Source: Halichondria panicea
Lineage: Eukaryota; Porifera; Demospongiae; Suberitida; Halichondriidae
Direction of reading: 5' to 3'
NCBI RefSeq assembly: GCF_963675165.1
Contig: NC_087393.1
Span: 1,017,002 to 1,081,001, forward strand
Length of the DNA: 64,000 nt
Below are positions 1 through 64,000 of the stretch, one piece after another. The translations under genes were made by a program, and so were the position numbers. Position 1 is the stretch's first letter. Each line of letters begins with the position of its first letter. The notes beneath the pieces were generated by a model. The model saw only the letters and a list, made by a program, of their open reading frames with translations, searched no databases and was not told the DNA's origin.

Positions 1-183
1 TTTGTGCAGTAAACATATAGCTAGCATTCCGTGCCAAGCCAAATGGCCGGTATATCGAGGTGGCCGTACTTCAGGGAGCCGGAATAGCGAGAGTCTACTG
101 TATATAGTTATCTATATAATTTACATACGCCACTGCTACGGACACATATAAGATCTACCTGCATGAAAACTTTCAGCACTTAC
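1..183 (-). other. 5' part of T0 intron 1, containing a dispersed repeat copy
   Basis: Read on the minus strand, this is the intron after the T0 ectodomain exon; it runs off the window edge. Bases 1-110 are closely similar to 34562-34672, including the stretch around 'ccaaatggccgg' and 'gaatagcgagagtctac'. It is therefore a dispersed or duplicated non-coding segment. No exon was recognised. Confidence 0.5.
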
Positions 184-672
184 ATTAACCGTCAGATTGT
201 TGAGTAGATGATGACCAGTGCTGTTAATCAGTTTGCAATAGTCACTTGGATAAGGGGTAGTTACATTGTCATCACTTGAAAAGCCACAAATTGGGTCCAG
301 AGTGATATTTGTGCAACTTGTCTTGACATTGTATGTGAACAGTGAGAGATAATGTAGTAAGTCACTACGAATCAGCATCAAGACAGATGAGTCAAGCCAT
401 CGATAGATCACTGTATTGTTAGAGTTAGTGAAGTGGTAGGTGACTTGAACTGAAATACTTGCTTGCTTATTAGTAGGGAAAAAAGCTTGATATAAATTCA
501 CCAAGTTTTGCGGCCTGTTCAGAAGGGAGCTCTCAATCCTTAGGTAGTCGCTGCTATCGATACAGTCGGTGATATTGCTGATATTGCTTGAAGGCACTGC
601 TGCAGAGCTGTCAGCTACAGCCACTCCACTGCTGACAAACAAAACAGCCAGTAATTTAACAATGCACTGCAT
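184..672 (-). CDS. Partial family-T receptor (T0), ectodomain exon only
   Basis: This is exon 1 of a family-T gene, 163 codons, starting at the ATG at 672-670. A hydrophobic signal peptide (about residues 1-20) is followed by an ectodomain with many N-x-S/T sites. The family core is visible: a 'PQNLVNL.QAFFPTN' segment, a V-x-YHF strand, 'RWLDS' and 'LIRSDLLHYLSL', then a C..F motif near residue 128. The exon ends in the sequence for LTVN, followed by a GTAAGT donor at 183, the same phase-0 position as in the T genes at 9.6, 14.6, 28 and 43 kb. The seven-helix exon lies beyond base 1, so the gene is incomplete here. It is head-to-head with the P gene starting at 1032. Function is unknown. Confidence 0.75.
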
Positions 673-1031
673 CTCTAGCTCTCACTCCTGCTGTCCAAAT
701 ACTGATACAGTATACCGGTATCTACTTACTCTATTAAATGCAGCAGAGTTTGCTATAAAAAATACTTGATTTACTAGATTTACCAGAATAAAAATAATGA
801 TCATTAATTTGCACATGCGCAGTTCGCGCAGCATGCAGTCGAATTGTCCCTTGGAATTTCCCTTGACCACAGACTGTGAAAATTGTCCCAGGGATTTCCC
901 TTGACAGTCAGCATTTTGTGGGTGTGTCATTCTAAGTTCTGTAGCTAGGCTAGCAAGCCACCTTAATTACATACATAGACTTCGTACGTACATGTAGTCT
1001 GCTAGAGAAAGAGACTAGACATGCTCCCTGA
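673..1031. promoter_or_regulatory. Divergent promoter between T0 and G1 with kappaB-like sites
   Basis: There are 359 bp between two start codons in opposite directions. Bases 842-863 and 881-902 are an imperfect tandem repeat. The second copy contains GGGATTTCCC (891-900), an exact match to the NF-kappaB consensus GGGRNNYYCC. The first has GGAATTTCCC (853-862), one base off. Promoter role is inferred from position only. Confidence 0.45.
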
Positions 1032-3580
1032 ATGACCAAAATGTTAATCGCTAGATCTACCCTGTTGATGCTCTCAATCTTCTGCGCGCAAACCTATGCA
1101 GAAGCTGACCAAGGTATCATGTCACTGAGAATAGACCATAGGCATAGATACTATAAATTTATATTTATACTTATAGTATCTATGAATAGACCATGTATCC
1201 CGTGTCTTTATAACTGCGTTATGATACTAAATAACTAACTGACTTACTCTCAATCTCCTGTGTAGGTGTATCTAAAGTGGCCATTACTATCAATCAGTAC
1301 CTAATCAGAGCCTCCAACAAACAAGCTACCCCTCAGGCTGCCCTCACCATCGCCTCAACCAAACCCCTAACCTCACTGTCTGAGCCCACCAGTTATACTT
1401 TCCCCAACCACCCTCTCTCTCCCGGATGTGGACGCCATATTTCACGATGTCGTGAGCTGCCTATATTATTTGAAGAGCAAGATTCGCTGGTTGGCATTTT
1501 GACCCCTCTGAACAATGCGATCGGATTCATGTGCTTTGAAGACGTTGGAAAAGAGCTAGTACACCAGACAACACATATAATGACATTCCCACATCACGAC
1601 GATTGTATACCTATAACCATCGTGAGGCACAAGACGAAGCATTACGTCGTGTGCATTGATTCTTCTATGCGAGTAATTTCATGCTTGATCAACCTCAACT
1701 TCGACAATATTACCCAGTCCTATCTCCAATGTGCTTCCCTCGGCAGTTTCCCCCCCTCAGTGGACTTCAGCGAAATCTCAAACTTTGTTTACGTCGGTGG
1801 TGACCTGTTCATATTTGCTGTTCAAAATATTGTCTATGAGTACTACCCGGATAGATTGTCCCTAGCGTCCGTGAGTGGGTGTACACTCCCTCACCTTGCT
1901 CACAATGTTCGACTAGTTTACAATGACATAGACACAGTTCTAATGTATTACAACACTAACGAAGGAGCTGATATCGTTGTGGTTTTCAATTTAGCAAACG
2001 AGTGTTGGGATCGTTTTTTCACTGACGTAGAACTACAGTACTCCTGCTTCAACGGATTCAACGTGTTTGTGTACCCAAGTGATTCTGCTATTTTGTACGA
2101 AATGCATGAGCCCACTGAAAATGCTCTGCAAATTGACATTACTGGAACTAATTTCACCACAGGCTTATGTTTTGGAAACGCTTTTATTTATGTTGATCGG
2201 CTTAAAGGAACTTTTCTGTTGAACATCACCTCAGGGAATAATACACTTATTTCCGATAGTATATGTTTGAGAGGGTATTGTTGGACCCCAGTTTTGTATC
2301 AGGAGATGTACCTCATACTACAAGAGGGTGGATATTTAGTAGTGAGAAATATTGAGGACAATTACAAGCCTGTGATTAATGTCTCTTATAGCAACACTCA
2401 TCTGATCGGGTTTCTCACTGGAAGGCCGTATGAGGAGGAGATTGATGTCAAAGTGATGGGTGTTAATGACAAAGAAAACGTCATGCTCATCCTTGTTTGG
2501 ATTGTTAGTGGAATAATTATATTCATTGTGCTGGTTACCTTAGCAGCTGGTTCTATCTTAACCATATGGGGAGTCAAATATAGGTAAGTGCACAATGGTA
2601 CGTTGCTGTCAGTAGTAATGTGCTCTATATTGCTGTGCAGGGATCTCAGAAGTACAATTAGACAACGGACGCTAGTGAGGAGCAGAAACCATTCTTCAAA
2701 GTAAGTAGCAGACCTGTATTAGCAATCGTATTATTGACACCTGAATCACTAATACTTATATAACACACCCCTACACCACAGCCCACGTCGACCAGTTGCT
2801 CTAGTTACGCTGGTACATGACTCACAACCTGCCCAGAATGATGTCACTAGACTCGCTACAGAATCTCCAGTAACTCCACCCATCCCTACCCCTGCAGCTC
2901 CACCCACTATTTTATCTGCCAATCTTCCAGCAGTTTCACCCACCCCTACCCCTGCAGCTCCACCCACTATTTTATCTGCCAATTTTCCAGCAGCTCCACC
3001 CGCTATTTCATCTGCCAATCTTCCAGCAGCTATTTCATCTGCCACCCCCAGAGCCATCCCTGCCCCTCCGGCTCCACTCACTATTTCATCAGCCAATCTT
3101 CCAGCAGCTCTGCCCACTCTATCATCTGCCAGCCCTACACTCCCGCCTGATGTCTCGCAATCGCTACAGGATTTGTACCCAGAGCGTGGTCCCCCACCTA
3201 ACGACTCCCTACACTCTCACACACCAACTACCGACCCCCCACACCACCACACACCCACTACTGACTCGCACACGCTCTCAACAAGCTCTCTCTCCATGAC
3301 AACATCACTAGGCAGAGAAACACCAGTTGGTGCCAGCACCGAGGATGTTTCAATTCTATCTATGATGCAACCAATCCAAGCCTCAGAAGACCACCACCCG
3401 GCCCTTTTGAGACAGGACTGTTCCAGTGTGCTCAGTGCTACACCCTCACAGTCTTCGCCCATACTGAATTCCTTACCAACGAGGGACCCTGACATAATTG
3501 AAGAGTCTTTATCACATTCTGTGTACAGTAACACCCTAGACTTTGAACAACCTATTCAAGTCAACACTCAACACCTCTAA
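1032..3580 (+). CDS. Family-P type I membrane receptor G1 (4 exons, 752 aa)
   Basis: Exons 1032-1113, 1266-2583, 2641-2700 and 2782-3580 join in frame (2259 nt) with consensus GT-AG ends, giving 752 residues. Exon 1 encodes a signal peptide and ends in phase 1. Exon 2 encodes the ectodomain (about residues 30-436) with repeated strand-like hydrophobic stretches, a CFG motif at residue 329, a following C-x(3)-C, and several N-glycosylation sites. A single transmembrane helix lies at about 437-460; the exon ends in phase 2 right after it, followed by a basic stretch. The last exon encodes a long Pro/Ser/Thr-rich tail, including Ala/Pro-rich imperfect repeats (2870-3130) and a YSNT motif near the C-terminus that fits a Grb2-type YxN site. 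The family is unrecognised. A propeller fold and receptor role are inference. Confidence 0.8.
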
Positions 3581-4772
3581 ATAATAATTGTTTTTGATTT
3601 TAACGTATGCAGCAATACATTTCTATAGCTACTGTGCCAAAAATTATCTCAGAAACAATAATAATACTTTTATATTTAAGGTTTAATACAGCTCCATGCT
3701 GTAACAAGATTTAGTTACGTCCTTAGTGTAAGGGTGGCTGTGACCCATTATTCTCGTCTAGCTGTTCACAGTCGGTGTTATGAACTGGTTTTCTATATCT
3801 ACGTGTACTTGTAGAGTGTGCGTAGAAGCACTGCTTGATGTGTTTTCTCTCGGCGGAAGATCAGCAGAGCTCTGCGTAGTTAAGGCCCGGGTCTGCTAAA
3901 TACCAAAATTTAACACTATGTTCATACTGCTGTATTTGCAATATACAGTGTATGCTGCATCAAAATGATCCAAAATGAAGCGCAATGTTTTCTTTTTCCA
4001 AAAAACTAATTAGCTTAATTCAATTATGCTAATTAGCCCCAAAAATGGTGATGACGTCATGGCACTTTTAATAAGAACTACAAATGCGGTCATGAAGCTG
4101 CTAAGATCAAGCTTTAAAAACAAGGCTAGATCAGTCGAACGGCCAAGGCAGTTTTTTAATTAAAAACAAGAAGTGCTTCCTGTCACTCAATCTGGCTTGT
4201 GGTTTTGAGCTTGTAAACTTGCAATGACTTCTACCTACTATACTGATTATCTTTGCACATACTATCATATGCCAATATCATATGCTATTCATATTCTATA
4301 AAATGTGTGCTTTCTAAAGAGTCTAAAATGATAGCTACACAGTCATCTATCAGCACACAGTTGGCATTGTTTGATGGTTACTAACATTTTGTGGTTTTGA
4401 CCTACCTCCACACTAAGCGTTATAAAATCAGTTCCCAATATAATTATGCTATTGACTGGAGACTTGGAATATCATTAGTTTAATAGCTAAGCATTAAACT
4501 GATCAAAAGTTGTGCTGGTAATGTTTTACCAGACAGTATTTATTATAGAGCCTACCGATAATTGCTCACTATAAGGGTAATTTGACACACAACTCAATGC
4601 TTGTTGGCCAAACAACAATATGTAAGGTGCATATGATACATTTCAACAAACACAGAAGGTAATAACAATAAATGTTTGTCTATAGAAGTAGTGTAACATG
4701 TAAATTACACTTAATTGACCTACAGTAACTGATTTTTAAAGAATACAAGTGATATACCATCTGTGTCAAAAC
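3581..4772. other. Gene-poor AT-rich interval
   Basis: No convincing coding exon was found on either strand. The start presumably holds the G1 3' UTR. A perfect TGACGTCA (CRE-type) octamer sits at 4052-4059, with no evidence of use. Confidence 0.4.
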
Positions 4773-5385
4773 CTAATTGGTTCCAGGCTGATATAGTATC
4801 CGGGAAGAAGGAAGATTAGATGTCGCAAATGGGACCGAAAGCTGTGTAGTGTTCAAATGTCTTAACTGGTAAGGCTGGACTCTGATGGTGAACGGAAGAT
4901 TGGGATAGGATATGTCCCCTGATATAATCTTGAAAAGTAGGCAGAGTCTGACTATGCTCCGGCGCATAGCTAGCGTGTTTATGTTGCACATGGTTAGCAG
5001 TGTCTTATAATTCTCATCCCATTTATTGGTGCACACTTTTAGGGCAAACTTCTGGTGTCCTCCAGTAACTTAATGTCCTTAGCCAAGTGGGGACTCCAGA
5101 CAGCAGAGGCGTATTCTAAATGAGGTCTAATTAGTGATTTGTATAGTTTTGAGGTAGTGTCAGGTTTCGAGTATTTGTAAAACGTCCTGTGGAGCATGCC
5201 AATAAATGTTCTCGATTTATTGCATGTAGAAGTAATATGCTTGGTCCAGGAGAAATCACTTGAGAAGTTGACGCCAAGGTATTTGAAAACATCTACCCTT
5301 GAGAGAGAAAAATTGTCGTCAATAGTAAGAGTGGAGTGTGGACAGCAGCGCGCCCTGGTGTGGACGAGCTCTCTTTCCTAGTTGT
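4773..5385 (-). mobile_element. Non-LTR retrotransposon (LINE) 3'-end relic
   Basis: Minus-strand translation gives the C-terminal region of a CR1/jockey-like reverse transcriptase. Near its end is a 'W..DY..LL..C.I..L..RR....L..L.KI..G' pattern, matching the equivalent stretch of the LINE copies at 31.6 and 53.6 kb (KLWNRDYDSLL...RRLYLKLSYLYQVING). Upstream (5040-5380) are thumb-domain remnants, interrupted by stops and shifts. The catalytic YADD region is absent. The inverted-repeat element that begins near 5430 lies next to the truncated side. Confidence 0.6.
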
Positions 5386-5429
5386 CTTCTTGTTTGAATA
5401 GTGTTGCTATGTGGTAGTCATGCAAGCTT

Positions 5430-6410
5430 ATATACATCAGAGATAGAGTAATAGAGAGATTGGCAACGGGAGTAACTCACGTGATCATTTCACATTGATT
5501 TCATATTGATTTCCTCTCAACCATCCTTGATGCGCATTATTTCCCGGCACAACGCCCGCGAAATGGAGTAATATTACTTTTAGCAGGAGCCCATAAATAA
5601 GAGAAGGAGCGGCTAACTTCAACGTATACTCGGGGATCACGTCTCGTAATTGCTGGTGAAACTGCACTTCCTTGTTTGGAAGCGACTAAGTCCTTGCAAA
5701 CCGCAGCCCTGTATTGTGTATAACACGTGTAGGGATTCAACCACTTAAGTGACTCTGCATATATGAAAATGCGGTCATAACCACTTGCGAGACGTGATCC
5801 CCGTAGTTAGCCGCTCCTTCTCTTATTTATGGGCTCCTGCTTTTAGTTAGTTATGAGACTTTAGAATAGGGTATATAGTATAAGGCTATACATGTGTCCT
5901 GTGCTTTATTTAAAGTGAAGTCCAAGCGTGGAAGAATTGACTGTGGTGCTCTAGAGCTTGAAAACTAGTTATTATTGGTCTGTGCCCCCTTTTAAGAAGC
6001 ACTGCCGTAGCCAAATGATGTTTTGCCTACAGATCCTGCTTATTTGAGTCCATGTTGACGAACTGGCCTGCATACATTTCCTTGGTTAAATCTCTTTTGT
6101 ATGTTTTTTACATTATAACTAAAATGGAGGCTGTAAAAGACGAGAAAGTGTTATATTAGTTTGTGCCCCTTTTAAGAAGCACTGCTGTAAGCCTATGATG
6201 TTTTACCTACATATCTTGTTTTGTTGTGTCTCTGTTGATCAACTAGGCTGCATAAATTCTTGATTTTGATTTCCTTAAGCATGTTTTTTTACTTTTAGCT
6301 ATAAATGGAGGCTACAAAAGATGAAAAAAATCGATGACGTAGCGCATCACGGATAGTCACATTTTTTCGACCGTTGCCAATCCCTTTCCTTACTTTATCT
6401 CTGTATACAT
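5430..6410. mobile_element. Nested inverted-repeat (foldback) element
   Basis: Imperfect terminal inverted repeats of about 39 bp lie at 5431-5469 and 6371-6409 (both reach 'ttggcaacgg'). Inside is a second inverted repeat: 5581-5645 versus 5787-5843, the left arm carrying about 12 extra bases. An internal duplication of about 180 bp is at 5968-6330 (two copies of the 'ttttaagaagcactgc' segment). There is no transposase ORF, so it is non-autonomous. Confidence 0.55.
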
Positions 6411-8421
6411 GTAGGCTAGCCAGCCAATCAGATGGGACATATATCAATTAATGCACAGTGCCTCGGGGTTTATGACAGTAAACCTCCCGACCACGAGGGC
6501 GTAACCCCTCTACACTGTACTTGACTCCACTGCTCAGAATAGACTTCTCTGCATGGTTTGTTACAATGATAATTATAGATCTACGTACTTACTACATGCA
6601 TGTATTAGAAATGCACACGAAGAGTCTCATGCAAAACCTGCAAGAACAGAAACAAGTTTGACTATAATGAGATTTATAGCCGAAAATACTTATTGCTGGC
6701 AAAGTGTGATATTACATAGCGAGTAATTTTCAAGGATATAATTATTTTAGCGAATTGGCCATTTTTGTGAATTTCGCGTCAGGTTTTTGTACATGCATTT
6801 TGCAGCTTGGTAAAATCTATGAAAAATATTGTCCCTCAAATGTTACCTGATATATATATATATATAGGTATATACGTGAAGTTAAATAGGAAATCAGTGA
6901 CCCTCGAAAATTACCCGTTATATTAATTATGGTAGATATTATGTTATAGTTATAACACGGGCACGAGGGATGTATGGAATATATTGCACTGAAGCACGAG
7001 GGCGCCAGCCCCGAGGGCTGAGTGCAATATATGCCATGCAGCCCGAGTGCACGTGTTATAACTAGTTTATATCCCGAGGGCATAGCAACATAACACTGTC
7101 CTAGTAACACAATATAAACAGCATAAAAAAAGACAGAGACAACTCTAGACACAGCTCTATCTCTTCTCTCTTCTAGACGCCAGTATCTGCAGCGTATAAG
7201 ATTGGCATGACCGACAAATGGCTTGACACAAAATTGTTGGAGTTTCAACTGAAATCTGCAAAACAGCCCCACCCCACTTCTGGTGCTGCAAAACAGCCCC
7301 ACCCCACTTACTGCTGCAAAGAAACAGCCCCACCCCACTACTCAGTGAATACATGGTATTAGCTGCTGGTCTACGCTCGGCCTCATAACCAAGCCAAGAA
7401 AGCTCGCTTCTACACTGCTGCAAAACAGCTCATACCCCCAGCAAAAAGAGCCACTTCTAGTGCTACGGTGAAGCAGAATTGACATGCATCACGATGTCGA
7501 GGACTAGGTCGATCTAGGAACACAGAATCTTCCACAAAATGAATCTTGGACAACTTTAAAACCTGCATGGTTGCAAGAAGAAACTCCAGCAGTGCTGAAC
7601 ATTCATTCCTGCATGGCTGGACATACTTTAATACTTGTTATTTCTCATGCGTATTAATTTAATTTTAATTTAATTGTCTGTCTAATTGCCAGAGGGGCGT
7701 TTTGCGGTCAGTGCAATATGGACATACTTTAATACTTGTTATTTCTCATGCGTATTAATTTAATTTTAATTTAATTGTCTGTCTAATTGCCAGAGGGGCG
7801 TTTTGCGGTCAGTGCAATATGACTTTGCGGTCAGTGCAATATGACTTTCAGCAGTGCAATATGCTTCATATTGCACTTGGCAACAACGTAGCAACGGGAT
7901 ATAACAACTTATAGTGTCTATATATAAAGTCTATATCGGGTACTTGTATATATAGTGCCCTCGGGATACTAAACCAGTGCCTTTGGGCTTCTAAATCCCA
8001 TATCCGGGTTTCGAAGGCGAGGTTCAATTAGTTTTCGCATAAATCACTGTCGAAAGACAGGCAAACAGTGCATGAGCATGTTTTGCGCAATAAAATTAAT
8101 TATCATGATAATAATTATTATAGCAGGTAAATATTATTGTATATATAGCTATACCTATCAGCTATATATGCATTATGGAACAGTGCATGATATACACTAC
8201 AGGAAATCAAGCTAATTTTGACGACCCTCACCTAGGGGTTGGTAGATTATGCTCGAGATATTACCTATTATGCTATTCTTTTATGCTGAAGTAGCTAAAC
8301 AGCCTATTAGTCTTTTCAAATTTCCTATTACAATTATTCCTCCAAAGCACAACATATAAACCCTATGTCGTCGCACAAGTAACATCAAACTTGACACATG
8401 ACTCTATATCTGTACACTATG
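6411..8421. repeat. Non-coding repeat-rich interval with a 101-bp tandem duplication
   Basis: No gene is supported. Bases 7619-7719 and 7720-7820 are a near-perfect head-to-tail duplication with a 101-bp period. The motif 'agtgcaatat' recurs in both orientations around 6980-7040 and 7700-7880, together with 'ccgagggc' and 'gttataac', suggesting a degenerate inverted-repeat element between about 6950 and 7900. A short 'aacagccccaccccac' repeat (7263-7338) creates artificial open frames. Confidence 0.5.
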
Positions 8422-9250
8422 CAGGGGCGGATCCAGGGGTGATTTTGAGGGGCTGAAGCCCCCCCCTTTTGAAAAACTACCTATGTATTGCTAGTCTGAG
8501 GTTACAACAATTTTGCCACCAACCTTGTTACTTATGCATCTGCATGTAGACTCACTGACTTAAGAGATGCTAGACAATAGCCAAGTCTAGCTACTAAGAG
8601 TATAAAGGATGTAGGCTAGCTAGCTGGACATGCATACTATACTAGCTAGTAGCTAGAACTAATAAAGTGCATAGGTCAACTATTGCTGTTGCTGAGTCAG
8701 CTCCTTGTGCAATGTTTTGTAGCCTCGATCATATCCCAGGCCTCTTTTCCTAGGCCTTGTGAAGGAGGCTATTGTGCATGCTGTTGAGTAGCCTCGATTC
8801 CAGGCCGAAATTGTTTAGGCCTTGAGAAGGAGGCTAGCTGTTGAGCTGCAACATGATGGAGCAGATCTCAGACTTTTTCAGCTAGTTGCAAGGAAGCAGC
8901 CTTATCTCCTCTCACTCTCAGTGCAGTCTGGGTAGGCATTGTGATTCTTTCATGTACCAAGAGTGCATGAATGTAGATGTAACATCTACAGTATACATCC
9001 TTTTGTTGATCAGAACGAGTTTTTTGTATTAACTTTTTCATATAATTATTCAGTATTCACTTATTAATATGACAGTTCAAAGGTAAAAGTGTGAGCAAAT
9101 TGTAAAAAGCAAAAAATTTTGCCTCCGGCGAGGCGGGAGGGGGATGCTCCCCCTCCCATACCCACCCCCTGGGTGGCTCCGCCACCCTCGTACGGGGCTT
9201 CGCCCCTTTCTACTAGCCCCTCCCTTTCATTTTTCCTGAATCCGCCCCTG
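8422..9250. mobile_element. Non-autonomous DNA transposon, CAGGGGCGG termini
   Basis: The 829-bp element begins CAGGGGCGGATCCAGG and ends with the imperfect complement (TCCGCCCCTG). It is flanked by a direct repeat CTATG at 8417-8421 and 9251-9255. Inside are GC-rich runs (9118-9215) and two copies of an 'agcctcgat' repeat (about 8710-8840). There is no transposase ORF. The CAGGGGCGG end is hAT-like, but the 5-bp flanking repeat is shorter than the usual hAT 8 bp, so the superfamily is open. Confidence 0.55.
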
Positions 9251-9611
9251 CTATGATATAGGAGATAATTAACCATGCACCATGCAGTACTTCCAAATGT
9301 TTATACTATCATGACTCGTACTGATCTGTATTAATATCTGTAACCTGCTCATAATTGTTAAAAATGTGCCTATTATGCCAGCATAATTCTCACCCAAAAA
9401 TGTACCTATTATGCTCAAAATTATGCTAGCATAATCTACCAACCCCTACCCTCACCACTATAGTTTTTCACAAAAGTCAAGTCACTATGTAGCAAAAGTC
9501 TTGAGCACACACTATTTGCTTATACTGAAGTCATGCACTATAGATCTAGTCGTAAACTTCTACAGATATTTCGTTATTTATAAAAGCAGATTCTGTGCTA
9601 TGTATACTTCC
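9251..9611. other. Intergenic, 3' flank of T1
   Basis: No coding sequence was seen. AT-rich; likely includes the T1 3' UTR and polyadenylation region on the minus strand. Confidence 0.35.
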
Positions 9612-11572
9612 TTAGACATGTGACACATCATTGCTTGGTGTTATGTGGTCAGATAAACTCTCAGTACCATCTCCCTCTGGGGATACAGTATTCTCAGTTT
9701 GAGTGGACTCTTTTTTTTTTGGATTGATAGATTTACAAGAAACAATCGTGGTCAAAGTTCCGCCCACAGTAGCAAGAAGTGACAGAATAATAGGTCGTAG
9801 AAAAGAAATCAGACCACTGCTGTTTCTATATTCTTGAATCAGTAAAGTGTATTTGTAGACGAAGGCAACAAATACCCCAACACCACCAACAACACAAATC
9901 AAGAGGATGAAAACCAAACAATATGCAATATACTTACATTGCATATTGTTTGCTATTTTCAGACCAAGGGCTAAGAATGAAATTAGAGCAAAGAGGCTTG
10001 ATAGGTATAAAAGCAACAGAGAGCCAGATTCAACTGGTGCAGCTATAACTGCAAAAGATATAAAAACCGAATGGAGAAGAGCAAGTTGCGTAAACACAGT
10101 AACCGTTATCATTGAATAAACGTGCAAAGCAACTGTTACAGCATGTTCACTCGGAACAGCATCATCACTCGGAACAGCATCATCACTCGGAACAGCATCA
10201 TCACTCGGAACAGCACCATCACTCGGAACAGCACCATCACTCGGAACAGTATCATCACTCGGAACAGCATCATCACTCGGAACAGCATCATCACTCGGAA
10301 CAGCATTTTCACTCGTAAGCGTATTATGTGCACCAGTGTTAACAAGTTCATAACCCAGCCTACGATTAATCTTTTGCTTAATCCATGCTTTTCCCAATAT
10401 TATGCACATAGGAATTCCTACCAGAAGAACATCCAAAACTAATACACCATTAAGAACAATAAACACGTCTTTAAAAAATTGGACAGTGAAAACATTGCAT
10501 GTGTATATCAGTATATCCAACGGTGTAATTACAATTATCACTGCCCAAACATAATATCTGAAAACTGAGTCGGTATCCTTCATCTTTTTTGCAACAATTT
10601 CGTATAGGCTAATCATTAGCAATGGTGCTGCTAATGTAACGGCTAGTTCAATTGTTCCAAAAGAAACCGATAAAAGTATTACCAGATTGCGAAAGGACCA
10701 TACTTCATCAAATATGCAATAATCACCAGGATCAGTGCCAAACACATAGACAGAATAACCACGTTCCGTACTGGAGTCAAAGCCATTTTTTTTAACCACA
10801 CTACGATGCTTTGCATACGACAGCAGCTGCACACAAGAAAATAAGGGACAATCATTATGAAAAATCTCAAAATTAATGATACCGTATAGCGCGAAATTTT
10901 CGAGGGGCTTAATTTTCGTGGATTTCGTGGGTTAGCAATCCTACACGAAAATTAAGTCCACGAAAATCGTTCTTTACCTGCTATAACGTGCAAGATTTAA
11001 AGGCGTGGCTTCCCGTAAGCAGTCATTCCGCGAACATTGTGCAACGAAATGGCTTTTAGAGGCCAATCCACGAAATATAAGTGCCTCGAAAATTTCGCGC
11101 TATACGGTATACTTACATTCACTGTCAGATTATTGAGTAGATGGTGATCAGAGAGATTGTAGGGACGGCAAATAAAACCGGGGTCACCGCTAACATTTTC
11201 AGAGCTGAAGTCGCAGATAGGATTGAGAGTGACATCAGCATAGCGTAACTCAACCTGGTACATGGTGAGAGCCAAGTAATGGAGGAGCTCGCTTCTAATC
11301 AGCAGGTTGATGGGAGAGTCCAGCCATCGATAATTCACCGTTTCATTGGAGCCATTGAAATGGTAGGCAACTTGAACCGCAATACTTTGTTGGCGATTAG
11401 TCGGAAAGAAGGCTTCGCTCAAATTCACCAAGTTTTGTGGCCACTTGAGAAGGGATGACTCCAAGCGATGGTAATCTCTGTCCCCAATACATGTCGAGTT
11501 GTCAGCAGAGGCTAAAGAAACGCTCACTACCAGCACCACTAATAGAACTTCAACTAGGCTAACACTCTGCAT
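9612..11572 (-). CDS. Family-T 7TM receptor-like protein T1 (2 exons, 556 aa)
   Basis: Exon 1 (11572-11117) encodes a signal peptide and a glycosylated ectodomain of 152 residues with the PQNLVNL, FFPTN, V-x-YHF, RWLDSPINLLIRSELL and Cys motifs. It ends at LTVN in phase 0 (donor GTAAGT). Exon 2 (10826-9612, acceptor GTGCAG) encodes about 404 residues with roughly seven hydrophobic helices: three before and four after a hydrophilic loop. That loop is made of nine 6-residue repeats (xVPSDD type). The last helix is followed by a basic-then-polar tail. The signal peptide and helix count predict an outside N-terminus and inside C-terminus, as in GPCRs, but no GPCR signature is visible. The 290-bp intron contains a 226-bp MITE. 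The nearest relatives are T0, T3 and the 33.5-, 55.8- and 59.4-kb fragments. Confidence 0.75.
10148..10315 (-). repeat. 18-bp coding minisatellite in T1
   Basis: About nine tandem copies of an 18-bp unit (plus-strand 'cactcggaacagcatcat' with small variants) encode repeated A/T-V-P-S-D-D/G in the loop between hydrophobic helices 3 and 4 of T1. The unit length is a multiple of three, so copy-number change keeps the frame. The paralogue T3 lacks the array. Confidence 0.85.
10882..11107. mobile_element. 226-bp Tc1/mariner-type MITE, copy 1 (in T1 intron)
   Basis: Termini CCGTATAGCGCG and CGCGCTATACGG are inverted and flanked by TA at 10880-10881 and 11108-11109. A second copy of identical length lies at 55088-55313 inside a LINE, where the uninterrupted site is known. 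It is non-coding. It ends 10 bp from the T1 splice donor at 11116. Confidence 0.85.
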
Positions 11573-11725
11573 TGTTGCTAACAGATATTCTATTCACTAT
11601 GCTCTTTGGCAACTCATCATATGACAGCACCTGTTCTAAGCTAGTGAGAATGGAATTCATCTCAATGGAATTAGTAAAAGATATAATTATACAGTCACAT
11701 GTTTTATGACAAAATGCCTCAAGCC
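11573..11725 (-). promoter_or_regulatory. T1 upstream region
   Basis: This sequence precedes the T1 start. Parts (for example the 'acagtcacatg' and 'gcctcaagcct' stretches) recur upstream of T3 near 16330-16375, showing that T1 and T3 were duplicated together with 5' flanking DNA. No strict kappaB match was seen. Confidence 0.35.
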
Positions 11726-11727
11726 TA

Positions 11728-12271
11728 CTCAGGTATATTAAGGACTGGGACCTTCAATTATTGCTGAATCAGCTAAAACGCAGCCACGCCCACGATTTTT
11801 AATATGTTTTGTGTGTAAAAATTTTGTGCAGCTACTGATCTTTTTTAGTTCTAAAAACGGTGTTCTAAACCTTCCTTTTAGCTCTTAATTCTTAGTGTAG
11901 TAGGTAGTTCAAAGGCTTAAGCAGACATATCTGCTGGGAGAGAGCCACTTCTTTGGCCAAAGGTGAGATTTTGCACAAAACTTAGTCTTACAGCTGACAA
12001 TAAGTGACATTTTTATTTTTATAGGCTAATAACTTACTCTAAATAGAACATGATGCTCTCTCCCAGCGGATATGTCTGCTTAAGCCTTTGAACTACCTAC
12101 TACACTAAGAATTAAGAGCTAAAAGGAAGGTTTAGAACACCGTTTTTAGAACTAAAAAAGATCAGTAGCTGCACAAAATTTTTACACACAAAACATATTA
12201 AAAATCGTGGGCGTGGCTGCGTTTTAGCTGATTCAGCAATAATTGAAGGTCCCAGTCCTTATATACCTGAG
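11728..12271. mobile_element. 544-bp foldback element with arms of about 220 bp
   Basis: The two halves are near-perfect inverted copies of about 220 bp around a spacer of about 100 bp (apex about 11945-12060). The ends read CTCAGGTATAT...ATATACCTGAG and are flanked by TA (11726-11727, 12272-12273). The paralogous region upstream of T3 (near 16370) lacks the element, giving an empty site. There is no ORF of note. The TA target suggests Tc1/mariner-type mobilisation. Confidence 0.8.
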
Positions 12272-12273
12272 TA

Positions 12274-12829
12274 TGAATAATTATGTTTCATTTCTCATAG
12301 TGAAACTCTATCACTATATAGTACACCGTGGCAATAATTATATAGACGTAAATGGAAGTAATCACAATGAGTATTATGAAAACGTGTGTATACTTATAAG
12401 AGAGCTTGAAACTCTGGCAATAGTACAGCACGTATACGGTATGCTTCATAATGGGGAGTGTGAAAATGTAGTATATGTCCTAGTCAGGACATGTGTGTGT
12501 CATTATAGGCTGTTAGTAACTGTTGTAACTAAGTACCATATGATGCCTGCCCATGGTTACCACTCATGAATAGATGCACAGTCTGAATCACTTAGCTGTT
12601 GTAGCGGACACATAGATACTAGTGTAGACAGTGCATGTGCATGCTGACTGCCTGAGGCTACATGGGATCTGGCACTGTATTATTATACTGTATATACAGC
12701 TACAAGTACAGCGTGATAATTTATTAACATGACAACATTAATTCTTAAGGACACAATAAATTAACACAAGGTAAAAACCTAGCTATACACATTGATACCT
12801 AATGTCTAGAAAAGTAAAACCTAATCAAA
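12274..12829. other. Intergenic; paralogous to T3 upstream and to m1 3' flanks
   Basis: The first part (to about 12470) matches the region upstream of T3 around 16380-16490 and 16961-17010. The part from about 12620 matches the 3' flanks of m1-A (from about 17785) and m1-B (from about 34780). No gene is supported; the short open frames here lack family support. Confidence 0.4.
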
Positions 12830-14026
12830 CGTCCTGCAATGTCTGAGCTACGGTTTTGATTGTCCTCACCTCGACTTTTTGCATTGTTAGTCTCCGCAAC
12901 AGCTGAGGGATTTCTTTGTAAGTGAATTATCACAACCACTATAGCTATTAAACAACATCAACAGAGCCAGCACCATTGTTTCCTTCCGTTTGAGTCGCTT
13001 GAACTAGATCTACTTCTCCCTGCAGTTCTGATACATGCAATGGATCAACAGTATATGGCGATTCTCACTAGACACTGCTCAAGAGAGTTAATAGCTTTGC
13101 ATGATATCAGGCACTTTGAATGTTCCTTGCGTGACACCATAGCCGTCCTTGTGTATGAATTGGCTGTATAGTGCATATAGTTTACTTGTTCATGATCGAC
13201 TGACGAGTTACTTTTGTTGTCACTTGCTTTGTCTGAGCTAGTACTCTAACCATGCGACGGGAGTGGGGACACCAAAATGGGAACAACATCTCTGTGGGTG
13301 GAGGGGAGGGGTTGAAAACAGATAATGCATTACCAGCTCCACACAAACAAAGACTCTATAGCTAATCTGAACATACCGTAATTGTATCTACTGAATCAGA
13401 ACACACTCCTGCATGACTGATTACATTCAACTGAACTCTATAGACTCCAGTTGAATGCATGGGACACCCTACAAGTTAGCTTGCACTCTCAATGCACTAA
13501 CTTATCTTCGAGAATGGTTGGTCTTTCTTCTCACAGAGTTTCCACAACAACACTAGAAAGAAAAAGAAGGTAAACAAATGTATTCACACACAATTATTGG
13601 ATTGGTAAACTCACCAAAATTACAATGATGACGATAAGAAGAATGGCCACACTCACAACAGAAACAACAACTAAAGTTACATCTGAGGGTGGTAATGAAG
13701 TTGGGATTTGTGGCACACCATGCACATAAATGGTTTGTCTTCCCTATAGAGTAAGTCGTAATAAGTGCATGTGGGGGGATGGAGAAGTTGATATGGACTC
13801 ATAATTGAAGTACACTCACTGGCATCAAAATAAATGACAGCCTCAGGCAATTGTTCCCCTCATTAGTACATGCTGACAAATTGGCTACTGCATGTGTGGC
13901 TATCTGTTGTCAATAAAATAACTGTTCATTTTCAGTAATTACCCAAAGCACAAATGAATCTTCAAGCTCCAAGACAAGCTGCATATGCGGAAATTCACCT
14001 AAGATAAAACTATCATTTTCATTTTC
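12830..14026 (-). pseudogene. Decayed m1-type family-P gene (tail, TM and C-terminal ectodomain)
   Basis: Relics of m1 exons are recognisable in order on the minus strand. Tail exons are at about 13060-12830 (the SQGEDNQNR-like end matches m1-A) and a juxtamembrane exon at about 13570-13510. A transmembrane exon ends at a GTGAGT donor near 13617; its hydrophobic stretch follows 'TLVVVS'. Last comes the CLG-to-DNNC region at about 14020-13800. Frames are broken and the ectodomain is cut at 14026 by the MITE inserted at 14027. The signal exon and most of the ectodomain are missing. Confidence 0.65.
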
Positions 14027-14416
14027 TACGGTGGCTGAGAAGGATCACCTGCCTCCGCCTATACCGCCACAATGAACCACGCACGCGGATGTTCGCTCGC
14101 GGTAAAGACATTAAGCATCATCAGTCTGCACAAGGTGTAAATCAATCATGTCCTGCAGTCTGCATCGATAGCCAAGGAATACTTTGCGTTAATTAGAATC
14201 CAGATATGATTTCTTGACCTTTGACCTTGTGCAGACTGATCTTACAATTTGGTGGCAGCTCTTTGTTTAACTGTGTGCGCTGTGTGTCTCCTACCGCACG
14301 CGCATTGTGTGCCTATTGCCAGCGTTTATATTTAAGCGCGCGGTCAACGGAAACTCCACGCGTGCGGTTCATTGTGGCGGTAGGCGGAGGTGGGTTACCA
14401 TTCTCGGCCACCGTAA
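14027..14416. mobile_element. MITE with TACGGTGGC termini, copy 1 (390 bp)
   Basis: Inverted termini TACGGTGGCTGAGAAGG and the complementary end ...GCCACCGTA are flanked by a 6-bp direct repeat ATTTTC (14021-14026 and 14417-14422). Subterminal GC-rich palindromic stretches surround 'gaaccgcacgcg'-like motifs. It is non-coding; the apparent ORF is a by-product. A 6-bp target duplication with a TAY end would fit the IS3EU superfamily (tentative, from memory). Confidence 0.8.
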
Positions 14417-14559
14417 TTTTCACTTTCATTTTTGTGCAAAAATTAATATGCATACATGTAGCAACGGGATATAACAATTTTGAGCACAGAAATTTTAAAC
14501 AATGTCACTGACTACATAGTCATAAACTTCTACAGATATGAGACGTATCATGCATGGTC

Positions 14560-16268
14560 TTGCTGTTGTGTTAAACTTCTGTGTTCACTTTCAGTATCAT
14601 TCTCTTGAGGGGATTCTTCTTGTTTTGGATTAATACTGATACAAGGAAGAATTTTAATCAAAATTCCTCCCACAACAGACACAAAAACTGATGGAGCAAT
14701 AGGTCCTAGAAAAGCAATTACTCCACGGCTGTTTCTATATTCTTGAATCGTGCAGTGTACTTGTAGACGAAACTAACGAATACTCCAACACCACCAGCAA
14801 CACCAATCAAAAGGAATATAAGCGTAACTAATGCAAGACTAAATCCTATGAGGGATTCCATGCACCTTGCATGTGTACCATCTTTAAACCAGTGGCTAGT
14901 ACCGAAATTAGAGCAAAGAGGCTTGAGAGGTACAAAAGAAACATGCAGAGAGCCAGATTCAACGGGTGCAGCTATTACAGCAAAAGATATAAAAACTGAA
15001 TTGAAGAGAGCGAGCTGAGCAAACAAAGCGATGACTGTTATTGAAGCAATGTGGCATCCATTTTTGAGTACCAAATTTTTTACTATTCTGAGTGTGCATT
15101 CACGTGTGTTCAGTTGCTGGTTCAAATGCATACGGGTCCTCACTCTAATTTCATCTTCACTTATATCATTAGCATTGCCTTGATAAATGTGGGAATAATC
15201 CTTGTATCTACAAAGGCAGTTGACATAGTACCAATCAAGAAAGAAATCTTTGTTGTTCCTTGCAGTTCTGTCCGAAGTAGCTGCAGATTTCTTCTCAAAT
15301 CGTTTAAATGCAAGCATAGCAATAATTGCCCCTATACAATCCATAGTGGGTAAAGCACCGAGAAAACCCTTTAAACAGTCCATTTCTTAAGAACCATTGG
15401 ATATAATTATATATGGCCCGAAAATTGCATGCGTACATTGGTCCAATCAACAGTGCAATGACCACAATCACTGCCCAAACATAATATCTCAAGCGTGACT
15501 CGTCATCATTCATCTTTTTTCTAAACTCACGGTAAAGGCTAATCATTATCAATGGTACTGCAAATGTAACGGATATTTCAAGTGCTCCAAAAGAAGCCCA
15601 CAGAAGGATTATCAAATTTCGAAAAGGACTTACTTCATCAAATATGCAGTAATCACCGAGACCAGTGCCAAACACATACACAGAGTAACCACTCTTGGTA
15701 CTTGATTCAAAGCCATTTTTTGTCACAGCATTTCGATGCTTTGCATATAATAAAAGCTGTAAATAAAATATAGATTAATGAATAACCAAAATATGATACT
15801 TACATTTGCTGTCAGATTATTGAGTAGATGGTGACCTACAGTGAGATTGCTTGGAAGACAAATATTATCAAGGTCACCGCTAACATTTTTAGAGCTGAAG
15901 TTGCAGATTGGATCGAGAGTGATATCAGCAAAGCATAACTCTACCTGGTACATGTTGAGAGCCAAGTATTGGAGGAGCTCGCTTCGAATCAGCAGGTTAA
16001 TGGGAGAGTCCAGCCATCGATACTTCACCGGCTCATTGGAGTCATTGAAATGGTAAGCAACTTGAACCGAAATACTTTGTTGTCGATTAGTCAGAAACAG
16101 AAAGAAGGCTTCGCTCAAATTCACCAAATTTTGTGGCCATTTGAGAAGGGATGACTCTAGGCGATGGTACTCTCTGTCACCAATACATGTCGGATTGTCA
16201 GCGGAGGCTAAAGGAACGCTCACTACCAGCACCACTAATAGAGCTTCAACTAGGCTAACACTCTGCAT
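14560..16268 (-). pseudogene. Family-T gene T3 with several frameshifts
   Basis: Exon 1 (16268-15804) is open and encodes the T ectodomain (155 residues), starting at the ATG matching T1 rather than the upstream ATG at 16280. A 47-bp intron follows, then exon 2 from 15756. Exon 2 starts in frame (LLLYAKHR...KNGF) but shifts near 15385, again near 14950 (an extra 'atgc'-like insertion relative to the T fragment at 59.7 kb), and again near 14745, where T1 reads on into the last helix. Similarity to T1 continues to about 14560. It lacks the T1 minisatellite. At least three independent shifts argue for a pseudogene, although exon 1 could still encode a secreted ectodomain. Confidence 0.7.
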
Positions 16269-16491
16269 TGTTGCTAACAAATATTCTATTCACTGAGTTC
16301 TTTGGCAACTCAAAAGCACATGTTCTATGGAATTATTAATACAGTCACATGTGTTTTGATAAGAAAGCCTCAAGCCTGTGAATATGTTTCATTTCTCATC
16401 TGGCTATATAGACCAGCAGATCAGTACTACTACAGTCTACATAATTATCAATCACAATAATTGTATACGGTATATATTATAGTGTGAAAAA
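16269..16491 (-). other. T3 upstream region
   Basis: Paralogous to the T1 upstream region but without the 544-bp foldback element. It gives the unoccupied site for that insertion near 16372. Confidence 0.45.
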
Positions 16492-16960
16492 TACGGTGGC
16501 CGAGAAGGGTCACCGGCCTCCGCCTACTGCCACAATGAACAGCGCGCGCAGATGTTTTGTTAACCGTGCGCACTTAATTCTCAACGCTTGCGGTAAATAC
16601 ATTAAGCGCGCGCGGTTGTTCCTGATGTCCGCGCGCGGTAGGAGACACACAGCACGTACAGTTAAACAAAGAACCACCAACAAATTTTCTCATCAGTTTG
16701 CACAAGGTCAAAGGTCAATCAATCATGTCCTGCAGTCTGTATCGATAGCAATACCTTGCGTTAATTGGAATCCAGATATGATTTAGTGACCATTGACCTT
16801 GTGCAGACTGATCTCAATTTGGTGGCGACTCTTAATTTGTTTAACTGTGTGCACTGTGTCAACAGTGTTTATATTTAAGCACGCGTGGCCAACAGGAACT
16901 CCGCACGCGCAGTTCATTGTGGCGGTAGGCCGAGGCGGGTGACCCTTCTCGGCCACCATA
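16492..16960. mobile_element. MITE with TACGGTGGC termini, copy 2 (469 bp)
   Basis: Same family as 14027-14416: TACGGTGGCCGAGAAGGGTC at one end and its complement ending GGCCACCATA at the other. It is flanked by the 6-bp repeat GAAAAA (16486-16491 and 16961-16966). The paralogous DNA near 12460 ('agtgtgaaaatgta') is uninterrupted, supporting insertion here. Confidence 0.8.
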
Positions 16961-17963
16961 GAAAAATGTGCATAAGAGAGATTATCATTGAAACTCTGGA
17001 AATAGTAGAGTAAGTAACCAATTTTCGCCAGACACCTATAATCGGCGGCTATTGCATGAAGCAACGATGATTTTGCACAAAACTAACTACATGGACCTAC
17101 AGATGGGTAAGAAAGTAACAGCTCCCAAAATTTTGGAAAGAATAACTTGGTTGCATACGGAATGGTGGTCATGAGAAGTGAGCTGCCGAATGTGTCAATT
17201 GTCGTCAGTCAGATATCTATTTCCGTCTTTGCACGCTTACTAAGCACTGAAACTACCAGCACTAAACAATACTTCTTAGCACAACTCTAACTAGTGAGCA
17301 CTACTTGCAGGCAAAGCAGCGTTAACTGCAGATTGAGTCCCACCCAGCTAGAGCTGACGAAAAAAATTTGCAAAAAATAATGCTGATTCAGCAACAATTG
17401 TGCACATTCAGCAATAATTAAACTGGGATTAACCTCGATTCCAAGCATGTTTGTGTACCGAGTAGCATGATTATAATAAACTAGAGCCCTGAAGTACTAC
17501 CTCGGCAGTTTTATATTTTGCAACCAGAGTGTTATAATTATATTATAAACATGGAAACCTAGCAGCAACTGAACTATACATTTGTATGTATACAGATGAC
17601 AATCTGATGTGAACGCTATAGGCCTTGAAATAGCTGTAAACGCAGTGCCATGGCATCCAGTGGTGATCTGACTCAGTATCACACACATACTATAACCCGT
17701 ATTTTCCCCCTTCCAGTCTATAGCAAAAAATTGGCCTGGGACCGAGGCTAGTATACATCCAGCTGTGTACAAGACAGTAGTGCATGCTGAGTGCCTGAGG
17801 CTAAGCAGAGGGAATAAACTGTATGGGCATATTAATGTTATATTGAATGAATTGAATAATGTATACACACGGAGAAAAGTAAGTAAAAACTTACACACAA
17901 ATGTCTAAAAAGCAGAAAACATATAACCTAGCTAAGTTCACACTCGAAGAGATATGTGGTTAA
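16961..17963. other. Intergenic interval before block A
   Basis: No gene was recognised. Bases 17370-17430 contain a degraded piece resembling the 544-bp foldback element terminus ('gctgattcagcaa...attaaactggga'). From about 17785 the sequence matches the 3' flank of m1-B (from about 34780), so block A's duplicated region starts by then. Confidence 0.4.
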
Positions 17964-20223
17964 CTAACGAGTCTGTCGTGCAATGTCTGAGCTACGATTT
18001 TGATTGTCCTCACCTTGACTTTTTGCATTGTTAATCTTCGCAACAGCTAAGGGATCAAAATTTTCTCGTGGGTGGGAGTTAGAACAGACCCCAACAACAT
18101 CAGAGCCAGCACCATTGTGTTCTTGCACTTGAATCGGTGGAACTAGATCTTCTACTGCTTCCACATCAGATACATTTCTGTTGGGGGGGGGGGGGGAGTG
18201 AAAACAAATAATATATACACTAATGGCTGTACACTTCACAAGGGCGTAGCAAGCAAGTTTAGAGTGCGGAGAAAACAAGCTGGGGCTTACATTGTGCCCG
18301 AAATGTTGGGCAAGAAACCATACCCCTAATTATACCACACCTCTATTTATGACTTGTACACACCGAAATTAATGGCAAGGCCCCCGATTTTAATATTGAT
18401 GACCATTACCAGCTATACACAATTTTCAATAAGGACGACCATTTAATACCCAAAAGCGATCTGGCCAAAAATGGAGCAGCCTGACCACTTCCCACTTCCC
18501 ACGGCCTTGCTTCCCACAAGCAAGAACCTAAATCTGAATGCAGCATTGAAAAGGCTATCTAAACTGAATTATACTCTAGACCCTAGTATAATGCATGGGA
18601 CCCTAGCTTGCACTGTCAACACTAACTTACCTTCGAAAAGGGTTGCAGGAACACTTACAGTATTTCATGGCAACACTACAGAAAAAGAAGGTAAACAAAA
18701 CTATTCAAACGCAATTGGTGAACTCACCAAATTATTATAATGATGACGATGATGACGAAGAGAAGAATGCCCACACCCACAACAGAAACAACAATAACCA
18801 AAGTCGACGAAACCTCTGCCTCCGCCGTCGGTACTTCATTGGCACATGAACAGTTATCTACCTTCTCCCCTAGGGTAAGTCGTAACAAGTCAGGGGTGCC
18901 GGACATGTTGACTGTTCTGTGTCCACACGAGCTGGTGATATTTGTAATATGGACTTGATTCGTTTCATAGTTGAAGTACGCTCCACTAGTTTTGCTGACA
19001 TCAAATGATGGCCTCAAGCAATTGTTATCCTCATTAGTACATGCTGATAAGTTGGTTATTATGTGGTTTTCGGTTGTCAAAGAAACACTAAGTAACTGTC
19101 TGCTTTCAGTCAATGCCCAGAACACAAACGAATCTTCAGCTCCTAGACAAGCTGCATACTTGATATTATCAGGGAGTTCACCAACAAAAGATTGTTGAGT
19201 GCTGTTGCCGAACATAATTTGTCTCTTATTTTCAACGCGGACATATTGGTTCAACCCAGGACAGGGATAGCGAGAGTAGGTGTTGTGTGTGGGGATGCTA
19301 GAATCAGCCAGGACAGTCCAACTATCATTGTTCTGAGTACAGTAGATAGAAACGTCATTTTCAGTGACATCTATTTGATTAGTATGCGTGCAGTTGTCTA
19401 TATGTATATTTTCTGGAAGAAGCGATGAAGACGCATCGGCATCAGTTACTTTCAAGTCATCAATGTCAGTAAAAAATATATGATAGGTTAAACGATGGAA
19501 TGCGCATACAGCTTCGGACAAAGCGCTTGAGCTTCTAAGAAAATATTCTTCAGAGGATCGTACAATAATCCGCTCTTTCAATTTGAACTCTACAAATAAC
19601 AGCAATCCGTTAGTCTCACCCGATAGTTCGACACACATAATCACAATACGATTGTACTCAGAATTCAGAAATGCTTTTACCGGATTACAATTTCTGTCCA
19701 CCGTGTGGAAAGTGTAAAGAGGGAGTTCACCAACCTGATAAGTAATCATGACAAACCCTCCTTGTGACGGGACAAAAACGATTACTTCCGACTCCATTTC
19801 AATTAGTAGGACATCGCATAATTTGTAGTTCTCGCCGCACTGGGTTGGCAAAAAGCGATTAGGAATTTCAAGTGTGAAGTTTTTGGGCTTGGAGGTTGAG
19901 AGGTATAGTAGAGTCCCTGCGTCTGTTGAGGTAGCTGCCACAAGGTATTGTCTCCTGCAGATTCCTGGGAGGGTTGACAAGGTGTAGTACGTGTATCGTC
20001 AACATCTTGCGGTTTCAACAGAATTGAAACATGATGACATAATGTGGTTTACAAGATTATATGAACATGTACACAGTCTAGTTTTTATATTGCATTCTAG
20101 GTATTGTTAATGTTAAAATAGATTCATTGGTACATGGTTACCATTGTGGGATTCCCCAAGGGCAGCAGTGGTAAATCTAGTTAGGAGGAGGAGCCCCAAC
20201 ACTGGGAATGTTATTGCAGCCAT
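17964..20223 (-). CDS. Family-P receptor m1-A (4 exons, 525 aa)
   Basis: Exons 20223-20142, 19964-18728, 18675-18631 and 18177-17964 sum to 1578 nt, in frame throughout. The signal peptide exon (phase 1) is followed by an ectodomain with strand-like repeats, a CLG motif at residue 300, DNNC after it, and several N-glycosylation sites. The transmembrane helix is at about 416-439; the phase-2 junction follows immediately. The juxtamembrane exon is Cys-rich (KYCKCSC), possibly palmitoylated. The tail is about 70 residues, polar and acidic then basic. Unlike m1-B and m1-C it has no Leu-Pro-Ser/Thr stalk. It is the only intact m1 of the three blocks. Its acceptor before the last exon has a run of 14 C on the coding strand. 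Function is unknown. Confidence 0.8.
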
Positions 20224-20505
20224 CACAAAGCGCTACGTGTTAATAGACTAACTGTTAACAGGCTTTCTCAGATCAATCTCTCTTAAAATGGCCACATGTA
20301 TAAATAGTTCAAAATAAAGCGCAGCTAGCTATATCACAGGATGTGGTAATAATAATTATATCAGGAATGCACATTAGTTGAGTAGAACACACACTCAACA
20401 AACACAACACACTAGCACTAGGGCCTACTGGTCCAATTGTTCTGTTATTGCAAGCAGCACACATGAATAGTGCATAAGTTTAGGGTGATCATTTAGCTTG
20501 CAAGT
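20224..20505. other. Short intergenic region between m1-A and m2-A
   Basis: It lies between the m1-A start and the m2-A stop, both minus strand, so it should hold the m1-A promoter and m2-A 3' UTR. It is nearly identical in blocks B and C. No strict kappaB site was seen. Confidence 0.35.
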
Positions 20506-22789
20506 TCAGTAATCTTTCAGCAATGGCATGTTATCATCGGCTTTGCCGAGACTTGAGTGGCTGCTTTCAGATTCAGAGTGATTCTCCCACTTTCCTTGAT
20601 CATTATCAGTATCGCCCAGCTGCAGTTTGGGCATTTCCAACCACTCTCCATGATCTGGATTTCCTTTTATGTAGTTAGTTGCTGCATTTGTCCCCTTGGT
20701 GATTAGTCCGAGAGAGGATGGAGCTGGTAAGATGTCCCCTATATGATGGACTTCCCTCATTGTGTGTGAGTCACTGTCTGTGTTCCCAACTTGCTCCTGT
20801 GTTGCGGTTGTGTTAGTAGCCACAATCGGGGATGTGTTTGTTGGATTATCGTTGTTTACTTGCACTTGCACACTCGGTCTATTTAACAGCAGGGGGTGGA
20901 CGACCTTGACACTGTGGGTGTGTGTGTGTGTGTATGTGAGTTCAATAGTGCAAAATTTAATAGTATGAATATTAATTTTATCAGGAGTTTCATGGCATTC
21001 ATGCACTCCTGATTTTTTTTATACAGTGCAAATGAAAATCATTGATTCTAAGAATACTTCCTACCTTTACAAAAATGCAAACGATATTGTACCTTGCAAG
21101 TGTTTGTTGACTGTTGTGAGAAGTTGCTATAACGACCACCTCTGTAAAAAAGTTCACATACGTAAAGCTAAGGAATGAGCACTGATTATTGATTACCACT
21201 TTCTTTATCTGTTTGTTCTGTTGGGCTGAAGAAAGAGGAAAGAGGAAACATAGTAACATAATTTATAAATTGCATCAATTAACTCACTAATTCGGCCGTT
21301 TCCGCTTGTAACGGATGTGACCAACGATTAAACCAACAACAACCATAACAACCAGAACAACTATTAATACTGCTGACACGGCTCCAGCTATAGCTCCTGA
21401 GAAGTCCTGAGAGTCATCATCAGCAAAAGAGATAACACTTGGAGTTTCGTTGCGAGCTATGAGCATGCAGTCCAAGGCAACATTGTTAACAAACTTGAAC
21501 AGAGCTGGCGTGTAGTGTTGCACTGCAATCACACTAGATAAGTCATTTTCAACATCCAAAATGTGCAGATTTTTATCAGTTTCACTGTTCTCACGAATCA
21601 CCAAATATTGATTATTGATGACGTCAATTGACAGACATCCAGGGTTAGTACAAGAAGTTTTCAGAACTTGAGTATGACTAAAAGTTTCCATATTGATAAT
21701 GTACACATTACTTAAATCACTGTAGGCAAACATCGTTGGTTTTTTTGCAGCTCCAAAACATACACCGTCTGAAAAACTATTTCCAAGTAGATTAGTGTTG
21801 CCAACAAGATCGTTAATGCTATATCGCATGTAGTTCGCAGCTGAGAACACTATCAATTCAATACTGGTATTAGGACAGACATAAGGTACGCCATCTGCTT
21901 CATTCCAATACTGAAAGTCCCAATCTTCATACTGTATGCTGTAATAGACATTCACAAGGTCGCAGTACGCCAACAGTCGTGAGTTTCCAATATACTGCAG
22001 ACTTCGGACATGCGTGCAGTTGTATCCAACGTTGCCATACTCATCCCCTCCAAATGCAACTATGTCGAATACATACATTGAGTTTCCAACAGAAAAAAAT
22101 ATCATTTTGATGACAAGTCCTTCATTGACATAGATTGGATTAGACAGTGTTATTTGCATGTCCTCATCAGGAGTGTGAAATTTCGCAATAGGAGCAGAAG
22201 AAAGAGTAGTTTCTTGCAGTACAGTCTTGTTTAGGAAGATTCTATGCAGCGAGATGTAGTTTCGTGTTGTGTCTGCACATACTAGATAGTAATCATAGGC
22301 AATTTCGAATGCTTTGATCGGGCTGCAGCTGTACTGTTCTTGACCTGATCTTGTGCTCAACAAATATTCCTTTCCAAACTTTACGGATAGCCCTGTTTGC
22401 ACGACCTCCTTTATCAGCAGGCCATCTTCGAACGGTACAAAAATGAGGTATTGAATAAATGTCTTCTGTTGAGTTGTCAAAATTAGTGGATCCTTGCAGC
22501 GAAAAAAATTGTCTCCACATGCGCTAGAAAATTGTCCCTGCAAAGTTGCTTGCATGTGACTTTGAGCTTCGGATGAAGTGTACGGGAGATTGTTATCGAA
22601 GATTAAGGAGAGACCAACGCCACCAGTTTCCTGTGAGACTGCAAAAAGAAAGTCCTGGCTGCAAACTGGGACATCCCCTGTATTGACAAGACGAGTGAAT
22701 ATCGGTACACCTAGCCAGTAAGAAAAATCTTTACCTTTGGCCTGAAAGTTAGTGACCACAATAAGGAGTAGTATTGTGAAGATAGCCAT
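20506..22789 (-). CDS. Family-P receptor m2-A (5 exons, 642 aa)
   Basis: Exons 22789-22735, 22677-21288, 21225-21197, 21141-21093 and 20911-20506 sum to 1929 nt, in frame. The start is the ATG giving a compact signal peptide (MAIFTILLLIVV...); the longer reading from 22972 lacks one. The 57-bp first intron can be read through but has a clear acceptor at 22678. The ectodomain has CFG at residue 325, then C-x(4)-C. The transmembrane helix is at about 446-470 and ends in a basic RYKRKR stop. The tail is about 160 residues, Ser/Thr/Asn-rich with an acidic Ser cluster, ending in DNMPLLKDY; DxxxLL fits an acidic-dileucine sorting signal. It is divergent from p-A (239 bp between starts). Confidence 0.85.
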
Positions 22790-23028
22790 GTCTAAGTACA
22801 GCCTATTAATTAATAGGACATTAATAAATGTCACTGTCACCGGCTCTGAGCTCATGCAATTAATAGTGAGGTTGAAACTGTACACAGCAGTATGAATACA
22901 GTCATCAGTGTGGTCGTTTTGGGGGCTCCCCGGGGAAAGCCCCAAACCACTACATTTATAAGTACACAGCACTTGTGTATTTTATCCAGTTACGGTTACA
23001 TTCCAAGTGCCACAGCTCAGTACCAGGA
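22790..23028. promoter_or_regulatory. Bidirectional promoter m2-A / p-A with kappaB-like palindrome
   Basis: Only 239 bp separate the two start codons. GGGGGCTCCCC at 22921-22931 contains two overlapping matches to GGGRNNYYCC and lies within a larger GC-rich imperfect palindrome (to about 22945) that stands out from AT-rich surroundings. Conserved in block B and replaced by other kappaB-type matches in block C. Promoter role is inferred. Confidence 0.5.
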
Positions 23029-25433
23029 ATGGTAAAGGGGCGTATGCTGACTGCTGGAGATGCTCTGAGCTTTATATTGTTTCTTCTCTGCACTGCAGGT
23101 AAGATATTTTGGAATAATTAATCTCATCCAACGGGCTTTCTATATAATAATTATTATAGCCTTATACTGAGGTCTCTGACTGTCTTTTTAATATATAATT
23201 ATCAGCATGTATCTACTGTAAGACCTCGATTTAAGGCGACCCTCCAAATATGCGATACCCAGGAGCTTCAGCAATTTTCTGACCTCTAAAAGTAGCAACA
23301 GCTGCGTTGACAATTATTTTTTAATGTCGCGCTCTAAATAGAGGTAAATGTAGCCACTCCCTAGCCTCGATTGTAGCCCACTGGAAAATCAGTGTTTTTA
23401 AGTGGCCTGAAATCGAGGCAAGTATAGACTCTGTAAAGTTACCTCTAATTAGATGCGACCCTCTAAATATGCGACATCAGGACTTCAATATAATTTTTCA
23501 ACCTCCAAAAGATGCGACCTCTGGCTTCGTAATTATAAAGTGTCGCTTTAAATCGAGATCTTACGATACCAGTAAATAATTATAATTATGGCCTTTACTT
23601 ATTATGATCATGCATACCCTGCAAAGCAACTATATAGCTATGCATATAAGAGAAATAGGCCTACCCAAATAATACATTGTTTTTTATCCCCCAGGGACTC
23701 ATGGATTGGCATTAACGGACAATGCAACATTCTCACTAGAAGTCAATTCAGATATAGTTCTGTTTTCGATTCAAAACACTTCTCATGGCATTAGCATTGC
23801 AGTCACTCCTCTGTGCCCCAATCAAGATGACTGTTTTGCCCCCCAATCTCTACTAATAGACGGTATTTTCTTGCCTGAAGAATGCACGAATGTCCCCTGT
23901 AACGAGCACCAACTTGTCATCACAAAGGCGTTGGATAATAATTCTACAATCCAATATGTAATAGGAGTACCAACCGTTCAATCTTTGCTGCTGCTACGGT
24001 TCCATTATCATGTCCAATCACATATGTTTGAGCTGGTCGAGAAAGCTACTGTAAATCGAGGAATTGTTCAGTACAACTGTAATCCAACGGCTATTGTGTC
24101 TTTGAAGGAGGTGTACTATACGCTATGCGTGAATAATTCCAATGATCGACTAATTGTTCTTGTTATAGATAATCTTGAAAGATTCAGTGATGTTATCTTC
24201 AATTTGATCGGGAGGTCGGTTGATGTGAACCTCCTCCCAATAACGGACATCTCAGTGGTAACCAGACAATCGAAATTGTATATCTTGTTTGTTGGAGGAT
24301 CTGAATTGACTGCTATAGACATTGGAGTGGGTGACTTTCATTCTCAAAATTTTGCGGATTGTACTGGAACAATTTACAGAATGCGTCTACGCAATGACAC
24401 GAAAAGTGATGACACAATTCTATACCTGCTCTACTGTAATGAGAACTATGGGTTGATTGAGATTGAGGATGATTTAAACCCACCACTGTCCTATTACTAC
24501 AATGAGACTGGCTACCCTGTAATTTGCCAAAAAGAAGACGCTATCGTGGCAGAGATTACAGTCTTCAAAGACGGTGTGAATAGTATTCTACGACATAACG
24601 GCACAAACTTTACTTTACCTGGGCAAGCAATTTCACTTGAAGAGAGCTCATGTTTTGGATTCAAAGATGCTCTATTGTACGTTTACAGTGACCAGAATTT
24701 AGGTACGGTAATTGTTCACTTGCAAAAACAAATTTTAAGGGAACTGCTAATTGTGAAGTGTCAGCCATTAATCTGTTCCTCTTCTGTGCTCAACAATCGA
24801 TACGTCCTGCTGAAACAAAAGTACAGTGATTCCAATGTTACTCTGATATTGTACGACATGCAACAACAAAAGTTTGTGTCTGAAACTGCAATTGAGCATA
24901 CTACAAGCCTAATACAACTGCTTGAATTACCACAGCCACAACAACCTGATACGAGTAGGTTGATTAGCACTATCATCGGATCAATCATTGGAGGATTAGT
25001 ATTTGCAATTTGTGTACTGGTTTTCGTTATTGCAATCATCAGGTAAGATAATTTGTGGAAAGTATAGAATCAATTTACACTTTTAATATTTTACCACAGG
25101 TATTGTTGGAGAAAACGATGTTCACCAGCACGATATGGACACCAGGTTGTAGAAAATGCAGCACCATCATATGAACGGATGCCCCACAAACAAGCCTCAC
25201 CACCTGAACCACCAGCCTCACCATCTGAACCACAAGCCCCACCACCTGAACCAGGAATACAAGCCTCATCACCTGAACCACAAACCCCACCACCAGAACC
25301 AGGAGCACAACCAGGAGCACGACCTGAACTACTCAATGTAACTACCACCTCCATGCCCATCGCTCCCGATAACACTAGAAAATGTTCTCATTTGGTCACT
25401 GGGTTAATTTTACATCCCACTAAAACTGACTGA
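23029..25433 (+). CDS. Family-P receptor p-A (3 exons, 583 aa)
   Basis: Exons 23029-23098 (signal peptide, phase 1), 23695-25042 and 25100-25433 sum to 1752 nt, in frame. The ectodomain (about residues 30-445) has strand-like repeats, a Y-x-C-x-P motif with YYTLCV after it, CFG at residue 343 and C-x(4)-C. It has many N-x-S/T sites. The helix is at about 447-472, with the phase-2 junction directly after. The tail exon starts with a Cys/Arg-rich stretch, carries YERM (YxxM, a PI3K-type motif), then about 50 residues of Pro-Glu-Pro repeats, absent from p-B. Intron 1 contains a MITE (23220-23565). It shares a divergent promoter with m2-A. Confidence 0.85.
23220..23565. mobile_element. MITE with GTCGC(C/T)TTAAATCGA ends in p-A intron 1
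   Basis: The inverted termini read 'taagacctcgatttaaggcgac' at the left (about 23220) and the near-complement at the right (to about 23565). The internal 'gcgaccctc.aaatatgcga' motif occurs twice. Block B has a copy lacking about 100 bp of the left end (40627-40930). Right-hand fragments also occur at 34030-34150 and 56350-56460. Confidence 0.6.
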
Positions 25434-26603
25434 TGTTTTATTATTAGTAGTGAATATTGACACTTCCCATATACGTAGCTACAGGATCGAACTGGCTGTG
25501 CTATAATTTTTAAAATGTGCTGCATAAAAAAGAATGAGAAACTTAAAGAACTCTTCAATCACATTGACAGCATGAAAATCAACCTACTATTAGCTACTGT
25601 TTTGGATTCGAAGATGCTTATTCTGACAAAATCTATGTAGACTATGTAGGGAGGTACGTGGGGGTAAACAGTTATATTGCTGTACCACTTCCCACAAGCA
25701 AGAACCTAATCTGAACACAGCATTAAAAAAGGAGTATTAGTAAAACCAGTAGGTTTTACATAGGATTGGCAGTGGGTTTGCCCGTGTTTAGCATGTTCAA
25801 ACTGTTCTATCTCTGCAGGGAAAGGCCACATCAGATAGATATCAAGGAACTGGCTAGACAGATAGTTTATTTAGCCTTTTCTCTCTTTGTATCTCTCATT
25901 TCATAATCCATGAACATTTTAATGAATGAATATTATCATTTTAAAAATTGCACTATTTCGACGTTTCACCGCTCTTTGTCTGACTGACTAAGTAAGTAGA
26001 CTAAGTAAGTAAGTGAGTAAGTTTCTTGCCCAGCATTTGCTCCAAGTACAGCCATCTCCAGGACATTCTGCACAGGGTTTCCAAACGACTACAACCTGGA
26101 TTACAAAGCGCTTCTTCAGATTTGCGATTGCTTCCACGAGGCAGATGACCTCTCAGTATCTATTTCTCTTACCTAGACAATTCCGCCATCTTTAATGACT
26201 CAGCAATTTCGTTGTGGCCAATTAATAATAGATAGGCGTGGCTAAGAAACTGCGTGTGCCCTAGCGCCTAAAATCCGGCAGTGCAGCAGTGCTTTTCCAG
26301 AGCCTGAGGTGTTGCTTTTCTTCACACTGTTCAGCTCTAGCTCCCTTTCTCTGACAGGCATGCTATATGCACTGGCATATAGCATACTCTTAAAATGGCT
26401 GTCATTTATAATACTGATTCACAAATTCAACATATCAAGAATATAACTCATTACTAGATCTATAATTATTAGTCCAGAGATATTCGAGAAGATATCTGAT
26501 CAGTCCTGTCTTCTCTTCTTCAACTTCTGTACTGCCTCTTGACGTTCCACTTATGCATGTCATAATACGTAAATTTATACTTCTGTACTGAAAAAGAAAG
26601 GGA
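25434..26603. other. Gene-poor interval after p-A
   Basis: No coding exon was recognised. A (taag)n-like microsatellite is at 25988-26021. This interval is largely absent after p-B, so blocks A and B differ here. Confidence 0.4.
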
Positions 26604-27154
26604 ATCCGACTAGAAAAACATTTGCAATGTGAAAAATTGCTAGGATTGGCCAGGGGAACCACAAAAAAGCGTGGAAACAAGAAATCAGACGAGAGCATAA
26701 CTCCAATCCGTTACAACGTCATGAACATGTACAATGCATATATAGACTGTATTCCAGATCCATCTACCAGCTTCCATCCACCACATCATTCCATGTAGGT
26801 CACCAGTACGGTCCGTGCATGTTACTACGCATGGATGGACTGTGTGTACCTGTGCTCAACACTGCATGTATTAGGAACATCAATTCAGTATACAAATCAT
26901 CATGATTAGCTATATGCCCGCACATTCCAAAATGGATGTATAATAAATATATAGGGATTGCATGGTCATCACTCCACCAGTAAAAATTGCGTGGTATATT
27001 GGCCGGGAAAACATGGAAAACTACCAGTACATATGATTGACGTTGTAACGGATTGGAGTTATGCTCTCGTCTGATTTCTTGTTTACACGCTTTTTGTGGT
27101 TCCCCTGGCCAATCCTAGCAATTTTTCACATTGCAAATGTTTTTCTAGTCGGAT
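26604..27154. mobile_element. Inverted-repeat element, 117-bp near-perfect arms
   Basis: Bases 26604-26720 and 27038-27154 are reverse complements over 117 bp with only a couple of differences, separated by 317 bp without an ORF. The outer ends read ATCCGACTAGAAAAAC. It would form a long hairpin. No clear target duplication was identified. Confidence 0.75.
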
Positions 27155-27189
27155 CTATACTATAGGCCTGCATGCATGGGCACTCTAAA

Positions 27190-27845
27190 AGTTAGCTTGC
27201 CCGTCAATTTACCTTTAAATCGAGGTCTTTCTTCTTACAGCGTTGTAGGAGCACTTGCAGTTTATCACAACAACATACACTACAGAAAAAGAAGGTAAAC
27301 AAAGTAACCAACAATGCAGACAACAAGAAGAATGACCACCACAGGAACAACAATAGCCAGAGTCCATGAGGACGGCAAAGAGGGGACGGCAATGAGGACA
27401 GTAATGAGCGGAAAATAAAATCGGAATGAGGATAGCAAAATATGTTGGCACACGAGCAGCTGACTGGTCTGGTCTTCTTTCTCTCCTAACCCAATTTGTA
27501 ACAAGTGTGGGGGACAAACATGTCAACTGTTCCGTGTCCACAAGAGCTGTTACAGTAGTGTAATATGGACTTGATTCGTCTCATGATTATGATATTTAAG
27601 TACGCTCCACAAGTTTATGTGGCATCAAAATAATGGCCTCAGGCAATTGTTCCCCTCAGTATATATAGTGTATGTTGACAAGTTGGGGTCATAATGATGT
27701 TATTTTCGGTTGTCAAAAGAAAGCTAAATAGCTAGCGTCTATTTCTAGTAAATACCCAAAACATAATTCAGATCCAAGACGCAAAGCTCCATTTGTGATA
27801 TCATCAGGGAATTCACCAACTAACTTTAAACTATTCATAGTCGCA
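27190..27845 (-). pseudogene. Second decayed m1-type family-P gene
   Basis: Minus-strand relics of m1: the juxtamembrane exon near 27290-27215, the helix/stalk region with remnants of the 12-bp stalk unit (27360-27420), the CGH-region near 27540, the CLG-to-C region near 27800-27650. Multiple stops and indels occur. It occupies the place between p-A and T-A and has no counterpart in block B. Confidence 0.6.
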
Positions 27846-27994
27846 GCATAGGTCTATGAGAAATTCTGTTTGTATACAACACGCATATAATTTCATTCTC
27901 ACAACCAAGTTGTAATTTAACAAGGTACACTGCACAACAATCTTATTAAATCTAAAAAAAGTTGCTAAGTATCATATATACAGTCAAAATGGTT

Positions 27995-30796
27995 TTAGGG
28001 TGGTTTGTTTGCAATGATAATTATACGTACATTAATTTCCTTGATTATTAGGTATGTTTTGCTGTTGATTACTTCTCTTGAAGCATGTAGTTGTCTTATC
28101 GAGAAATATTGGAAATATGGCAGAAAGCATAGCTGGAAAAAACCGACAACAAAGACAAGCAAAGAAACTGTGGATGTGTATGGACCCATGTTGACTGTTA
28201 TCATGTAGAAAAATACACAGTACGATATAATCGCCATCCATACGAGTAGCACTATTATATTCATCAGTGTATATGTGCAGATACATGTACAAGTGAATGT
28301 ACTTTCTTGGTCTGGTGGAGAAGTGTCTGGTGGAGTGCTACTTGAAGTTTCTGATGGTCCAGGAGTGTTAGTACCTTCTAAACTCATATAGCCTCTTAGC
28401 TTCGCTACCATCTCCATTAGTAAAGACATCATGATGTCCTTGTTTATTACTAAGAACATTACTAAGCACACGTTTGTAATAAAAAAATTTTTGCTGCAAG
28501 ACCAAGATTAAAACCAGTAGCTACTGGAGCTGCAACGAGCCCCAAGAAGATATAAAAGAGGTGGAAAGATAGTAGGTTACCGGTTAGCTCAACAATAACG
28601 ATGGCTGCTACATACAACTTGGTGTTCTTTAAGGTATCTCGCCATCCAGTGTAAGATTGAGACTTTTGTAAGGACTTGAGAGTGCAACAAAGAATGATGA
28701 ACAATACAACAGGATTATAACCGAGTACAAATATCGCAGCAAAAATGTAAAAGTTGCATATACTTTTTAAGCTTGATGTGACATTCACAGTGATTACTAA
28801 TGTATGAATGTTATTACTGAATACAATCAAACCAAGTAGAACAAATGCAGTAAGGAAACATTTGAAAAATAACATTTTCCACTTACTTAAACCACTTAGT
28901 CGAACATATACAAGTTGACCAATTAAAGGAACAACAATTGGATTCAGCAGTTGCGTCAACATTATAGCAGCAGCCAAGACATATCTCATGATCGCAAAAT
29001 CTTTAACTTGCCTTAGCGTACAAACATCGTTTACATAAATCCTAGGATCAAAGTAATAGATGGGATAACCCTGCCATTCAAAGTACCAGTGCCATGAGTA
29101 AAGAATGACTGCTTGTGGAGGTAGAAGCTCTTTAGCTGTAGTAAATAAGCAACTGTATAATTATGCATGTACATGTATGTACATGTGCATGCATGTATAG
29201 TGGTATCCATGCAGCAGGCATGCATGTGTGATACTATAATTATAGCCTCGATTCCAGGCCGCAGCGGCCTGGTATACCTGTATGCGCATGCGCGTACATT
29301 ATTCCAAAAAGGGGGTAATCCGTGTATATTTGTGGATACTGTCAAAATAATAAACACGTATAATTATATACTATTTGTATTCTGAAGTTGTATAGTCTGT
29401 TACATATAAAAGTATTGTCCAAAGATGACCGTCTGAGTTGTATCACCCTCTACTTAACAACACCTTACACTGCATGTAAGGCTATATACATGCAGGAAAG
29501 GCATGATGTGTTCCTGTGGGTCCCCTGATGAGGCTGTGGTAATATGAACCAGGCGAGTCTTCTGCTACCAAATCTTCGACAAGAAGTCATTGCATATATG
29601 CTATTTAGAAGCTACAGGGTAATGATCATTAAATTTAACTGACATTTGGGAATCTATTCACTCAAGATCTAACCACTATTCCTAGCTGGCAGCTCTAGCT
29701 GTCTGGGAGGCCTTCTTGACTGCCTCTTTGGATAAACAGAGCTAGAAGAAGCAACACTGCTGCAGCAAATTAGTTAGTGTCTCTGAAGCTGCCATTGTGG
29801 TCTGGTCATAAACATTAATTTTACCACTAACCACATGGTCATACGTCTTTTTGTAACTTTGTCCGTTTTTTTACAATTTGTAGTTGCTGTCAATTATTTT
29901 GCGCATGCGCATGCAGAGTATACTAGGCCGCCTTTCTCCTCGCAGCCTGGAATCAAGGCTAATGTGTATAATCATATGAATTTGTATAGTTTGTAAAGAA
30001 TTACAGAATGGCTCAGTGGGCGCCAGGTATTCTGAGAAGAATGTGCATGAAGTCAAGCGTATCAATGGGGTACACAAGTGCTAAGCCAAATATTCCAGAC
30101 ACCGTGGCTGCCATAATTATGGGGATCTCCCGGGGACAGTCCCAAACTAACACCACACCTCTTAATTATGTATAATTATAGGAAACTGAATCAGCCTGGG
30201 AATGAGACTACTGTTAGCAGACCATGAATGGTACTTACATTAACTGTGATACTTTCCAGCATCACGAGAATTGGAGATGGATGCCTACAAATGTATAGCA
30301 GGTCATTGCTTTCATTCTGTGCAGTCAATGTCAACGACTCATTCACATGTACATCATCACAAACAGGGTCCAGAATGAGATGGGCTTCAGGCAAATGTAC
30401 TTGGAACATGTACAGGGAGAGAGTTTGAAGGAGATCCGGACGGATGAAAAGGTTGATTGGAGAAGCATTCCAAAGAAACTTGAACATATAGCGTTCACTG
30501 AAGTCAAGTGTTCCCTTCTTTCCTAAATGCAGACCGTGGACCCAATTTTCTAGCGCACTGCAAGATGGTAGGCTGCTATTGACAGGATTCAATGAGCAGA
30601 AGTGGTAGTACACATAAAATGAGATACTATCCTGATGATTAGTAGGGGAGAATGCTTGATTTAATGTCTCCAGGTTGACTATCCGGTTAACCAGAGACTG
30701 TTGGAGGTCATACTGAGTTCGAATGCACTTTTCTTCAGTACTGAATGCATCCTGCATTCCAAAACAAAGCATTAGTAGGAGAAGATAAGTAGCCAT
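27995..30796 (-). pseudogene. Family-T gene T-A, two frameshifts relative to T-B
   Basis: Exon 1 (30796-30239, 186 codons) is open: signal peptide MATYLLLLML, then an ectodomain with the T-family core (FSPTN, YYHF, SPINLFIRPDLLQTLSL, LDPVCD), ending at TVN in phase 0. Exon 2 runs from 29135 to 27995 and is nearly identical to T-B but lacks one base near 29073 and one in an A/T homopolymer near 28485. Each shifts the frame, so no intact seven-helix protein is encoded. The homopolymer site could be an assembly error; two sites make decay more likely. The start follows the signal peptide; an in-frame ATG exists upstream at 30937. Confidence 0.65.
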
Positions 30797-31199
30797 AGCT
30801 AGCTGTACAAGTGACTGAGTACAAATGTGTTTGTGTTCACACTTGCACGCATGCGCTGCATGGCATGCATAGTCGGGCGCGCCGCCCTCTACCTTTGCCC
30901 GCGACAAGCTCTGAACACACAAACATAATAGTCTCATGAATCAGCCTCCCTTCCTCAGGGAGAAAAGGTTACACAAAAGAAAAGTGACAGTGTATACATG
31001 TAGAGATATTCAAATGTGGGAGAGCAGATAAGTTGGGAATTAACACGTAGGCACTTGGGCTTACGCATGCTCTGATGTCATCATTATAAATTTATATACA
31101 TGCATGTATATGGTTTTTATCATTTAGTACTCAGTAATTTATGTACTCAGTAACTCAGTAATTTTGCTCATTTGCCAAAAAAAAAAAATGCAGTAATTA
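30797..31199 (-). other. T-A upstream flank
   Basis: Nearly identical to 46090-46486 upstream of T-B. Contains a GC-rich patch (30870-30905) and a short poly-A run (31179-31188). No gene. Confidence 0.4.
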
Positions 31200-31326
31200 C
31201 CGTATAGCGGGTATATTTCGAGGGTATAAATGTTCGCGGATGTGCCTTTAGAAAGGTTTTCGCGGTTCATGCCTAATCCGCGAAAACCACGAACATTTAT
31301 ACCCTCGAAATATACCCTCTATACGG
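31200..31326. mobile_element. Short TA-flanked MITE (127 bp), copy 1
   Basis: Termini CCGTATAGCGGG and CTCTATACGG are inverted and flanked by TA (31198-31199, 31327-31328). The first and last bases match the 226-bp MITE family, so it is probably mobilised by the same transposase. The copy at 46487-46629 is at the orthologous position in block B and is 16 bp longer. Confidence 0.75.
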
Positions 31327-31639
31327 TACATGCACATGCACGTATTACTTATACATGTACTTTAACAAAATGCTTGGCAGTTATAATTGAATTGCAACTG
31401 CACAACGTAACGGTGACAAGAGTCATGCATGTTTGGTCGCTCTGAGGTGAAAATTTGAGTTCTTGAGTTTTCTGTGACTCTCATTGGTGCATGTATATTA
31501 ATTGTTGTAGCTGGTATATTATTCAGCAGTCATACTAGTGAACAGCATTTTTGTAGGTTTAATTTGAGTTTAGAAATGAAGTGTTGAAGTTATATCTCTT
31601 ATAACAACATAAATTATACATGCATGTCTTATTATAGTT

Positions 31640-33260
31640 TATAAACAGACTCTATAGAGAGTGCACATTCAAAATGTGAGAAGAATTCTCTATCTGTCGA
31701 GGGACGGTATTCTTAGTAGTATTCTTCACCTTAAGCCAGAGAATGTCACAAGGTCATGCAGTTCTTCTGTTTATGGTTATAGGCACATACGCTTCTACTC
31801 CACCTCCATGAGAATTCGAAACTCTGTCTTTCCTGTGGATATATCATTCTTGTACAGTACCTGTAATCTATGGAGTAGAATACCACAAATTTGTGAGTAT
31901 ATATAATTATACATCATGTATATAGTTGTGCTGAAGGCTACTGCTGAAACGATCACCCCAAGTATAACAATGCATGCTTTTTAATCTATCGATAAAAAAC
32001 TGTGAACTGCCATACGACTGGAAATTGGCTCATGTCTCTCCAATACCCAAATCAAATAACAAGTCTGATCCCTTAAACTATCGCCCTATATCGCTACTCT
32101 CCATCCTTGCAAAGTTCCTGGAAAAACATATGTATGGCAAAATCTTAGAACATCGAAAAGATATATCTTTCCTCTCGAATAAACAATGGGGGTTTCACTA
32201 AAGGAAAATCCACCACAGGTCGCTGCTTACGGCAGTGCACAATTGGCACAAACTGCTTGAAGATGGTCAGAGTGTATGTGCAGTCTTTTTTGATTTCAAA
32301 AAGGCATTTGACAAGGTTCCTCACTCGATATTGATGAGTAAGCTAACCAATCTGAACTTAGATCCCCATCTGGTATCTTGGGTAGCAAGCTACCTCAGGA
32401 ATAGATCACAATATGTCACAATAAATGGAAAGTCATCAAATATCTCCGAGGTTGTGTCAGGAGTTCCACAGGGTTCGGTGCTGGGACCTCTTCTTTTCCT
32501 AATCTACATAAATGACATTGATCTACATCAAAATGAAGGAAGTCTCTTGCTCTATGCTGATGATCTTCTTCTTTACCATCCTATTCAATCTCCTGAAGAT
32601 TATCTAAAATTGCAAGGAGATATTGACCAAGTTGAACTCCAAGCATGGTCTGAAACAAATGTACTCTTGTTTAACCAAAGCAAGTGTAAATACATGGCTA
32701 TATCAAGAAAATTCAGCCCACCACTTCCCAACATGTGTCTCAATATCAGTGGACGTCCCCTATACTTAAAGTTGACCACTACAAGTACCTTGGCGTGTGG
32801 ATCTCTCATGACCTCTCATAGTCAAAACGCATAGAAGGAATGTGCAGAAATTCCTGCAAGCAGGTTGGTATAATTTACCGGAATCGAGGCTATATACCTT
32901 AAAATGTGCACAAAACTTTGGAATAGGGACTACGACTCCCTATTAGATACTGTGGACCTACCGTCCCTTTCCACAAGAAGATTGTACCTGAAACTATCAT
33001 ACCTTTACCAGGTAATAAATGGTAACTTTAAATTCCCTGATCCACCGCTAGAAAGAAGAGTATATTTATATATGCCCTCTCAATCTAAGAAGCACAAAAA
33101 ATATACAGATTGAAAGACCAATTTGCAGGACAAATGCATATGCGAACTCTTTTTTCCCAAAAGCAATATCTATATGGATGAACTACCACTGGAGCTGCAG
33201 GAAAGTACATTGATTTTGTCATTTAAGAGAAATGTACTCTGTCACTTGCATTAGTATAAT
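31640..33260 (+). mobile_element. Truncated CR1/jockey-like LINE, copy A
   Basis: An RT fragment in two overlapping frames (31974-32201 and 32235-32834). The palm motifs are readable: FFDFKKAFDKVPHS, SGVPQGSVLGPLLFLIYIND, and the LYADD active site near 32560. The C-terminal region continues to 33113 in other frames. One extra G near 32189 and later stops break the ORF. No endonuclease domain was found upstream. An unrelated-looking LINE tail fragment (31661-31906) precedes it. The same insertion exists in block B, so it predates the A-B duplication. Confidence 0.8.
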
Positions 33261-33479
33261 ATTAGTCTTTATTTTTAATTTGTACACACTATTGTAAGTA
33301 CTATATACAGGGCACACATTGCTACTAGTGTATCCATGCATTTTGCAAAATTATTATAAAAAAAGAAAAAAAAAAAGGGTATATGCAGCATGTACCAAAT
33401 GAAGTTCACCTACAGCTCCATGCATGGCTGATAGCAAGTCAACATTAATTATGCATGTGTACTTCTACAACTATATAGA

Positions 33480-34015
33480 ATCATCTTGCTGCGGTGTGTC
33501 TCCTGAGTGCCCTGTCACAGTGACACATCTTTCTGTGATATGTTTCCTGAGTTGGATTTTTTGTCCTGTGTGACACATTTTCCTGTGGTTTTGTCGGATT
33601 AGCAGAGGATTCTTTTGTTTTGACTTTGATACAAGTTGTAAAAATTCCTCCCACATGCAGTAGTCGCCAGAACCGATGGAACAATAATAGTTCCTAGAAA
33701 AGCAATTACTCCACTATACTTGAATTAGTAAAGTGTATACTTAATTGTAGACGAAACTAACCCAATGCCACTGCAGTAACACCAATCAAAAGAAATATAA
33801 GAGTAACTAATGTATGCAAAACTAAATCCTATGAGGGATTCCATCTTGTGCACTATCTTCAAATCAGTGGCTATATAAGGCCGAAATTAGAGCAAAGAGG
33901 CTGAGAGGTACAAAAGCAACAGAGAGCCAGATTCAACTGATGCAGCTATGCAGCTATTACTGCAAAAGATATAAAGAAGAGAACAAGCTGTGAGCAAACA
34001 AAGTTAACTGTCTCC
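33480..34015 (-). pseudogene. Family-T gene relic (C-terminal helices), copy A
   Basis: Minus-strand similarity to the end of T1/T3 exon 2: the segments around 'cctcccaca', 'gcaattactccac', 'gagggattccat' and 'agagccagattcaac' occur in the same order as in T3. Frames are broken throughout. An almost identical relic lies at 55785-56310. Confidence 0.6.
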
Positions 34016-34963
34016 CCCATCACCGGCCTAAATGGTGAATATAAATATGTGACACCAGCTAGGACTTCAACATAATTTTTCAACCTCCAAAAGAAACGAC
34101 CTCTAGCTTTGTATTTATTTAAAAGTGTCGCCTTAAATCGAATAAGTACGGTAGTCTTGTTCTTTTTACAGTCTGCATCGTGGATTGAACTGTTGTTAAG
34201 GGGAGGTCCTTTTATAGTACTGCGGTCATGTGATATAAGTCAGATATGCCACACCTACTCGGAGGATATGCACCCTATATATCCTCCGCTATATACCATG
34301 GTTATACATACCCCTCGGTTTTGCCTCAGAGTAACCACGGTAGCAGAGGATATATATATAGGTCCATATCCTCCTCTTATATACTTATCTGCCAAACCAC
34401 ACCCAAACGTCATATCTGGCTGTAATAAATAGTTTGGGGCAACCAGTACCAGAGCCAGTACCAGTACCAGAGCCAGTATATACCAGAGCCATGCAGTATA
34501 CCAGAGCCAGTAGTGGCCAGTACCGTATACGGAATAGCAAGTAACCGCATTTCAAGGCGAGTTTTGTGCAGTAAACATCTAGCTAACATCCCGTGCCAAA
34601 CCAAATGGCCGGTTTATCGAGGTGGCCATACTTTAGAGAGCTGGAATAGCGAGAGTCTACGTACTGTAGGCTGTTAAGTTAGCAAAGATTGTAGCCTAGT
34701 TATTAATTTATTATTATGATATGTCCATGGCTATAGTCATGAACAGACTGCACAGTCTGTATGTGTACACTATGCCGTTTAGACAGTGCATGCTGACTGC
34801 CTGAGCTATATACCCAGAGGGAAAGTACCGAAAACCCACTGATTATGTGCAGCTATACAAGTGGAATATTGTACAATGAATTAAATAATGTACACAAGGA
34901 GAAAAGTAAAGTAAAAACTTACACATGATACATAAAATCATTTCTAGAAAAGCAGAAACATAT
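34016..34963. other. Junction between block A and block B
   Basis: Contains a MITE right-end fragment (34030-34150), a (ccagta/ccagagc)n microsatellite (34437-34510), a copy of the window's first 110 bases (34562-34672), and the 3' flank of m1-B from about 34780. No gene was recognised. Confidence 0.45.
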
Positions 34964-37626
34964 TTAAACATTGTTAGTTTTTAAACTCCTCACAGTGTTC
35001 GCGATATGGTTTTGGTTGTCCTCACCTCGACTTTTTTCATTGCTCTTCTCTGCAACACTTGAGGAATGATAAGTTTTTGTTTCATGAGGGCTAAAATGAA
35101 TACCAGCAACATCAACACCAACTTCATTAGTTCCTTCCATCTCCTTCGCTTGAACTTCTTCTCCCACTCCATAATTTGTGTACAAGGTTTGACCAGCAGC
35201 ACGAGGGTGAATACTATTAGTAGCAGCCTCTGCAGGTGTTCCTTGCGTGTTATTGTCAGGATGTGCGAAAGTTCCCTGTGTGACACTAGGCATATGATGT
35301 GGCTTTAATTTGACTTGTTCATGATCGACTGACGACGAGTTACTTTTGTTGTCACTCGTATTGTCCGAGCATTCTGACCCTAAGACTGGAGTGGAGACCT
35401 CCACAAAATCTCTGTAAAAGAAGGGGATGAAAACAGATAATACATAAACGGCTGTGCCATAAAATATTTCTTACCTGTTACTAGCATCGACATCAGGCCC
35501 TGCAGGCGTGTTAATAGCTTCGAATTCAACATCAGGACCTACAGATCTTCCTTGCGTGTCACTAACTTCAACATCAGGCCCTGCAGGTGTTCCTTTCGTA
35601 TCACTAGCTCCTTGCATATGACTTGGTTTTAGTTTGTCTTGTTCCTGATCGACTGACGACGAGTTACTTTTGTTGTCACTCACATTGTCCGAGCGTTCTG
35701 ACCCTAAGACTGGAGTGGAGGCCTCTAGCAGAGCAAAATTTCTGATGGGGGGAGGGGAGTCTGTTACTGATTGAATACATGCATGGGCACTCTAAAAGTT
35801 AGCTTGCATTGTCAACACTTTAACTTACCTTCGAGAAGGGCTGCTCTTTCTTCTCACAGCGTTGCAGAAACACTTGTATTTCACGACAACACTATACAAA
35901 AGAAGGTAAACAAAATAATGTATTCAATTAATGAACTCACCAAAATAATTATTATTATAGCTGTAATGATGAGAAGAATGCACACAACAGAAAATAATAT
36001 AGACAAAGTCAATGAAACTGAGGACGGCAATGAGGTCGGCAATGTGGTCGGCAATGAGGTCGGCAATGAGGACGGCAATGTGGTCGGCACTGAGGACGGC
36101 AATGTGGTCGGCAATGAGGACGGCAATGAGGTCGGCAATATGGTCGGCAATGAGGTCGGCAATGTGGTCGGCAATGAGGACGGCAATGTGGTCAGCAATG
36201 AGGTCGGCAATGTGGTTGGCAATTCGTTGGCACATGAGCAGCTGTCTTCCTTATCCCCTAAGGTAATTCGTAACAATTGTGGGGTCCCGAACATGTTGAC
36301 TGTTCTGTGTCCACACAAACTGGTGATATTTGTAATATGGACTTGATTCGTCTCATGATTGAAGTACGCTCCACTAGTTTTCCTGGCATCAAATGATGGC
36401 CTCAGGCAATTGTCCCCCTCAGTAGTGCATTCTGACAAGTTGGTTTTCGTGTGGTTTTCGGTTGTTAAAGGAACACTAACTAACCGTCCATTTTCAGTAA
36501 ACGCCCAAAACACAAAAGAATCTTCAGATCCTAGACAAGCTGCATATGCAATATCATCAGGGAGTTCACCAACTAAAGGTTGTTGAGTGGTGTTGCCAAA
36601 CATAATTTGTCTCTTATTTTCAACGCGGACATATTGGTTCAACCCAGGACAGGGATAGCGAGAGTAGGTGTGGTGTGTGGAGAAGTGAGAATTAGCCACG
36701 ACTGTCCAGCTGTCATCGTTCTGAGTACAGTAGATAGAGACTTCGTTCCCAGTGACATCTATTTGATTAGTTCGTGTGCAATTGTTTATATTTATTAAGA
36801 ATCCAGGTTCGAGCGATGAAGACGCCTCGGATTCAGCTACTAGCAGCTCATCATTTTCGGTGAAGAATATACGATTGCTTGCGTGTACAGCTTCGGACAA
36901 AGTTCTAGAGTTATGTAGTACAAATCTTTCAGAGCATCGTAAAGTCATCCGTGACAAACTGAACTCGAAAATAAACAGCGATCCATTGGTATCAGATGAT
37001 AACTCAACACACACGATCACAATAAGATTGTGCTCAGAATTCAAAAATGCTTTTACCGGATGACAATTTTCCGTGACTGGATGAAAGATGTCGTGAGGGA
37101 GTTCACTAACCCGATAAGTAACCATGACAAACCCTCCTTGTGACGGGACAAAAACGATTACTTCCGACTCCATTTCAATTAGTAGGACATCACATAATTC
37201 GTAGTTCTCGCCGCACTGGGTTGGCAAAAAGCGATCAGAAATTTCAAGTGTGAAGTTATTGGGCTCGGAGGTTGAGAGGTATAGTAGAGTCCCTGTGTCT
37301 GTTGAGGTAGCTGCCACAAGATATTGTCTCCTGCAGATTCCTGGGAAGAGGGGTAGACAAGGTGTAGTACGTGTATCGTAAACATCTTGCGGTTTTAATT
37401 AATACACAGAACTGAAGCACCTGTTTTACATGATGACATAATGTGGTTTAATGTATTATACATGTACTGAATTTATATGTATTGTAGTCTACATGATGAT
37501 CTAGAATAGATTCATTGGTTTACCATTGTGGGGCAGGGGATTGGTAGATTCCCCAAGGGCAACAGTACTAGTGGTAGTTAGGAGGAGTCCCACCAACACT
37601 GGGAATGTTATTGCAGCCCTAGCCAT
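34964..37626 (-). CDS. Family-P receptor m1-B (5 exons), frame break at the TM end
   Basis: Exons 37626-37524 (signal peptide), 37340-35941, 35891-35829, 35741-35475 and 35411-34964. The ectodomain matches m1-A (CLG, CSCANE), followed by a stalk of about 16 Leu-Pro-Ser/Thr-Ser/Thr repeats encoded by a 12-bp array (36015-36225), then the helix. Exon lengths sum to 2281 nt, one more than a multiple of three. The helix exon ends in phase 0 instead of phase 2, and the downstream exons only read like m1-A in phase 2. As given, the tail would stop soon after the helix. The last two exons are a tandem duplicate of one tail exon (both STPVLGSE..SDN.SDNKSNSSSVD). Could be a real defect or a sequencing slip in the ATAATAATAATTATT run. 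Confidence 0.7.
36012..36228 (-). repeat. 12-bp coding array: mucin-like stalk of m1-B
   Basis: Plus-strand units 'ggcaatgaggtc' and 'ggcaatgtggtc' with variants encode LPTS, LPTT and LPSS tetrapeptides on the minus strand, between ectodomain and helix. All units keep frame. Ser/Thr/Pro density suggests an O-glycosylated spacer. Long open frames on both other strands are by-products of the repeat. Confidence 0.85.
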
Positions 37627-37891
37627 CACAAGCAGCTTTCTCAGAATTTCCTAAAGGCACTTAAAATGGCCTAGCTATAATTTATAGTTCAAAGTGCGGA
37701 TCAGCTACTCACAGGATGTCGATTCTCTTGATCTCATATATTAGGAATGCTCATTAGTTGAGCACAACACACACTCAACAAACACAACACACTAGCGCTA
37801 GGGCCTACTGGTCCAATTGTTCTGTTACAGTTGTTGCAAGCAGCACACATGAATAGTGCATAAGTTTAGGGTGAACGTTTAGCTTGCAAGT
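37627..37891. other. Short intergenic region m1-B to m2-B
   Basis: Equivalent to 20224-20505 and 58484-58746. No coding sequence and no strict kappaB site. Confidence 0.35.
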
Positions 37892-40227
37892 TCAGTAATC
37901 CTTCAGCAATGGCATGTTATCATCTTTGCCGAGACTTGAGTGGCTGCTTTCAGATTCAGAGCGATTCTCCCACTTCCCTTGATCATTATCAGTAACGCCC
38001 AGCTGCAGTTTGGGCATTTCCAACCACTCTCCATGATCTGGATTTCTTTTTATGTAGTTAGTTGCTGCATTTGTCCCCTTGGTGATTAGTCCGAGAGAGG
38101 ATGGAGCTGGTAAGATGTCCCCCATCTGATGGACTTCCCTCATTGTGTGTGAGTCACTGTCTGCGTTCCCAACTTGCTCCTGTGTTGCGGTTGTGTTAGT
38201 AGCCACAATCGGGGATGTGTTTGTTGGATTATCGTTGTTTACTTGCACTTGCACACTCGGTCTATTTAACAGCAGGGGGTGGACGACCTTGACACTGTGG
38301 GTGTGTATGTGTGTGTATGTGAGTTCAATAGTGCAAAATTTAATAGTATGAATATTGATTTTATCAGGAGTTTCATGGCATTCATGCTCTCCTGATTTTT
38401 TTATACAGTGCAAATGAGATTCTAAGAATACTTCCTACCTTTACAAAAATGCAAACGATTTTGTACCTTGCAAGTGTTTGTTGACTGCTGTGAGAAGTTG
38501 CTATAACGACCACCTCTGTAAAAAGTTCACATACGTAAAGCTAGGGAATGAGCACTGATTATTGATTATTGCCTAGTACCCAATCATGCAGTTTGTGGTT
38601 TGTGGTTGCTAGCCGGTAACTCACTTCCACTTTCACTACATGTATCTGTTTGTTCTGTTGGGCTGAAGAAAGAGGAAAAAAGAAATATAGCAACATATTA
38701 TAAATTGCATCAATTAACTCACTAATTCGGCCGTTTCCGCTTGTAACGGATGTGACCAACGATTAAACCAACAACAACAATAACAACAAGAACAACTATT
38801 AATACTGCTGACACGGCTCCAGCTATAGCTCCCGAGAAGTCCTGAGAGTCATCATCAGCAAAAGAGATAACACTTGGAGTTTCGTTGCGAGCTATGAGCA
38901 CGCAGTCCAAGGCAACATTGTTAACAAACTTGAACAGAGCTGGAGTGTAGTGTTGCACTGCAATCACACTAGATAAGTCATTTTCAACATCCAAAATGTG
39001 CAGATTTTTATCAGTTTCACTGTTTTCACGAATCACCAAATATCGATTATTGATGACGTCAATTGACAGACATCCAGGGCTACTACAAGAAGTTTTCAGA
39101 ACTTGTGTATGACTAAAAGTTTCCATATTGATAATGTACACATTTCTTAAATCACTGTAGGCATACATCGTTTGTTTTTTTGCAGCTCCAAAACATACAC
39201 CGTCAGAAAAACCATTTCCAAGTAGATTGGTGTTGCCAACAAGATCGTTAATGCTATATCGCAAGTAGTTTGCAGGCGTGAACACTATCAATTCAATACT
39301 GGTATTAGGACAGACATAAGGCAAGCCATCTGCTTCATTCCAATACTGGAAGTCCCAATCTTCATACTGTATGCTGTAATATACATTCACAAGGTCGCAA
39401 TAGGCCAACAGTCGTGAGTTTCCAATATACTTCAGACTTCGGACATGCGTGCAGTTGTATCCAACGTTGCCATACTCATCCCCTCCAAATGCAACTATGT
39501 CGAATACATACATTGAGTTTCCAACAGAAAAAAATATCATTTTAATGACAAGTCCTTCATTGACATAGATTGGATTAGACAGTGTTGTTTGCATGTCCTT
39601 ATCAGGAGTGTGAAATTTCGCAATAGGAGCAGAAGAAAGAGTAGTTTCTTGCAGTACAGTCTTGTTTAGGAAGATTCTATGCAGCGAGATGTAGTTTCGT
39701 GTTGTATCTGCACATACTAGATAGTAATCATAGGCAATTTCGAATGCTTTGATTGGGTTGCAGCTGTACTGTTCTTGACCTGATCTTGTGCTCAACAAAT
39801 ATTCCTTTCCAAGCTTTACGGATAGCCCTGTTTGCACGACCTCCTTTATCAGCAGGCCATCTTCGAGCGGTACAAAAATTAGGTATTGAATAAATGTATT
39901 GTGTTGAGTTGTCAAAATTAGTGGATCCTTGCAGCGAAAAAAATTGTCTCCACATGCGCTAGAGAATTGTCCCTGCAAAGTTGCTTGCAGGTGACTTTGA
40001 GCTTCGGACGAAGTGTACGGGAGATTTTTATCGAAGATTAAGGAGAGACCAACGCCACCAGTTTCCTGTGATACTGCAAAAAGAAAGTCCTGGCTGCAAA
40101 CTGGGACATCCCCTGTATTGACAAAAGACAAGTGAATATCGGTACACCGTAGCCAGTAAGAAAAATCTTTACCTTTGGCCTGAAAGTTAGTGGCCACAAT
40201 AAGGAGTAGTATTGTGAAGATAGCCAT
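37892..40227 (-). CDS. Family-P receptor m2-B (5 exons, 644 aa)
   Basis: Exons 40227-40173, 40112-38723, 38662-38625, 38515-38467 and 38294-37892 sum to 1935 nt, in frame. Nearly identical to m2-A: same signal peptide, CFG motif, helix followed by RYKRKR, and the DNMPLLKDY C-terminus. The third exon is 38 nt rather than 29 because it uses a different donor (GTGAGT at 38624) in a slightly longer sequence; the phase is preserved and three residues are gained. One residue is lost in the last exon (KDD versus KADD). The 60-bp first intron differs in length from A. It is divergent from p-B. Confidence 0.85.
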
Positions 40228-40496
40228 GACATTGTCTAAGTACAGCCTGTTAATGGGACAGTCACATTAGATAAATGTCACTGTCACAGGCTCTGAGCTC
40301 ATGCAATTAATTAATAGTGAGGTTGAAACTCTGTACACAGCAGTATGAATACAGAGTATGAATACAGTCATCTGTGTGGGTCGTTTTGGGGGCTCCCCAG
40401 GGAAAGCCCCAAACCACTACATTCAGTTATAAGTACACAGCATTTGTGTATTTTCAGTTGCGGTTACATTCCAAGTGCCACAGCTCAGTACCAGGA
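40228..40496. promoter_or_regulatory. Bidirectional promoter m2-B / p-B with kappaB-like palindrome
   Basis: 269 bp between start codons. GGGGGCTCCCC at 40388-40398 is unchanged from block A, although the adjoining GC-rich arm differs by one base. Small insertions relative to A surround it. Confidence 0.5.
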
Positions 40497-42716
40497 ATGG
40501 TGAAGGGGTGTATGCTGACTGCTGGAGATGCTCTGAGCTTTATATTGTTCTTCTCTGCACTGCTGGTAAGATATTTTGGAATAATTAATCTCATCCAACG
40601 GTTTCTATATAATAATTATTATAGCCTTGACACCCAGGAGCTCAGCAATTTTCTGACCTCTAAAAGTAGCGACAGCTGCGTTGACAATTATTTTTTACTG
40701 TCGCGTTCTAAATGTATCCACTCCCTCGATTGTAGCCCACTGGAAAAAAATCAGTGTTTTTAAGCGGCCTGAAATGGAGGCAAGTAGACTCTGTAAAGTT
40801 ACCTCCAATTAGATGCGACCCTCTAAATATGCGACACCAGGACTTCAATATAATTTTTCAACCTCCAAAAGATGCGACCTCTGGCTTTGTAATTATTAAA
40901 AAGTATTGCTTTAAATCGAGATATTATGGTACCAGTAAATAATTATAATTATGGCCTTTACTTATTATGATCATGCATACCCTGCAAAGCAACTATATAG
41001 CTATGCATATAAGAGAAATAGGCCTACCCAAAATTAATAATACATTGTTTTTTATCCCCCAGGGACTCATGGATTGGCATCAACGGACAATGCAACATTC
41101 TCACTAGAAGTCAATTCAGATATAGTTCTGTTTTCGATTCAAAACACTTCTCATGGCATTAGCATTGCAGTCACTCCTCTGTGCCCCAATCAAGATGACT
41201 GTTTTGCCCCCCAATCTCTACTAATAGACGGTATTTTCTTGCCTGAAGAATGCACGAATGTCCCCTGTAACGAGCACCAACTTGTCATCACCAAGGTGTT
41301 GGATAATAATTCTACAATCCAATATGTAATAGGAGTACCTACCGTTCAATCTTTGCTGCTGCTACGGTTCCATTATCATGTCCAATCACATATATTTGAG
41401 CTGGTCGAGAAAGCTACTGTAAATCGAGGAATTGTTCAATACAACTGTAATCCAACGGCAATTGTGTCTTTAAAGGAGGTGTACTATACGCTATGCGTGA
41501 ATAATTCCAATGATCGACTAATTGTTCTTGTTATAGATAATCTTGAAAGATTCAGTGATGTTACCTTCAATTTGATCGGGACGTCGGTTGATGTGAACCT
41601 CCTCCCAATAATGGACATCTCAGTGGTAACCAGACAATCGAAATTGTATATCTTGTTTGTTGGAGGATCTGAATTGACTGCTATAGACATTGGAGTGGGT
41701 GACTTTCATTCTCAAAATTTTGCGGATTGTACTGGAACAATTTACAAAATGCGTTTACGCAATACCACGAAAACTGATGAGACAATCCCTTACCTGCTCT
41801 ACTGTAATGAGAACTATGGGTTGATTGAAATTGAGGATGACTTTAACCCACCACTGTCCTATTACTACAATGAGACTGGCTACCCTGTAATTTGCAAAAA
41901 AGAAGACACTATCGTTGCAGAGATTACGATCTTAAATGACGGTGTGAATACTATTCTACGACATGATGGCAAAAACTTTACTTTACCCGGGCAAGCAATT
42001 TCACTTGAAGAGAGCTCATGTTTTGGATTCAAAGATGCTCTATTGTACGTTTACAGCGACCAGGATTTAGGTACGATAATTGTTTACTTGCAAAAACAAA
42101 TTTTAAGGGAACTGCTAATTGTGAAATGTCAGCCATTAATCTGTTCCTCTTCTGTGCTCAACAATCGATACGTCCTGCTGAAACAAAAGTACAGTGATTC
42201 CAACATTACTCTAATATTGTACGACATGCAACAACAAAAGTTTGTGTCTGAAACTTCAATCGAGCATACTACAAGCCTAATACAACTGCTTGAATTACCT
42301 CAACCACAGGAAGCCGATACGAGTGGGTCGATTAGCATTATCATCGGATCAATCATCGGAGGAGGAGGAGGAGGGGCTCTGTTGTCTATAGTAGTGGTTA
42401 TTGCAATCATTGGGTAAGATAATTGTGGAAGTTATTGAATATCAATTTACACTACTTCATATTTTACCACAGGTATTGTTGGAGAAAACGTCAGAGAGAT
42501 GGGCTACTTTGTCCACCAGGATGCCAGGTTGTAGGAAGTGCAACACCATATGTACCTATACTCAGCTCTGATACCGGTACTGCTCCTCCGCGTACACTAG
42601 TTCCAGTCAATGACAATGATGTATCTACCACCCCCATACCCACCACTCCTAATAACACTATAAACGGTTCTCATTTGGTCGGGGGGTTAGGGTTACCGCC
42701 CACCCAAACTAACTGA
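40497..42716 (+). CDS. Family-P receptor p-B (3 exons), 1-nt deletion in signal exon
   Basis: Exons 40497-40565, 41063-42413 and 42473-42716. Ectodomain and helix are about 95 percent like p-A and fully open. The signal exon is 69 nt, not 70: a TTT of block A is TT here. It therefore ends in phase 0 and does not join the phase-1 ectodomain exon in frame; the donor is also weakened (CTG|GTAAGA versus CAG|GTAAGA). No other in-frame start with a signal peptide was seen. The helix region gained a Gly run (GGGGGG). The tail differs from p-A: it lacks the Pro-Glu-Pro array and has YVPI where p-A has YERM. Either a disrupted gene or a base-call error. Confidence 0.65.
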
Positions 42717-43193
42717 TGTTTTTATTTAGTATAATGAATTGTATAAAATTATATATACATCCCCTAATTGAAGATCGAAGTGTGCTATAAATAGATCTAT
42801 GCTTTTATTTTGGTGATCAATACCTATAGCCTCGATTCCAGGCTGATTAAAATCGGCCTTGAATCGAGGCTAATCAATACCATACAATTAGTAAATTGTA
42901 TATACAAATTGTACGCATACATGCATGCTATGTAATAGTATATATACACTGCTGAGAAATCTAACCTATTTAACCTGTTATAGTGTAACTAATATAGGTC
43001 TATGGAGAAATTCTGTTTGTAGCATTAGCATTCAATATTTTAATATACAACACGCACATAATTTCATTATCACAAGCATGCAAGTTGTAATTTAACAACG
43101 TATACTACAGCAATCTTAAATCTAAAAAAGTTGATAAATATCATACAGTCAAAAAGGGTTTATAGGGTGGTTTGTTGCAATGATATACGTGCT
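42717..43193. other. Intergenic between p-B and T-B
   Basis: The two 3' ends converge here. It contains an 'agcctcgattccaggc' repeat with its inverted partner (42827-42872), a motif also at 8710-8840, 29245 and 44420. No gene. Confidence 0.4.
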
Positions 43194-46089
43194 TTAATTT
43201 CCTTGATTATTAGGTATGTTTTGCTGTTGATTATTTTTCTTGAAGCATGTAGTTGTCTTATCGAGAACTATTGGAAATATGGCAGAAAGCATAGCTGGAA
43301 AAAAACCGACAACAAAGACAAGCAAAGAAACTGTGGATGTGTATGGACCCACGTTGACTGTTATCATGTAGAAAAATACACAGTACGATATAATCGCCAT
43401 CCATACGAGTAATACTATTATATTCATCAGTGTATATGTGCAGATACATGTACAAGTGAATGTACTTTCTTGGTCTGGTGGAGAAGTGTTTGGTGGAGTG
43501 CTACTTGAAGTTTCTGATGGTCCAGGAGTGTTAGTACCTTCTAAACTCATATAGCCTCTTAGCTTCGCTACCATCTCCATTAGTAAAGACATCATGATGT
43601 CCTTGTTTATTACTAAGAACATTACTAAGCACACGTTTGTAATAAAAAAAATTGTTGCTGCAAGACCAAGATTAAAACCAGTAGCTACTGGAGCTGCAAC
43701 GAGCCCCAAGAAGATATAAAAGAGGTGGAAAGATAGTAGGTTACCGGTTAGCTCAACAATAACGATGGCTGCTACATACAACTTGGTGTTCTTTAAGGTA
43801 TCTCGCCATCCAGTGTAAGATTGAGACTTTTGTAAGGATTTGAGAGTGCAACAAAGAGTGATGAACAATACAACAGGATTATAACCGAGTACAAATATCG
43901 CAGCAAAAATGTAAAAGTTGCGTATATTTTTTAAGCTTGATGTGACATTCACAGTGATTACTAATGTATGAATGTTATTACTGAATACAATCAAACCAAG
44001 TAGAATAAATGCAGTAAGGAAACCTTTGAAAGATAACATTTTCCACTTACTTAAACCACTTAGTCGAACATATACAAGTTGACCAATTAAAGGAACAACA
44101 ATTGGATTCAGCACTTGCGTCAACATTATAGCAGCAGCCAAGACATATCTCATGATCGCAAAATCTTTAACTTGCCTTAGCGTACAAACATCGTTTACAT
44201 AAATCCTGGGATCAAAGTAATAGATGGGATAACCCTGCTCATTCAAAGCACCAGTGCCATGAGTAAAGAATGACTGCTTGTGGAGGTAGAAGCTCTTTAG
44301 CTGTAGTAAATAAGCAATTGTATAATTATGCATGTACATGCATGTATGTACATGTGCATGCATGTATATATAGTGGTATCCATGCAGCAGGCATGCATGC
44401 ATGTGTGATACTGTAATTATAGCCTCGATTCCAGGCCGCAGCGGCCTGGTATACCTGTATGCGCATGCGCGTACATTATTCCAAAAAGGGGGTAATCCGT
44501 GTATATATTTGTGGATACTGTCAAAATAATAAACACGTATAATTATGTACTATTTGTATTCTGAAGTTGTATAGTCTGTTACATATAAAAGTATTGTCCA
44601 AAGAGACCGTCTGAGTTGTATCACCCTTACTAATTAACAACACCTTACACCGTATACTATATAATTAGGCTATACATGCAGGAAAGGCATGATGTGTTCC
44701 TGTGGGTCCCCTGATGAGGCTGTGGTAATATGAACCAGGCGAGTCTTCTGCTACCAAATCTTCGACAAGAAGTCATTGCATATATGCTATTTAGAAGCTA
44801 CAGGGTAATGATCATTCCTGAAAGCTTAATTTTAACTCGACATTTGGGAATCTATTCACTCAAGATCTAACCACTATTCCTAGCTGGCAGCTCTAGCTGT
44901 CTGGGAGGCCTTCTTGACTACCTCTTTGGATAAACAGAGCTAGAAGAAGCAACACTGCTGCAGCAAATTAGTTAGTGTGTCTGAATCTGCCATTGTGGTC
45001 TGGTCATAAACATTAATTTTACCACTATATTACATATTATATATTACGTATTCTTCCTTTTCGTAACTTTGTCCGTTTTTTTACAATTTGTAGTTGCTGT
45101 CAATTATTTTGCGCATGTGCATGCAGAGTATACTAGGCCGCCATTCTCCTCGCAGCCTGAATCAAGGCTATAATGTGTATAATCATATGAATTTGTATAT
45201 AGTTTATAAAGAATTACAGAATGGCTCAGTGGACGAAGTGGGCGCCAGGTATTCTGAGAAGAATATGCATGAAGTCAAGCATATCAATGGGGTACACAAA
45301 TGCTAAGCCAAATATTCCAGACACCATGGCTGTCATAATTATGGGGATCTCCCGGGGACAGTCCCAACATCTCTTAATTATATAATTATAGGAATTATTA
45401 TAGTTACACTGCATGTATGCCGTATATTAATAGCCTCATTCCCGAGCTAATAAGGAAAGAAAACTGAATCAGCCTGGGAATTAGGCTACTGTTAGCAGAC
45501 CATGAATGGTACTTACATTAACTGTGATACTTTCCAGCATCACGAGAATTGGAGATGGATGCCTACAAATGTATAGCAGGTCATTGCTTTCCTTCTGTGC
45601 AGTCAATGTCAACGACTCATTCACATGTACATCATCACAAACAGGGTCCAGAATGAGATGGGCTTCAGGCAAATGTACTTGGAACATGTACAGAGAGAGA
45701 GTTTGAAGGAGATCCGGACGGATGAAAAGGTTGATTGGAGAAGCATTCCAAAGAAACTTGAACATATAGCGTTCACTGAAGTCAAGTGTTCCCTTCTTTC
45801 CTAAATGCAGACCGTGGACCCAATTTTCTAGCGCACTGCAAGATGGTAGGCTGCCATTGCTGCTATTGACAGGATTCAATGAGCAGAAGTGGTAGTACAC
45901 ATAAAATGAGATACTGTCCTGATGATTAGTAGGGGAGAATGCTCCATTTAATGTCTCCAGGTTGACTGTTCGGTTAACCACAGACTGTTGGAGGTCATAC
46001 TGAGTCCAAATGCACTTTTCTTCAGTACTGAATGCATCCTGCATTCCAAAACAAAGCATTAGTAGGTGAAGATAAGTAGCTAGGCCCAT
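43194..46089 (-). CDS. Family-T 7TM receptor-like protein T-B (2 exons, 559 aa)
   Basis: Exon 1 (46089-45517, 191 codons) starts at the ATG giving a signal peptide (MGLATYLHLLMLCFG) and encodes a glycosylated ectodomain with the family core (FSPTN, YYHF, SPINLFIRPDLLQ, LDPVCD), ending TVN in phase 0. A 1216-bp intron follows. Exon 2 (44300-43194) encodes 368 residues with seven predicted helices. Five come first, then a Ser/Thr/Pro-rich loop (about 30 residues, GTNTPGPSETSSS), then two more and a short Asn/Gln-rich tail. Two Cys in C-T-C-T-C arrangement precede helix 6. Topology would be N-out, C-in. It is the only intact type-II T gene; T-A is its frameshifted twin. No known receptor family was recognised. 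Confidence 0.8.
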
Positions 46090-46486
46090 AGCTAGCTGTA
46101 CAAGTGACTGAGTACAAACGTGTTTGTGTTCTAACACTTGCACGCATGGGGCTGCATGGCATGCATAATCGGGAGCGCCGCCCTCTACCTTTGCCCGCGA
46201 CTAGCTCTGAGACACGCAAACATAATAGTCTCATGAATTAGCCGCCCTTCCTCAGGGAGAAAAAGGTTACACAAAAGAAAAGTGACAGTGTATACATGTA
46301 GAGATATTCAAATGTGGGAGAGCAGATAAGTTGGGAATTAACACGTAGGCACTTGGGCTTACGCATGCTCTGATGTCATCATTATATTATATACATGTAC
46401 ATGATTTTTATCATTTAGTACTCAGTAATTTATGTACTCAGTAACTGAGTAGTTTTGCTCATTTGCCAAAAAAAATGCAGTAATTA
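46090..46486 (-). other. T-B upstream flank
   Basis: Duplicate of 30797-31199. No gene; the promoter is presumably here. Confidence 0.35.
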
Positions 46487-46629
46487 CCGTATAGCGGGTA
46501 TATTTCGAGGGTATAAATGTTTGCGGATGTGCCTTTAGAAAGGTTTTCGCGGTTATAAATTTTCGCGGTTCATGCCTAATCCGCGAAAACCACGAACATT
46601 TATACCCTCGAAATATACCCTCTATACGG
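46487..46629. mobile_element. Short TA-flanked MITE (143 bp), copy 2
   Basis: Same element and position as 31200-31326, with an internal 16-bp difference around a repeated 'tttcgcggtt'. TA flanks at 46485-46486 and 46630-46631. Confidence 0.75.
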
Positions 46630-46928
46630 TACATGCACATGCACGTATTACTTATATACATGTACTTTAACAAAATGCTTGGCAGTTATAATTGAATTGC
46701 AACTGCACAACGTAACGGTGACAAGAGTCATGCATGTTTGGTCGGTCTGAGGTTAAAATTTGAGTTCTTGAGTTTTCTGTGACTCTCATTGGTGCATGTA
46801 TTAATTGTTGTAGCTGGTATATTATTCAGCAGTCATACTAGTGAACAGCATTTTTGTAGGTTTAATTTGAGTTTAGAAATGAAGTGTTGAAGTTATATCT
46901 CTTATAACAACATAAATTATACATGCAT

Positions 46929-47332
46929 TGTTGGTATGTGTACTGGCGTGATTGTTCATGATTTATCCTAGCTGTTCTATCCTGTTTTATCCTGATGTAC
47001 TATTTATCCTGTGTCATACCATACATTAAAATTTTACGCTGTTGTGTAATTCACAGTTTTTCTTTTGGTTGTTTATTCACACATTGATCATGCATCCTTC
47101 GTTTCTGGATCATTCTAGAATTATTCTCGATCGCCCCCCTGGGACCTGACTCTTATAAATAGTTGTCTATCCATTACCTTTTTTTAGTTGGTTTTTGAGT
47201 TGCTGTCTTTGTATAGTTTGCTGGTACTATTCCCTTATTGTGAATTTACTATATGAAAGAAAAATGTTTATTGGCAGTCAATCTCAACAATAGTAATAGT
47301 TTAATCTGTATGGTTGCAAGAAGAATCCAACA
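46929..47332 (+). repeat. 5' LTR of the BEL/Pao element
   Basis: 404 bp, TGTTGG...CCAACA. Compared with the 3' LTR it has about 15 bp more, in small indels. Four bases downstream the sequence TGGTCCTTCGAACC (47336) begins with TGG as a primer-binding site would; the tRNA is not identified. Confidence 0.9.
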
Positions 47333-47438
47333 TTTATGGTCCTTCGAACCGGATACGCAGAGAATCAAGCTGTTTATCACTGGTTCTTCGTTGCAATCTT
47401 CTCTATTGACTTCGACGACTCGACCAGCTGCAATCCAC

Positions 47439-47660
47439 TGCACAAGGGTGCTTGTCTGTCTAACTGCACAAAGGTGCATCGATTTGTTTTGATTTGTTCG
47501 ATATGTTCGACTAACACAAAGGTGTAATCCACTACACAAAGGTGTTCATCTATCGACTGCACAAGGGTGCATTGATTTGTTCGACTAGCACACAGGTGCA
47601 AATCCACTGCACAAAGGTGCTCATTTGTCTAGCTACACAAAGGTGCACTACGTTGATACG
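47439..47660 (+). repeat. Hairpin-like GCACAAAGGTGC repeats in the retroelement leader
   Basis: About eight variants of 'gcacaaaggtgc' occur between the 5' LTR and Gag start, alternating with 'gatttgttcga' or 'ctgtctaactgc'-like spacers. Each unit can pair GCAC with GTGC. A packaging or translation-control role is speculation. Confidence 0.6.
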
Positions 47661-47713
47661 AACAGTGATACAAACTCATTCTCAGACTCAAACCACACCA
47701 GCCTTTCACTGCA

Positions 47714-49185
47714 ATGGCTGACTTACCAACCCTTCGACGAAGAAGAGGAGTAACAAAATCGTCCATAACTAAGCTTGGAAACAAGACCAATGATTTGGAG
47801 GCAGCAGAACACAATCATATTGTTGTGAGCCATGCTGCACAACTTTTGAAAAGGCTAGAGACCTACAATGCTGACTACAGAAGTCATCACATGGCCATTA
47901 TTGATGCCTTGGAAAGTGACGAAGCTACAGTACCTGAACAAGAAGAACTGGACCGTCACGATGAAGATGTAACTGACTTGACTATTAGGCTACAAGTGCT
48001 GTCAACGGCACCAATCTCGGCTGTCACTGATGGACGTACTTTGGCTCTACGCCAGTTGGCACAACTGCAGGCAAAACTCACTGCCATAGGAGACGATATC
48101 TCTACACTCGCTGCCGACCCAAATGACGTACCGTTGGTGTACCTCTACCAAGAACAACTCGTGGAATTCAAGCGAGAACTATTTGACATTCGCAACAACG
48201 TGATATCAATCACCGTGGACGACTCTGACCCCCTAAATGATACTATCAAGAGGCAGGAGAAATTGATATTCGACATGTCTGTCACCGTGAAGAGGCTTCT
48301 CTACAGCCCTAGTACCGAAGCTCTCGTCCCTACCACACCAGAAACTCCGACTCGTGGAGTCAATCTTCCCAAAATTGAAATAGCTACATTCAATGGTGAC
48401 CTGCTCAGCTGGCAAACATTCTGGGAACAGTTTGATGTGTCCATACACAGCCGCAGGGACGTTAGCAATGCAAAGGCAGTCATAGAAGGATTGTCGCAAT
48501 CGGGCGATCAGTACTTGGAAGCAATTGCATCGCTCAAGGCGAGATACGACCGACCAAGGCTAATTCATCAAACCCACGTCCAGAAGATATGTGAAGCCCC
48601 AAGTCTTAAAGATGGTTCTGGCAAAGAATTGAGACGTCTTCACGATACCGTTCAACAACACCTGCGCGCCCTCAAGGCGATGGACCAAGACCCCTCTGGA
48701 GCCTTCATCACATCCATGATGGAACTAAAGCTCGACCAAACTACCATGTTTGAATGGCAAAAGACTAGCCAAGCCACAAAAAGCGTACCTCATTACAGGC
48801 TATATTGGAATTTCTCAACCTCCGTGCCCAAGCTGCAGAGACCTGCTCTACCCAAGAAAGAAAACATGTTCGAAATGACTCAAGAAAACCACCCAGATTG
48901 ATTCCATCTCATATCGGACATGTGTCTGAGGTGAATGCTACTGTTTGTGTCGTGTGCAAGACTGAGAAACATCCTCTATACACTTGCTCCAAGTTCAAGA
49001 ACCTACCCCATGACAAAATGCTGCTAACTATCCGTTCTAACAACTTATGCCTGAACTGCTTCAGAACAGGACACATGGCAAGAAACTGCACAAGTATTCA
49101 TCAGTGTAAAAGGTGTCAAAAAACTCATCATACTCTGTTGCACACTGATGCTAAACCTCCTGATGCTAAACCTCCTGACTCATAG
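47714..49185 (+). CDS. BEL/Pao Gag (frameshifted)
   Basis: The first frame (47714-48901) encodes a Gag-like protein with an N-terminal helical region and a 'LPKIEI..FNGDLLSWQTFWEQF' segment typical of DUF1759 in Pao-type Gag. Past about 48805 the homologous reading continues in another frame (to 49185), giving a Cys/His region: CLNCFRTGHMARNC (C-x2-C-x4-H-x4-C) and CKRC...H after it. The frame change sits in continuous Gag homology, so it is a mutation rather than programmed. A stop at 49183 separates it from the protease. Confidence 0.8.
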
Positions 49186-49281
49186 TCAACCACCAAGGAC
49201 CCTCCAACGATCGAGCAATCTCTCACAGCCAGCGTTGTATCTACTAATGTTGGACAGGTTGGATCGGGCTCACATACGCTT

Positions 49282-49918
49282 TTGATGACCTGCCAAGTGT
49301 TAATCCATGCTCCCAATGGTTCTCAGATCAGAGCACGTGGTCTACTGGACACTGGTTCGTCAACCTCGTTTGTGTCACAACGATTGGTGCAATCTCTCAA
49401 CTTACAAAGATCATCGAAGAATCTTGAGATCACTGGAATAGCGGGAATATCTCACAACTCCCCACTACACTCAGTCTCCACTTTCTATATCTCACCGACC
49501 GATTCACCAAATGAAAAGATGCCAGTCACTGCGGTAGTGGTCCCAAGGGTCACCTGTGACTTACCAGTGCAACCCACTCCATTTGATTCGAAATGGGAGC
49601 ACCTATCCGATTTGAACCTCTCTGACCCAGACTTTGGCCAACCTGGAAGAATTGACATACTTCTTGGAGTTGATATTTACACTGAGGTGTTACTGCAGGG
49701 CCGGATCAATATCCCCTGTGGCATTTGAAACGGCATTCGGCTGGGTACTTGCTGGAAAGACAGGAAAACTCTCCACTACTCCTGACAAGATCACTAATTA
49801 CCATGCATCTGTTACCTCTGGCGATGATATCCTGAGAAAGTTCTGGGAAATAGAAGAAAGCACCAAAACTGGATCAAACTTCTCCCGACAAGAACGCACT
49901 GTTGTTCACCAATTTTAA
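49282..49918 (+). CDS. BEL/Pao protease region (broken frame)
   Basis: The frame 49282-49728 encodes an aspartic protease of the retropepsin A17 type: GLLDTGSSTSFVS carries the catalytic Asp, and ILLGVD follows further on. Similarity continues in a shifted frame to 49918. About 190 bp to the RT frame contain stops. Confidence 0.75.
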
Positions 49919-50105
49919 AGAAACCACTCTCGTAGAGAAACTGGTCGATTTATTGTCCCACTTCCCAAGGATCCACATGCCAAATCGATTGGAGAATCCA
50001 AAGCACAAGCCGTCCGCAGATTTCTATCCCTAGAAAGGACCTTACGCTCCAAGGAACAATTCTCACAATTTGCTGCTGTCATGGAAGAATATATGGACCT
50101 GAATC

Positions 50106-53100
50106 ATGCTGAAATTGTTCCAGTTGCTGATTTACAGAAACAAAACGAAGATGTGTTTTATTTGCCAATGCATGCTGTTCACAAGGAGCGCTGTATTTGA
50201 CGCATCAGCCAAGTCTACCACTGGCGTCTCAGTGAACGACACACTGTTGGTCGGACCCACCGTACACCCTCCACTGATAGATGTTCTATTACAATTTCGA
50301 CTACACAAGATTGCGATCACAGCTGACGTGAGCAAGATGTACAGGGCTGTTGAATTGACTCAACCCGATCGGGATCTCCACAGATTTGTGTGGCGCAGCA
50401 AGCCCGACAACACTCTAGTCGATTACAGAATGACGAGAATTACATTTGGTGTCTCTGCTTCTGCTTTTGCAGCAAACATGTCAGTCAAACAAAATGCTAT
50501 TGATCATGCTACTGAGTTTCCACAAGCTGCAAATGTAGTGAACACTTCATTCTACGTCGATGACTGTCTAACAGGTGCTAACTTGATTGAAGAAGCAGTT
50601 GAGCTCCAACGACAACTACATGGTCTTTTTGCAAAGGGAGAATTCTTACTCAGGAAATGGAATTCTAACAACACCACTGTGTTACAAAACATATCTCCCG
50701 AGCTCAGAGACAGTCAACCACTACAACTGCTACCCACCAATGATGAATACACCAAGACTCTAGGGATTGTGTGGAGCGCAAAGAAGGATCATTTTCGACT
50801 CACTGTTGCCAAACCACCTCCACTTGAAACACTGACCAAACGAGCCCTAGTATCAGACATCGCCAAGACATTTGATGTGCTTGGGTGGTTCTCACCTGCC
50901 ACCATCAAGGTGAAGATTCTGCTGCAGAAGGTATGGGACGATCCAGTTCCAATGCATATCAAAGACATTTGGTCGAAATGGCGGACCGAATTGCCCGAAC
51001 TATCTCACAAGCTCATTCCCCGTTGCCACTTCGACACAGACACAGAAATTGTATCCACCCAGCTCCATGGTTTTTCAGATGCCTCAGAGTCAGCCTATTC
51101 TGCTGTTGTATATCTTCGTCTCACAGATACTTCTGGTCTCCATCAAATCTCTCTGGTAATGTCCAAGACAAAGGTAGCGCCGATCAAGCGTCTCTCAATT
51201 CCAAGGCTCGAACTTTGTGGTGCACATCTACTTTCTCAATTGCTACACCACGTCAAACGAGTACTCTGCATACCATTGTCTAACATACATGCCTGGACAG
51301 ACAGCACAGTAGTGCTGAATTGGCTGGACGGCAGTCCTAAGCGTTTTAAGACTTATGTAGGCAACAGGATCTCAGCCATCCTTGATTTGATGCCACCAGA
51401 CAAATGGAAACACGTTAATGGACTCCAGAATCCTGCTGACTGTGCATCCAGGGGCCTCTACCCCTCTGAATTGCTAGATCACCCTCTCTGGTGGAGCGGC
51501 CCTGACTGACTCAAGCAAGACCAAACCAATTGGCCAACACAAGTCGAACTTACTCCCAACAGCCATGATGATGAAGGAACAGAGATTTCATTAGTGGTCA
51601 TACAAACATTCCCCCAACCTGTGATTCCAGTCGATCGGTTTTCAAAACTCAACCAACTCAAGCGTGTCACCTGTTGGATCATTCGCTTTATGAAAAATAG
51701 CAGATTCAAGGATCATTCCAAGAGAATTCTTACACCTCTGACCATGTCAGAGCTCCAAGAAGCAGAAAACTATTGGATTAAGATTATCCAAGCGGCTCAT
51801 TTCAAGACAGAAATTGAGCACATACTCAGCAAGCAACCACTATCTAAGTCGAATTCACTCCTCACACTCAACCCAATTGTTGATAATTACAATCTGCTAC
51901 GTGTTGGTGGGCGAAGGCAATTATCTACAACCCCATACCACTCGAAACACCCTTTGATTATTCATGCAAAACACAAATTGACCCATTTGATCATACACTC
52001 GGAACATCTTCGACTGTTACACGCTGGTCCAACGATCCTCATTGCTTCTCTAAATAGACGTTACCATATTGTTGGTGGATCAAAGACTGTCCGATCTATT
52101 GTCAGAAAGTGTGTGGTGTGTAGGAAATTATCTGCCAAGCCTCATCCACAGATGCTTGGCCAGTTGCCAATTGAAAGAGTCACTCCTGGTTCAGTTTTTG
52201 AGAAGGTGGGTATTGACTATGCTGGCCCAGTATCTATAAAGTATGGCCACGTGAGGAAACCAACCATAGTCAAAGCATACATTTGTGTATTTGTGTCTCT
52301 TTCAGTGAAAGCAGAACTAGTAACCGACCTAACTTCAGATGCCTTCATTGCCTGTCTTAGAAGGTTCATAGCCAGACGTGGTTTGCCCAATTTGATATGG
52401 AGCGACAATGGAACCAATTTTGTCGGAGCCTGCCGACAACTGCGAGAACTCAGTGAGTACCTCAAGACAAAGGCAGTGCAAGATTCCATCTCTAAGTTTC
52501 TCACATCACAGAACGTTGAATGGAAATTCATACCGCAACACGCACCTCATTTTGGAGGATTGTGGGAGGCTGCTGTGAAGAGCACTAAAACACACTTGCG
52601 TAAGATCCTCGGTGAAGTCAAGCTCACTTATGAAAAAATGTCCACCGTTCTATCTCAGATTGAAGCCTGTCTCAATAGTAGACCTCTTGTGCCACTGAAT
52701 AATGAAGATGATGGTATTGAGGCACTTACACCTGGACACTTTCTCATTGGCCAACCACTCAAAGCTCTCCCAGACACATCACTAATTATGACTCAAAAGA
52801 TGTCCCTACTGAAACGATGGCACCTATGCCAATCATTGTTACGCCATTTCTGGCGGAGATGGTCCAGGGAATATCTAGTTCACATGGGAAGATTCCACAA
52901 GTGGAAACACCCCACCAGAAATCTCCACATTGGCGATATGGTCGTTATCAAAGAAGATTCCCCTCTACTCAACGAATGGCCACTGGCTAGAGTGATTGAA
53001 GTTCACCCCGGACACAATGGTTTAGTTCGTGTGGCAACCATCAAGACTTCAAATGGTGTATACAAACGCCCGATTAACAAGCTCGCACTCCTACTATCAA

Positions 53101-53120
53101 GTGAAGAACAACAATATTGA
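50106..53120 (+). CDS. BEL/Pao reverse transcriptase, RNase H and integrase
   Basis: One frame runs from 50106 to 53120 with a single internal TGA at 51507. The RT shows ITADVSKMY, FGVSASAFAAN and the catalytic FYVDDCLTG near 50552. RNase H shows GFSDASESAYSAVVYLR, LELCGAHLL and AWTDSTVVLNWL. After the stop comes the integrase: an HHCC finger (H..LLHAGP..., CVVCRK), the core Asp in GIDYAGP, Asp in WSDNGTNF, and the Glu in FGGLWEAAVKS, then a DUF5641-like C-terminus. YVDD-LTG and this order identify BEL/Pao. The stop would truncate Pol before integrase. Confidence 0.9.
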
Positions 53121-53189
53121 AGATGAACTTATATGCAAGGAAATGTTTTGAAACTATACTTTAAGACCATTCGGTCTTGGCCGGCGGTA

Positions 53190-53578
53190 TGTTGGCATGT
53201 GTACTGGCATGATTGTTCATGATTTATCCTGTTCTATCCTGTTTTATCCTGATGTACTATTTATCATGTGTCATACCATACATTTACGCTGTTGTGTAAT
53301 TCACAGTTTTTCTTTTGGTTGTTTATTCACACATTGATCATGCATCCTTCGTTTCTGGATCATTCTAGAATTATTCTCGATCACCCCCCTGGGACCTGAC
53401 TCGTTGTCTATCCATTACCTTTTTTTAGTTGGTTTTTGAGTTGCTGTCTTTGTATAGTTTGCTGGTACTATTCCTTAAATTTATTGTGAATTTACTATAT
53501 GAAAGAAAAATGTTTATTGGCAGTCAATCTCAACAATAGTAATAGTCTAATCTGTATGGTTGCAAGAAGAATCCAACA
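53190..53578 (+). repeat. 3' LTR of the BEL/Pao element
   Basis: 389 bp; same termini as the 5' LTR. It is preceded by the purine-rich 'ggccggcggta'. Followed by TGCAT and then the resumed LINE-region sequence (ttttaaacagactct) that is contiguous in block A. Confidence 0.9.
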
Positions 53579-53584
53579 TGCATG

Positions 53585-55545
53585 TTTTAAACAGACTCTA
53601 GAGAGTGCACATTCAAAATGTGAGAAGAATTCTCTATCTGTCGAGGGACGGTATTCTTAGTAGTATTCTTCACCTTAAGCCAGAGAATGTCACAAGGTCA
53701 GTTCTTCTGTTTATGGTTATAGGCACATACGCTTCTACTCCACCTCCATGAGAATTCTAAACTCTGTCTTTCCTGTGGATATATCATTCTTGTACAGTAC
53801 CTGTAATCTATAGAGTAGAATACCAAAAATTTGTTGAGTATATATATACATCATGTATATAATTATATATAGTTGTGCTGAAGGCTACTGCTGAAACGAT
53901 CACCCCAAGTATAACAATGCATGCTTTTCAATCTATCGATAAAAAACTGTGAACTGCCCTACGACTGGAAATTGGCTCATGTCTCTCCAATACCCAAATC
54001 AAATAACAAGTCTGATCCCTTAAACTATCGCCCTATATCGCTACTCTCCATCCTTGCAAAGTTCCTGGAAAAACATATGTATGGCAAAATCTTAGAACAT
54101 CTAAAAGATATATCTTTCCTCTCGAATAAACAATGGGGTTTCACTAAAGGAAAATCCACCACAGGTGCGTTGCTTACGGCAGTGCACAATTGGCACAAAC
54201 TGCTTGAAGATGGTCAGAGTGTATGTGCAGTCTTTTTTGATTTCAAAAAGGCATTTGACAAGGTTCCTCACTCGATATTGATGAGTAAGCTAACCAATCT
54301 GAACTTAGATCCCCATCTGGTATCTTGGGTATATAGCAAGCTACCTCAGGAATAGATCACAGTATATCACAATAAATGGAAAGTCATCAAATATCTCCGA
54401 GGTTGTGTCAGGAGTTCCACAGGGTTCGGTGCTGGGACCTCTTCTTTTCCTAATCTACATTGATCTACATCAAAATGAAGGAAGTCTCTTGCTCTATGCT
54501 GATGATCTTCTTCTTTACCATCCTCCTGAAGATTATCTAACATTGCAAGGAGATATTGACCAACTCCAAGCATGGTCTGAAACAAATGTACTCTTGTTTA
54601 ACCAAAGCAAGTGTAAATACATGATTATATCGAAAATTCAGCCCACCACTTCCCAACATGTGTCTCAATATCAATGGACGTCCCCTATACTTAAAGTTGA
54701 CCACTACAAGTACCTTGGCGTGTGGATCTCTCATGACCTCTCATGGTCAAAACGCATAGAAGGAATGTGCAGAAATTCCTGCAAGCAGGTTGGTATAATT
54801 TACCGACAGTTCTATGGCCACTCGTCACTAGAATGTTTAAGACAACTCTACATCTCACTTGTGAGACCAAAACTGGAATATGCTAGCTGCCCCTGTTTGG
54901 GATTCACACCAAAAAACAAATTCTCACAAAATACAAAAGTTTGCCCTTAAAATGGAATCGAGGCTACCTTAAAATGTGCACAAAACTTTGGAATAGGGAC
55001 TACGACTCCCTATTAGATACTGTGGACCTACCGTCCCTTTCCACAAGAAGATTGTACCTGAAACTATCATACCTTTACCTGGTAATACCGTATAGCGCGA
55101 AATTTTCGAGGGGCTTAATTTTCGTGGATTTCGTGGGTTAGCAATCCTACACAAAAATTAAGTCCACGAAAATCGTTCTTTACCTGCTATAACGTGCAAG
55201 ATTTAAAGGCGTGGCTTCCGGTAAGCAGTCATTCCGCGAACATTGTGCAACGAAATGGCTTTTAGAGGCCAATCCACGAAATATAACTGCCTCGAAAATT
55301 TCGCGCTATACGGTAAATGGTAACTTTAAATTCCCTGATCCACCGCTAGAAAGAAGAGTATGCCCTCTCAATCTAAGAAGCACAAAAAATATACAGATTG
55401 AAAGACCAATTTGCAGGACAAATGCATATGCGAACTCTTTTTTCCCAAAAGCAATATCTATAATATATGGAATGAACTACCACTGGAGCTGCAGGAAAGT
55501 ACATTGATTTTGTCATTTAAGAGAAATGTACTCTGTAACTTGCAT
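53585..55545 (+). mobile_element. Truncated CR1/jockey-like LINE, copy B
   Basis: Duplicate of the LINE at 31640-33260, in the same surrounding sequence. RT motifs are readable: FFDFKKAFDKVPHS, SGVPQGSVLGPLLFLIY, LYADD near 54504. It keeps a thumb segment (54780-54950, LVRPKLEYASC) that copy A has lost by deletion near 32880. It is broken by a stop near 54353, and by a 226-bp MITE at 55088-55313. Confidence 0.8.
55088..55313. mobile_element. 226-bp Tc1/mariner-type MITE, copy 2 (in LINE)
   Basis: Ends CCGTATAGCGCG / CGCGCTATACGG with TA at 55086-55087 and 55314-55315. Copy A of the LINE reads straight through at 33015 (ggtaataaatgg), proving a TA target duplication. Confidence 0.9.
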
Positions 55546-55784
55546 TAGTATAATATTAGTCTTTATCTTTAATTTGTACACACTATTGTAAGTACTATAT
55601 ACAGGGCACACATTAGGTTAGCATAATAATTATGCTACTAGTGTATCCATGCATTTTGCAAAATTATTATAAAAAAAAAGGGTATATGCAGCATGTACCA
55701 AATGAAGTTCACCTACAGCTCCATGCATGGCTGATAGCAAGTCAACATTAATTATGCATGTGTACTTCTACAACTATATAGAAT

Positions 55785-56310
55785 CATCTTGCTGCGGTGT
55801 GTCTCCTGAGCGCCCTGTCACAGTGACACATCTTTCTGTGATATGTTTCCTGAGTTGGATTTATTGTCCTGTGTGACACATTTTCCTGTGGTTTTGTCGG
55901 ATTAGCAGAGGATTCTTTTGTTTTGACTTTGATACAAGTTGTAAAAATTCCTCCCACATGCAGTAGTCGCCAGAACCGATGGAACAATAATAGTTCCTAG
56001 AAAAGCAATTACTCCACTATACTTGAATTAGTAAAGTGTATACTTAATTGTAGACGAAACTAACCCAATGCCACTGTAGTAACACCAATCAAAAGAAATA
56101 TAAGAGTAACTAATGTATGCAAAACTAAATCCTATGAGGGATTCCATCTTGTGCACTATCTTCAAACCAGTGGCTATATATAAGGCCGAAATTAGAGCAA
56201 AGAGGCTGAGAGGTACAAAAGCAACAGAGAGCCAGATTCAACTGATGCAGCTATGCAGCTATTACTGCAAAAGATATAAAGAAGAGAACAAGCTGTGAGC
56301 AAACAAAGTT
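55785..56310 (-). pseudogene. Family-T gene relic (C-terminal helices), copy B
   Basis: Near-identical to 33480-34015, with the same broken frames, confirming that it was a relic before the block duplication. Confidence 0.6.
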
Positions 56311-56707
56311 AACTGTCTCCCCCATCACCGGCCTAAATGGTGAATATAAATATGCGACACCAGCTAGGACTTCAACATAATTTTTCAACCTCCAAAAGAA
56401 ACGACCTCTAGCTTTGTATTTATTTAAAAGTGTCGCCTTAAATCAAATAAGTACGGTAGTCTTGTTCTTTTTTACAGTCTGCATCGTGGATTGAACTGTT
56501 GTTAAGGGGAGGTCCTTTTATAGTACTGCAGTCATGTGATATAAGTCAGATATGCCACACCTACTCGGAGGGTATGCACCCCATATATCCTCCGCTATAT
56601 ACCATGGTTACATACCCCTTGGTTACGCCTCAGAGTAACCACGGTAGCAGAGGATATAGGTCCATATCCTCCTCTTATATACTTATCTACCAAACCACAC
56701 CCAAACG
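56311..56707. other. Junction between block B and block C
   Basis: Contains a MITE right-end fragment (56350-56460) and the same tract as 34160-34437. No gene. The region equivalent to the m1 tail exons is missing (see m1-C). Confidence 0.45.
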
Positions 56708-58483
56708 TCATATCTGGCCGTAATAAATAATTTGGGGCAACCAGTACCAGAGCCGGCAGTACCAGAGCCAGTATATACCAGAGCCATAATGAACTGTAAT
56801 GATGAGAAGAATGCCCACAACAAGCAAAGTCAATGAAACTGAGGTCGGCAATGATGTAGGCAATGAGGTCGGCAATGTGGTCGGCAATGAGGATGGCAAT
56901 AAGGACGGCAATGTGGTCGGCAATGAGGTCGGCAATATGGTCGGCAATGAGGACGGCAATGTGGTCGGCAATGAGGACGGCAATGAGGTCGGCAATGTGG
57001 TCGGCAATGAGGTCGGCAATGAGGACGGTAATGTGGTCAGCAATGAGGTCGGCAATGTGGTTGGCAATTTGTTGGCACATGAGCAGCTGTCTTCCTTATC
57101 CCCTAAGGTAATTCGTAACAATTGTGGGGTCCCGAACATGTTGACTGTTCTGTGTCCACACAAACTGGTGATATTTGTAATATGGACTTGATTTGTCTCA
57201 TGATTGAAGTACGCTCCACTAGTTTTCCTGGCATCAAATGATGGCCTTAGACAATTGTCCCCCTCAGTAGTGCATTCTGACAAGTTGGTTAGCGTGTGGT
57301 TTTCGGTTGTTAAAGGAACACTAACTAACCGTCCATTTTCAGTAAACGCCCAAAACACAAAAGAATCTTCAGATCCTAGACAAGCTGCATATGCAATATC
57401 ATCAGGGAGTTCACCAACTAAAGATTGTTGAGTGGTGTTGCCAAACATAATTTGTCTCTTATTTTCAACGCGGACATATTGGTTTAACCCAGGACATGGA
57501 TAGCGAGAGTAGGTGTGGTGTGTGGAGAAGTGAGAATTAGCCACGACTGTCCAGCTGTCATCGTTCTGAGTACAGTAGATAGAGACTTCGTTCCCAGTGA
57601 CATCTATTTGATTAGTTTGTGTGCAATCATTTATTGTTATTAAGAATCCGGGTTCGAGCGATGAAGACGCCTCGGATTCAGCTACTAGCACGTCATCGTC
57701 TTCGGTGAAGAATATACGATTGCTTGCGTGTACAGCTTCGGATAAAGTTCTAGAGTTATGAAGTACAAATCTTTCAGAGCATCGTAAAGTCATCCGTGAC
57801 AAACTGAACTCGAAAATAAACAGCGATCCATTGGTATCAGATGATAACTCAACACACACGATCACAATAAGATTGTGCTCGGAATTCAAAAATACTTTTA
57901 CCGGATGACAATTTGCCGTGACTGGATGAAAGATGTCGTGAGGGAGTTCACCAACCCGATAAGTAACCATGACAAACCCTCCTTGTGATGGGACAAAAAC
58001 GATTACTTCAGACTCCATTTCAATTAGTAGGACATCACATAATTCGTAGTTCTCGCCGCACTGGGTTGGCAAAAAGCGATCAGAAATTTCAAGTGTGAAG
58101 TTATTGAGCTCGGAGGTTGAGAGGTATAGTAGAGTCCCTGTGTCTGTTGAGGTAGCTGCCACAAGGTATTGTCTCCTGCAGATTCCTGGGAAGAGGGGTA
58201 GACAAGGTGTAGTACGTGTATCGTAAACATCTTGCGGTTTTAATTAATACACATGTACAGAACTGAAGCACCTGTTTTACATGATGACATAATGTGGTTT
58301 AATGTATTATACATGTACATGTACTGAATTTATATGTATTGTAGTCTACATGATGATCTAGAATAGATTCATTGGTTTACCATTGTGGGGCAGGGGATTG
58401 GTAGATTCCCCAAAGGCAACAGTACTAGTGGTAGTTAGGAGGAGTCCCACCAACACTGGGAATGTTATTGCAGCCCTAGCCAT
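56708..58483 (-). CDS. Family-P receptor m1-C, cytoplasmic tail deleted
   Basis: Exon 1 is 58483-58381 (signal peptide, phase 1) and exon 2 runs from 58195 to a stop at 56708. The ectodomain is very close to m1-B (CLG, CSCANK), followed by a Leu-Pro-Ser/Thr stalk (56839-57070). The helix reads SLTLLVVGILLIIT and then switches to an unrelated Tyr/Trp-rich reading of the 'accagagcc' microsatellite. Relative to m1-B about 1.4-1.5 kb is missing: the helix end, its splice donor and all tail exons. The product would be a tail-less or unstable protein ending HYGSGIYWLWYC... No downstream m1 tail exons were found. Confidence 0.7.
56839..57070 (-). repeat. 12-bp coding array: mucin-like stalk of m1-C
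   Basis: Same units as 36012-36228, in a different order and number: LPTS/LPTT/LPSS/LPTI tetrapeptides. Length and unit order differ from B while flanking ectodomain codons are almost identical. Confidence 0.85.
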
Positions 58484-58746
58484 CACAAGCAGCTTTCTCA
58501 GGATTTCCTAAAGGCACTTAAAATGGCCTAGCTACATTTATAGTTCAAAGTGCGATCAGCTACTCACAGGATGTCGATTCTCTTGATCTCATATATTAGG
58601 AATGCTCATTAGTTGAGTACAACACACACTCAACAAACACAACACACTAGTGCTAGGGCCTATTGGTCCAATTGTTCTGTTACAGTTATTGCAAGCAGCA
58701 CACATGAATAGTGCATAAGTTTAGGGTGAACGTTTAGCTTGCAAGT
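58484..58746. other. Short intergenic region m1-C to m2-C
   Basis: Equivalent to 37627-37891; no coding sequence. Confidence 0.35.
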
Positions 58747-61548
58747 TCAGTAATCCTTCAGCAATGGCATGTTATCATCTTTGCCGAGACTTGAGTGGCT
58801 GCTTTCAGATTCAGAGCGATTCTCCCACTTTCCTTGATCATTATCAGTAACGCCCAGCTGCAGTTTGGGCCTTTCCAACCACTCTCCATGATCTTGACTT
58901 CCTTTTATGTAGTTAGTTGCTGCATTTGTCCCCTTGGCGATTAGTCCGAGAGAGGATGGAGCTGGTAAGATGTCCCCCATCTGATGGACTTCCCTCATTG
59001 TGTGTGAGTCACTGTCTGTGTTCCCAACTTGCTCCTGTGTTGCGGTTGTGTTAGTAGCCACAATCGGGGATGTGTTTGTTGGATTATAGTTGTTTACTTG
59101 CACTTGCACACTCGGTCTATTTAACAGCAGGGGGTGGACAACCTTGACACTGTGGGTGTGTGTGTGTGTGTGTGTGTATGTGAGTTCAATAGTGCAAAAT
59201 TTAATAGTATGAATATTGATTTTATCAGGAGTATTTATGGCTTCATGCACTCCTGATTTTTTTTATACAGTGCAAATGAAAATCATTGATTCTAAGAATA
59301 CTTCCACAAAAATGCAAACGATTTTGTACCTTGCAAGTGTTTGTTGACTGCTGTGAGAAGTTGCTATAACGACCACCTCTGTAAAAAAAAGTTCACATAC
59401 GTAATGAGCACTGTTTTTCTCGTTGTTTTACCCATTGTGGATTTTATATGGGCACTTGCTGCTATGTGTTTATTTGCAGTTGAGGAAAAAAGCACTAGAT
59501 CTAAAAATAATGAGGAACAAAGCGTTTTGCCCTGATTGCCTTGATTGCTACTATGCGCTTTTATAGATACAAGGATTATGACTACATTGGGGATCGAGGC
59601 AACAAGGGGCACACTTAAACAAAATCTGATTCCAAAATGTGTGCTCAAGAATGGTTGTCACATTTGTTTGATCACATTCATTATTTTGTTTGCTCAGCTT
59701 GCTCTCTTCAATTCCGTTTTTATATCTTTTGCTGTAATAGCTGCACCAATTGAATCTGGCTCTCTGTTGCTTTTGTACCTCTCAAGCCTATTTGCTCTAA
59801 TTTCGGTCTTAGCCACTGGTTTGAAGATGGTACACAAGGTGGAATCCCTCATAGGATTTAGTATTGCATCCTTATTGATGATTGCCTAGTACCCAATCAT
59901 GCAGTTTGTGGTTTGTGGTTGCTAGCTGGTAACTCACTTCCACTTTCACTACATGTATCTGTTTGTTCTGTTGGGCTGAAGAAAGAGGAAAGAGGAAACA
60001 TAGCAACATTATTATAAATTGCATCAATTAACTCACTAATTCGGCCGTTTCCGCTTGTAACGGATGTGACCAACGATTAAACCAACAACAACAATAACAA
60101 CAAGAACAACTATTAATACTGCTGACACGGCTCCAGCTATAGCTCCCGAGAAGTCCTGAGAGTCATCATCAGCAAAAGAGATAACACTTGGAGTTTCGTT
60201 GCGAGCTATGAGCACGCAGTCCAAGGCAACATTGTTAACAAACTTGAACAGAGCTGGCGTGTAGTGTTGCACTGCAATCACACTAGATAAGTCATTTTCA
60301 ACATCCAAAATGTGCAGATTTTTATCAGTTTCACTGTTCTCACGAATCACCAAATATCGATTATTGATGACGTCAATTGACAGACATCCAGGGTTAGTAC
60401 AAGAAGTTTTCAGAACTTGTGTATGACTAAAAGTTTCCATATTGATAATGTACACATTTCTTAAATCGCTGTAGGCAAACATCGTTGGTTTTTTTGCAGC
60501 TCCAAAACATACACCGTCAGAAAAACTAAATCCAAGTAGATTAGTGTTGCCAACAAGATCGTTAATGCTATATCGCAAGTAGTTCGCAGCTGAGAACACT
60601 ATCAATTCAATACTGGTATTAGGACAGGCATAAGGTACGCCATCTGCTTCATTCCAATACTGAAAGTCCCAATCTTCATACTGTATGCTGTAATAGACAT
60701 TCACAAGGTCGCAGTAGGCCAACAGTCGCGAGTTTCCAATATACTGCAGACTTCGGACATGCGTGCAGTTGTATCCAACGTTGCCATACTCATCCCCTCC
60801 AAATGCAACTATGTCGAATACATACATTGAGTTTCCAACAGAAAAAAATATCATTTTAATGACAAGTCCTTCATTGACATAGATTGGATTAGACAGTGTT
60901 GTTTGCATGTCCTCATCAGGAGTGTGAAATTTCGCAATAGGAGCAGAAGAAAGAGTAGTTTCTTGCAGTACAGTCTTGTTTAGGAAGATTCTATGCAGCG
61001 AGATGTAGTTTCGTGTTGTATCTGCACATACTAGATAGTAATCATAGGCAATTTCGAATGCTTTGATCGGGCTGCAGCTGTACTGTTCTTGACCTGATCT
61101 TGTGCTCAACAAATATTCCTTTCCAAGCTTTATGGATAGCCCTGTTTGCACGACCTCCTTTATCAGCAGGCCATCTTCGAGCGGTACAAAAATTAGGTAT
61201 TGAATAAATGTCTTCTGTTGAGTTGTCAAAATTAGTGGATTCTTGCAGCGAAAGAAATTGTCTCCACATGCGCTAGAAAATTGTCCCTGCAAAGTTTCTT
61301 GCAAGTGACTTTGAGCTTCGGACGAAGTGTACGGGAGATCATTGTCAAAGATTAAGGAGAGACCAACGCCACCGGTTTCCTGTGAGACTGCAAAGAGAAA
61401 ATCCTGGCTGCAGATTGGGACATCTCCTGCATAAATGAATACGATATATAAATAAAAAACAGGTCAGAGGAGCGTAAACATTATTTTTACTACCTAATGT
61501 TTGGTCAAATCCTATGCACAGTGCCAGAATCAGTAGCCAGTCAGCCAT
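58747..61548 (-). CDS. Family-P receptor m2-C (5 exons, 644 aa) with a different signal exon
   Basis: Exons 61548-61494, 61426-60037, 59975-59938, 59378-59330 and 59149-58747 sum to 1935 nt, in frame. Ectodomain, helix and tail are almost identical to m2-A and m2-B (CFG, RYKRKR, DNMPLLKDY), with the B-type third exon. Exon 1 is unrelated in sequence (MADWLLILALCIGF versus MAIFTILLLIVVT) though the same 55 nt and phase, and similarity to A/B ends in the first intron. Intron 3 is expanded to 559 bp by an antisense T-gene fragment (59414-59871). It is divergent from p-C. Confidence 0.85.
59414..59871 (+). pseudogene. Family-T gene fragment inside an m2-C intron
   Basis: About 458 bp encode a recognisable piece of T exon 2 (VLKNGCHI, FAQLALFNSVFISFAVIAAP.ESGSLLLLYLSSLFALIS, MESLIGFS-like), close to T1/T3. 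It lies antisense to m2-C. The block B intron lacks it: 'gagcactg' joins directly to 'attattgat' at 38554. Stops interrupt the 5' half. There are no clear terminal repeats or poly-A, so filler-DNA repair or gene conversion is likelier than transposition. Confidence 0.75.
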
Positions 61549-61763
61549 TCTATGATATGAGCCCTCAGATCTAGGTCTAGTTTAGTGAGCTGTGGTTTCG
61601 CAGGTACATACCCGGTAATATGTAGTCTGAAACATAATCATGTAGGGTATTCTCTAGCCACGAATAGCTGCCTGCCTGGGATCTTCCCCGGGAAACCCCC
61701 CCTCCACATGTAACCAAATACACTTTGTGGCTTTATTTAATACAGACAAAGTACATTTATCTG
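61549..61763. promoter_or_regulatory. Bidirectional promoter m2-C / p-C with kappaB-like sites
   Basis: 215 bp between start codons, not alignable with A/B over most of its length. Still contains GGGATCTTCC (61678-61687) and GGGAAACCCC (61690-61699), both matching GGGRNNYYCC, in a GC-rich patch. Confidence 0.5.
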
Positions 61764-63613
61764 ATGGCTTCCCACAGTTTGTGGGGGAGGAGTGTGGTTG
61801 TCTTGGAGTTTGTTATCTTGCTGGGTAAGTGATATAGCTAGCTACTCATACAATTAGCTACCTGAGATACTAGCATATATCTGGGCTCTTGAATCTTGTT
61901 ATAATTATATTTTTTCACACAGTGTGTACCATTTGCCAAGTTTCCGAAACCAGACGAAGTGACAATGCGAGCCTCTCTCTGACTATCAACTCAAAGCTGG
62001 CCCTATTTTCAGTTCAAAACACTACTCAAGGCATCAGTATATCCATCACTCCACTTTGTTCCAATGCTCCCTGTTCAACTCCGGAGGCAATCACTATCGA
62101 CAATGTGTTCCTCCCTGCCGAATGCTCTCTTGCTCCATGTGATTCACACATGTTGTTCAAGAAGGAAGTGCTTAACGAGTCTTTTGTCCAGTATTTGATT
62201 GGAGTGCCAGCTAATCAGTCGATGGTCATGCTAAGATTTCTGTATGAGACGACACTGCAATTGTTTGAAATGGTCGAGAAGGTTATAGCAAATCAAGGAA
62301 TTGCTGACTGCAGTCCTACATCAGTTGTGCAGTTACACGAACAGTACTACACGCTGTGTGTTAATGAAGTTGACAACAATCTTCAAGTGCGTGCCATTAA
62401 CAGTCTAGGCAATTTGAGTCAAGTGAGGTTCAACCCCATAACGGACATACCGATGGCCCTCCCAATAACTGCCATTTCCGTTCTCGACTACTTTGATATT
62501 GTGAGACTCCTGCTTGCAAATGGACCAATATTGACCATAGTAAGCATTGGATTGCTTGAGAAAAGGTCACATCCTATTACCGAGTGTGTGGGGATTATAC
62601 ACCAATTGAAGCTTCGCGATATTACTGACATTTATTCGACCATACCATACCTAGTCTATTGTGAAACAAACTACATTGTACTGGATACTTGGAGCTCTGA
62701 CGATCCAAGTGTTATATCATCCCATTACTACAACGAGACTGGCTATCCTGTGATCTGTTCGAATGAAAATGGCTCTATAGTTGCTGAAATTGCTATCATT
62801 CAATCTGATTTTAACAGTACAATCCACTACAGAGGCAAGGAAATCATTATACCAGGGCAAGAAATTGATCTCGAAAAAAGCGTTTGTTTTGGTGTTGAAA
62901 AAAAACTGTTTTATCTCTACTCTGATTTTACACTAGGGGCGTTTCTTGTAAATTTAGAAACTGGAAACTGGATTGTTCTCTCTAGTTTATCAGCTATATG
63001 CACCAAACCACAAGTGTTTGATAATCGCTATGTTCTACTGGAAGAGGTGTTCAGTGGAAGCAATGTGACTCTACGTTTGTTTGATGTACTCGTACAAGAG
63101 TTTGTATCAGTAGTCAACATGGATCATGCTTCGAACTTTGTTCAGTTGTTACAGTTACCACAGCAAAAACCAGCAGAAAAAAATCTCACTACGGTGCATA
63201 ACATTTTCATTGGAATTGGTGCATTTCTATTCCTATTGCTGGTTGTAGTAGTTCCAGCAGTCATCATCATTGCATCACGGTGAGTCCTAATATTGTATTA
63301 TTATAATGTGTTATGATGATATTTTTTACTACACAGCCGTTGTCAGAGCAATCAGCAACCTCCCTTCAGTGTACAGGCAGATCCATCCAGTGAGATTCCA
63401 GGCTGCACGGAAGGAGAAAACGATCTAGGTTTCGGAATTGATGAAGCTGAGGACGTCCCTCAAGAAGAAGGTAATAGGGAATCTGATTCTGAAGAGCGTT
63501 CCCCTACAACTATCAGCCAAGAAGCCGACCCGACCAATGATGTATCTGATATATCTTATTTAGTACCAGGTATGGACAAAACACCAGTTACATACTCATT
63601 ATTAGCTAGCTAG
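61764..63613 (+). CDS. Family-P receptor p-C (3 exons, 564 aa)
   Basis: Exons 61764-61824 (signal peptide, phase 1), 61923-63279 and 63337-63613 sum to 1695 nt, in frame. The ectodomain is a clear but diverged relative of p-A (about half identical by eye): same VPxxQS, YYTLCV and YYNETGYPVIC segments, CFG at residue 342. The helix (about 448-472) precedes the phase-2 junction. The tail (about 92 residues) is acidic, unlike p-A and p-B, and ends ...ISYLVPG...TPVTYSLLAS; V-T-Y-S-L-L fits the ITIM consensus (V/I/L/S)xYxx(L/V/I). It is the most diverged p copy, intact, and shares its promoter with m2-C. Confidence 0.85.
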
Positions 63614-64000
63614 CTGCTATTGTACATTAATTTTTTGGCTGCTAATGAACTTTTTCCTCATATATATCTACTACCATTATTTTTGTATTTTCGTTTGGCT
63701 ATAAAATCCCACCTGTCCTACCTTAAAGATATATTGGGCCCCAGGGTTTGTCCAATGAGTATATTATATAATTATTGTAACACTAACTTCACTAAAAGGA
63801 TACTAACCTCCCTAGAATCGCAATCGGAGTCATTCAAAATGGAGTCCTTTGTTGGTTTGGATATACTTACATAAATTAAGGAGGAGTGGGCATGCAAGCA
63901 ATTTGTCTGAATACGCCATCTGTATCTACCCTGTTTAAACTCATTTTTATTATGTGATGATTAACACCAATTAATTAACACTGATATATTAAAAACCTAA
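63614..64000. other. 3' flank of p-C to window end
   Basis: Probably p-C 3' UTR and intergenic DNA. An 84-codon open frame at 63620-63874 has no recognisable features or family support. Confidence 0.35.

What the first reader, a model, noticed from the sequence alone, without database searches (positions are those of the whole stretch)
17964..63613. Three-fold tandem block of an unrecognised transmembrane receptor family (m1-m2-p, with T)
Nine type I membrane genes in the fixed order m1(-), m2(-), p(+) repeat three times in 46 kb, plus G1 and two relics. All share a signal exon, one ectodomain exon, a Cys-Phe/Leu-Gly motif followed by C-x(3-5)-C, one helix and variable tails. I know no named family with this signature. 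Recurrent duplication, decay of different members in each block and changing tails resemble immune or allorecognition loci. The recognition role is inference.
Basis: partly seen in the sequence, partly recalled or inferred. Interest (0 to 1): 0.85.

Follow-up and report, generated by a model that had tools for sequence, protein, structure and literature searches.

The report
Propeller-headed membrane receptor gene cluster
An animal genome, probably a sponge's, carries a cluster of related cell-surface proteins whose outer part is predicted to fold as a beta-propeller; the family matches no known protein family tested here, and its role in recognition is still a guess.

The parts
1235..2587 (+). 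G1: ectodomain + membrane-helix ORF (exon from about 1266); next ORF downstream, taken as tail, 2753-3580
   Evidence: closest to m2
17964..19998 (-). m1a: ectodomain + helix exon 18724-19964; tail ORF 17964-18329 (by position)
20506..22789 (-). m2a: signal exon 22735-22789, short intron, ectodomain + helix exon 21287-22677; tail ORF 20506-21018
23044..25433 (+). pa: signal exon 23044-23098, ectodomain + helix exon 23695-25046; tail ORF 25068-25433
27873..31625 (-). T of unit 1: multi-pass protein gene, frame broken
35881..37398 (-). m1b: ectodomain + helix ORF; usual donor in another frame; ORFs 34964-35791 downstream
37892..40227 (-). m2b: signal exon 40173-40227, ectodomain + helix exon 38722-40112; tail ORF 37892-38434
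40512..42713 (+). pb: signal exon 40512-40565 (donor out of phase with acceptor), ectodomain + helix exon 41063-42417; tail ORF 42423-42713
43197..46200 (-). T of unit 2: N-terminal ORF 45481-46200 and multi-pass exon 43197-44309, open
56708..58243 (-). m1c: ectodomain ORF, helix end diverged and usual donor lost
58747..61548 (-). m2c: ectodomain + helix exon 60036-61426; tail ORF 58747-59262; a different signal exon 61494-61548 (phase-1 donor, read by eye from the printed sequence)
61764..63610 (+). pc: signal exon 61764-61824, ectodomain + helix exon 61923-63283; tail ORF 63320-63610
13826..14002 (-). m1-like relic
27463..27702 (-). m1-like relic
20357..37736 (.). duplication unit, copy 1 (m2a-pa-T-m1b)
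   Evidence: self-comparison
37737..58591 (.). duplication unit, copy 2 (m2b-pb-T-LTR element-m1c)
   Evidence: self-comparison
9615..11593 (-). upstream T gene: N-terminal ORF 10997-11593 and multi-pass exon 9615-10826

Best explanation
These are type I membrane proteins of one old family: a signal exon, one exon that codes a beta-propeller ectodomain of roughly 370-420 residues plus the membrane helix (phase 1 in, phase 2 out), and a separate disordered-looking cytoplasmic tail. The propeller most likely binds a ligand at the cell surface: a partner protein on a neighbouring cell, the ectodomain of a T protein, or a microbial or matrix molecule. The tails show no known domain, so signalling would need partner proteins. 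The cluster grew by unequal crossing-over: one recent duplication of an m2-p-T-m1 unit on top of older duplications, with at least one border in or near the first intron, which left m2c with another leader. Shown: family, anatomy, duplication map. Predicted: propeller fold. Inferred: recognition role, ligands and the crossing-over mechanism.
Against: Both models are of moderate confidence (pLDDT 60.4 and 62.2, pTM 0.59 and 0.49; the five models of the first run from 39 to 60). TM-scores to single PDB chains are low (0.17-0.40 by the query in the rows listed). For the p model the best VIA row covers only residues 1-289 of 418, and many rows have rmsd over 10. The Pizza hits have no single stretch that passes on its own. 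No internal repeat shows in the sequence. Single e1, m2c, pc and G1 queries gave no propeller in PDB sequences. Signal exons were not accepted for 9 of 16 genes. Tails were assigned by position, without transcripts. In the three m2 pairs most changes lie in the first sixth of the ORF, not at the stalk. No ligand and no test of surface location.
Confidence: 0.6

Rival explanations
1. Ordinary cell-cell signalling or adhesion proteins of the animal, working like semaphorins and short-tailed plexins: propeller binds propeller, with no immune role.
For: Same general build as the transmembrane Sema-1A to -1C and the four short-tailed plexins reported in the sponge Amphimedon (PMC6374515, passages). 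Ka/Ks below 1; nearly constant ectodomains in recent copies.
Against: No Sema match in the cluster while the same profile finds 4 places elsewhere in this genome. Tandem growth with decay is unusual for a developmental set (general knowledge).
Confidence: 0.35
2. Receptors for microbes, symbionts or food particles: lectin-like propellers on the cell surface, duplicated under changing microbial partners.
Against: Ka/Ks below 1 in 14 of 14 pairs; no Pfam domain in the tails; few tyrosine motifs.
Confidence: 0.25
3. Allorecognition locus: alleles of these receptors decide fusion or rejection between individuals.
For: Clustered, duplicated type I membrane genes with decaying members. Graft work in Amphimedon points to a polymorphic genetic system and saw no significant enrichment of aggregation-factor-mediated adhesion genes (PMC5450542, passages).
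Against: No polymorphism data; one genome only; in recent copies the ectodomain is mostly the constant part.
Confidence: 0.1
4. A largely decaying cluster in which few genes still work.
For: Broken or doubtful: m1b, m1c, pb, T of unit 1, and about nine relics.
Against: Nineteen long open ectodomain frames and Ka/Ks below 1 in all 14 pairs tested.
Confidence: 0.05

Closest known systems
Semaphorins and plexins (Sema domain)
   Same: N-terminal extracellular propeller on a single-pass membrane protein; sponge forms with short tails exist (PMC6374515, passages)
   Different: No Sema or PSI profile match; the Sema profile finds places on C15 and C11, none on C17
LGI1 EPTP propeller
   Same: Animal extracellular propeller; among the Foldseek rows of both models (ranks 19 and 24; 1, 3, 5, 8 and 13)
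   Different: Secreted (recalled); 9-10% identity; no EPTP profile match
ROS1/Sevenless with the GPCR BOSS
   Same: As a model only: a receptor paired with a GPCR on the adjacent cell (PMC11743138, start of abstract in the listing; that Sevenless has propellers is recalled)
   Different: No kinase here; no evidence that these receptors bind T
Sponge aggregation factors
   Same: Candidate cell-recognition gene family of sponges (title and passages)
   Different: Secreted, with Calx-beta and Wreath parts (recalled); no such Pfam match here

Membership tests
Sema domain proteins (plexin, semaphorin, Met) | Match to the Sema profile PF01403 | tested here: not met
   No match in 9 window ORFs at E<=5, m1c at E<=1, 6 others at E<=5, 14 aligned members at E<=10; in the genome the profile finds 4 places, none on C17
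Sema domain proteins (plexin, semaphorin, Met) | PSI domain after the propeller | tested here: not met
   No PSI match in 9 window ORFs that include the stalk, E<=5, nor in m1c, E<=1
Sema domain proteins (plexin, semaphorin, Met) | Seven-bladed beta-propeller | tested here: inconclusive
   Propeller predicted; about 29-30 strands per model would fit seven blades, but blade number was not measured; no sema chain recognised among the rows shown
LGI/EPTP, YWTD and other propeller families of Pfam | Match to the family's Pfam profile | tested here: not met
   no such match over cut-off
Immunoglobulin-type allorecognition receptors (Hydractinia Alr, recalled) | Ig-like ectodomain | tested here: not met
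   No Ig match over cut-off (best Ig_PDGFR_d4, E 0.29, in m1a); models give propellers
Allorecognition locus | High allelic polymorphism linked to fusion or rejection | not testable with these tools
   One assembly only
Extracellular beta-propeller receptors (by fold) | Propeller ectodomain plus one membrane helix | tested here: met
   By prediction only: models of moderate confidence, fold matches, helix
GPCRs (for T) | Seven membrane helices with a known GPCR profile | tested here: inconclusive
   Hydropathy gives 9-10 peaks, several overlapping, which I read as about seven helices; no Pfam match over cut-off; not folded

The most novel reading that the evidence does not exclude
A recognition locus of an early-branching animal built from a new family of propeller-headed membrane proteins interleaved with unclassified multi-pass receptors. 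The two kinds would be partners in self/non-self or symbiont recognition, and recombination at exon borders would give one kept propeller different leaders, stalks and tails.
Probability: 0.1. Interest if true: 0.9.

Novelty: new variant of a known kind. Interest (0 to 1): 0.5.

Why it matters
If the fold holds, this is a sequence family of extracellular propellers absent from the profile library searched, in a lineage where the membrane receptors for self and microbe recognition are poorly known. The cluster gives a short gene list with exons for expression, polymorphism and binding tests. It also shows a kept ectodomain that gained another leader at a duplication border.

Tried and rejected
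Sema/plexin membership by sequence: rejected. PDB sequence search by profiles A1 and A2: nothing below E 0.38. Single-member PDB searches: only the C10 relative hit propellers; e1, m2c, pc and G1 did not. Internal repeats by self-alignment of the profile: none. pc in viral contigs and phages and m2c in prokaryote genomes: no relative. Viral predicted structures: mostly WD40-type and unnamed proteins, no lead. No sema chain was recognised among the rows shown; this is no evidence of absence. Weak Pfam rows (Env-gp36 E 0.0021 with C10, RIFIN, others) lie under their cut-offs where these are shown, hit one or two members and were taken as chance. Crude propensity count: 27 strand runs in 400 residues, a hint only. 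Tyrosine motifs in 12 tails: scattered; YxN shared only by d4 and d5 among near-identical tails; m1 tails were not in that count. Eight literature searches listed no paper that I recognised as describing this family; I judged by titles and abstract starts, and most subscription papers and all preprints are not held. Relatives in other animals could not be searched.

Full report
SETTING. The window is G000:C17:1017002-1081001 of a 131-Mb assembly with 39 contigs. Sema domains (4 places; 0 of 14 prokaryote controls) and many kinase-domain ORFs mark it as an animal or close kin. Ten demosponge assemblies listed (abstract starts) span 117-292 Mb, the scaffolded ones with 14-23 chromosomes, so a demosponge fits; the species was not determined.

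OBSERVATION. Ten long ORFs were found as described. Recent copies are 93-97% identical as proteins (the m2 pairs, m1b/m1c, pa/pb); m1a is 74% like m1b; pc is 43% like pa. Between groups, full-length alignments give about 18-24%. Each of 18 ORFs scanned, ten of them in the window, has a hydrophobic helix near its C-terminal end; m1c and pb are weakest at 2.2-2.3.

BLOCK HISTORY. The self-comparison is colinear from 20357-38538 to 37737-59404 (93-95%) and again from 58592-61429 to 20357-22680 (94-97%). The array reads m1a, [m2a pa T m1b], [m2b pb T m1c], m2c, pc. Sliding windows agree: in m1, b and c are 95-99% alike and a is distant; in m2 all three are 93-99%; in p, a and b are 89-98% but for the last stretch, and c is 37-58%. 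One recent duplication of an m2-p-T-m1 unit on older blocks explains this. Against the simplest form of it, m2a is closer to m2c (97.3%) than to m2b (94.7%), so conversion between copies is likely too. The LTR element at 46929-53579 lies in copy 2 only.

EXON ANATOMY. Ectodomain and helix lie in one exon. The acceptor is in phase 1 in 16 of 16 genes examined, at the site I chose at the homologous place among the candidates. The donor is in phase 2 in 14 of 16; m1b has it in another frame and m1c has lost it (m2 donors read). d4, e2, e3 and C10 were not examined for this. Signal exons with a phase-1 donor were accepted for pa, pc and p4, m2a and m2b and m2c (read by eye from the sequence printed; the scan had missed it). 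In pb the donor is out of phase. For G1, three m1, four d and e1 none was accepted, though one search lists candidates, one of them (d3) in phase but barely hydrophobic.

A LARGER FAMILY. Searches with m2c, pc, m1b and G1, profiles over the fetched stretches and a search with e1 show the family from C17:1008.7 kb to 1162 kb. Beyond the window are p4, d1, d2, d3, d5, e1, e2 and e3; one distant relative lies at C10:4838532-4839941. That makes 19 full-length ectodomain frames. Relics number about nine: one G1-like, two m1-like, one m2-like (E 0.00085, 0.97), three d, two e. These are lower limits: the search scores only its best candidates, and C17:1141-1171 kb was seen only through loci. A tree of 14 members joins C10 with m1 (99/98), G1 with m2 (86/90, weaker) and d with e (100/100); the tool warns that long branches meet. 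Eight columns are invariant in 14 members, seven of them cysteines.

SELECTION AND TAILS. Ka/Ks is 0.25-0.63 in 14 of 14 paralogue pairs (whole ORFs, so leader and a little intron are included). Most non-synonymous changes fall in the last sixth (stalk and helix) in 8 of 14 pairs, for instance 57/18 in m1b/m1c, 66/29 in d2/d3 and 70/41 in d2/d5 (non-synonymous/synonymous; part is repeats and frame change). They fall in the first sixth in the 3 m2 pairs and in the third sixth in 3 older pairs. This speaks against strong diversifying selection on the ectodomain since duplication but says nothing of alleles. Tails, assigned by position, are acidic in 10 of 12 and poor in tyrosine (2-6 each), without a motif shared across groups. 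None of 11 tail ORFs has a Pfam match over cut-off.

T GENES. T genes have an N-terminal ORF of 181-249 codons and a multi-pass exon that I read as about seven helices. There is no Pfam match over cut-off. Relatives lie at C17:927, 996 and 1015 kb. In unit 1 the multi-pass frame is split by a frame change and stops. They share the cluster and the duplicated unit; a working link is inference. New GPCR families of holozoans are described in PMC12716839 (passages); T was not compared with them.

MECHANISM AND JUDGEMENT. The best reading is a family of propeller-headed receptors or adhesion proteins. Semaphorins and short-tailed sponge plexins (PMC6374515, passages) show that such a build can serve cell-cell recognition, but the tested sequence features of that family are not met. 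The immune or allorecognition role remains open: graft work in Amphimedon points to a polymorphic system, and the word 'receptor' does not occur in that paper's main text (PMC5450542, find).

Noticed in passing
window 46929-53579: LTR retroelement of BEL/Pao look (recalled), end repeats 92% alike, in copy 2 of the duplication unit only.
   Followed up: no
window 32202-32834 and 53915-54950: Fragments of a reverse transcriptase of non-LTR look (recalled), one in each duplication unit.
   Followed up: no
window 9615-11593, 14605-16312, 27873-31625, 43197-46200; C17:927, 996-1001, 1014-1017 kb: Family T: unclassified multi-pass proteins with an N-terminal ectodomain, clustered with the receptors; no Pfam match over cut-off.
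   Followed up: partly
window 36019-36238 and 56840-57083: A repeat that codes Leu-Pro-Thr/Ser stretches in the m1b and m1c stalks, absent from m1a; it is open on the other strand too.
   Followed up: no
window 61494-61548: m2c has a signal exon different from that of m2a and m2b, though the ectodomain exons are 97% identical in DNA.
   Followed up: partly
C3:0.87-2.46 Mb: Dozens of kinase-domain ORFs in tandem on one contig.
   Followed up: no
C10:4835627-4837460 and 4864154-4869280: Cysteine-rich and multi-pass ORFs near the single distant relative of the family.
   Followed up: no
C17:1119-1162 kb: The e genes recur about every 21 kb (1119, 1140, 1161 kb) with relics at 1134 and 1155 kb, a second tandem array.
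   Followed up: partly
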